From Methylibium sp. (GTDB lineage Bacteria > Pseudomonadota > Gammaproteobacteria > Burkholderiales > Burkholderiaceae_C), in assembly GCF_013817365.1 (NCBI RefSeq), contig NZ_JACDCU010000007.1, positions 1-32,777 on the forward strand: 32,777 nucleotides of DNA. The letters are read 5' to 3'. A program made the translations under genes and the position numbers. Below are positions 1 to 32,777 of this stretch, piece by piece. How positions within the stretch are numbered: the first letter of the stretch is position 1; every line of letters starts with the position of its first letter. Under the pieces are notes generated by a model, which saw nothing but the letters and a program-made list of their open reading frames with translations, made no database searches and was not told the DNA's origin.

Positions 1-1
1 G

Positions 2-226
2 GACAAGGCGATCAAGGAAGGCATCACGCCGCTGGAATACATGCTGAAGATCATGCGCACAGAGCCTGAGCCCGGGCTTGATGCGCGCGACCTCATCTCA
101 GCCTGCACGCTGCGCTTCGAGGCCGCGAAAGCCGCTGCGCCGTACATCCATCCGCGGCTGGCGGCCATCGAGCACTCGGGCGGCATCGACACCACGCCGC
201 AGCTGAACATCACGCTCAATAGATGA
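2..226 (+). CDS. terS: Terminase small subunit, C-terminal part (partial at window edge)
   Basis: The frame is open from base 2, so the ATG at 41 in the ORF track is internal. The visible C-terminal ~74 residues start DKAIKEGITPLEYMLKIMR and continue with RFEAAKAAAPYIHPRLAA. This EGxTPLEYML...AAxxAAPYxHPRLAA pattern is the usual C-terminal half of phage terminase small subunits, which bind packaging-initiation DNA and recruit the large subunit. The stop overlaps the terminase large subunit start (ATGA), as expected for coupled packaging genes. The N-terminal DNA-binding region lies outside the window. The family call is from pattern recognition, supported by the adjacent terL. Confidence 0.85.
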   Translation, partial: DKAIKEGITPLEYMLKIMRTEPEPGLDARDLISACTLRFEAAKAAAPYIHPRLAAIEHSGGIDTTPQLNITLNR

Positions 227-1665
227 GCATCGACCTCGAACTGCACCCGAAGCAGACGGTTGCCTTCGAGACGCAGGCGACCGAGATTCTGTACGGCGGG
301 GCTGCGGGGGGTGGGAAGTCGCACCTGATGCGCGTCTGTGCCGTGGCCTGGTGCATCGCTGTGCCCGGGCTGCAGGTGTACCTTTTCCGCAGGACGCACC
401 CTGACCTGTGGAAGAACCACATGGAAGGCCCGTCATCGTTCCCCTCGCTGCTGGCTGACTGGATGGCCTCCGGCTTTGTGCGCGTCAACCTGTCCGACGG
501 TCAGGTGATCTTCGGCAACGGCAGCAAGATTCATTTGTGCCACTGCCAGCACGCCAAGGATGTCTTGCGCTACCAGGGCGCGGAAATCCACGTGCTGATG
601 ATCGACGAGCTCACCCACTTCCCGGAGTCGGTGTACCGCTTCCTGCGGGGTCGGTGTCGTCTCGGTGCGATGAAGTTGCCCGAGAAGTGGGCCGGCTACT
701 TCCCGCGCATCCTCAACGGGGCGAATCCAGGTGGCGAGGGCCACCACTGGGTCAAGGCGTCGTTCATCGACAACGCCGTGCCGCTATCGATCCGGCCGAT
801 GGAGCCGAAAGACGGTGGGATGCAGCGCCAGTACATTCCAGCCCGGCTGGACGATAACCCGACGATGGATGCCGACTACGGCGACAAGTTGTCCGGCCTC
901 GGCAATGAATCGCTTGTGAGGGCGATGCTCGAAGGTGATTGGGACATCGTCGCCGGCGCTTACTTCACCGAGTTCATGCGCGACCGGCATGTGGTCAAGC
1001 CCTTCACCATCCCGTCGCACTGGACGCGATATCGCTGCTTCGACTGGGGCTCAGCGAAGCCCTTCGCCTGCTACTGGATTGCCGTGTCGGACGGTGAGAT
1101 GCCGCAGTACCCGCGCGGTGCACTGATCTATTACCGCGAGTATTACGGCATGCGGGAAGTGGTCAACACCGGCTTGAAGCTCCCAGCGGACAAGGTGGCG
1201 CAGGAGATCAAGCGGCGCGACCGGGGCGACACGACCGGGCCTGGGGGTTGGGGCGTGGCTGACCCCTCCATCTTCACGGTGGACGGCGGCGAGAGCATCG
1301 CCGAGACGATGCGCAAGCAGGGCGTGACGTGGCGCAGGGCGGACAACAAGCGAATTCCGGGCTGGGAGCAGATGCGCATCCGGCTCGATGGGGACGGCGA
1401 CAACAAGCCGATGATCTTTTTCTTCGAGACGTGCGTTCACCTGATCCGCACGCTGCCTGCCTTGCAGCACGACGAACACAAGCCCGAGGACGTGGACACG
1501 AACAACGAGGACCACGCCCCGGATGCGGCGCGGTACGGCTGCATGGCCCGGCCGATCGTTCGCGGCGCCCCGAAGGCCAGACCTTCCGATCCAAGCCCGG
1601 GCTCGATCGAATGGCTGCTCAAGCGCACCGCTCAGGAAAAGGAGCGCAGCCAGTACCGAGGCTGA
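223..1665 (+). CDS. terL: Terminase large subunit (packaging ATPase/nuclease)
   Basis: 480 residues, normal for TerL. It pumps DNA into the prohead using ATP and cuts the concatemer. A Walker A motif, GGAAGGGKS, lies at residues 25-33. A Walker B, VLMIDE, is at about 124-129. The C-terminal RNase H-like nuclease is marked by acidic positions in CFDWGS (D274), ADPS (D347) and the EDHAPDAARY segment (about 429-436). The ATG overlaps the terS stop by four bases, so the start is well supported. The C-terminal tail (about 450-480) is basic and polar. Family membership is clear. The packaging type (cos or pac) cannot be read from this window. Confidence 0.96.
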   Translation: MSIDLELHPKQTVAFETQATEILYGGAAGGGKSHLMRVCAVAWCIAVPGLQVYLFRRTHPDLWKNHMEGPSSFPSLLADWMASGFVRVNLSDGQVIFGNGSKIHLCHCQHAKDVLRYQGAEIHVLMIDELTHFPESVYRFLRGRCRLGAMKLPEKWAGYFPRILNGANPGGEGHHWVKASFIDNAVPLSIRPMEPKDGGMQRQYIPARLDDNPTMDADYGDKLSGLGNESLVRAMLEGDWDIVAGAYFTEFMRDRHVVKPFTIPSHWTRYRCFDWGSAKPFACYWIAVSDGEMPQYPRGALIYYREYYGMREVVNTGLKLPADKVAQEIKRRDRGDTTGPGGWGVADPSIFTVDGGESIAETMRKQGVTWRRADNKRIPGWEQMRIRLDGDGDNKPMIFFFETCVHLIRTLPALQHDEHKPEDVDTNNEDHAPDAARYGCMARPIVRGAPKARPSDPSPGSIEWLLKRTAQEKERSQYRG

Positions 1666-1693
1666 CTGGCCTCTTTATGAAGGAGATGACGAA

Positions 1694-1879
1694 ATGACAG
1701 ACACCCGTAGGTATTGGCCCATGATCCACTGGATTCGGGAGATGTTCGGCTTGGCGGCACCCCGCACCCATTGCCGGTGTTGCCGTAGACCCTTCGATGA
1801 AGTTTGGAAAAGCCACGGCCTCGTCCCGTTCGGCAGCGGGTTCTGCGCGTCTTGCGTATCAGCGATCCTGCGCAAGTAG
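1694..1879 (+). CDS. Small zinc-ribbon protein between terL and portal
   Basis: 61 residues from an ATG preceded by a good ribosome-binding site (AGGAGA, 1681-1686). The longer ORF in the track (start 1523) would run inside terL and is not needed. Two CxxC pairs, C27-x-x-C30 and C51-x-x-C54, are spaced as a zinc ribbon. The N-terminal segment RYWPMIHWIREMFGLAAP is amphipathic. Function unknown. A one-zinc miniprotein next to terminase could help packaging or be a small regulator, but nothing in the sequence decides this. It is the last gene before the first copy of the ACATCGCATGG motif. Confidence 0.7.
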   Translation: MTDTRRYWPMIHWIREMFGLAAPRTHCRCCRRPFDEVWKSHGLVPFGSGFCASCVSAILRK

Positions 1880-1885
1880 CTGTGT

Positions 1886-1939
1886 TGACATCGCATGGAA
1901 GGCCCTCCGCGGCAATAGCCTGCTCCCGTTTCTCAACGG
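1886..1939 (+). promoter_or_regulatory. Late-gene intergenic motif, copy 1, with leader hairpin
   Basis: The sequence TGACATCGCATGG (1886-1898) lies seven bases after the stop of the zinc-ribbon gene, and its last base is 54 bases before the ATG at 1952. The leader carries a hairpin CCGTT-TCTC-AACGG (1926-1939), followed at once by AAAAGG as ribosome-binding site. The core recurs at four other late-gene gaps at almost the same distance from the start codon. A TTGACA (1885-1890) overlaps it, but no matching -10 box is seen 16-18 bases downstream. Confidence 0.6.
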
Positions 1940-1951
1940 AAAAGGCTCACC

Positions 1952-2254
1952 ATGCGTCAACTCGATCTCGGCACGCTCGCGGCGGTTGCCGTCGGCACTT
2001 CGTTCTCCACCCAGGGCGCGGGCTTCCTGCCGGGTGAACTGGCTGTCGCTCGCATCTTCTCGCCCGGCGGCGCGTTCGCCGGCTCGGCGAAGATTCAGAC
2101 CTCGCCTGATGGCACGACCTGGACCGATGCCGGCGTTGCCGTCACGGGCGGAACGGACAGCTTCACGGTGACGCTGTCTGGCTTTGCTCGCCTGAACTGC
2201 ACCGCCCGCACGGCGGGTTCGGTCAAGGCTGTGCTCGAAAATAGCATCGGCTGA
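1952..2254 (+). CDS. Small virion-associated protein upstream of portal (hypothetical)
   Basis: 100 residues, MRQLDLGTLAAVAVGTSFST at the start, rich in Gly, Ala, Ser and Thr, with alternating beta-prone stretches (KIQTSPDGTTWTDAG). The composition resembles head-decoration or small structural proteins. The segment TSPDGTTWTDAGVAVTGG is typical of beta-sandwich virion proteins. The ATG has AAAAGG 8 bases upstream, just after a leader hairpin. It sits directly before the portal gene, a position often held by head proteins. No specific family is recognised. Confidence 0.65.
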   Translation: MRQLDLGTLAAVAVGTSFSTQGAGFLPGELAVARIFSPGGAFAGSAKIQTSPDGTTWTDAGVAVTGGTDSFTVTLSGFARLNCTARTAGSVKAVLENSIG

Positions 2255-2255
2255 C

Positions 2256-4577
2256 GTGGATGAGGCCCAAAGCGCCCCGGTAGACGAACAGCAGACGGCG
2301 CAAGCCGAGCGGTTCAAGAAGCGCCTGAAGTACTTCGGCGGGCTCCACAAGGAGCACGTCAAGCGCTGGGAGCGCAACCGCAAGCACGTCAACGGGGAAA
2401 GCGGCGAGGACGGCGGACAGGGCCTCGTTCGCGTGAACCTGATCGCCTCGGTCGTCAACACGATCCAGCCGAACATCTACGCCAAGGCGCCCGAGGTCTC
2501 CGTTCAACCGGAGGAGCGCGTCAATCAAGAGTCGTATGAGCCCGTCGTCCAGGACTTCTCCAAGACACTGGAGATGGTGCTCAACCGCTACGCGGTCCGT
2601 GGCGGGATGCTCAAGGCACGAGGCAAGGAGGCCGTTCGCGCTTCCTTGACCTGTACGACGGGGTGGACCAAGGTTATCTACCAAAAGGAAAAGCGCGAAG
2701 ACCCGCTGATCCGCAACCGCATCAACGACGCCCAGGACAACATCCTGCGCGTCGAGCAGTTGCTCAAGCAGACCGAGGACGAGGGCAAGTGCACGGAGTA
2801 CCAGTGCAACATGGCCGAGTTGAAGCAGCAGATCGCTGCGATGCAGGGGCAGGTCGAGGTGCTTGTCTCCGAGGGTCTGGTGATCGACAACGTCCAGCCC
2901 GAGCACATGCTTATCCTCGATGCGTCGATCAAGACAATCGACGAGTACGCCCAGGCATCGGCCATTGCGCACGGCGTCTACATGACGGTCGGGGCCTACA
3001 AGACGCAGTTCGGCAAGGCCCCCCCGAACAAGGCCACCCGCTACAGTGAGCGTGACGATGAGGAAGACCGCTCGAAGGTCGGTATGGACGCCGATGACGA
3101 GCTCGTCCTTGTTTGGGAAATCTGGTCGAAGGACGACCTGACCGTCTACACCCAATGCGCCGGGGCGTCGGAGTTCTGCCGCGCGCCTTACCAGCCCAAG
3201 ACGCTGGGGCAACAGTGGTATCCGTTCTTCCCCTTGCAACTGTGGCGCGTCAACGGCTATCTCTACGCCCGTGCCCTGGTGGATAACCTCATCGAACTGG
3301 TTGATGAGTACAACACCCGCCGGACGGTGGCGGCCGAGCACCGGCGCAAGAACATGCCGGTTCGGCTTATCAACAAGGCCGCCAGCATCACCGACGAGGA
3401 CATATCGCGGATCAACTCGCGCAGCGCGAGCACCGACCTGATCGGCCTGGAAGCCGACCCGGCCAACCCGCTGCAGAACCAACTCGGCAGCCTGCCCGAG
3501 ATTCCGTACAACCGGGATATGTACGACACCTCCGACATCCTGAGGGACGTGGAGATGGTGTCGGGGGCTCAGGACGCCTCACGCGGGGGCGTCAGTGCCG
3601 CCAAGACCGCCACCGAGGCGGAAATCATGGCGATGGGCATGCAGTCGCGCACCGCCGAACAACTCGACTCGATCGAGGACTGGCTGACCGCCATCCTGTC
3701 GTACTGCGCCCAACTGCTGCTGCAGAACCTGACGCAAGAGATGGTCAAGGCCAAGTTCGGTGAGGACGCTGTGTGGCCCGAACTGAGCAAGAAGGAATTG
3801 TTCGAACAGGTCATGGTGCAGATTCGGGCAGGGTCCACGGCCAAGCCCAACAAGATGCGCGAGCGCGACCAGTGGCTGCAGTTCCTGCCGCAGATGCAGG
3901 AGGCGGTCATGCGCATCAGCGAGCTGCAGGCCAATGGCCAGGTCGATCTCGCCGACTCCCTCATCAAACTGCTCGACGAGACCCTGCGCCGCTTCGACGA
4001 ACGCATGAGCATCGAGGAATTCGTCCCCGGCTCGAAGGACGAAGAGGGCCGGCCGAACATGAACCAGATGTTGCAGGTTGCGCAGCAGAAGATCCAGGAG
4101 TTGACCCAGGAAGCCGAAGCTGCCCTCGAACAGCAGCAGGCCGAGGTTGCCAAGCGCGAAGAGGCTGCCACCCAGCGCGAGACGGCGCTCAGCATCAAGG
4201 AAATCAGCTTCAAGGCCGATGAGGACGTGGCCCGGATTCGCAAGCAGTACGAGGACGCCCTGCGTGGTGTGGATGACGAGCGCACACAGCTTCAGTTCGA
4301 GCAGCAGACCTTCGAGATGGCCAAGGCCGAGCAGCAGACGCAACAAGCGCTGCAGGCTGAGGCGTTGAAGATCGAGCAGGCTGGGCAGGCGTTGCAGGCT
4401 GAGGCTGGGGCTGAGGCAGAGCCGGACACCGGCGCACTGCAGGAAGTTCTCGCCGCGCAGCAGCAGCTTGCCGACCAACTCGTGCAGATCATCAAAACCG
4501 TCAACGCGCCCCGAGTGCTCGTGCGCGACGACATGGGCCGACCCATCAAGAGCATCGTTGAACAGGACTCACCATGA
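2256..4577 (+). CDS. Portal protein
   Basis: 773 residues starting at GTG one base after the preceding stop. It is the dodecameric ring at the head vertex through which DNA enters and leaves. It is assigned from its size (P22-type portals are about 725), its place after terL, and typical segments: an N-terminal YFGGLHKEHVKRWERNRKHVNGE, early VNTIQPNIYAK and a mid-protein DNLIELVDEYNTRR. From about residue 600 to 745 the protein is very rich in Gln, Glu and Ala with a heptad-like pattern. This is a long coiled coil that would form the portal barrel reaching into the head. The stop overlaps the next start (ATGA). Confidence 0.88.
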   Translation: MDEAQSAPVDEQQTAQAERFKKRLKYFGGLHKEHVKRWERNRKHVNGESGEDGGQGLVRVNLIASVVNTIQPNIYAKAPEVSVQPEERVNQESYEPVVQDFSKTLEMVLNRYAVRGGMLKARGKEAVRASLTCTTGWTKVIYQKEKREDPLIRNRINDAQDNILRVEQLLKQTEDEGKCTEYQCNMAELKQQIAAMQGQVEVLVSEGLVIDNVQPEHMLILDASIKTIDEYAQASAIAHGVYMTVGAYKTQFGKAPPNKATRYSERDDEEDRSKVGMDADDELVLVWEIWSKDDLTVYTQCAGASEFCRAPYQPKTLGQQWYPFFPLQLWRVNGYLYARALVDNLIELVDEYNTRRTVAAEHRRKNMPVRLINKAASITDEDISRINSRSASTDLIGLEADPANPLQNQLGSLPEIPYNRDMYDTSDILRDVEMVSGAQDASRGGVSAAKTATEAEIMAMGMQSRTAEQLDSIEDWLTAILSYCAQLLLQNLTQEMVKAKFGEDAVWPELSKKELFEQVMVQIRAGSTAKPNKMRERDQWLQFLPQMQEAVMRISELQANGQVDLADSLIKLLDETLRRFDERMSIEEFVPGSKDEEGRPNMNQMLQVAQQKIQELTQEAEAALEQQQAEVAKREEAATQRETALSIKEISFKADEDVARIRKQYEDALRGVDDERTQLQFEQQTFEMAKAEQQTQQALQAEALKIEQAGQALQAEAGAEAEPDTGALQEVLAAQQQLADQLVQIIKTVNAPRVLVRDDMGRPIKSIVEQDSP

Positions 4578-5011
4578 GCAAGACAAACACCCTCGAAACG
4601 CAGTGGCTGCTGCTGCTGCTGAACAACACGCCCATTACCCTGATCGGTGACGCGGCGGGCATCCTCGGTTCAGCCGCGGCGGGCTCCTTGTACCTCTCGG
4701 GCCACACGGCCGACCCTGGAGAGGCGGGCGACCAGACCACGAGCGAGATCGCGTACACGAGCTACGCCCGCGTGGCGGTGGCGCGCACGACCAGCGGCTT
4801 CACGGTGAGCGGCAATGCCGGCTCGCTCGTGGCGAACACGAACTTCCCGGCCGGCACAGGCGGCACCGGCACGATGACGCATGTGGGCATCGGCACCTCG
4901 GCCAGTGGCGCCGGCAAGCTGCTCCTGAAAGGCGCCATCACCCCGAACATCGTCTGCGGAAACGGCATCACGCCGACCGTGCAGGCCGGCACCGTGGTGA
5001 CGGAGGATTGA
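4574..5011 (+). CDS. Structural protein (hypothetical, beta-rich)
   Basis: 145 residues with an ATG overlapping the portal stop. It contains segments seen in a widespread phage structural family: SLYLSGHTADPGEAGDQTTSEIAYTSYARVAVAR (only partly diagnostic) followed by GFTVSGNAGSL and a Gly/Thr-rich stretch with MTHVGIGTSASGAGKLL. Such proteins are usually found in head or tail fibre modules and are predicted all-beta. I do not know a demonstrated function. Its coupling to the portal suggests head or neck decoration. Confidence 0.65.
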   Translation: MSKTNTLETQWLLLLLNNTPITLIGDAAGILGSAAAGSLYLSGHTADPGEAGDQTTSEIAYTSYARVAVARTTSGFTVSGNAGSLVANTNFPAGTGGTGTMTHVGIGTSASGAGKLLLKGAITPNIVCGNGITPTVQAGTVVTED

Positions 5012-5385
5012 TGAAGCACCTGCTCGCCTTCGCGCTCGCCTGTCTCGCCGTCGCCGCGCAGGCCGCGCCCACGCTCAGCGCCGACCCGTACCCGTCCACC
5101 GGCCCGCAGCCGACATCGGTGACGCTGACCGTCAACGGCTCACCGGGCCCGGCCTGCACGCTGGTCGCTGGCACGGGGGGCTCTCTCACACCGCGCTGTG
5201 ATTTGGCGGCCCTTGCGGTGCCTGGCACCTACACGCTAGTGATGACGGCGGTTACGACGGGCGGCTGCACACAACCGACCTCACCGGCCACATGCACGCA
5301 AGCGGGGTCGGCGTCGTCTGTCCCTTTCTCGTTGTCGCTGCAAGGGGCAAGTGCTACGCGCCCGGTGGTTCGCGTCGCGCCGTAA
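5011..5385 (+). CDS. Secreted small protein with signal peptide
   Basis: 124 residues from the ATG at 5011. The track's TTG at 5008 is less likely, since GGAGG at 5002-5006 fits either start. The N-terminus MKHLLAFALACLAVAAQA is a classic Sec signal peptide: a basic residue, a hydrophobic core, and AQA before a predicted cut. The mature part looks like a small Ig-like beta-sandwich (DPYPSTGPQPTSVTLTVNG) with four Cys that could form disulfides in the periplasm. A signal peptide inside the structural operon is odd, because virion proteins are normally cytoplasmic. It overlaps the neighbours by 1 to about 90 bases, depending on the next gene's start. Confidence 0.6.
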   Translation: MKHLLAFALACLAVAAQAAPTLSADPYPSTGPQPTSVTLTVNGSPGPACTLVAGTGGSLTPRCDLAALAVPGTYTLVMTAVTTGGCTQPTSPATCTQAGSASSVPFSLSLQGASATRPVVRVAP

Positions 5386-5432
5386 CTTGCCCGGACACCT
5401 TCACCAGCAGCGCGATCCCGACGACAGCACCC

Positions 5433-6092
5433 ATGGCCGCCTTCCGCAGCATTGCCTCGATCAACTACGCGCAACGCGCGAACGCGAGCGTCAGTGTGCC
5501 GTCCGGCGTCGTCGATGGGGACGTGCTGCTGCTGGCCTTCCTGACGGGGCGCGCGAGCAGCGCACTGGACGCAACAGCGCCGGCAGGCTGGACACTCGTG
5601 AGCGGGTTTCCGACAACGTCCAACGATGCAGGGAATTTCTTCGTCAGGACGTGGCTGTACTCGCGGGTCGCTAACTCCGAGCCTGCCAGCTACAGCTTCT
5701 CTCACGCGACTGTTGCCACCGAGGGCGTGATGGTTGCTGTGTCGGGCGGGTCGGCCACGGCGCCCGTCGCTACGATCAACACAGGCACCGGCTCCACCGT
5801 CACCGCCACGGGACTGACGGCTGGTTCTGGTGCGTATATCGGATTCATTGGCCGCGGATGGGACTTCTACGGCTCATCCGCTGCGCCAACCCAAACACCG
5901 CCCACGCTCACCGAACGGCGCGACCCCACGGACGGCTTGATCTATGTCGCCGACGGAACGCTGACCGATGCTGGGGCAACGGGTAACAAAACCCACACCA
6001 ACGGCAACACGGGCGCCTTTCCCTGGGCCGGGATTCTGGTGGCGGTCGAGCCCGATGTCCGCAAACAACTTTTGATGATGGGAGTGAACTGA
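5433..6092 (+). CDS. Structural protein (hypothetical)
   Basis: 219 residues from ATG 5433. The ORF is open from 5292, but the extra N-terminal residues are unlike the rest and overlap the previous gene, so 5433 is preferred although no clear ribosome-binding site precedes it. The sequence reads as a beta-rich virion protein: SGVVDGDVLLLAFLTG, APAGWTLVSGFPTT and SYSFSHATVATEGVMVAVSGG are the recurring pattern of minor tail or fibre proteins with a jelly-roll-like domain. It ends one base before the next gene. The exact role is unknown. Confidence 0.6.
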   Translation: MAAFRSIASINYAQRANASVSVPSGVVDGDVLLLAFLTGRASSALDATAPAGWTLVSGFPTTSNDAGNFFVRTWLYSRVANSEPASYSFSHATVATEGVMVAVSGGSATAPVATINTGTGSTVTATGLTAGSGAYIGFIGRGWDFYGSSAAPTQTPPTLTERRDPTDGLIYVADGTLTDAGATGNKTHTNGNTGAFPWAGILVAVEPDVRKQLLMMGVN

Positions 6093-6093
6093 C

Positions 6094-6390
6094 ATGGCGA
6101 CTTACGTTGAACTGATGGAATGCCAGGCCGACGCTACCCTGCGCCAGCGCGTCGCGGCGGCGTGCGTGGTTGCGGCCGAGGCGATCCGGGTCGAACCCGG
6201 CGCGACGAACGATCACGCCAACCGCCTGCTGTGGGCGAAGAAAGTGTTCGCCTCGCCGACGATTGCTGCCGACAGCATGGTGTGGGCGGTTCTCGCGCAG
6301 AACAAGGCGGCCACCAAGGCGCAGATTCTCTCGGCCACCGACGCGTCGCTGCAGACCGCCGTTGACGCCGCGGTCGCGGTGTTCGTCTAA
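6094..6390 (+). CDS. Small hypothetical phage protein, helical
   Basis: 98 residues with a strong GGGAGTGA ahead of the ATG. The sequence is mostly helical (VAAACVVAAEAIRVEP, DAAVAVFV), and the segment NDHANRLLWAKKVFASP resembles small proteins found next to capsid genes in many temperate phages. There is no signal peptide or membrane segment. Its place between beta-rich structural genes suggests a head or tail assembly role, but this rests on context only. Confidence 0.6.
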   Translation: MATYVELMECQADATLRQRVAAACVVAAEAIRVEPGATNDHANRLLWAKKVFASPTIAADSMVWAVLAQNKAATKAQILSATDASLQTAVDAAVAVFV

Positions 6391-6398
6391 GGGTAGTC

Positions 6399-6863
6399 AT
6401 GGCCGACAACGTCACCCTCAATGCAGGCACCGGCGGCGACACGGCCGCGGCTGATGATGTCGGCGGCGTCAAGTTCCAGCGCGTGAAGATCAGCGTCGGC
6501 GCCGATGGCACCGCGCAGGACAACTGGACGCCCTCGCGGCTCATCTCGGCGGCCACGACCAACGCCACCAGTGTGAAGGCATCGGCGGGGGCGCTCGGCT
6601 TTATCTACGCGGTGAACCTGAACGCCGCGGTGCGCTACTTGAAGCTTTACAACAAGGCCAGCGCGCCGACGGTAGGCACCGACACGCCGGTGGCCACGCT
6701 GCCGATCCCGGCGAGCACGACGGGCGCGGGATTCACGCTGGCGATCCCCGGCGGGCTGGCCTTCACGACCGGCATTGCCTACGCGGTGACCACGGGCGCG
6801 GCCGACTCCAACACCGCTGCCGTGGCGGCGAGCGAGATTTTCCTGCTGCTCGGCTACGCCTGA
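6399..6863 (+). CDS. Beta-rich structural protein, head decoration-like
   Basis: 154 residues starting MADNVTLNAGTGGDTAAADD, with AAGGGT upstream of the ATG. Segments such as YLKLYNKASAPTVGTDTPV are common in small virion decoration or fibre-base proteins. They fit a beta-sandwich in which the Lys/Tyr-rich strand is followed by Thr/Pro turns. No known enzyme motif is present. The gene ends 18 bases before the repeat protein. Function is inferred from composition and location. Confidence 0.6.
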   Translation: MADNVTLNAGTGGDTAAADDVGGVKFQRVKISVGADGTAQDNWTPSRLISAATTNATSVKASAGALGFIYAVNLNAAVRYLKLYNKASAPTVGTDTPVATLPIPASTTGAGFTLAIPGGLAFTTGIAYAVTTGAADSNTAAVAASEIFLLLGYA

Positions 6864-6881
6864 TCCGGTGAAGGCGCAGCC

Positions 6882-7784
6882 GTGCTGCTGATCCTCCAGA
6901 ACAACCTCGGCGCCGCCGCTGCCAGCGCGGTCGCGGTAGCGGCGGGGGCGTCAACGGTCGCTTTTGTCGGGGCGTCGCGCACCGAGGCAGTGATGCAGGC
7001 GAGCGCAGGCGTGGCGAGCGTCTCCTTCACGGGGGCTTCGCGTGCGCAGACGACACTAACGCCGACAGCCGGCGTGGCGAGCGTTGCGTTCGCCGGAGCA
7101 AGCGGCACCGGCTCGACCCTCGGCGTATCGGCCGGCTCTGCCTCGGTCGCGTTCACGGGCGCCAGCCGCGCTGCCGCAGACGTGGCGAGCGCAAGCGGGT
7201 CAACGACGCTCGCCTTTGCCGGCGCATCGAGCGCGGCCGCAGCCCTGACGCCGGCCGCAGGCTCATCGGTTGTCTCGTTCTCAGGCGAGTCGTTGTTGGG
7301 CAGCGCCATGACACCGGGCGCAGGCTCGTCGGTCGTTGCGTTCAGCGGCGCCTCCAACGCTGCTGGGGCACTCACCCCCACCCTAGGTCTGTCGAGTGTG
7401 TCGTTCGCCTCGCCGAGCGACTCCCCTTTCTCGCCTGCTGCCCCTGTCTCCCGCCGCGCCAGCCCCATGTGGGCACGGCAAGAGGAAGAGCCAGAACACA
7501 GTGAGGCGCCGAGCGCAGATGCCGCCCCGCTACTGGACGCCAGCGCCCGCCAGAGCCCGCTCGCATCCAAGCCGCCCAGCGCTGTGGCCGAGCAGATGCG
7601 CGCGCTCGCCGAGCAGGCCGGCCAGATCGAGCAGCAAGCCCGCGCTCAGTCCGCCCGCTTCCTCGGTGACATGAAGGCGTTCGATCGCCCGCTCTACGCC
7701 CCATTGCGCAGCGAGTTGCCGCCCGAAAGCTTCTCCCTCCCGGATTGGGACGACGAAGAGGAAAGCGCGCTGCTGCTGCTGTGA
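6882..7784 (+). CDS. Low-complexity protein with 21-residue tandem repeats
   Basis: 300 residues from a GTG start with only a weak ribosome-binding site. Residues about 21-188 are eight tandem units of 21 residues with the pattern (A/S)GxxxVxFxGASxxxxxLTPx; units 2-7 keep the GxxxVxF spacing and the last is degenerate. Residues 189-245 are Pro/Ser/Ala-rich and disordered-looking. The C-terminal 55 residues carry a helical segment (MRALAEQAGQIEQQARAQ) and an acidic end, WDDEEESALLLL. Repeats alternating short strands and Ser/Ala turns could form a fibrous beta-solenoid or stalk. No family recognised. It is the last gene before motif copy 2. Confidence 0.55.
   Translation: MLLILQNNLGAAAASAVAVAAGASTVAFVGASRTEAVMQASAGVASVSFTGASRAQTTLTPTAGVASVAFAGASGTGSTLGVSAGSASVAFTGASRAAADVASASGSTTLAFAGASSAAAALTPAAGSSVVSFSGESLLGSAMTPGAGSSVVAFSGASNAAGALTPTLGLSSVSFASPSDSPFSPAAPVSRRASPMWARQEEEPEHSEAPSADAAPLLDASARQSPLASKPPSAVAEQMRALAEQAGQIEQQARAQSARFLGDMKAFDRPLYAPLRSELPPESFSLPDWDDEEESALLLL
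6942..7445 (+). repeat. Eight tandem 63-bp (21-residue) coding repeats
   Basis: Eight in-frame units within the 300-residue ORF. The unit length stays exactly 21 residues, while the codons differ between copies. The repetition is therefore kept at protein level and is not a recent DNA slippage array. Recurring cores are VSFTGAS, VAFAGAS, VAFTGAS and VAFSGAS. Confidence 0.7.
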
Positions 7785-7795
7785 ATTGCTACGTG

Positions 7796-7842
7796 TGACA
7801 TCGCATGGAAACCATGCCCGCTCTCTACCGTGCCGATACGGT
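7796..7842 (+). promoter_or_regulatory. Late-gene intergenic motif, copy 2, with leader hairpins
   Basis: TGACATCGCATGG (7796-7808) lies 12 bases after the repeat-protein stop and ends 52 bases before the scaffold start (7860). The motif itself can fold as GCATGG-AAA-CCATGC (7803-7817). A second inverted repeat, ACCGT-GCCGAT-ACGGT (7827-7842), lies just before the start region. No sigma-70 boxes are evident. Confidence 0.6.
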
Positions 7843-7859
7843 AACCACGAGAGACGGCA

Positions 7860-8837
7860 TTGGACGACGAGGAACTCGAAGTAGCGGAGCCCTCCCTGCA
7901 AGAGCAGGTTGAGGAAGCGATCGGCCTGACTGACGGCGAGTCGGCAGAGCCCGATGTCGTCGAGCCCGAGGTTGCCACTGAGGCAGCCCCCGAGGCCACC
8001 GCGGAAGCCAAGGTCGAGCCCAAGCCCGAGCCCAAGCCTACCGACGAGCTTTACGCACCGCTGCCCGAGCACAACCCGCGCAAGACGCACGAGCGCTTCG
8101 CCAAGCTGGTGGAGGGCCACAAGACGGTCTCCACCGAGCGCGATCAGGTCGTCGGCGAGCGCGACGGGCTGCGCCAGAAGGTGCAGGAGCACGAGCAGGG
8201 CTGGAAGACGTTTCAGGACATGGGGTTCGCCTCTGAGGAGTCGGTAGCAGACCTCGTGCAGTTCAGCCAGTACCGCAACGCCCTGAACTCCGGCAACTTC
8301 GACGCCGCCGCGGCTGTGCTGCAAGAGCAGGCCCGCCAACTCTCCCTGTTGTCGGGGCGTCGCATCGACGTGAACCCGCTGGCCGGCTACCCGGACCTCA
8401 ACGAGCGCCACCAGTCCGGCGGGCTCGACGAGGCCACGGCAATGGAGTTGGCTCGCGCCCGGCACACGCAGGGCCTGCAGCAGCAGTACTCGCAGCGCCA
8501 GGCACAGCAGCAGGAGCACATCGCCACGCAAAGCGGCGCCATTCACTCCGCCGCGCGAGAAGTGGATGCCGTGGTCTCCGATCTGATGAAAGACCCGGAC
8601 TACGCCAAGGTCGAGCCCGAACTGCTCAAGCAGTTGGAGGGCATCAAGACCGGCTATCCCCCGCACATGTGGCCGCGCGAAGTCAAGCGCGCCTACGACA
8701 CCGAAGCACGTTTCCTGCGCCATCAGGCGCAATCCCAGCCCCTGCCGACACCCCTGCGTGGGAACGGCCATTCCGGCGGATTGCCCGCGCCCAAGTCAAT
8801 GGGCGACGCGGTCCTTCAGTCGATGGGGCTGATGTGA
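7860..8837 (+). CDS. Scaffolding protein, probable
   Basis: 325 residues. The start is TTG at 7860 with GAG(AG) upstream, and its fixed distance to motif copy 2 supports it. The N-terminal 60 residues are very acidic and Pro-rich (EVAEPSLQEQ, AEAKVEPKPEPKP), then a coiled coil (KTVSTERDQVVGERDGLRQKV) and Gln-rich helices (QQQYSQRQAQQQEH) follow. The C-terminus is a short basic helix-rich tail. Acidic disordered N-terminus, coiled-coil middle and a position just before the major capsid gene are the hallmarks of phage scaffolds, which guide capsid assembly and are then removed. Family-level similarity is inferred, not searched. Confidence 0.75.
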   Translation: MDDEELEVAEPSLQEQVEEAIGLTDGESAEPDVVEPEVATEAAPEATAEAKVEPKPEPKPTDELYAPLPEHNPRKTHERFAKLVEGHKTVSTERDQVVGERDGLRQKVQEHEQGWKTFQDMGFASEESVADLVQFSQYRNALNSGNFDAAAAVLQEQARQLSLLSGRRIDVNPLAGYPDLNERHQSGGLDEATAMELARARHTQGLQQQYSQRQAQQQEHIATQSGAIHSAAREVDAVVSDLMKDPDYAKVEPELLKQLEGIKTGYPPHMWPREVKRAYDTEARFLRHQAQSQPLPTPLRGNGHSGGLPAPKSMGDAVLQSMGLM

Positions 8838-8948
8838 GGGCTGTATGCGGAGTTCGCCACCGCGGCTGTCATTCGGGGCTCGCCTCCCGGTTTGGGCTGT
8901 AACGCACGCGCTCGCCCGCGCATGTCCCTAACCAAATGAGGTAACCCA
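8838..8948 (+). other. Leader of the major capsid gene
   Basis: 111 bases without a gene. It holds two copies of GGGCTGTA (8839-8846, 8894-8901) and a usable GAGG just before the capsid ATG. Unlike most other late gaps, it lacks the ACATCGCATGG motif. No convincing promoter or terminator is visible. Confidence 0.4.
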
Positions 8949-9995
8949 ATGCCATTGAACGCGCTAGAAATCGAGAAAATCTCGAAGGTCGCCATCGACC
9001 ACTACCGGAAGAATCCGCCGGTCGATCAGATCAACGTCGAACGTCCCCTCCTTGACCTCCTCGTCAAGAAGGCCCGTCCCATCCCGGGCGGCAAGGAATA
9101 CATCGTTGACAACATCTATGTTGCCAACGGCGGCAACGGCCAGTACTGGTCGGGCAATTCCAAGGTCACGTACAACACCCGCAACCCGAACGAGCTGGTC
9201 AAGTACCGCTGGGCCAACTTCCACGATGGTTTCACCATCAACGAAGACGAACTCAAGCGCGCCGGCATCACGGTCAACGACGACAAGGGCAAGTCCACCG
9301 CCACCAGCGGTGAGGCCCTGGCGCTGACCAACATGCTCGAGAGCCAGTTCAAGGCCCTCGACGAAGGCGCCAAGGACTTCGTCCACGCGTCCCTGTGGCT
9401 GGACGGTTCGCAGTCGGCCGACGCCACCCCGGGTGTCGATGGGCTGGTCTCGACCACGCCCGCCACCGGCACGATCGGCGGCCTGAGCGCGGTGACGAAC
9501 ACCTACTGGCGCAACTTCGCGCGCACGGGTCTCGCCACCACGCTGACGGTGTTGCTGGATGCGTTGGAGCAGAACAAGCGCGATGTCATGCGGACCAAGG
9601 GCCGTGTGTCGCACTACTTCTGCGGCGCCGCGTTCTACGACGCGCTGCGCAATGCAGTCGTCGGCGCCAACGTCACGCAAGTGCAGTACAGCGGTGGCTC
9701 GACGCTCGATATCGACATGGCGACGAAGACCCTGCGCTTCGACGGCGTGCCGATGGTCTGGGTGCCGGACTTCGACACCAACTTCGGCCTGTCCGCGCCC
9801 ACGATCCCGTGGACCAAGCGCTGCTACGCGCTCGACCTGCGCCACCTCGACTTGCACCGCGACACGGACGACTGGATGCGCATGCGCTACCCGGGCCGCC
9901 CGATCGACCAGTACGTCTATTACTACGCCATGACGGCGAAGTACGGGATGTCACTGCGCAAGCGCAACGCACAAGGCGTGCTCGCCATCGCGTGA
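8949..9995 (+). CDS. Major capsid protein
   Basis: 348 residues, the expected size for an HK97-fold coat protein of a podovirus. Assignment rests on its place directly after the scaffold, a strong downstream terminator, and typical segments: NGQYWSGNSKVTYNTRNPNE, KYRWANFHDGFTINEDELK, and VDGLVSTTPATGTIGGLSAVTNTYWRNFA, split here into short parts. These are a pattern often seen in coat proteins (W-x-N-F-H-D-G-x-x-I and G-G-x-x-x-x-x-N-x-Y-W-R-N). The ATG follows ATGAGGTAACCC. It should self-assemble into the icosahedral shell around portal and scaffold. Confidence 0.88.
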   Translation: MPLNALEIEKISKVAIDHYRKNPPVDQINVERPLLDLLVKKARPIPGGKEYIVDNIYVANGGNGQYWSGNSKVTYNTRNPNELVKYRWANFHDGFTINEDELKRAGITVNDDKGKSTATSGEALALTNMLESQFKALDEGAKDFVHASLWLDGSQSADATPGVDGLVSTTPATGTIGGLSAVTNTYWRNFARTGLATTLTVLLDALEQNKRDVMRTKGRVSHYFCGAAFYDALRNAVVGANVTQVQYSGGSTLDIDMATKTLRFDGVPMVWVPDFDTNFGLSAPTIPWTKRCYALDLRHLDLHRDTDDWMRMRYPGRPIDQYVYYYAMTAKYGMSLRKRNAQGVLAIA

Positions 9996-10005
9996 TGTTG
10001 CCATT

Positions 10006-10034
10006 GCCCCGGGGTCGCTCCCGGGGCTCTTTTT
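10006..10034 (+). terminator. Rho-independent terminator after major capsid gene
   Basis: A perfect 8-bp GC stem, GCCCCGGG (10006-10013) with CCCGGGGC (10020-10027), has a six-base loop and is followed by TCTTTTT. It lies between the capsid stop (9995) and the next start (10045). As a leaky terminator inside the late operon it would raise capsid mRNA relative to downstream genes. This is standard intrinsic-terminator structure read directly from sequence. Confidence 0.92.
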
Positions 10035-10044
10035 CGGAGACCTA

Positions 10045-10371
10045 ATGAAACAACCCTACGTCGTAGCCCTCATCGAGAAAGATGCTGTAGAGCACCTCCC
10101 GGTTTGCGTCCTCGCCCACGAGATTCCTGTCCTGGCGATGGTGCACGGAGAAGGCAAGGTGTCGATCGACGAGAACGCCGATCTGCCGCAAGGCGTGATC
10201 GATGCCGAGTTCGAGGTCGAAGACGAGTTCGCCCGCCTGGAGCAGCGCTACGGCGTCCATCCCGACACGCGGATGAGCTACGCGACCATGGCTTTCAACG
10301 GCGTGGACGGTTTTGCCCGGGCGCTCGAAGGCCCCCGAGCGGTTGAAGGCGGTCGCCGCAAGAAGGCGTGA
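10045..10371 (+). CDS. Small protein after capsid (hypothetical)
   Basis: 108 residues, ATG with CGGAGA upstream. The sequence has an acidic middle (DAEFEVEDEFARLEQRYG) and a basic C-terminus (GGRRKKA). A similar small gene often sits directly behind the coat gene in phages and helps the head-tail junction. No motif assigns it. Its stop overlaps the next gene's ATG by one base (TGATG), so it is translated with the adaptor. Confidence 0.65.
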   Translation: MKQPYVVALIEKDAVEHLPVCVLAHEIPVLAMVHGEGKVSIDENADLPQGVIDAEFEVEDEFARLEQRYGVHPDTRMSYATMAFNGVDGFARALEGPRAVEGGRRKKA

Positions 10372-11135
10372 TGAACCGCACCCTGACCAGCCTGCGCGCG
10401 GAGCTGCAGACGCGGCTCGGCTTCGGCATGTCGGGGCAGGCGGGCATCGTCAACAGCCCGATCGTTGACAGCTTCCTGCGCTCTGCCCAGGAGCAGCTTT
10501 ACTGGCAGTTCGAGTGGCGCGAGCTTCTCGGCGTGGAAGAGCGCCTGACGGGCGTCGATCAGCAGTTCTATGACTACCCCGAGGACTGCAACACAGAGCG
10601 CATCACCAGCGTCTCGATCGCCGAGGGCTGCCGCTGGCTCCCCTTGGTCGAGGGCATCTCCGTCCAAGAGCGTGACTGCATCGCCACCAGCCGGCCCTGC
10701 AAGTACGACCGTGGGGCTCAGATGGAAGTCTGGCCCATCCCGAGGCAGCAGTACAGCATGCGCCGGGAGTATTTCAAGGCCCTAGCCCCCTTCGAAAAGG
10801 GCGAGAACCGCACCAGCCTGCCCAGCGAGATGGTGTTCCTCATGGCGCTGGCCAACGCCAAGGCGCACTACCGGCAGCCGGACGCCGAGCGCTACGAAAA
10901 GCAGCTCGACGCGCTCTTGAACCGGCTCAAGGCGAAGAACCGCGGTCAGTCCGTGTGGGAGAAGGCCCGCCCCACGCTGGACCCCTACGCCTACGTCTCA
11001 TCGTTCCATTCGGCAGAAGAGGAGGCGACCGTCGTCGCGTTCACTGCCCAGCAATTGATCCCGCTGCCCATTGGCGAGACCACCCAAACCTATGCCTCGG
11101 GCGACTACTTCGCCGGGGACTACGCAGCCGCTTGA
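10371..11135 (+). CDS. Head-tail connector/adaptor protein (P22 gp4-like)
   Basis: 254 residues from the ATG at 10371; the track's GTG at 10368 is less likely. It shows the order typical of portal-ring adaptors: N-terminal helix with VDSFLRSAQEQLYWQFEWREL, then YDYPEDCNTERITSVSI, then WLPLVEGI, then MEVWPIPRQQYSMRREYF. This Y-D-Y-P ... I-x-x-W-P-x-P pattern is characteristic of the gp4/gp11-type connector. It would dock beneath the portal to seal packaged DNA and bind the tail. Family call by pattern recognition. Confidence 0.8.
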   Translation: MNRTLTSLRAELQTRLGFGMSGQAGIVNSPIVDSFLRSAQEQLYWQFEWRELLGVEERLTGVDQQFYDYPEDCNTERITSVSIAEGCRWLPLVEGISVQERDCIATSRPCKYDRGAQMEVWPIPRQQYSMRREYFKALAPFEKGENRTSLPSEMVFLMALANAKAHYRQPDAERYEKQLDALLNRLKAKNRGQSVWEKARPTLDPYAYVSSFHSAEEEATVVAFTAQQLIPLPIGETTQTYASGDYFAGDYAAA

Positions 11136-11147
11136 CCGGAGCACGCA

Positions 11148-13238
11148 ATGGCAACCCTCATCCTTCGCACCGTCAAAGGCGCCCCACTCACAAACGTCGA
11201 GATCGACGGCAACTTCACGGCGATCAACACCGAGGTCGCCGCCGAGGCTGCGGCGACGGTCGCTGCCCTGGCTACCCAGGGCGCGGTCAATGAGTCACAG
11301 GGCTTGACAAACAGCACCCTGGCTGCTGAAAACGCCAGCACCGACCAGGCGCTCAGCGGGAAACTCTCCGCGCTGACGCTGGCCGAGAACGTCACCACCA
11401 CCGACTACACCTTCACCGCTGCCGACAACGGCAAGATCAAGCGCTTCACCAACCCCGCCGGCTGCGCGGCGAGCCTGGACTTCGGCCTGCCTTTCGGATT
11501 CCATTGCGTGTGGATTCAGGTCGGCGGCACGATCACCTTCAGCGGCACCGCGGAGACCATCAGCAGCGTCAGTGGGCAGTTGTTCAGCGCCGGTGAGAAC
11601 ACCAGTGGCGGGATCATCCCGAACAGCGGCAGCACGGCCAACCGCCACATGATCGTCGGCGCTATCGGCACGCTCACCACGGCGGCCATCACCGACTTCG
11701 AGCCCGCGGTCCTGGCGCTCACCGGCGACAGCGCCGCCGTGGTGTCATTCACGGGCACACCAATTGTCGGGCAGACGCTCACGACGGTGTTGCCTGCTGG
11801 CTTGACCGCCACGGGTTATCAGTGGACGCGCAACGGCGTGGACATCTCCGGCGCCACCGCGGCCAGCTACACGCTGGTCTCCGCCGACGCCTCCACCACC
11901 GTCAACTGCAAGGTGAGCGGGCTCGTCTACCGCGGCGCCAACCAGACCGTGCCTGCTGTCGTGGCCACGGTGCCGCTGCTGGCCACCCTGACCGACAACT
12001 TCAACGACGGCACGCTCGATGCGGCCAAGTGGGTCGTCGGCTATTTCAAGGGCACCGCCTCGGCGCAAACCGTGGCAGAGGTGAACGAGCGGCTGGAGAT
12101 CGCCGCCACCACCGGCAGCGCAGGCGCCACGGTCAGCGGCTACACCTCGGCCAACGTCTACGACCTCGCCGCCTCGTCGGCCTACATCCAGCTTGTCGCT
12201 CCCTCCGCGACATCGACCGCGCATGAGACCTACTTCGCGCTGCACTCCAGCGCCACTAACGGCGTTTTCTGGCGCATAAACGGCACGCAACTGACCGCCG
12301 TGGCGATGGATGCAGGGGTCGATACGGTTGTCGGCACCGCGTTGACCTACAGCCAAACTGCGCATGTCTGGCTGCGCATCCGCGAGGCCGCCGGCACGAT
12401 ATTCTTCGAGACCGCGCCCAACACCGCATCCAACCCGCCGATCTCTGGCGATTGGGTTGCCCAGCGCAGCGTGGCCACGCCAGCCGGCATGATCCTCAAC
12501 GCGGTCAAGGCCTCGCTCAACGCCGGCACCAACACCAGCACCGGCATAGCTGGCTTGGCGCGTTTCGACGGCTTCAACACCACGACCTCGGTGGCCACGC
12601 TGGCACCGGCCACCAGCGTGGTCGCGTTGTCTGACGACTTCAACGACAACGTGATCGACACGGCGAAGTGGGCCAATGCCTACTGGCTCGGCGCCAGTTC
12701 GACCCTCACCACGCTGGCCGAGGTCAACGGGCGCATCGAGATCAACACGCCGATCAATGCGCTGGCCAACGAATTCCGGGGACTGGTATCGCTCAATGCC
12801 TTCAACTTCACCGGCAAGGATGCGTTTGTGCGCATCGGGGCGGTATCGGTGGACGGGTCGATGGCTCGACAGCAGTTCGTCGTCTTCGCCAACACCACCA
12901 ATGCCTTCTACTTCGAGAACACGGGCCTGACGAACAAGACACGGGTGCGCAAACTGGAGGCCGGCGTCGAGTCCACCGTGTCATCCACGGCAAGCGTGGC
13001 ATTCAACCAAAACATCTGGGTGCGCATCCGCGAGTCGGGCGGCACTTGGTACTTCTACACGGCATCGAATGCAGCGGCCAGTCCGCCAGCGCAATCCGAC
13101 TGGGTGCAGATCGGCTCCGCCGCCGGCTTCGCGGGATTGCCTGTCACGAGCCTGAAAGTCGCCATCTCGGCCGGTAGTGCAACGACCGACGCGCAGGCCA
13201 GAAGCTACCGATTCGACGGCTTGAACGTCGGGGTCTGA
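11148..13238 (+). CDS. Large virion adhesin with Ig-like and two lectin-like domains
   Basis: 696 residues. The N-terminus, LILRTVKGAPLTNVEIDGNF, is the familiar attachment motif of phage fibre proteins (LRTxKGxPLTNxEIDxNF). An Ala-rich helical stretch follows (about 30-70), then a beta domain and an Ig-like domain around 190-280 (GYQWTRNGVDISGATAASYTL). Two tandem domains of about 200 residues start near 282 (DNFNDGTLDAAKW) and 494 (DDFNDNVIDTAKW). They look like duplicated jelly-roll, concanavalin-type carbohydrate-binding domains. The ATG has CGGAG upstream. Likely a receptor-binding or capsid/tail-surface adhesin. The duplication suggests multivalent sugar binding. Confidence 0.75.
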   Translation: MATLILRTVKGAPLTNVEIDGNFTAINTEVAAEAAATVAALATQGAVNESQGLTNSTLAAENASTDQALSGKLSALTLAENVTTTDYTFTAADNGKIKRFTNPAGCAASLDFGLPFGFHCVWIQVGGTITFSGTAETISSVSGQLFSAGENTSGGIIPNSGSTANRHMIVGAIGTLTTAAITDFEPAVLALTGDSAAVVSFTGTPIVGQTLTTVLPAGLTATGYQWTRNGVDISGATAASYTLVSADASTTVNCKVSGLVYRGANQTVPAVVATVPLLATLTDNFNDGTLDAAKWVVGYFKGTASAQTVAEVNERLEIAATTGSAGATVSGYTSANVYDLAASSAYIQLVAPSATSTAHETYFALHSSATNGVFWRINGTQLTAVAMDAGVDTVVGTALTYSQTAHVWLRIREAAGTIFFETAPNTASNPPISGDWVAQRSVATPAGMILNAVKASLNAGTNTSTGIAGLARFDGFNTTTSVATLAPATSVVALSDDFNDNVIDTAKWANAYWLGASSTLTTLAEVNGRIEINTPINALANEFRGLVSLNAFNFTGKDAFVRIGAVSVDGSMARQQFVVFANTTNAFYFENTGLTNKTRVRKLEAGVESTVSSTASVAFNQNIWVRIRESGGTWYFYTASNAAASPPAQSDWVQIGSAAGFAGLPVTSLKVAISAGSATTDAQARSYRFDGLNVGV

Positions 13239-13239
13239 C

Positions 13240-14850
13240 ATGGTCAACGTCACCTTCGGGATGGTCGGCACGAGCGGCAAACGCAACACCCGGGCCCGGC
13301 GCTCACAGGACACGCCTCCATCCTTCACAACCGACCCGGCGATGATTCGCACGGCGGTCGGCGAGTCCGTGACCTACTCGCTCGGTCAGTACACCGGCAC
13401 GCTGCCGATCACGGCGAGCTTCACCATCCTGCTCGACGGCGCGGTGGTTGGCAACACGTTCACACCAGCCAGCGGGGACGCCGGCAAGACGGTGCAGGTT
13501 CTGGTGGCGCTGACCAACACCGCAGGCAGCGTCTCGCGCACGAGCGCTGGTCAGGTCGTCGGGGCGTCCGCACCTTCCTTCACCGCCGACCCGGCGATGG
13601 TCAGGACCGTGGTGGGCGAGTCCGTGACCTATTCGACAGGCCAGTACACCGGCACAGCGCCGATTACGGTTGGCGTCACCATCCTGCTCGACGGCGTTGG
13701 GGTGGGCAGCGCGTACACGCCAGCCAGCGCCGATGCCGGAAAAACTGTGCAGGTTCAGGTCACGTTGACCAACTCGGCCGGCAGCGCTTCGCGCACGAGT
13801 GCCGGTCAGGTCGTGGGCTCGGCGGCCGTCAATCCGAACCCCGTCAACCCCAATGCGCCGACCGCTGCGCCGACGCTCACCGGCTCGCCCGAACTCAGGG
13901 CGTCCTGGAACTTCGACAACGCGGCCAGCTTGACGAAGTCCGGCGATGACATCGGCACGGTGGCGGGCGTGGACGGCACGACCTACGCGCTCACGGCCGC
14001 CGGCACACTGCGCCCGAAGTTCGTCACGCTCGTGGGCCGTGGCGCCGCGCGATTCCGGGGCGAGCAAATCCTGAGCGCCTCGTCGGACCTCGGCCTGGAC
14101 GCCTCGCCGCTCACGCTCGTCGTGATCGGCGAGATGTCGGTGGAGCACACGGACGGCACGTTTGTGAACCTGGGCGGCACGGGAAACAGCAAGTACAACA
14201 CCCACAGGCTCGCCGCGTCGTCGCAGAGGGAAGGCTTCATTCACTATCGCGGCGACAACAGCGGTTTTGCGGAAGTATCCGCCGGCACGCTGAAATTAGC
14301 CGACGGCCCCGGAGCGCCGTACCCGCTGGGGCGTCACATGCTGGTCGGCGTGAGTGCAGCGAGCAACACGGAACTCCGTCTGTATGTGGACTCCGCAGCG
14401 AGCAAGAGAGTTAGAGCCACGACGACAAGGATCAACCCGAACATGAGCGCTTTCCAACTGGGGGCCTCCGGCACCGCCGTCCTACCAACCTCCCGGCTGT
14501 TGGGCGGGTACATCTACCGCGTGCTGGTCTACGTTGGCGCCCTGACCGATCAGAACGTCGGGGAGTTGGCCGCGTGGGCAGGGGCTGCGTGGGGCATTGG
14601 CGGCACGGCGGCCAGCTACAAGGGTCAGGATTTGGCGTGGGAGAACCCTCGCAACATGACCGGCGTGACGGGCTTCCGTGTGTACGCGGCCTCCACGCTC
14701 GGCGGGTCCACCACCAGCGCCACGCTGGGGCTGGTGAACGCGCACACCTTCACCGGGCTGCCGTCCGGCATCAACTATTTCAGCATGGCCACACTCGCGG
14801 GCAGCGTCGAAGGCCCGCGCGTGTACCTCGGCTCCAAGAACGTTGGATAA
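13240..14850 (+). CDS. Virion adhesin with two near-identical Ig repeats and a LamG-like domain
   Basis: 536 residues, one base after the preceding stop. It has a short basic N-terminus (GKRNTRARR), then two tandem 85-residue Ig-like units (residues 27-111 and 112-196), then a Pro/Asn linker (NPNPVNPNAP). A concanavalin/LamG-like domain spans about 205-450 (LRASWNFDNAASL, then RGAARFRGEQILSASS). The C-terminal segment from about 455, WENPRNMTGVTGFRVYAAST and GLPSGINYFSMATLAG, looks like fibronectin III. It is probably a second surface adhesin in the same island. Confidence 0.7.
   Translation: MVNVTFGMVGTSGKRNTRARRSQDTPPSFTTDPAMIRTAVGESVTYSLGQYTGTLPITASFTILLDGAVVGNTFTPASGDAGKTVQVLVALTNTAGSVSRTSAGQVVGASAPSFTADPAMVRTVVGESVTYSTGQYTGTAPITVGVTILLDGVGVGSAYTPASADAGKTVQVQVTLTNSAGSASRTSAGQVVGSAAVNPNPVNPNAPTAAPTLTGSPELRASWNFDNAASLTKSGDDIGTVAGVDGTTYALTAAGTLRPKFVTLVGRGAARFRGEQILSASSDLGLDASPLTLVVIGEMSVEHTDGTFVNLGGTGNSKYNTHRLAASSQREGFIHYRGDNSGFAEVSAGTLKLADGPGAPYPLGRHMLVGVSAASNTELRLYVDSAASKRVRATTTRINPNMSAFQLGASGTAVLPTSRLLGGYIYRVLVYVGALTDQNVGELAAWAGAAWGIGGTAASYKGQDLAWENPRNMTGVTGFRVYAASTLGGSTTSATLGLVNAHTFTGLPSGINYFSMATLAGSVEGPRVYLGSKNVG
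13318..13827 (+). repeat. Tandem 255-bp duplication (Ig-like units)
   Basis: Two direct copies, 13318-13572 and 13573-13827, encode 85-residue units that are about three-quarters identical by my residue-by-residue comparison. Strings such as SVTY, GQYTG, ILLDG, AGKTVQV and SRTSAGQVVG are conserved. It is a fairly recent in-frame duplication. Confidence 0.8.
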
Positions 14851-14852
14851 GC

Positions 14853-16448
14853 ATGGCAACCTACTACTTCTGTGACAACACTGGCCCTGGCGCAGCGACT
14901 GGCTGCCCTGTCGGCGACAACGCCAATGCCGGCACGGACCCCTCTCTCCCAAAGCAGAACCTTGTCAGCTTCAACATCTCAGGCGCCGCGAACACCTACA
15001 GGTTCGCCCGTGGCTCGTCTACTCAACTTACTGCCACACTAAGCCCCGGATCTGGGTTGTCCCTCACGAACCGCACTGTCATCGAGGACTATGGGCACCC
15101 CGGCTTTGCGAGCGCGCAGAAGCCCATCCTCATCGCTGCGGTCAATGCCTCGGGAGTGGGCATCGACTTCATTACCCTGCAGAAGAAGTACTTCTTTCAC
15201 ATCCGCAACCTGAATGTCAAGGGCGGCGGGGCCGGTGGTCAGGGCTTTGGATTCTCGTGCGGCCTCTCGCAACATGTCCTTGTTGAAAACTGCGAAGTCA
15301 GCCAGTTCGCTGTCGGCACGTCGGCCAGCGAAAGCGACCTGACCTTCCGCGTGGGGTTCATCAGCTTCGTCAACTGCGAGATACATCACAACCGTGTGCA
15401 CGGGCACTTCGGGGGGGCGGACCATCTGCTGATCGAGGGGTGCAACATCCACCACAACGGCTCGCTCAACTCGGGCCGCGACCACAACATCTACATCGGC
15501 GTCACCGCCGCGCCGCAGTACAACATAACGATCCGCAACAACACGCTCACGTTCAACGAGCAGTACGCCAAGACCGGCTCGAAGTCTGTCGCAATGGTGT
15601 TCCACGGCTTCTTCCCGAACCTGCTCATCGAGGGCAACACGATCATCGACTTCGAGTGCGACTACGGACACACCGGGATCGCGGTCAACGGCGTGACGGG
15701 CAACCTGCTGGGCAAGGAGGGATTCCCTAACCTCATCATCCGCGACAACTTAATCGTGGGAGATAAGCGTGCCCAGGTGGGCATCACCTGGAACAATGCA
15801 GAGGACGCCATTGTCGAGAACAACACGGTCGTGCTGCTCAACGGGCAGGAGAACTTTGCGGGCATCATCTGGGGCAATGAGTCGCCGAACCTCAGCCGTG
15901 GCGACCCCACGGGCGCCCGTGCCAAGGTCCGCAACAATACCGTCTATGCGTATTGGGCGTTCTCGTCCAACGAGAATCTTATCGGGGGTCTGCGCGCCAA
16001 CATCCTCGACGACGGTGGCGACGAGGTGGTCGGCAACCTTGTGATATTCGACCAGCCGGACTACCCGACCCGCAGGCTCAATGCGTTTAACTTCCACGGC
16101 CGACCCGCCAGCGAGTTCGCCCTCGTGGCCAACAACTTGGCGTTCGGCATCACGGGTAACTTCGCCTGGAGCCGCGAGTACACCACGCTGGCCCAAGCAC
16201 AGGATGCCGGGTTTGACACAGGCTCGATCAACGCCAACCCGCTGCTCGTTGCGCCCCCGAGCGCGGCCAATGGCTACGCTGTCGTCCTGCAGGCTGGCAG
16301 CCCCGCTGTCGGCGCCAGCCACGCCACCAAGAGTGCGCGGCTCGCCTTCGGTCGCAAGGTGCCGGTCGGCGCCCGCGACATCGGCTCAGGCCAGCGCGGC
16401 GCGACGGTCGTGGCCCCGGAGTGCCCGGCCGTCCGAAAGATCGTGTGA
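14853..16448 (+). CDS. Right-handed beta-helix protein, tail spike or depolymerase-like
   Basis: 531 residues from ATG 14853. The ORF track starts upstream at 14574, but that part overlaps the previous gene in another frame. From about residue 95 to 420 the protein repeats short strands with Asn ladders (VLVENCEVSQ, LLIEGCNIHHN, ITIRNNTLTFN, LLIEGNTIIDF, LIIRDNLIVGD, AIVENNTVVLL). This is the signature of a parallel beta-helix like pectate lyases and phage spikes. The C-terminus carries GSPAVGA and VGARDIGSGQ, also seen in such folds. It may bind or cut capsular or exopolysaccharide. Catalysis is not evident from the sequence. Confidence 0.78.
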   Translation: MATYYFCDNTGPGAATGCPVGDNANAGTDPSLPKQNLVSFNISGAANTYRFARGSSTQLTATLSPGSGLSLTNRTVIEDYGHPGFASAQKPILIAAVNASGVGIDFITLQKKYFFHIRNLNVKGGGAGGQGFGFSCGLSQHVLVENCEVSQFAVGTSASESDLTFRVGFISFVNCEIHHNRVHGHFGGADHLLIEGCNIHHNGSLNSGRDHNIYIGVTAAPQYNITIRNNTLTFNEQYAKTGSKSVAMVFHGFFPNLLIEGNTIIDFECDYGHTGIAVNGVTGNLLGKEGFPNLIIRDNLIVGDKRAQVGITWNNAEDAIVENNTVVLLNGQENFAGIIWGNESPNLSRGDPTGARAKVRNNTVYAYWAFSSNENLIGGLRANILDDGGDEVVGNLVIFDQPDYPTRRLNAFNFHGRPASEFALVANNLAFGITGNFAWSREYTTLAQAQDAGFDTGSINANPLLVAPPSAANGYAVVLQAGSPAVGASHATKSARLAFGRKVPVGARDIGSGQRGATVVAPECPAVRKIV

Positions 16449-16449
16449 C

Positions 16450-17130
16450 TCAGGGCCGCTTGCGAGCGGCCCAGCCCACAAGACCGAGGCCGGCGAGCAT
16501 CAGCGCGTAGGTGGAGGGCTCGGGGATGGCAGCCATGACATCGCCATCACGAACGGCCCAAGCGCCGACGTAGGCTATCTGGAAGTCCTGGTCGCCCAGT
16601 TCGCCCCAGTTCGCGTACACCGACGAGTAGAACTCGCCGTCCTCGAACTTGTCGCTGGACTGATAGTCGCCGTCTATGACGCCGGAGAGAACGTAAGTCG
16701 GTTGAATGTTGAAGAACGGCCCGGCTGTCGTTTGATCGACTGCGGGACTGCCGAGTTGAATAAACAAGTTGTGCATCTCGGTCGAACCAGGCGTCGAAAA
16801 CATCTCGATGGAGCCATCCTTGACCGATAACAGCGCCCGCGGGGTTCGCCAATCGGTGTAGCCGCCAACGGTCAGGCTGTCGGCCCACTGGACCTGAGTC
16901 CAGAACGACATGTACCCTGGCGGCAGCGGGTTCGAGTCGCCATACGGGTACGAGTCCCCATACCATTCGGTGGCCACGTACCCGCTCGTGGCCGCGTAGT
17001 TGCCGTCCTGCAGCCAAGTGATGTTCTGGCTGCTGTCGTAGATCATGCCGCCGCCGCGGTCGAACAGAGCGGCCTGCGCGGTGGCAGTCATACAAAGCGC
17101 GGCAGCCGCGCAGATCGTGCGAATGTTCAT
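16450..17130 (-). CDS. PEP-CTERM exosortase-substrate protein, DUF1566-like
   Basis: 226 residues on the opposite strand to all neighbours. It has a signal peptide (MNIRTICAAAALCMTATAQA), then a DUF1566-like body (RGGGMIYDSSQNITWLQDG, WADSLTVGGYTDWRTP). The C-terminus ends in a PEP-CTERM sorting tag: PEPST at about 203-207, a hydrophobic stretch (YALMLAGLGLVGWAA) and a basic RKRP end. Established knowledge: such proteins are processed by exosortase in exopolysaccharide-making Gram-negatives. In a phage this is cargo likely expressed from the prophage, with its own promoter. It converges on the spike gene (1-base gap). The ATG is preceded by AGGGAC. Confidence 0.88.
   Translation of the reverse strand: MNIRTICAAAALCMTATAQAALFDRGGGMIYDSSQNITWLQDGNYAATSGYVATEWYGDSYPYGDSNPLPPGYMSFWTQVQWADSLTVGGYTDWRTPRALLSVKDGSIEMFSTPGSTEMHNLFIQLGSPAVDQTTAGPFFNIQPTYVLSGVIDGDYQSSDKFEDGEFYSSVYANWGELGDQDFQIAYVGAWAVRDGDVMAAIPEPSTYALMLAGLGLVGWAARKRP
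16453..16472. other. Inverted repeat at the convergent ends of two genes
   Basis: A perfect 8-bp stem, GGGCCGCT (16453-16460) with AGCGGCCC (16465-16472), and a TGCG loop. It lies just after the spike stop and inside the last codons of the PEP-CTERM gene. There is no T-run on either strand, so it is only a possible bidirectional stop or RNA-end structure. Confidence 0.45.
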
Positions 17131-17210
17131 GTTTCGTCCCTGTGCCTAGGGCGTTCTAGATTACGACTCGCGCGACGGATTGAGAGTGCGCTGTCGCACC
17201 AAAAGTGCTG

Positions 17211-17224
17211 CGCATCGCATGGAA
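17211..17224 (+). promoter_or_regulatory. Late-gene intergenic motif, copy 3
   Basis: CGCATCGCATGGAA, a one-base variant of ACATCGCATGG with C for A-C at its 5' edge, ends 53 bases (last G at 17222) before the GTG at 17275. It is the only copy in a divergent gap and differs most from the consensus. The following leader holds GGTCACC...GGTGACC. Confidence 0.5.
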
Positions 17225-17233
17225 CGACGGGGG

Positions 17234-17257
17234 GGTCACCACACTACTGCGGTGACC
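17234..17257. repeat. Inverted repeat GGTCACC-N10-GGTGACC
   Basis: A perfect 7-bp inverted repeat (17234-17240 and 17251-17257) with a 10-base spacer sits between motif copy 3 and the HNH start. The spacing, one helical turn between half-site centres plus a few bases, could suit a dimeric repressor. It could equally form a leader hairpin like those seen after the other motif copies. Confidence 0.55.
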
Positions 17258-17274
17258 ACTCCCCTCCTGGCGCC

Positions 17275-17916
17275 GTGAGAGTTCATCGCATGTTTGACGA
17301 GCAGGCGCCCGCTGTCCGGCAGATGCGCGATTTCGGCATGACATGGGCTGCCATCGCGAGCCATTACGGCGTTTCCGAGCCGACACCAAAGAACCTGTTG
17401 GCGCGAGTAGACGGACAGTGTGTCCCGCGACCCTATGGCAAGCGTCCCACGCCGTTGCTGGACTTGTTCAACGCACGTGTCGTGCGGGCAAACGGGTGCT
17501 GGGGATGGGTCGGCGCCAAACATGGCTTCGGCTACGGATGGTGCGGCACTGGGTCAGATAAAGACCTGGCACACCGTGTCGCATATCGCTTGTTCCTTGG
17601 TGAAATCCCGGCCGGCATGTGCGTGATGCACGCATGCGACAACCCGGCATGCACCAACCCGGCCCATTTGAAGCTTGGGACGCAGGCTGAGAACCAAGCC
17701 GACAAGGTTTCAAAGGGCCGGCAGTACAGAGGGGAGCGCCACCATTGCTACGGCAAGCGCTCGTGGAAATCTCACCTTACTGACGAGGGCGAACTCAATG
17801 CCCGTCGCATGCTGGCCGAAGGCCACAAGCGAGCCGAGATCGCCAGCGCACTCGGCGTCAGCTACAGCGTCATTCGACGTGTAGACAAACGCGCGCGGCA
17901 GGGGGTACACGGGTGA
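17275..17916 (+). CDS. HNH homing endonuclease (free-standing)
   Basis: 213 residues if GTG 17275 is used; ATG 17290 (208 residues) is an alternative. Neither has a clear ribosome-binding site; the 53-base distance to motif copy 3 favours the GTG. The catalytic core AHRVAYRLFLGEIPAG (about 99-114) followed by VMHACDNPACTNPAHLKLGT (about 117-136) is the HNH_3 type with N-x-H/CxNP. It is flanked by an N-terminal HTH (WAAIASHYGVSEPTPKNLLA) and a C-terminal HTH (AEIASALGVSYSVIRRV). It makes DNA cuts and spreads itself. Codon use is visibly less GC-biased than the neighbours. Its stop overlaps a GTG start. Confidence 0.9.
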   Translation: MRVHRMFDEQAPAVRQMRDFGMTWAAIASHYGVSEPTPKNLLARVDGQCVPRPYGKRPTPLLDLFNARVVRANGCWGWVGAKHGFGYGWCGTGSDKDLAHRVAYRLFLGEIPAGMCVMHACDNPACTNPAHLKLGTQAENQADKVSKGRQYRGERHHCYGKRSWKSHLTDEGELNARRMLAEGHKRAEIASALGVSYSVIRRVDKRARQGVHG

Positions 17917-17997
17917 GCACGATCACGTTTTAACCAATGGGGCTTCGGCCTCGACCTGCGCAAGGGGGCATCCACCTCAGATGCCAACCGGCTGCGG
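17913..17997 (+). pseudogene. Frameshifted N-terminus of the stabilization-like gene
   Basis: GTG at 17913 overlaps the HNH stop and encodes MSTITF, then TAA at 17931-17933. Removing one T from the TTTT run (17928-17931) gives MSTITFNQWGFGLDLRKG... continuing in the frame of the ORF at 17998. This matches the start that such proteins usually have. The break is therefore one extra base in a homopolymer: either real mutation, a sequencing error, or a UUU-UAA +1 slip. AGGGGG upstream (17900-17905) serves as ribosome-binding site. Confidence 0.7.
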
Positions 17998-19302
17998 GTG
18001 CTGAAGAACGCCTACGTCACGGACGGCAAGACCATCCGCAAACGCCCCGGCTGTGTGAAGGTGGCAACGCTCTCAAAGGGGACGTTCGGCCTGTTCTCGG
18101 GGCTGGGCAGGCTGAACACGTTTCAAGCGACCGAATCGACCGCCTTCAGCCACGACTCGACGCTGCTGGTCAACAACAGGCTGAGCACGGAAATCGATGC
18201 GTTTTCCGGGGTGTCGTACTGCGACACCTTCAACGGCTTCCTGTACGTGGTCGCACAGGTCGGGACGACCTACCGCCACCATTACCTTGATGGCGACTTC
18301 AACACCATCATCACCGACTCGAACTGTCCCCGGACCGCCATCGCGGCCAAAGCGGCCTCGAAGATGTGGGCGGGCAAGGATGACGTGGTGCGGTTTTGCG
18401 CGACCAACAACCCGCGCGACTGGACACTCGCCAACGATGCAGGGTTTTTGCCGGTGGGCCTGCAGCAGTCGGGCAGCCGAAACGTCACGGCCATCGGCAA
18501 CTACCAAAACAGGCTGGTCCCTTTCTTCCCCGACTCGGCCCAAATCTGGGAGGTCGATCCCGACCCCATCAACCACAAGTTTTTGCAGTCGGTGGACATC
18601 GGCACGACCCGCCCTTACACCCACCAAAACATGGCAGGCGATGTGTTCTACCTGTCGCCTGCTGGTGTGCGAACGATCACGAAGCAGGCCGACACCGAGA
18701 ACCTGATCGACGCCGACGTGGGCTCACCCATCGACAACGAGTTGTTGAATGGCACCTTCCTCGACCTCAATACCTGCCGGGCGCAATATTTCCGCGGGGC
18801 AGGGCAGTACTGGCTGTACGCGGGAAACACCGCGGCGGTGTTCACCTTCTCGCGCACCGCGAAGATTTCGGCTTGGTCGATCTATGAGTTCCCGTTCAGC
18901 CTGGATTACATCGATGAGCTCGACACCTTCCTGTACATCCGCTCGGGTGATGAGGTGTACCGGATGGACAGAGCGACCTGGACCGATGCCGGCGTGCCGT
19001 TCACCGTCGAGATCGAAACCTCGTTCGTGGACTTCAAGGGGCCCGGTGTCCTGAAGCAGATTCTCGCCATGGATGCGGTGGTGTCGGGGACGGCGGAGTT
19101 CTCGCACCGATACGACCCCCGCAGCCCGAGCATCGAGACCTTCCCCGCGGTCACGATCACAGGCGACACCCGGCCGGGCACACAGTACCCGGTGGAGCTG
19201 ATGACGACGAGCCTCTCGACCGTCGTCAGGAACAGCGATGACCAGGAGTTCGAGTTGCACTCCCTCTCCTACATGTTCGAGAACCTGAGTTCGTCCGTAT
19301 GA
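17998..19302 (+). CDS. Stabilization/tail-hub-like protein (P22 gp10-like)
   Basis: 434 residues from the track's GTG, which has no ribosome-binding site and is probably internal; the gene most likely begins at 17913 (see frameshift feature). The frame upstream reads NQWGFGLDLRKGASTSDANRLRVLKNAYVT, the usual N-terminus of P22 gp10-type packaged-DNA stabilization proteins. The rest is beta-rich, with KTIRKRPGCVKV, RDWTLANDAGFLPVG and FFPDSAQIWEVDPDP. Position between the adaptor and internal proteins fits a tail-hub or plug part that keeps DNA in. The stop TGA (19300-19302) is also the first bases of motif copy 4. Confidence 0.7.
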   Translation: MLKNAYVTDGKTIRKRPGCVKVATLSKGTFGLFSGLGRLNTFQATESTAFSHDSTLLVNNRLSTEIDAFSGVSYCDTFNGFLYVVAQVGTTYRHHYLDGDFNTIITDSNCPRTAIAAKAASKMWAGKDDVVRFCATNNPRDWTLANDAGFLPVGLQQSGSRNVTAIGNYQNRLVPFFPDSAQIWEVDPDPINHKFLQSVDIGTTRPYTHQNMAGDVFYLSPAGVRTITKQADTENLIDADVGSPIDNELLNGTFLDLNTCRAQYFRGAGQYWLYAGNTAAVFTFSRTAKISAWSIYEFPFSLDYIDELDTFLYIRSGDEVYRMDRATWTDAGVPFTVEIETSFVDFKGPGVLKQILAMDAVVSGTAEFSHRYDPRSPSIETFPAVTITGDTRPGTQYPVELMTTSLSTVVRNSDDQEFELHSLSYMFENLSSSV

Positions 19303-19341
19303 CATCGCATGGGCGAAGCCGGCCCGGCGTATGTTCGCCGG
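19300..19341 (+). promoter_or_regulatory. Late-gene intergenic motif, copy 4, with leader hairpin
   Basis: TGACATCGCATGG (19300-19312) begins at the stop codon of the gp10-like gene and ends 51 bases before the next start (19363). The leader has the inverted repeat CCGGCG-TATGTT-CGCCGG (19324-19341), followed by AAAAGGAG as ribosome-binding site. Confidence 0.6.
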
Positions 19342-19362
19342 CATCATGAAAAGGAGCTGACC

Positions 19363-20121
19363 GTGTGCAGTGGCGGCGGAGACGGCGGCGCGGCAAAGCG
19401 CCAAGCAGGCATGAAGCGCGAGCAAGACCTTGCGATTCAGGACATCAATCACGTCTTCGGCAAGGGTGACGGCCAAGCGCTCTACAAGAACGTCAACGTC
19501 CCCGGCGAAATGCAGATGCGTGGCTGGGAGCAGGTGCAAGGCCCCGACTCAACTAAGAAGGTGATCAGCGGTTACGACACCACGGGAAGAGACGCCAACG
19601 CGGCCGCCCGTGAACAACTGTACGGCACGATCACCAACGACTCGGAGGCCCGCCTACTCGACCAGCTTGGCGATGACCGCACAAAGGCGGAGCGTGGGGT
19701 TAGGTTCCAACTCGCGCGCCAGGGTTTGATGGGCGGCAGCGCCGACATCGACCAGGGCTCCGAAGTGCTCGAGCAGTTCCAGAAGGGCAGCCTTGAGGCG
19801 CGGAACGCCTCCACCGCTGTGAGCAACACCGCGCGCACATCCGACGAGAAGACCCGCGTGGGCCTCATCAACAACATTCGCAACGGCATGGCGCAAAGCG
19901 ATGCCCTGTCTGCCGCCTATGCAGGCATGACCAACAACGCCAACGAGGCCCGCGACACCGCAATGGCCACCAACATCGGCGGTTTCTTCGACGACATCTC
20001 GATCCTCGGTGCGCAGCGTCAGTACCAGGACGGCCTGCAAAGAGGGGTGCAGCGCGGCCGCGGGTTCGGCGCCTCCACGTCGGCATCGCAGGGCGGATTC
20101 AACGGAGACAAAAGGCCGTGA
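19363..20121 (+). CDS. Internal virion/ejection protein (MCxGG type)
   Basis: 252 residues from GTG 19363 (AAAAGGAG upstream, spacing 8). The ATG at 19309 in the track lies inside the motif leader and is rejected. The start MCSGGGDGGAAKRQ is like the N-terminus of the later 221-residue protein (MCTGTEAAW). Both resemble small podovirus internal or ejection proteins. The middle is Gln/Asn/Ala-rich and helical (LDQLGDDRTKAERGVRFQLARQGLMGG). The end is Gly/Arg-rich. It would be packaged with the capsid and leave with DNA. Overlaps the next gene by four bases. Confidence 0.65.
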   Translation: MCSGGGDGGAAKRQAGMKREQDLAIQDINHVFGKGDGQALYKNVNVPGEMQMRGWEQVQGPDSTKKVISGYDTTGRDANAAAREQLYGTITNDSEARLLDQLGDDRTKAERGVRFQLARQGLMGGSADIDQGSEVLEQFQKGSLEARNASTAVSNTARTSDEKTRVGLINNIRNGMAQSDALSAAYAGMTNNANEARDTAMATNIGGFFDDISILGAQRQYQDGLQRGVQRGRGFGASTSASQGGFNGDKRP

Positions 20122-20555
20122 ACATCCGGGACGCCACACGCGAGGATGCGGTTTACGTCGGCGCCAATCTGCGCGAGCCCGACCGCATCGAGCTTGCCTT
20201 GCTGGGCCGCGATGCCAGTGATGTCGTGGTGAGTTTCGATGCGTCCGATGTCGCGCGAACGATCGAGCACGACGGCAAGCCCGTAGCGGTGTTCGGGCGC
20301 GTCATGCGTGACACCGGAGGCGCGTTCGTGTGGCTGCTGGCGACATCGGGGCTGGACAGTGTGCGGCGCGGGTTCGTGCTCGCCTGCAAGCCGGAAATCG
20401 GCCGCCTGCGGTTCGGCTGCGACCGATTGGTGAACATCACGCATCGGGACAATGCGACGGTCCTGCGCTGGCTGGCGTGGCTGGGCTTCCATGTGGAGCA
20501 AAAGCCCTGCGGGCCGGGCGATGAGTTTGTAATGTTCTGGATGCCGGGGGCTTGA
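20118..20555 (+). CDS. T7 gp13-like internal virion protein (GNAT fold)
   Basis: 145 residues from GTG 20118, overlapping the previous stop. The sequence has an acyltransferase-type plan: IRDATREDAVYVGANLREPD at the start, KPVAVFGRVMRDTGGAFVWLLA in the middle, and a terminal VLRWLAWLGFHVEQKP. This arrangement is known from T7 gp13-like proteins (DUF2833). The Q/R-x-x-G-x-A/G acetyl-CoA signature is not clear, so catalytic activity is doubtful. It probably has an assembly role in the internal core, next to two other candidate ejection proteins. Confidence 0.75.
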   Translation: MNIRDATREDAVYVGANLREPDRIELALLGRDASDVVVSFDASDVARTIEHDGKPVAVFGRVMRDTGGAFVWLLATSGLDSVRRGFVLACKPEIGRLRFGCDRLVNITHRDNATVLRWLAWLGFHVEQKPCGPGDEFVMFWMPGA

Positions 20556-20557
20556 CG

Positions 20558-21223
20558 ATGTGTACTGGAACAGAAGCGGCGTGGGTGCCTGCCTTGCTCG
20601 CTGCGGCAGGAGCAGGAACGACCTACATGGCCGCCGAGAAGCAGGAATCGGCACGCAAGCGCGCGATCAACCAAGGACTCGAAGCCGAGGGGCAGATTCA
20701 GAAGAAGGCCAACCTGCGCACCAACGATTTCGTGCAGGACAACTTCGACCCCACGAACCGCGCCGCCAACTATGAAACGCAGGCAGCGAACCAGGAGAAG
20801 TCCTTCGGCGAACTCCTGGCCAAGCAATCGTCGCTCGGTCAAGGCGAGATCAACGACTCCACCGCCGGCGCGTTGTCTGACGAGTACGTGCGCGGCAAGG
20901 CGAAGGCCACGGCCGACACCCAGCAGCGCACGCGCGACCTGTCTCGGCTTCTGTCCCGTCAGGGGGCAGTCGGCGGGCTGGCGAACCAGGACGCGATGGC
21001 CGGCGGTGACTACTCCAGCGACATGATGGGTTTCGGTGTGGATCAGCGACTGAACAACAACCTGACGAACGTGAAGTTCGGCTCTGCCGGCTCCAAGGGC
21101 GGCGAGCTTTCCTTGCTGGGCGGGCTGCTGTCCGGGTCGGCGGGGGTGGTCGGCGGCGCCAAGCGGAAGTACGACTCCACGAGGACGCCCGGCGCCACCA
21201 ACGGCACGGACTGGGGCGAGTGA
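20558..21223 (+). CDS. Internal virion protein (MCTG type)
   Basis: 221 residues from ATG 20558; the track's TTG at 20552 is less likely. It begins MCTGTEAAWVPALLAAAGAG, a hydrophobic N-terminal helix that could insert in membranes, and continues with AEKQESARKRAINQGLEAEGQIQKK (a charged helix). The centre is Ser/Thr/Gln-rich and helical. Small proteins starting MCxG lie next to gp13-like genes in podoviruses and act in DNA ejection. The stop overlaps the next ATG by one base (TGATG). Confidence 0.65.
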   Translation: MCTGTEAAWVPALLAAAGAGTTYMAAEKQESARKRAINQGLEAEGQIQKKANLRTNDFVQDNFDPTNRAANYETQAANQEKSFGELLAKQSSLGQGEINDSTAGALSDEYVRGKAKATADTQQRTRDLSRLLSRQGAVGGLANQDAMAGGDYSSDMMGFGVDQRLNNNLTNVKFGSAGSKGGELSLLGGLLSGSAGVVGGAKRKYDSTRTPGATNGTDWGE

Positions 21224-22644
21224 TGGCAGGCTACGGACAACTCGGCCGCAGCTTCGGGACCGCCGTGGGCGGCTTCTTCGGCGGCGACTCACAGGCCCAG
21301 CAAGCCGGTGAGATGGCCGGGCTGCAGCGCATCGCGCTGGAAGACCAGATCGGCCAGCGCCGCGTGCTGGCGCAGGCTACGCAGCAGAAGATGCAGGCCG
21401 ATGCGGCAGAAGCGGCAATGAAGACGCCGCAGGCGGGCATGCAGCGCGTCAGGCAAAGCCTCGGCATCCCGGAAGAGGCCGCGCCGCAACTCGACCAGTA
21501 CCTGCGCGGCGGGCGCATCGATCGATACGACATGGGCGGCCGGCAAGGCCCCGTGATGCCCGCGCCCGAGTGGGCGGAGAAACCTGCGCTCGACAAGTTC
21601 GGACAGTTCTTCTCGGCGGATCAGGCGGTGCAGTCGGGCTCGGCGAAGTCGGTCAAGGACTACTTCGACGGCATGGGCGCACAGGCCGAAGCCGGCCTCA
21701 CGGGGTTGATTGCCAGCGGCAATATCGACCCCACGGTGGGCGCCACGCGCGCCTATGCCATAAAGGGCAGCGCGCCGTACAACTTCAACGAGTACGGTGT
21801 CGGCAACAACCTGACAGGCGAAGTCGATGCCAGCGGTGGTCCTGCGGTGGCGTTCGGCAACTACCGCACGGCCACGACAGGCGCACAGCAAGCCAACGCT
21901 CGACAAAGCGACGCCTCTGCAGTGGCATCGCGTGCATCGGCCGACAACTCTCGTGCCAGCGCGGCCAAGACGCGATTCGAGATGACGGACGGCGCGAACG
22001 GTCGGGGCCAGAAGGCTCCTGTCGGCTATCGCTGGTCCGGAGACGCGCTAGAGCCGATCAAAGGCGGCCCGGCCGATCCTGCGACGAAGGGCGCAAAGCT
22101 TGCCAAGCCGCCGACCGAGGGCCAGGCCAAAGCGCTGATGTTCGGCTCGCGCATGACGGTTGCGGACGAGGTGCTGAAAGAACTTGAGGCCACTGGCCAA
22201 CGGTTGCCCAACATGACGAAGCAGGCTGCTGAGTCGGTCCCTTTGATCGGGACCGCCTTGGGCATGGGCGCCAACATGTTAGGCACGGACGGCGAGCAGC
22301 AAGTCGAGCAGGCACAACGCGACTTCATCAACGCCATCCTGCGCCGTGAGTCGGGCGCGGTTATTGCGGACAGCGAGTTCAACAACGCTCGCAAACAGTA
22401 TTTCGCCCAGCCCGGAGACAGCCCGACCGTCTTGCGCCAAAAGGAGATCAACCGCCGCACCGCAATCGAAGGCCAGAAGGCCGAGTTCGGCGAACAGTCG
22501 ATGCCGCAGTTTCTCGACATCGTGCGCAGCGCCCGCTCGGAACGTCAGAAGCCGCTGCCGGATACGCCGCAGCGCAAGAGCGGCACGGTAAGCCGTGAGG
22601 CGGCGTCGCCGAGCGTGGACGCGCTGCTCGAAAAGTACAAGTAA
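21223..22644 (+). CDS. DNA ejection/internal virion protein
   Basis: 473 residues from ATG 21223. The N-terminus, GTAVGGFFGGDSQAQQAGE, is Gly-rich, then helical (AEAAMKTPQAGMQRVRQSLG). A conserved-looking block near residues 365-410 (RDFINAILRRESGAVIADSE, then QYFAQPGDSPTVLRQKEINR) is the usual core of podovirus ejection proteins. The rest of the chain is Ala/Ser/Gln-rich and unstructured. It is likely packaged and injected to make the DNA passage through the cell envelope. It overlaps the next gene by one base. Confidence 0.7.
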   Translation: MAGYGQLGRSFGTAVGGFFGGDSQAQQAGEMAGLQRIALEDQIGQRRVLAQATQQKMQADAAEAAMKTPQAGMQRVRQSLGIPEEAAPQLDQYLRGGRIDRYDMGGRQGPVMPAPEWAEKPALDKFGQFFSADQAVQSGSAKSVKDYFDGMGAQAEAGLTGLIASGNIDPTVGATRAYAIKGSAPYNFNEYGVGNNLTGEVDASGGPAVAFGNYRTATTGAQQANARQSDASAVASRASADNSRASAAKTRFEMTDGANGRGQKAPVGYRWSGDALEPIKGGPADPATKGAKLAKPPTEGQAKALMFGSRMTVADEVLKELEATGQRLPNMTKQAAESVPLIGTALGMGANMLGTDGEQQVEQAQRDFINAILRRESGAVIADSEFNNARKQYFAQPGDSPTVLRQKEINRRTAIEGQKAEFGEQSMPQFLDIVRSARSERQKPLPDTPQRKSGTVSREAASPSVDALLEKYK

Positions 22645-24809
22645 TGGCGACGCTCGAAGAGATCGAGGGCGCGCTCGTCAAGGCCGACGCAGCAGGCAAC
22701 GCCGACGATGCGCGCACGCTTGCTGCCGAGGTGCGGCGCCTGCGCGCGGCGCCCCCCGAGCAGCCTGCCGCGGTGCAGGCCGGCAGCGCCTTGCGGGGCA
22801 TTCCCCGCCAACTCGGCCTTGCCGCTCGCTACGCAATCGAAGGCCCTGCGCAGGCCGCGCAGATCGTCACCGAGCCGATCCGGCAGTTCTTGGTGAACCC
22901 GGTGGCGCGCCTCGCCGGCATGTCAGAGGCGCAGCCCTTGGCAACTGGCGCATCCTCCCTGGCCGATTCGCTGGGGCTGCCGAGCCCGAGTGGCGCCAAC
23001 GAGCGAGTAGTCGGGGACGCAACCCGCTTGGGCTTCGGCGGAGCCGGGCTGGCGCGTGGCGCGGGGGTGGTGGCCGATGCGACAACCGGCGTCACCAGCA
23101 AAGTCGCGCAGATGTTTGCCGCCAACCAGGGCCAGCAAGTGGCCTCTGCCGCCACCGCTGGGGCTGCAGGAGGCTCCGTGCGCGAGGCTGGTGGCGGCGC
23201 TGGCTCGCAGGCTGCCGCAGCACTCATGGGCGGGCTTGCGGCGCCGGCAGGCATGGGCGCTGTGCAAGGGGCGTCGAACAAGGTTTCGCAGTTCTTCCGG
23301 CCGGCGCCGGCGATGCAGCAGGTTGACCAACAGATCGAACTGACGCTCTCCAGGCAGGGCGTTGACTGGTCGAGCGTCCCCGAGGGTGTCCGGCAAGGCA
23401 TTCGCTCCGAAGTGCAGCAGGCTCTGCGCCCGGACGGCGAACTCGACGGGGCCGCGTTGTCCCGCCTGATCGACTTCCGTCGCGTGCAAGGGGCGACCCC
23501 GACCCGCGGCATGGTGACCCTCGACCCGGGGCAGATCACGCGCGAACGCAATCTCGCCAAGACGGGGGCGAACAGCGTCGATATCGGCATGCAGCAACTG
23601 TCGGGCATCGAGAACGCGAACAACCGCGCATTGATCCAGGGGCTGAACAACGCAGGCGCCTCCGGGGCCGACGATGCGGTCACGACCGGCGGCCGGGTGA
23701 TCGGCGCATTGCAGCGTGGCCTGGATGCCGAGCGGGGCAACGTCAATCAACTCTATTCGGCCGCCCGCGATAGCAGCGGCCGCAGCTTCCCGCTCGACGG
23801 CGGCGCTTTCACGCAGCAGGCCAACAAGGCGCTCGACGACGCATTGCTCGGCGGCGCTCTGCCGCCCGGTGTGGCGCAGCACATGAACCGGATTGCGTCG
23901 GGCGAGGTGCCGTTCACGGTCGATTACGCGGAGCAGCTTAAAACGCAGATCGGCAACCTGCAAAGAGCGAGCAGCGACGGCTCTGTGCGCATGGCGCTGG
24001 GCAAGGTGCGCGAGGCGCTGGACAACACCCAAGTGATGGTCCTTGGCGAGCAGGCGCCTGCGGCCGGTGCACGAGCGGTGAACCCCGGCAACCTGCCCGC
24101 GCTGGCCGGGCCGCAACTCGGCGAGGACTCCTTGGCAGCGTTCAATCAGGCCCGCGCCGCGAATCGCACCATGATGCAGCGGATCGAATCAACGCCGGCT
24201 CTTCAGGCGGTCTACGATGGCGTCGAGCCCGACCGATTCGTGCAGCAGTTCATCGTCAGCCCAACCGCCAGCATCCGAGACATCCAGGCGCTGCGCCGCG
24301 AACTAGTGAACGACCCACAGGCCATGCAGTCGGTGAGGGGCAATCTTGCCGACCATCTCAAGCGCAAAGCCCTCGGCGGTGCCGACGACGAAGTGGGCAA
24401 CTTCAGCGCATCCAACTTCAAGAAGGCGTTCGACGCCATCGGCGAGCAGAAGCTGCGCGCGTTTTTTGACCCTGAGGAAATCGACCAACTCCGCGCCATT
24501 GGTCGCGTAGCGAGCTACATGACCGTGCAGCCCAAGGGCAGCGCGGTGAACAACTCCAACAGTGGGGCACTGGTGCTCGGGCGAGGGCTGGACTTGCTCG
24601 ACACCATCGCGGGCCGCCTGCCGATCGGGCAGGACACGGTGCGAGGGTTCGTTCGCGGCATCCAGCAGGGCAATGCGACGAACGTGCAGCCTGCTCTCAT
24701 GCAGCCCAACTTGCGGCAGAGAACGCCGCGGTTGCCTGCTGCGGTCGCTGCCGGTGGGCTATTTGCCCTTCCGGGAGTCCCACCAGGCCAGGATGATCGC
24801 CGCCCCTAA
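22644..24809 (+). CDS. Large internal virion/ejection protein
   Basis: 721 residues. The N-terminal motif LVKADAAGNADDARTLAAEVRR is a helix found in many phage injection proteins. A Gly/Ala-rich, partly hydrophobic stretch around 100-200 (GFGGAGLARGAGVVADATTG, TAGAAGGSVREAGGG) could cross a membrane. The remaining C-terminal half is helical and Gln/Asp-rich, with an end that is hydrophobic (PAAVAAGGLFALPGVPP). No peptidoglycan hydrolase motif is visible. It starts by TAATG overlap with the previous gene. It is the last gene before motif copy 5. Confidence 0.65.
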   Translation: MATLEEIEGALVKADAAGNADDARTLAAEVRRLRAAPPEQPAAVQAGSALRGIPRQLGLAARYAIEGPAQAAQIVTEPIRQFLVNPVARLAGMSEAQPLATGASSLADSLGLPSPSGANERVVGDATRLGFGGAGLARGAGVVADATTGVTSKVAQMFAANQGQQVASAATAGAAGGSVREAGGGAGSQAAAALMGGLAAPAGMGAVQGASNKVSQFFRPAPAMQQVDQQIELTLSRQGVDWSSVPEGVRQGIRSEVQQALRPDGELDGAALSRLIDFRRVQGATPTRGMVTLDPGQITRERNLAKTGANSVDIGMQQLSGIENANNRALIQGLNNAGASGADDAVTTGGRVIGALQRGLDAERGNVNQLYSAARDSSGRSFPLDGGAFTQQANKALDDALLGGALPPGVAQHMNRIASGEVPFTVDYAEQLKTQIGNLQRASSDGSVRMALGKVREALDNTQVMVLGEQAPAAGARAVNPGNLPALAGPQLGEDSLAAFNQARAANRTMMQRIESTPALQAVYDGVEPDRFVQQFIVSPTASIRDIQALRRELVNDPQAMQSVRGNLADHLKRKALGGADDEVGNFSASNFKKAFDAIGEQKLRAFFDPEEIDQLRAIGRVASYMTVQPKGSAVNNSNSGALVLGRGLDLLDTIAGRLPIGQDTVRGFVRGIQQGNATNVQPALMQPNLRQRTPRLPAAVAAGGLFALPGVPPGQDDRRP

Positions 24810-24822
24810 CCAGCCCAGGAAA

Positions 24823-24840
24823 ATGGGGTCCATGCCCCAT
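24823..24840 (+). other. Hairpin upstream of the tail spike gene
   Basis: ATGGGG-TCCATG-CCCCAT (24823-24840) is a perfect 6-bp stem with a six-base loop, followed by AGGGTTTCGTT. It lies after the stop of the 721-residue protein, before motif copy 5. It could be a weak terminator, although its T content is low. Confidence 0.4.
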
Positions 24841-24856
24841 AGGGTTTCGTTCACGT

Positions 24857-24869
24857 CACATCGCATGGA
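24857..24869 (+). promoter_or_regulatory. Late-gene intergenic motif, copy 5
   Basis: CACATCGCATGGA ends (last G at 24868) 51 bases before the tail spike ATG (24919). The leader contains only a weak inverted repeat (TGCG...CGCA, 24871-24895), the least structured of the five. AAAGG serves as ribosome-binding site. Confidence 0.55.
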
Positions 24870-24918
24870 TTGCGCATCGACCTAGTTTACTCGCAGCACT
24901 GCATAAAGGTGCCGCCCA

Positions 24919-27198
24919 ATGTCGTTTGCGCCAACGTACACGCCGACTACCAGTTTTGCCCAGGACGAGAGCAATCAAGCTAGCGGCAGGGCGACCGTCA
25001 AGACGGCGTCCGTCGATGTCGAACTCGCCAACATCGCCACCAGCCACAACGAGCTGAACGCGAACGTCAAGAAGCTCCAGCGCGACGACGACAAGCTACG
25101 CGATCTCCTGGTCGAGCCCTACGCCCTGTCCGAACAGACCCGGGCCATGATGGCGGCGGGCGGGAAGGTCCCCAAAGGAGCCTGGCTGGCCAACACCAAC
25201 TACGCCCTGAGCGACCTGGTGCAGTTTCAGGCCGTGGCCTACATGTGCCAGACGGCGCACAACTCCGGGCCGTCGTTCAACGTCGGCTTCTGGCTCACAA
25301 TCTCGGGGGACGGCTCGTCGGCATCCAGTGCCCAGCAGTCAGCCGCCAGTGCCGCGACCGCCTCTGCCGCCGCCGCCGCTTCCGCCACCTCTGCGATCAA
25401 TGCGGATTCGGCCGCAGACGCTGCCATGCTGAGCGCGAACGGAGCGGCAGACAGCGAACTCGCCGCGCAGAACGCGGCGAACTCGATCGCTGGGCTTACC
25501 CCGGTGAACCTGTCGGCCTACATGCTCGATCTGCTGGCGAACAACAGCGCCGCATCGACCAGAACCGATCTGGGTGCAGCCAGTGCCGTTTCCGTTGCTG
25601 GCGTCAGCGTGAAGGATTTCGGGGCGCTGTGCAACGGTGTGACGGATGACACCGCCGCTGTCGCTGCGGCAGTGGCGGAGGCGCTTTCAAGAAACGTCGG
25701 CGTCATCTGGTCTGGGGGCTCGGCGCTCACTTCGGCGTCGATTGCAGACTTTCACTCGGTGCGTCACTACGGCTACGGCGCCGTGATTCGTGGGACGGAC
25801 ACGTTCTACATCTCACCCACCGGCAGCCAGACGAACACGATATACACCTCCACATCGGGAAGTGTTTTCTCTGACGGCTTGTCCGCAGCGCAGCCACGGC
25901 GCACGCTGCAGGCCGCCATCGATGCGCTGTCGAACTGGCAGCTCATGGGCGGCGGCTGGAAGATCAAGATGGCCGCCGGCACCTATGCCCGCGCACGCAC
26001 GCCGGACGCCGGGCTGCGCAGCCTGAAGCCCATCGAGATCGAGGGGCCGGCCGTGGGCGGCCATCCCAATGTGCCGACTGCCTTGGTCAAGGAAGGCGCC
26101 ACGCAGGCGTCCACGGGACTGGTGGTGTTCGACACCAACCTAGTGCTTCGAGATATCAAATTCGAGGATTACAACGGCACATCCGCTGCGGCAGGCGTGT
26201 CGGGATCGCGGTCCTTGATCTACACCGAAAACGTCCACTTCACGGACTGCTATTACGGGTTCTCGAACGGCGGCGCGCCGGCAGTGGTGAATGTCAAGGG
26301 CGGCATCTTCGATGACTGCGGCTACCTGAACAGCGTGACCTCAGGCGGCGCGGCGATCCGCGGTTTATTCCACCCGAAGTGCGAGATCGGCGCGCAGGAT
26401 GCCGGCACGCTGGCAGGCGGCCCGATCATCCGCAATTGCTCGCTCGGGATTCGACTTCAGGAGGGGGGCACCGGGCATTGCGACTTCGTGACCTTCGAGG
26501 ATTGCGGCGTCGGTATTCGCTTCCCGACCGGGGCGCGGCTGAACCTCGATGGATCAAGTTTCAAGCGCTGCGGAACGGCCATTTACATCACCAGCGGCAG
26601 CTACGCCGACACCACCCCGAACACGGTATTCGGGACGGGTGCCGACGCCAACGGCCGAAACATCGTGGTTGGGCAGGGGAGCCTCGTCGCCAGCGGCGTG
26701 ATCGACGGACAGGCGCTCGGGAACGCCGTGGACATCCACTGCTTCAGCACCACGTACCCCGCCGCCGTGTACACGTCGATCTCTTCGGTGAACACGGTCG
26801 AAAGTTTCCTTCTCAAGGCGGGCCAGTTCGGCGGTGTCGCGTACTCCGCCAACCCTTCCCGGAAAATCCGCTGCATCGTCCACGGGACGCTCGCCGGCAC
26901 CACAGGCACCTACAAGCGCGTGGCCCTGCGGCTCGGTTCAGCGGCGATTGCGCTGCTGTCGTTCGCTGGCTCCACGGTGGGCAACTTCCGTGCCGAGCTG
27001 GAGTGGTCCTTCATTAGCAGCAGCGTCCAGCACTACAGCGCGATCGGCACCGCGGCGGGAGTCGTTCCGTCCCTCAGCCAAGGCGCTGGCGCGGTGGGTA
27101 TGTCGGTTGACCAGACCATTGCCCTGCAGGCCTACGTGGAGAACGCCGCAGACAGCATAACGGTCAACGCTATCGAGTGGTTCGTGCAGGGGGTATGA
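24919..27198 (+). CDS. Tail spike (pectate-lyase-like beta-helix)
   Basis: 759 residues. Residues 89-117 hold a small carbohydrate-binding pattern (WLANTNYALSDLVQF, YMCQTAHNSG). Residues 131-188 are an Ala/Ser-rich helical coiled-coil linker. At about 228 starts the spike entry motif SVKDFGALCNGVTDDTAAV, common in pectate-lyase-type phage spikes. The beta-helix continues to about 560, with LVLRDIKFEDYNGT, FVTFEDCGVGIRFPTG and FKRCGTAIYITSG. The C-terminal 170 residues are a beta-sandwich cap (YKRVALRLGSAAIALLSFAG). It probably binds and cuts a host polysaccharide. The catalytic residues cannot be named with confidence. Confidence 0.82.
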   Translation: MSFAPTYTPTTSFAQDESNQASGRATVKTASVDVELANIATSHNELNANVKKLQRDDDKLRDLLVEPYALSEQTRAMMAAGGKVPKGAWLANTNYALSDLVQFQAVAYMCQTAHNSGPSFNVGFWLTISGDGSSASSAQQSAASAATASAAAAASATSAINADSAADAAMLSANGAADSELAAQNAANSIAGLTPVNLSAYMLDLLANNSAASTRTDLGAASAVSVAGVSVKDFGALCNGVTDDTAAVAAAVAEALSRNVGVIWSGGSALTSASIADFHSVRHYGYGAVIRGTDTFYISPTGSQTNTIYTSTSGSVFSDGLSAAQPRRTLQAAIDALSNWQLMGGGWKIKMAAGTYARARTPDAGLRSLKPIEIEGPAVGGHPNVPTALVKEGATQASTGLVVFDTNLVLRDIKFEDYNGTSAAAGVSGSRSLIYTENVHFTDCYYGFSNGGAPAVVNVKGGIFDDCGYLNSVTSGGAAIRGLFHPKCEIGAQDAGTLAGGPIIRNCSLGIRLQEGGTGHCDFVTFEDCGVGIRFPTGARLNLDGSSFKRCGTAIYITSGSYADTTPNTVFGTGADANGRNIVVGQGSLVASGVIDGQALGNAVDIHCFSTTYPAAVYTSISSVNTVESFLLKAGQFGGVAYSANPSRKIRCIVHGTLAGTTGTYKRVALRLGSAAIALLSFAGSTVGNFRAELEWSFISSSVQHYSAIGTAAGVVPSLSQGAGAVGMSVDQTIALQAYVENAADSITVNAIEWFVQGV

Positions 27199-27512
27199 AC
27201 AACGACACCGACGCCGAACAAAACGGCGAGCGGACGCGCCGCCAGCTTTTCCGCTTCGACCCGACCGTCAACAGCGGAACCATTCTGCAGATGGCGCTGC
27301 TCGTCATCGGCATCTTCGGGGCCTACAGCGCGCTCAAGGAGGGGCAGGCCACGCAACAGGTGCGAATCGAACAGGTGGAGAGCAGCGCATTGGCCGAGTC
27401 GCTGCGCGTCAAGGAGTCGCTCGGCGAGATCAAGGGCGACCTCAAAGAAGTACAGCGCACGGTCAACGAGATCAATCAATCGCTCGCAACCATCAAAGGC
27501 GCGGCGAAGTGA
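27195..27512 (+). CDS. Membrane-anchored coiled-coil protein, lysis cassette
   Basis: 105 residues from ATG 27195, overlapping the spike stop (ATGA); the track's 27177 start is internal to the spike gene. One membrane segment (TILQMALLVIGIFGAYSAL, about 28-46) is followed by a charged helical tail (SLGEIKGDLKEVQRTVNEINQSL) with coiled-coil character. Proteins of this plan open many phage lysis cassettes just before the holin. The role is unknown; a holin regulator is possible. Confidence 0.65.
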   Translation: MNNDTDAEQNGERTRRQLFRFDPTVNSGTILQMALLVIGIFGAYSALKEGQATQQVRIEQVESSALAESLRVKESLGEIKGDLKEVQRTVNEINQSLATIKGAAK

Positions 27513-27706
27513 ATTTCACCAAATACGGTGGCCGGCGCTTCCTGATGTCGATGGGCTGCGCGCTCGTGAACACCGTATTACTGTGGTTCGGCAAGATCGA
27601 TCCGACGACTTACCGCGACCTGACGATCGCCACCGTCGCGGTCTACATCGCCGGCAACACGTACCAGAAGAAGGTCGAGGCGGCGTACCCGCCTGACCAG
27701 GTGTGA
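27509..27706 (+). CDS. Holin
   Basis: 65 residues from GTG 27509, overlapping the previous stop. The sequence MNFTKYGGRRFLMSMGCALV has a basic start, then two membrane segments: SMGCALVNTVLLWFGKI (about 14-30) and DLTIATVAVYIAGNTYQ (about 36-52). A short charged tail follows. This layout is that of small two-helix holins in podoviruses, which open the inner membrane for the endolysin. The stop overlaps the next ATG (TGATG). Confidence 0.85.
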   Translation: MNFTKYGGRRFLMSMGCALVNTVLLWFGKIDPTTYRDLTIATVAVYIAGNTYQKKVEAAYPPDQV

Positions 27707-27846
27707 TGGAACTCCACGCGCCATTGCCGCCTGCGACGAGCGTGCCGATTGCGCGCTTGCTGATCGATAAATCTCTCGTCAGCGAGCAAACCGCCCGCGC
27801 GCTGCAAGCGGCTATCAAGGACGAGCCACCGAAGGGTAGCCCGTGA
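27706..27846 (+). CDS. Small hypothetical protein, lysis cassette
   Basis: 46 residues, too short for the ORF track. The ATG overlaps the holin stop by one base (TGATG), and the stop overlaps the next GTG. It has no membrane segment. The sequence IARLLIDKSLVSEQTARALQ is a short amphipathic helix, ending in charged and Pro residues. Its place inside a run of coupled genes argues that it is translated. No family is known; it could be a lysis regulator. Confidence 0.6.
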   Translation: MELHAPLPPATSVPIARLLIDKSLVSEQTARALQAAIKDEPPKGSP

Positions 27847-27941
27847 TCTCCGTCGTCCTGTCCTTCCTCGCCGGGATGCTGCTCGGCGCGGTGCTGTGCT
27901 TCATGGGCGTCGCGGCGGTCGTGTTCGGGCCGAGGAAATAA
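27843..27941 (+). CDS. Very small one-helix membrane protein, lysis cassette
   Basis: 32 residues from GTG 27843, too short for the ORF track, overlapping the previous stop (GTGA) and the endolysin ATG (TAATG). The sequence is almost all membrane: VVLSFLAGMLLGAVLCFMGV with a basic end, GPRK. Such a single-helix peptide between holin and endolysin could be an antiholin, a second holin, or a translational link only. There is no direct proof. Confidence 0.55.
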   Translation: MISVVLSFLAGMLLGAVLCFMGVAAVVFGPRK

Positions 27942-28429
27942 TGGAATTCGACGCTGCTTTTGATCGGTTGCTGGGCCATGAGGGCGGCTACTCGTTCCAC
28001 GCCGACGATCCCGGACGCGAGACCATGTGGGGCGTGACGGCGCGCGTCGCCCGCTCCCACGGCTACACCGGCGACATGAGCCGGCTGCCGCGCGAGACCG
28101 CCAAGGCCATCTACCGCGCGTCCTATTGGGACGCCATCCGGGCCGACGAACTGCCCGAGGCGCTGCGCTACACCGTGTTCGATGCGGCCGTCAACAGCGG
28201 CGTGCGTCAGGCAATCCGGTGGCTGCAACGGGCTGTTGATGTCGGTGATGACGGCGTGATCGGGTCAATGACGATGGCAGCAGCCCGTCGCGCCGATGGG
28301 CTGAGAACAGCCGTCGAGTTCAACGGCCACCGGCTCGACCTGATGACGAGCCTGCCGACGTGGAATGCTTTCGGCAAAGGCTGGTCGAGACGGATCGCCG
28401 ACGAGTTGCTGCGGCTGGCGCGGGCGTGA
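27941..28429 (+). CDS. Endolysin (GH108 lysozyme)
   Basis: 162 residues from ATG 27941; the track's 27896 start precedes the overlap with the small membrane ORF and is rejected. The catalytic motif is EGGYS with E14, in GHEGGYSFHADDPGRETMWG, as in GH108-type muramidases. The C-terminal half carries WLQRAVDVGDDGVIGSMTM, the peptidoglycan-binding pattern of this family. No signal peptide, so export depends on the holin. It would cut the cell-wall sugar backbone in the periplasm. The stop overlaps the Rz start (GTGA). Confidence 0.93.
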   Translation: MEFDAAFDRLLGHEGGYSFHADDPGRETMWGVTARVARSHGYTGDMSRLPRETAKAIYRASYWDAIRADELPEALRYTVFDAAVNSGVRQAIRWLQRAVDVGDDGVIGSMTMAAARRADGLRTAVEFNGHRLDLMTSLPTWNAFGKGWSRRIADELLRLARA

Positions 28430-28827
28430 TCCGCGCCCTGCTCACGCTGCTGCCCGTCTGGGCGTGGGCGCTCCTGCTCTCGATCGCCCTGGCCACGGCG
28501 GGCGGCATCGGCTGGCGGCAGGGCGCGGCACGGGTGCAGGGTCAGTGGGACGCGGCCGAACTCAAACGCGAGCAGGCCAGCGCCGACAAGCTGCGCGAGG
28601 ACGCGCGCATCAGCCGGGCCGCGTCGGCCGAATTCGAGCGCCAGAGGGCCGATCAACAACGCAAACAGGCGAGGCAAGCCAATGACCTACGACAAGCGCT
28701 CCAGCGGCCCGTCTCGTGTCCGGCCGTCCTGGCCGACGTGGTTGTGCCTGCTGATGTTGTCCGGCTGCTCCACGACGCCGGCACCGATCAACGTGAGCCA
28801 ACCGCCGCCGGCGAATCTCGCCGCTGA
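28426..28827 (+). CDS. Rz: Inner-membrane spanin (Rz-like)
   Basis: 133 residues from GTG 28426, overlapping the endolysin stop. It has an N-terminal membrane anchor (LLPVWAWALLLSIALATAGG) and a long periplasmic helix rich in charge (WDAAELKREQASADKLREDA, FERQRADQQRKQARQANDLR). The C-terminal part is Pro/Val-rich. With the nested lipoprotein gene it forms the two-component spanin that fuses the inner and outer membranes at the end of lysis. The ORF in the track begins earlier (28360), within the endolysin. Confidence 0.85.
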   Translation: MIRALLTLLPVWAWALLLSIALATAGGIGWRQGAARVQGQWDAAELKREQASADKLREDARISRAASAEFERQRADQQRKQARQANDLRQALQRPVSCPAVLADVVVPADVVRLLHDAGTDQREPTAAGESRR

Positions 28828-28984
28828 TCCGTGGGCAGGCCCTGCCTACCCGCCGGGTGACGTGTCGCTGGAGCGGCTGCTCGGCATCGTGGCCGCCCGA
28901 GAACTACAAGCCGCGCAGTGTCGCGCCCAGGTTAGAGGGCTGCTGCAAGCGTGGCCGTCCTCTGCTGACTCTCTCAAACGATAA
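28682..28984 (+). CDS. Rz1: Outer-membrane lipoprotein spanin (Rz1-like)
   Basis: 100 residues, starting inside Rz in another frame (nested for 146 bases). The N-terminus holds a lipobox: LCLLMLSGC at about 21-29, with C29 as lipidated residue. Then a Pro-rich stretch follows (PAPINVSQPPPANLAADPWA), as usual for Rz1. It would pair with Rz across the periplasm. The chain is longer than a typical Rz1; residues 60-100 (LERLLGIVAARELQAAQCRA) form an extra helix. Confidence 0.85.
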   Translation: MTYDKRSSGPSRVRPSWPTWLCLLMLSGCSTTPAPINVSQPPPANLAADPWAGPAYPPGDVSLERLLGIVAARELQAAQCRAQVRGLLQAWPSSADSLKR

Positions 28985-28991
28985 GGCCACT

Positions 28992-29255
28992 ATGACCCCA
29001 CCCAAGCTCATCATGGTCCGCTGGGAAGACGCGAAAGTGATCGAGGGGGGAACGTGGTGCGAGAACAAGCCCAGGGTCTATGAGCCGCATGTGTTCGTGC
29101 AGATCGGCTTCCTGACGCTCGATGCGCCCGAGGGCATTCACCTTGTGGCGGCCTGGCACCCGGAGCAGACTTCGCCGCCCGACCAGATACCCCGCGCGAT
29201 GATCCGCGAGATGGTCGAACTGGTGCCCAAGATCGGCAAAAAGGGCGGCCGGTAA
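28992..29255 (+). CDS. Hypothetical phage protein
   Basis: 87 residues from ATG 28992; the track's 28857 start lies in Rz1. The sequence has a short beta-rich start (PPKLIMVRWEDAKVIEGGTW) and an end rich in helix and basic residues (MIREMVELVPKIGKKGGR). Nothing assigns it. It is linked to the metallophosphoesterase gene by TAATG. These two genes are the last plus-strand genes before the attachment region. Confidence 0.6.
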   Translation: MTPPKLIMVRWEDAKVIEGGTWCENKPRVYEPHVFVQIGFLTLDAPEGIHLVAAWHPEQTSPPDQIPRAMIREMVELVPKIGKKGGR

Positions 29256-30439
29256 TGGTCGCGCCAACGGGCCAACTCGATGAGCGACTGAAAACCTGGG
29301 CCAGCGAGACGCAGTGCCGCTACATCGACGCCGTCAACGAACACGGCTCGCTGCGCGCCGCTGCCCGCGCGCTCGGGCTGAACTACACAACGGTCAACGG
29401 CGCCATACGTGCAGCGAAGGGCCGGGCGTCCCTCAAGGGCTGGTCGCCCGAGCACGACATGACCAAGACGGTCCCGGAGGCGTTCGTGGTTCGCGGCACG
29501 TCCACGCTGTACGACGAGGCCGGCAAGGCGAAGCTGCAGTGGGTCAAGACGCGTCTGGACGACGAGAAGGCCGGCGAGGTGGTTCGCGCCGCCATCGCCG
29601 CGCTGTCGGAGGATGTCCGCGCACTCGCGCCGCTAACGCCAGCGCCCGAGCGGGTGCATGACGATCTGCTGTGCGTGATCCCGATAGGCGACTGCCACAT
29701 CGGTATGTACGCCTGGGCCAAGGAGACGGGCGATGCATTCGATCTCGACATCGCCCGCAAGCTGACAACGGGGGCCATCGACCGACTGATGCAGGCCGCA
29801 CCGCCGTCTAAGACATGCATTATCTTGCCTTTAGGCGACGTATTCCACGCAGACGACCAGACCAACCAGACGCCGGCCCACCGCCATCAGCTCGACGTGG
29901 ACTCGCGCTACGTCAAGGTTCTCGGGGTCGGCATCGAGGCGTTCCGCCACGTCATCCTGCGCGCGCTGCAAAAGCACGAGCGCGTGATCGTGCGCTTCGT
30001 CGCCGGCAACCACGACCCGCACAGCATCTGGGCGCTGGCCTTCACGATCTCGGCCTACTTCGCCAACGAACCCCGAGTCGAGGTGGACTTGAGCCCGTCG
30101 AAGTTCTGGTTCTTCCGCTTCGGCCAGGTGCTGATCGGATCGACCCACGGCGACACGGTCAAGCATGACGCGCTGCTCGGCGTGATGGCCGCCGACCGGG
30201 CCCAGGACTGGGGGCAGACCTCCAGGCGCTACTGGTACACCGGCCACGTCCACCACCAGAGCGTGCGCGAGTACCCCGGCGTGGTGTGCGAGTCCTTCCG
30301 CACCCTGGCGGCCAAGGACGCCTATGCGGCGGGACACGGCTACCGGGCAGGGCGCGACATGGTTGCCATCGTGCATCACCGCGAGCACGGCGAGATCGAG
30401 CGGCACCGCGTGGACATTGGGATGCTGGAGCCGGCTTAG
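29255..30439 (+). CDS. HTH-metallophosphoesterase
   Basis: 394 residues. Residues 1-55 are an HTH (RYIDAVNEHGSLRAAARALG, then LNYTTVNGAIRAAKG). From about 140, a calcineurin-like phosphoesterase shows all metal motifs: GDCHIG (D146, H148), GDVFHAD (D195), GNHD (N252-D254), a His in STHGD, and GHVHHQ (H331, H333). The fold cuts phosphodiester or nucleotide bonds with two metals; the N-terminal HTH suggests a DNA substrate. Mre11/SbcD-like activity or signal-nucleotide cleavage is possible. It lies next to attP after the lysis genes, typical of accessory genes. Confidence 0.85.
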   Translation: MVAPTGQLDERLKTWASETQCRYIDAVNEHGSLRAAARALGLNYTTVNGAIRAAKGRASLKGWSPEHDMTKTVPEAFVVRGTSTLYDEAGKAKLQWVKTRLDDEKAGEVVRAAIAALSEDVRALAPLTPAPERVHDDLLCVIPIGDCHIGMYAWAKETGDAFDLDIARKLTTGAIDRLMQAAPPSKTCIILPLGDVFHADDQTNQTPAHRHQLDVDSRYVKVLGVGIEAFRHVILRALQKHERVIVRFVAGNHDPHSIWALAFTISAYFANEPRVEVDLSPSKFWFFRFGQVLIGSTHGDTVKHDALLGVMAADRAQDWGQTSRRYWYTGHVHHQSVREYPGVVCESFRTLAAKDAYAAGHGYRAGRDMVAIVHHREHGEIERHRVDIGMLEPA

Positions 30440-30474
30440 GGGTGCTCCGAGGCTGGCAAGCGCTGATGCCCGAG

Positions 30475-30493
30475 CCGTGACGATCCGTCACGG
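30475..30493. repeat. Inverted repeat CCGTGACG-ATC-CGTCACGG
   Basis: A perfect 8-bp inverted repeat with a three-base loop lies 36 bases after the metallophosphoesterase stop. It could end the late transcript, but GGTTGTCG follows, with no T-run, so it is not a classic terminator. A protein-binding site is also possible. Confidence 0.5.
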
Positions 30494-30508
30494 GTTGTCG
30501 TCAAGCGC

Positions 30509-30741
30509 CGTGGGAATATACCTCTCGCAACCCGCGCCAATGCGTGCTCAAAAAATAGGCAATCGTTCCCATGGATCGGGTTGCAGGCCGCGCCAATCCT
30601 AGATAGAGCCGGTGGACTCTTAATCCGTAGGTCGAGTGTTCGAGTCACTCAGGGCCCACCATATAAATCAAGCACTTAGAAGCGCATCACTGGATGCATT
30701 CACAGTGTTTGATTCCCACCAAATTCCCACCGTGGGAATAT
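30509..30741. other. Probable attP region with integrase arm-type repeats
   Basis: The non-coding region before the integrase holds four copies of the 8-mer ATTCCCAC or its reverse complement: CGTGGGAATAT at 30509-30519, ATTCCCACC at 30712-30720 and 30723-30731, and CGTGGGAATAT at 30731-30741. The last two form the palindrome ATTCCCACCGTGGGAAT. They flank the tRNA-like core on both sides, as lambda-type arm sites do. A second direct repeat, CCGCGCCAAT, occurs at 30532-30541 and 30588-30597. Confidence 0.6.
30601..30661 (+). other. att core: 3' part of a tRNA-Lys(CUU) gene
   Basis: The sequence GGACTCTTAATCC (anticodon loop CTCTTAA, anticodon CTT), the T arm GAGTG-TTCGAGT-CACTC (30634-30650) and AGGGCCCACCA (end 30661) together match the 3' half of a tRNA-Lys. 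The 5' acceptor and D arm are missing, so it is not a working tRNA gene. Phage integrases often use tRNA 3' ends: the phage copy restores the host tRNA after insertion. It lies directly beside the integrase. Confidence 0.75.
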
Positions 30742-30748
30742 CCACGCG

Positions 30749-31786
30749 CTACAGCGCATTGCGCCGTGCAACTCCGCTGCGCTCATAGACTTTTGCCGTT
30801 GTGCCGGGGTTGACGTGCAAATCCGGCAGCGAGCCGGTGCGCGCCTTGTGCTCCGTCGCGTAGTAGGCGCGTAGGTCGTGGAACGTGAAGCGGCGCGTGA
30901 CGATCATCGCCGCGACCGCCTCGCGCATCAGCTTGCCCCACATGGCAGCGAACCCGGATGAGGTGTACGGGTTGCCGCGCCGGTTCGGGAACACCGCACC
31001 GAGCTTGCCATCGGCGGAGAACGCCTGCAGCCGGCCGCGCAGTTCCAACAGCGCCGCGCTTGCCGCCACGCGCTCGACCTTCTCGACGCCGAGTCGCTGC
31101 TTGGCTCTGCGGATGCGCACCTCGTCCATACCGAACTGAGGCCAATGCAACGGGAGTAACTCGGCCTGCCGGCTTCCGGCGAGTGCCGCGAACTCAGCGG
31201 CCATCACGATGATGCGCCACTGGCCGCCCTTGCTGTTTGCATGATTAACCAGCGCGTCGATCTGCTCGCGCTCGGGCGCGACGGTCCGCGGTCGCTCGCG
31301 GTTGCGGGCGACTTGTCCGCCTCGGCATGGGTTGTGAGTCGCTTCGCCGCGTTCGATCGCCAGCCCGATCAGGTTGCCGAGCAATGCGACCTCCCGATTG
31401 GCTCGAACCGGCGCTTGCGCACGCTCGATGCGCAGGTAGCGCGCAACATCGGGGGCGGTGATGACGGATGCGTGGACATCGCCGAACACGGGCAAGAGGC
31501 TCTCGCTGTAGGACTCGTAATCGGCCTGGGTGCGCTCGCGCAGGCTGGCCCATGCCGGCGACGCCTTGTAGTGCGCCCACAGGCGACTGACGGTGCCGAC
31601 ATCTTCCGTCTTGCCGTTCAACTCCAGCACCTTGCGGATCGCATCCGCACGGTCGGTGCCGAGCGCGAGAGGTTTGCCGCCGACCGGGTGATAGCGGTAG
31701 CTCACGGTCTTGCCGTCGCTCCAGGGGCGGGCTTCCATGCGCGGGAGCAGGCCGGCGGCTGTCGCACGGTCGCGGGGTTTGTTCAT
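30749..31786 (-). CDS. int: Tyrosine recombinase integrase
   Basis: 345 residues from ATG 31786 (AAGG upstream); the track's 31948 start reads through the neighbour gene. It has the SAM-like core-binding part (about 60-150: SRLWAHYKASPAWASLRERT) and a catalytic domain with R206 (AGSRQAELLPLHW), K229 (AKQRLG), H303-x-x-R306 (FHDLRAYYATE) and nucleophile Y334 (TTAKVYERSG). The His usually found nine residues before Tyr is not there; H324 is at ten. It would catalyse attP-attB recombination at the adjacent tRNA-like site. Its ATG overlaps the stop of the preceding DUF4224-like gene. Confidence 0.93.
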   Translation of the reverse strand: MNKPRDRATAAGLLPRMEARPWSDGKTVSYRYHPVGGKPLALGTDRADAIRKVLELNGKTEDVGTVSRLWAHYKASPAWASLRERTQADYESYSESLLPVFGDVHASVITAPDVARYLRIERAQAPVRANREVALLGNLIGLAIERGEATHNPCRGGQVARNRERPRTVAPEREQIDALVNHANSKGGQWRIIVMAAEFAALAGSRQAELLPLHWPQFGMDEVRIRRAKQRLGVEKVERVAASAALLELRGRLQAFSADGKLGAVFPNRRGNPYTSSGFAAMWGKLMREAVAAMIVTRRFTFHDLRAYYATEHKARTGSLPDLHVNPGTTAKVYERSGVARRNAL

Positions 31787-31989
31787 GCTACCTTGCTCCA
31801 CTTCGGCCCGCCGGCCGGCTTGCCATTGTGCTGCCGCTCCCAATCGTTGCGCCACACCAGCGGTGAGCCGTCGGGCCGACGCTCGACCCGCAGTCCGATC
31901 CGGCGCAGGAATCGAATCTGCGCGAAGTGCTGCGTCAGCGGCCGGCAAATGCCATCGACTTCCGAGTCGGACAGGTACGGAGGCATCAC
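31783..31989 (-). CDS. DUF4224-like integrase partner
   Basis: 68 residues, ending with an ATGA overlap into int. The sequence LSDSEVDGICRPLTQHFAQI and RFLRRIGLRVERRPDGSPLV is the typical DUF4224 pattern, a small helix-rich protein usually coupled to integrases in betaproteobacterial and gammaproteobacterial phages. It may act as a directionality factor or an accessory DNA binder; I cannot tell which. The start is MM, of which the first is used in the track. Confidence 0.82.
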   Translation of the reverse strand: MMPPYLSDSEVDGICRPLTQHFAQIRFLRRIGLRVERRPDGSPLVWRNDWERQHNGKPAGGPKWSKVA

Positions 31990-31998
31990 TCGCTCTCG

Positions 31999-32289
31999 TC
32001 AGGCATCAGGGAGTGGAGAGGTGGCGTTCAACTCTTCCCGCTCGTCTCTGCGGCCTTCGGCGTAGGCGTGTGTCTGCGCTTCATCGAGCAGCCTCTCCGC
32101 TGCCTCGCACCGCTGCGTCAGAGAGGCGAGGGCGGCTAGGTGGTCCGACTGGTGCACCAGCCCAATTGGTTCTTCATCGTCGTCGCAATACTTGGCGCAT
32201 TCAGCCTGGGTCGGAAACATCATGGGCTCGTCGTGGTGAGTCATCCACGCAACCACGGGCACGCTGTCTCTATCGGTGTCGGGGGTCAT
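31999..32289 (-). CDS. Early-region hypothetical protein
   Basis: 96 residues. It has the pattern VAWMTHHDEPMMFPTQAECA then YCDDDEEPIGLV, seen in many small phage proteins of unknown function in early gene blocks. The C-terminal half is a charged helix (LTQRCEAAERLLDEAQTHAY). It overlaps the next minus-strand gene by four bases, so the early minus-strand genes are coupled. Confidence 0.65.
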   Translation of the reverse strand: MTPDTDRDSVPVVAWMTHHDEPMMFPTQAECAKYCDDDEEPIGLVHQSDHLAALASLTQRCEAAERLLDEAQTHAYAEGRRDEREELNATSPLPDA

Positions 32290-32582
32290 GGGTGTTCCTT
32301 CGCTGTCTTCTGCATCGCAGCGTCTATTGCTTCCCTGAAGGTGTGCCCCACCATCTTTTGCGTGGTGTGCCGGAAGTCGCCAACAACGCGCCAGTCGGTG
32401 CGCGATCCGCCGTCAATGACTCCGTTCCAGCTTTTGCAGAACAGGTGGCGCTCCAGCCAGGACAATCGCTCGGCGTCCTTGCGCAGCGCTACGGCCTGCG
32501 CCGGCGTGAGCCCCTGCAGGTAGTCCAGCGCATCCTCTACGCACATCAACTGCTCACGAAGCTGCTCTATCTCGTCTTTCAT
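32286..32582 (-). CDS. Early-region hypothetical protein
   Basis: 98 residues from ATG 32582, with CAGGAGA upstream; the track's first codon (32588) is a TTG and is not needed. The sequence DAERLSWLERHLFCKSWNGV and TDWRVVGDFRHTTQKMVGHT is a pattern known from early phage proteins. The short coiled coil at the start (MKDEIEQLREQLMCVEDALD) may form dimers. Function unknown. Confidence 0.7.
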   Translation of the reverse strand: MKDEIEQLREQLMCVEDALDYLQGLTPAQAVALRKDAERLSWLERHLFCKSWNGVIDGGSRTDWRVVGDFRHTTQKMVGHTFREAIDAAMQKTAKEHP

Positions 32583-32584
32583 CT

Positions 32585-32776
32585 TCAATCTCCTGTGCGC
32601 GTATGGTCGATATCGGCGTCAGTAGCGGCATGGACGGGCGGCAACGTCACCCCGAACAGCGCCGCCAACGCAATCGTGTTCTGCTCGGTGTGGTAGCGCC
32701 CCTTGCAGCGGATCACCTTCTCGGCGGCCTGTGAGATTGCTCGCAGCCGCTCGATCTCCCGCTCCAGTCTGTCGAT
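32585..32776 (-). CDS. Early-region hypothetical protein, partial at window end
   Basis: Not in the ORF track because it has no start inside the window. On the minus strand, the frame is open from the window end (IDRLEREIERLRAISQAAEK, about 63 residues visible) to TGA at 32587-32585. The segment GRYHTEQNTIALAALFGV is a common pattern in small phage early proteins. The stop overlaps the start region of the next gene, as in the rest of this operon. Confidence 0.6.
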   Translation of the reverse strand: MDRLEREIERLRAISQAAEKVIRCKGRYHTEQNTIALAALFGVTLPPVHAATDADIDHTRTGD

Positions 32777-32777
32777 A

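Follow-up and report, generated by a model that had tools for sequence, protein, structure and literature searches.

How late genes are controlled is unknown for most temperate phages that are known only from their sequence. The middle promoters of phage T4, which depend on MotA and AsiA, are transcribed by the host polymerase and have a short, asymmetric box of the phage in place of the -35 element, together with a sigma70 -10 element of the host (PMC2988021, PMC6755090); the MotA box, wwwTGCTTtA, lies 12 +/- 1 bp from the -10 (PMC2988021). In temperate phages of Gram-positive bacteria, the small regulators RinA and Ltr, whose genes immediately precede terS or the packaging genes, activate the late genes (PMC13123087). 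Phage Mu C and P2 Ogr are associated with several activator-dependent sigma70-type late promoters per phage (PMC4461284). The SAS/ESAS motif of cluster K mycobacteriophages is repeated near gene starts, mostly in one orientation and often with an inverted repeat (PMC3203893). Finally, the leaders of T4 gene e and I-TevI contain a hairpin with an embedded late promoter (PMC3014915, PMC2988022). Since the inverted repeat spans the promoter in these leaders, it is only in read-through RNA that the ribosome-binding site can become buried.

Here we analyze a stretch of 32,777 nucleotides (the window), which is contig C30 in a 4.15-Mb bin of 609 contigs. The window is of phage or prophage origin and encodes a terminase large subunit, head and capsid proteins, an internal virion protein, a tail spike, an endolysin and spanins, together with an HNH endonuclease and a tyrosine integrase. 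Next to the integrase gene (30749-31768, minus strand) is a segment (30608-30662) that resembles the 3' end of a tRNA, with a terminal CCA, and is a likely attachment site; no second copy of the segment was found within the window.

The word ATCGCATGG is the most over-represented one of the window. Its five copies are all on the plus strand, with none on the minus strand, and all lie in gaps between late genes, exactly where the original prediction had placed them. Of all 10-mers in the window, CATCGCATGG ranks first, with 5 occurrences compared to 0.066 expected under a third-order Markov model, and none on the minus strand. The full box reads A-N-ATCGCATGG-A-[A/T]. Counting the 11-mer with two mismatches allowed yielded no excess over chance (13 found, 12.0 expected), and this type of count was dropped because it is too loose to inform. 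Among the literature matches listed for the core sequence, all were unrelated. Two other readings of the motif were tried and rejected: the five frames that begin with an ATG inside the motif were read by eye and did not contain a consistent small open reading frame, and the motif itself is ruled out as a -10 element by its position.

According to the original prediction, no sigma-70 boxes match in these leaders. This turned out to be wrong: exactly 17 bp past the last G of the box lies TAnnnT or one of its variants, a -10 hexamer of the host type. In an ungapped stack of the discovery set (13 copies from 4 phages), the only strongly conserved downstream positions were T+18, A+19 and T+23, numbered from the last G of the box. 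In a held-out test set of 22 new copies from relatives, TAnnnT was present at exactly the predicted place in 21. Over the 35 sites, TAnnnT occurred at a spacer of 17 in 27 cases, and at any other spacer in two cases at most; in 2000 shuffles, the count, maximised over spacers, never exceeded 6. Departures from the pattern consisted of a missing A+19 in three sites, a missing T+18 in six, and a missing T+23 in one. A good -35 hexamer was found nowhere, the best match to TTGACA reaching only 2-3 of 6 positions at every site. As the -10 hexamer is fixed 17 bp past the motif, the motif occupies the place of the -35 element, and the box spans -40 to about -28.

The distances from the last G to the next start codon (54, 52, 53, 51 and 51 nt) were correctly predicted and had been taken to tie the signal to translation starts. 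In relatives, the distance varies between 47 and 67 nt. The near-constant spacing to the start codon is therefore a local feature, the invariant spacing is the one between box and -10, and the data do not support a tie to translation starts as what the motif mainly does. Across phages, leader length is conserved only approximately. It is very likely that the motif belongs to a set of promoters with a -35-replacing box. It would form the upstream half of late promoters used by the host RNA polymerase with its main sigma factor, and transcription would start about 30 bp past the last G of the box, giving a leader of roughly 20-35 nt.

The five predicted promoters of the window are all on the plus strand. 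Promoter 1 consists of box 1 at the -35 position (ACATCGCATGGAA, 1888-1900, core 1890-1898) and the -10 hexamer TAGCCT (1916-1921), 17 bp past the core, and is followed by a gene for a small protein (1952-2254) and then the portal gene. Promoter 2, with box 2 (ACATCGCATGGAA, 7798-7810, core 7800-7808) and the -10 hexamer TACCGT (7826-7831), precedes the gene in the scaffold position (7860-8837), behind which lies the major capsid gene (8949-9995). Box 3 (GCATCGCATGGAA, 17212-17224), which carries the one expected edge change, an A to G at its first base, lies just past a minus-strand gene and before the HNH endonuclease gene (17275-17916, plus strand); its -10, CACACT (17240-17245), is weak, with the A and the final T kept. 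Promoter 4 comprises box 4 (ACATCGCATGGGC, 19302-19314, core 19304-19312) and TATGTT (19330-19335), upstream of a virion-region gene (19363-20121). Box 5 (ACATCGCATGGAT, 24858-24870) is located before the tail fibre or tail spike gene (24919-27198), and its -10, TTTACT (24886-24891), is again weak, with the first and final T kept. The -10 hexamers of the window are thus weak as a group, with the full TAnnnT in three of five and the final T in all five. We also note that the HNH gene and the PEP-CTERM protein gene (16450-17130, minus strand) break up the late genes; with promoter 3, the late strand resumes behind the PEP-CTERM gene, and the HNH gene has its own late promoter copy.

The boxed boundaries are conserved in about a dozen uncultured phages, where boxes are found after terL, between portal and scaffold genes, before the internal virion gene, and before the tail fibre gene. 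Orthologous boundaries carry the box in G150, G152, L131, L133, L135-L137 and L153-L157; the boundary of promoter 1 is boxed in G150, L010, G152, L135, L136, L137, L133 and L153-L155. G150 (IMGVR_UViG_3300045996_000619) has 70-78% protein identity to the window in portal, terminase and capsid. Its own top 9-mer is, independently, also ATCGCATGG, with copies at the boundaries that match window sites 1, 2 and 5. In G152 (IMGVR_UViG_2788499817_000001), the box occurs five times in exact form and always on the late strand, and four of these copies lie at boundaries that match window sites 1, 2, 4 and 5; at site 4, L133 has a site in the same region. Two box copies were present in L010, a 4.3-kb relative. 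A capsid-profile search yielded L131/L132, L133, L135, L136 and L137, whose third box copies precede the tail fibre gene, like window site 5. Exact box copies were absent from the anti-late strand of the box-phage records.

Searches outside this group were less productive. Among cultured phages, a DNA-level search and portal and capsid protein searches identified distant relatives only. The portal-profile scan of bacterial genomes gave no relative, and the capsid-profile scan gave 40% relatives only, none of them boxed. A de novo word search in the distant relatives G144, G087 and L022 did not reveal a counterpart of the box.

Three further observations were made in these genomes. In the gene that matches G150 18078-19484, the window has, relative to G150, an additional base within a run of T near the start (17900-18000), so that there is no in-frame start codon before the GTG at 17998; this is either a sequencing error or a real frameshift. 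The arrangement A-N-CGCATGGG, 16 nt, TATATT/TATGTT recurs inside an acetyltransferase-like gene of relatives (L131 6216, L135 13812, L136 14244, L137 13746, G150 19710). It is either a coincidence within coding sequence or a promoter that lies in this gene and serves the one that follows. The terL reading frame of L153 (2730-4934) is split by about 0.8 kb, possibly due to an intron or an inserted endonuclease.

The box is unlike a sigma70 -35 element, and sigma should therefore need help there. A comparison of G150 and G152 revealed that outside the virion and packaging genes, these phages have only a lipoprotein-like protein and a protein of 88-99 residues in common. The latter is encoded directly upstream of terS; in G152, it is followed by Terminase_2 (PF03592) and then terL. 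An AlphaFold prediction suggested a winged-helix fold (mean pLDDT 77), which Foldseek matched to known winged-helix regulators only generically (best E 1.3e-3). Matches in Pfam and PHROGs were weak, with none to the RinA, ArpU or Ltr families, and a Pfam and PDB sequence search gave no match to MotA. In the window, the gene in the terS position is represented by its 3' part (1-226, plus strand), directly before terL. As the contig begins inside terS, and the gene order in G150 and G152 is winged-helix gene, terS, terL, the predicted regulator gene of the window would sit just off the contig, which is why its own copy is not seen. The rest of the bin did not contain a convincing copy of the gene, and none of the cultured phages in the collection searched had it.

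In a profile search, the winged-helix protein was found only in box phages, and the box was present at all 10 protein-bearing loci (9 distinct contigs). Conversely, every box phage with a contig fully covering the place upstream of terS has the protein. Among 41 eligible terminase relatives, none had the protein, and one had a box match, which is the chance level. L044 (G153) and L046 have terminases 73-74% identical to that of the window, yet lack the protein, whereas phages with terminases only about 41% identical carry both protein and box, so that the distribution of the pair does not mirror that of the terminase. It does mirror the capsid lineage, and this confounds the comparison. A search with the winged-helix protein alone yielded L153, L154 and L155-L158, each with an exact box and TAATCT after terL. 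L164, which has the most divergent winged-helix protein, carries ATAACATGG-N17-TATTGT after terL. In L133, all three boxes are changed to AACGCATGG; here, the recognition helix reads HFHT instead of P[AVI][KR][TA], and the wing DAHNKVW instead of DGHNxVH. Thus, in both phages with changed boxes, recognition-helix and wing residues are altered, and these two cases suggest co-variation of box and protein. Taken together, we consider the winged-helix protein a reasonably probable activator of the promoter set. As a separate observation, G153 (IMGVR_UViG_3300046003_001770), which has neither box nor winged-helix protein, repeats TTTTGTCACCTTGA near gene starts (31033, 38081, 38541), with TATAAA about 16 nt further on in two cases. 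This may be a late promoter of another type, located at the same terL boundary.

The promoters could be as described, with the box read by another factor, namely a host activator, a host alternative sigma factor or a different phage protein, while the winged-helix gene is employed elsewhere, for example in packaging. A function in packaging would agree with the position next to terS, and the generic fold match is compatible with other roles. Moreover, the gene and the box track one phage lineage, so that their co-occurrence may reflect common descent. Nevertheless, we regard this explanation as rather unlikely. The composite pattern of box and -10 is almost absent from the host bin, with only two occurrences outside the window in 4.15 Mb. 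The -10 is of the main sigma type, and a sigma region 2 domain was not found in five box-phage records in a search with working controls. No other DNA-binding protein was found to be common to G150 and G152, and the boxes change in just those two phages that have changed recognition residues.

The original prediction had also considered a leader RNA element with a hairpin, and the leaders are indeed structured. Behind the box, 33 leaders had a mean folding z of -1.56 relative to shuffles, with a third of them below -2.5, compared to a mean z of -0.16 and no value below -2.5 for 44 other starts of the same phages (P 0.0008). The inverted repeats that had been noticed in the window leaders exist, but only two of these leaders fold better than shuffles, those at 7809 (z -5.0) and 17223 (z -2.0). 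The first contains a strong inverted repeat across the -10 (7821-7853, plus strand), the 3' arm of which (GAGAG) covers the likely Shine-Dalgarno sequence of the 7860 gene; in the second, the repeat GGTCACC..GGTGACC (17234-17257, plus strand) spans the -10 that precedes the HNH gene. The other three fold no better than shuffles, and the hairpin was therefore rejected as a universal part of the promoter. A repeat that spans the -10 and has its 3' arm on the Shine-Dalgarno sequence was found at window promoter 2, G150 12479, G152 21907, and in L155 and L164. Burial of the Shine-Dalgarno sequence exceeded that in shuffles only modestly (0.38 vs 0.43 unpaired, about 2 sd), so that a strong claim of burial by the sequence upstream of the start was not upheld and a translational layer can only be proposed.

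These structures, and the many 3' arms that touch a Shine-Dalgarno sequence, are what one would expect if the motif were an RNA leader element acting on translation or RNA processing of the late genes. This is improbable as an explanation of the motif, as the conserved columns form a -35/-10 pattern rather than a paired RNA, the position, sequence and even presence of the hairpin vary, the -10 lies inside the leader, and the distance from the motif to the start codon is not fixed. No window sequence matched an Rfam family at or above its gathering score, and the one sub-threshold match elsewhere was a chance match.

Within the promoter reading, hairpins may be a second layer of control in a subset of leaders, and we give slightly less than even credence to the idea that they add translational control at some sites. 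In about one site out of three, the -10 and the predicted start lie within an inverted repeat, the 3' arm of which often coincides with the ribosome-binding site. RNA from the predicted start would be without the 5' arm and read-through RNA would have it, so that the repeat may keep read-through RNA untranslated as long as the local promoter is silent, as with T4 gene e and I-TevI.

A different RNA structure was seen in the leader of the major capsid gene (8838-8948). Here, small hairpins whose loops contain UCGCC stand in a row that is conserved in the window and in the orthologous leaders of G150, G152, L131, L133, L135, L136 and L137. It consists of GGCTG-[GCGG loop CCGC] and then GGGCTGT-[GGT loop ACC], with a third hairpin in the window and G150. 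The first stem co-varies (GCGG/CCGC, GTGG/CCAC, GCAA/TTGC, GCAG/CTGC). The row has no Rfam match and looks like a regulatory or protein-binding RNA that is separate from the promoter box.

A promoter of a phage single-subunit (T7-type) RNA polymerase would also recur as an asymmetric element in late-strand orientation, a short distance upstream of genes. We consider it very improbable here, since there are two blocks 17 bp apart with a host-type -10, and the genomes are of the temperate type, with integrase, RecT and repressor genes. A search for RNA_pol (PF00940) in five related phage records gave no match, although it was run without a positive control. Use of a phage polymerase, which the original prediction had allowed for, does not find support as the main function. 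That the motif recurs by chance or is a repeat without regulatory role, in line with the lack of enrichment at two mismatches, has a negligible probability in view of the exact core, the strand, the location, the orthologous conservation and the held-out -10 test.

The first idea of the original prediction, a phage-specific late promoter under an unseen regulator, is by comparison well supported by the -10 at 17 bp, the conserved late-gene boundaries and a candidate regulator gene. Judging from sequence comparison, these are likely sigma70-type late promoters at which a phage factor, probably the winged-helix protein, reads the -35-replacing box. The most likely helper of sigma, encoded directly upstream of terS, would be made together with the terminase genes and would then turn on three to five promoters along the virion genes, late in infection. 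Tentatively, one may go further and propose that the winged-helix protein founds a new family of sigma-appropriating late activators, that it binds the asymmetric box as a monomer and replaces the contacts of sigma region 4 at the -35, and that it controls a late regulon of scattered promoters, in which the hairpins additionally prevent translation of read-through RNA.

A single window has thus led to a defined promoter class, a late-regulon map for roughly a dozen phages, and a specific candidate for the regulator. If the protein does replace sigma contacts at the -35, this would be sigma appropriation outside T4. The paired natural variants of box and protein in L133 and L164 offer a way into the recognition code.

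With regard to known systems, the promoters resemble T4 MotA promoters in combining an asymmetric, -35-replacing box with a sigma70-type -10 and, as predicted, the host polymerase. However, the box is ANATCGCATGGA at 17 bp from the -10, instead of wwwTGCTTtA at 12 +/- 1 bp, and because sequence and spacing differ, we do not class the promoters as T4 middle promoters. In addition, the genes are late rather than middle genes, the candidate protein has no MotA family match, and no AsiA was identified in the part of the G152 early genes that was scanned. The gene position of the candidate regulator directly upstream of terS is shared with RinA/Ltr. No sequence relation to these proteins was found, and they act at a promoter beside their own gene via several repeats, whereas single boxes are spread along the virion genes here. 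Mu C and P2 Ogr are similar in that several activator-dependent sigma70-type late promoters are present per phage. Their sites are dyad-symmetric and placed differently, in contrast to the asymmetric box on the -35 described here. Like SAS/ESAS of cluster K, the motif is repeated in one orientation near gene starts and often accompanied by an inverted repeat, but its fixed partner is a -10 rather than the start codon, its sequence is unrelated, and the genes concerned are late virion genes. The repeat across the promoter is reminiscent of T4 gene e and I-TevI. In the phages studied here, a strong repeat is present at a subset of sites only and would at most suggest translational control. Window promoter 3 even precedes an endonuclease (HNH) gene.

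Follow-up and report, generated by a model that had tools for sequence, protein, structure and literature searches.

A very probable attachment site of a temperate, podovirus-like phage at a tRNA-Lys(CUU) 3' half

Comparison with described attachment systems

The lambda attP is composed of arm-type Int sites around a core and an IHF site on the P' side, is served by a tyrosine integrase and a small excision factor, and has a non-tRNA target with a 15-bp core. The DNA analysed here, referred to as the window, is the entire contig C30 (32,777 bases) of a genome bin. Its interval 30509-30741 resembles the lambda attP in that repeated arm-type sites flank a core on both sides at conserved places, accompanied by a P'-side candidate IHF site, a tyrosine integrase, and a predicted excision factor. 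It differs in that a 48-nt tRNA 3' part serves as the core and the TTCCCAC arm sites are partly inverted. As in the tRNA-type sites of Islander (PMC4383910), the 48-nt identity rebuilds the tRNA and a tyrosine integrase lies beside the site.

For scoring of the geometry, every TTCCC or GGGAA was placed relative to the CCA end of the tRNA part. Burkholderia phage Magia (NC_070954.1) encodes an integrase that is 53% identical over 88% of the query, and it shares with the window a tRNA 3' half, TTCCC/GGGAA sites (at -149, -96, and +72/+82), an IHF consensus, and an excisionase gene beside int, but its half is derived from tRNA-His(GUG) and that of the window from tRNA-Lys(CUU). The Magia attP is a reading of this analysis, there being no att site among the listed features of the stretch examined. 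IMGVR_UViG_3300049191_000027 (L013) encodes an integrase with 71% identity and carries both arm sets at equal offsets around a tRNA-Lys(CUU) half, with a DUF4224-like gene upstream of int. No head or tail DNA common to L013 and the window was detected, and the int-attP block of L013 is therefore placed in a different phage backbone. The prophage of UWPOB_RUBRI2 (JAFLDH010000208.1; L023/L068, L067) likewise has an integrase with 71% identity, a tRNA-Lys(CUU) located behind another tRNA gene, and the arm geometry of the window, but it is integrated, its arms are split between attL and attR, and its core differs at several T-arm bases.

Based on these comparisons and on the evidence given below, the interval was interpreted as an entire attP, belonging to a podovirus-like temperate phage that targets the host tRNA-Lys(CUU), with an estimated probability of about 0.94. 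Nothing observed speaks directly against this reading. It is an ordinary, very well-preserved example of a kind of site that is already well known, and it overturns nothing known. Its value lies in linking an uncultured phage with a specific chromosomal gene and with the bacterium that is likely its host and, together with its relatives, in providing a clean natural series for how integrases switch their tRNA target while the arm sites are kept.

The attachment site and its tRNA target

A preliminary description had reported a tRNA 3' half, from anticodon to CCA, flanked by four repeats. The half was located at 30614-30661, and all four repeats are real, perfect copies of ATTCCCAC, but the arm-type sites number five, a degenerate one having been overlooked. 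The features of the site are as follows.

30510-30517 (-): P-arm site 1, ATTCCCAC; GGGAA at -150 from the CCA end (-147 to -150 in 7 of 7 P-side loci)
30565-30572 (+): P-arm site 2, GTTCCCAT, degenerate; TTCCC at -96 from the CCA end (-94 to -96 in 7 of 7 P-side loci)
30604-30613 (+): imperfect continuation of the tRNA similarity on the 5' side; its alignment with the C531 tRNA-Lys(CUU) contains one gap and two mismatches
30614-30661 (+): attP core; these 48 nt of tRNA-Lys(CUU) span the anticodon stem through CCA and match C531:591-638 (-) exactly
30617-30623 (+): probable 7-bp crossover (overlap) region, the anticodon loop CTCTTAA between GGA and TCC (GGA-N7-TCC inverted repeat)
30666-30678 (+): candidate IHF site AATCAAGCACTTA (consensus WATCAANNNNTTR), the sole perfect consensus match in the window (0.17 expected)
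30712-30719 (+): P'-arm site 1, ATTCCCAC; TTCCC at +51
30723-30730 (+): P'-arm site 2, ATTCCCAC; TTCCC at +62
30732-30739 (-): P'-arm site 3, ATTCCCAC inverted; GGGAA at +72, paired with P'-arm site 2 as TTCCCACCGTGGGAA

When both strands of the window were searched, the 4 copies of ATTCCCAC were all found inside 30509-30741; shuffling gave an expectation of 0.69 matches, and 4 were reached in 0 of 100 shuffles. For the inverted pair TTCCCACCGTGGGAA (30724-30738), 0.01 matches were expected with one mismatch allowed. The degenerate site GTTCCCAT is conserved in relatives in both position and orientation. Judged by their spacing, the P' sites of the window look like the pair common among relatives plus one extra 11-bp unit, which is about one helical turn. 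L013, L023, L028, and phage Magia have an IHF consensus at a similar position; the match in the window may partly overlap a hairpin stem and may in part be a terminator stem that came with the tRNA flank.

A complete tRNA was not found by ARAGORN in the whole window, and Rfam gave zero matches in the window at the gathering threshold. On contig C531 of the same bin, a tRNA-Lys(UUU) gene and a tRNA-Lys(CUU) gene stand in tandem. The final 48 bases of this tRNA-Lys(CUU) match the phage half without exception, the exact 48 nt occur nowhere else in the bin, and joining the 5' part of the host tRNA to the phage half yields the native gene letter for letter. The target proposed in the preliminary description thus agrees with the same-bin gene and with the 71% relative integrated at tRNA-Lys(CUU). 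The crossover probably lies in the anticodon loop, as suggested by the GGA-N7-TCC repeat and by the anticodon-centred class of attP subsites described in Islander (PMC4383910).

In the tRNA-dependent lysogeny of mycobacteriophages, integration breaks the tRNA, which is replaced by a phage tRNA; the core is about 10 bp and the tRNA is not rebuilt (PMC10865867). These systems also combine a tyrosine integrase with tRNA-Lys, but their application to the window is contradicted by the 48-nt core, which extends through CCA and rebuilds the tRNA exactly, and a full tRNA gene is absent from the window; this explanation is scarcely credible here.

Of 399 genomes sampled across the order, 3 contained the exact 48 nt, and all 3 belong to the window's own family; within its genus, most genomes carry this sequence. 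This distribution supports the binned host without proof, the host identity being based on one bin and the core match. It is unlikely that C30 was binned with the wrong host and that the true host shares the tRNA-Lys(CUU) 3' half, in which case the attP status would be unaffected. The exact core is common to several family members, and bins of mixed DNA can gather stray phage contigs, but its restriction to the one family and most of the genus argues for the binned host, as does the resemblance of a PEP-CTERM tail encoded by the phage to tails in the same bin.

On the 3' side of the C531 tRNA-Lys(CUU) lies unrelated DNA. This 3' flank differs among nearly all members of the genus, which suggests a much-used integration site. 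Because it varies across nearly the whole genus, the C531 flank was not callable as native, and its assignment as an untouched attB was not adopted. Within the flank (L004 1-590, G000:C531), a decayed integrase-like fragment was recognized by eye; a Pfam search of this fragment gave zero matches. In Pseudorhodoferax soli (L069, G065:C13), two tRNA-Lys(CUU) 3' halves are located 17 kb apart (112220-112276 and 129372-129417), and the sequence retrieved contains no full tRNA. By sequence, these appear to be the remains of one or more other elements with the same target.

Integrase, relatives, and split sites

The integrase and a probable excision factor are encoded to the right of the site.

30749-31786 (-): tyrosine integrase, 345 aa (PHROG integrase 3.5e-33; PF00589 9.7e-9)
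31783-31989 (-): small DUF4224 protein, candidate Xis/RDF (PF13986 9.5e-5, just over the cut-off)

The integrase probably starts at the ATG at 31786, and the 399-aa reading from a TTG is probably too long, since relatives (L013, L021, L024) carry in-frame stops upstream of the equivalent ATG. Its motifs RAKQR, HDLR, and VYxR recur in relatives, and comparison of the integrase with solved structures gave zero matches at E 0.001. The DUF4224 gene overlaps the start of int and has a homologue upstream of int in L013, and the gene in its place in phage Magia is annotated as an excisionase; the DUF4224 protein is a probable excision factor. No relevant work was found in those parts of the literature available to a search for DUF4224 together with integrase.

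Integrase identity was 71% for L013 and L023, 56% for L014 and L015, 53% for phage Magia, and 42-55% for prophages in genomes of the same family. Oppositely oriented P-arm sites were present at -147 to -150 and -94 to -96 in all seven loci holding the P side (window, L013, L014, L015, L067, L096, and Magia). On the P' side, most loci have an inverted pair at +51/+61, which in L027 lies at +50/+60. The window, L013, and L023 carry three sites (+51/+62/+72), and the pair is shifted in L102 (+51/+71), L028 (+60/+70), Magia (+72/+82), and L107 (+73/+83). The chance frequency of each 5-mer at a given base is about 0.001, and the agreement in offsets is therefore not accidental. The TTCCC/GGGAA motif was absent from two His-tRNA loci (L105 and L106). 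In L014 and L015, the P-core-P' site is turned round relative to int, an arrangement that would place int next to attR and not next to attL.

The expectation that a prophage splits the site was borne out in the integrated relatives: attL loci (L023, L027, L098, L103, L019, and L024) have P' arms only, and attR loci (L067 and L096) have P arms only. One such relative lies in the Burkholderiales MAG UWPOB_RUBRI2 (G064). On its contig C122, a full tRNA-Lys(CUU), in front of which a neighbouring tRNA gene ends, lies beside the gene for the 71% identical integrase and has P' sites only. Near the start of its contig C27, a displaced, identical 48-nt half is preceded by P sites only and followed by a hairpin and other sequence. 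These two contigs carry the candidate attL and attR of one prophage at tRNA-Lys(CUU). In the G024 chromosome (C1 5428717/5440071), a tRNA-Lys(UUU) and a displaced 3' part bracket 11.4 kb containing a related, shortened integrase. Both G064 and G024 thus have a full tRNA at one end and a displaced fragment at the other.

In the window, P, core, and P' lie in one piece and, since attL has P' only and attR has P only, the site is therefore an attP. The alternative that it is the attL or attR of a single prophage, with its flank misread as phage DNA, would fit the attL of relatives, in which int adjoins the tRNA, but both arm sets are present here, the tRNA 5' half is absent, and the far-side gene belongs to a phage exonuclease family; the probability of this alternative is negligible.

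One integrase lineage with the same arm sites adjoins tRNA-Met, Lys-CUU, Lys-UUU, or His genes (L098, L102, L099, L027, L103, L107, L028, L019, L024, and L040), and the offsets of the P' pair among these loci differ in steps of about 10-11 bp. We somewhat favour the view that the lineage keeps an attP chassis (sites near -150, -96, +51, and +61, varied by additional P' sites or by displacements of about 11 bp) and changes its tRNA target (Lys-CUU, Lys-UUU, His-GUG, Met-CAU), the int-attP block moving between unrelated backbones. If true, this would be of moderate interest to specialists.

State of the phage DNA and gene content of the contig

Phage genes of the contig include the following.

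223-1665 (+): terminase large subunit (phrog_979 4.9e-33)
8949-9995 (+): major capsid protein, podovirus type (phrog_9953 2.4e-28; NF033394 capsid_maj_Podo, 241 bits at a cut-off of 80 bits)
29255-30439 (+): phage exonuclease-like gene, left of the site (phrog_704 3.9e-115)

The window also codes for an internal virion protein, an amidase-like protein, and a tailspike-like protein. The attachment site is bounded by phage genes on both sides, as the preliminary description had stated, with the exonuclease-like gene on the left and int and small genes on the right; host genes were not found beyond the site on either side within C30. No terminal repeat or end overlap indicating a circular genome was found in C30, and the contig is probably incomplete, with uninformative ends. 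The closest structural relative is 39.5 kb in length and has primosomal and helicase-loader genes before its terminase; these genes are absent upstream of the terminase in the window, and C30 is therefore probably a partial phage genome. A search of the same bin for the early region, using DNA of the closest relative, gave weak matches only.

Within the bin, the arms were found on C30 only, and the tRNA on C531 has different DNA around it; the assembly therefore contains neither an attL nor an attR junction. With both arms intact and no host flank, the site is unrecombined in the assembled DNA, and the phage is likely extrachromosomal and not integrated. The preliminary description had drawn this conclusion directly from the interior position of the site; the conclusion is likely to hold, but the step was too strong, since an attP also lies where the two copies of a tandem double lysogen meet. 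Such a junction between two prophages at one tRNA has both arms and looks exactly like attP, 125 tandem tDNA arrays of two or more are known from Islander (PMC4383910), and the ends of C30 do not overlap as would be expected for a closed circle. A tandem junction is nevertheless very unlikely, given that the bin lacks any attL or attR contig bearing these arms and that the 3' flank of the tRNA-Lys(CUU) on C531 is unrelated DNA.

The mechanism proposed for the attP combines established knowledge of tyrosine integrases (PMC2951348, PMC4383910) with the observed anatomy of the site, its identity with the same-bin tRNA, the conserved arm geometry, and the split arms of integrated relatives. Int would bridge arm and core by binding the TTCCCAC arm sites, of which P has two and P' three, together with core-type sites of the anticodon stem, and the P' side would be folded by a host bending protein, probably IHF. 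Strands would be exchanged with the host tRNA-Lys(CUU) at a point inside the 48-nt identity, the anticodon loop being the most likely place. With the 5' part coming from the host and the 3' part through CCA from the phage, the tRNA would remain unchanged. After integration, attL would adjoin int, and attR would consist of the P arm, the displaced 3' half, and the native flank. Excision would require Int and probably the DUF4224 protein encoded next to it.

Two further genes of the window were recorded. The tailspike-like protein (24919-27198, +) has weak pectate-lyase-like and carbohydrate-binding module matches. At 16450-17130 (-), on the opposite strand amid phage late genes, a 226-aa protein is encoded whose start resembles a signal peptide and which bears a PEP-CTERM sorting tail (PF07589, 1.3e-9). 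There are 15 PEP-CTERM matches elsewhere in the bin, with tails up to 93% alike (DNA, over 41 bp); relatives of the phage gene were not found in IMG/VR with the patterns used. An exosortase-type surface protein carried by a phage seems unusual, and the presence of this gene within the phage is the most unusual of the side observations.
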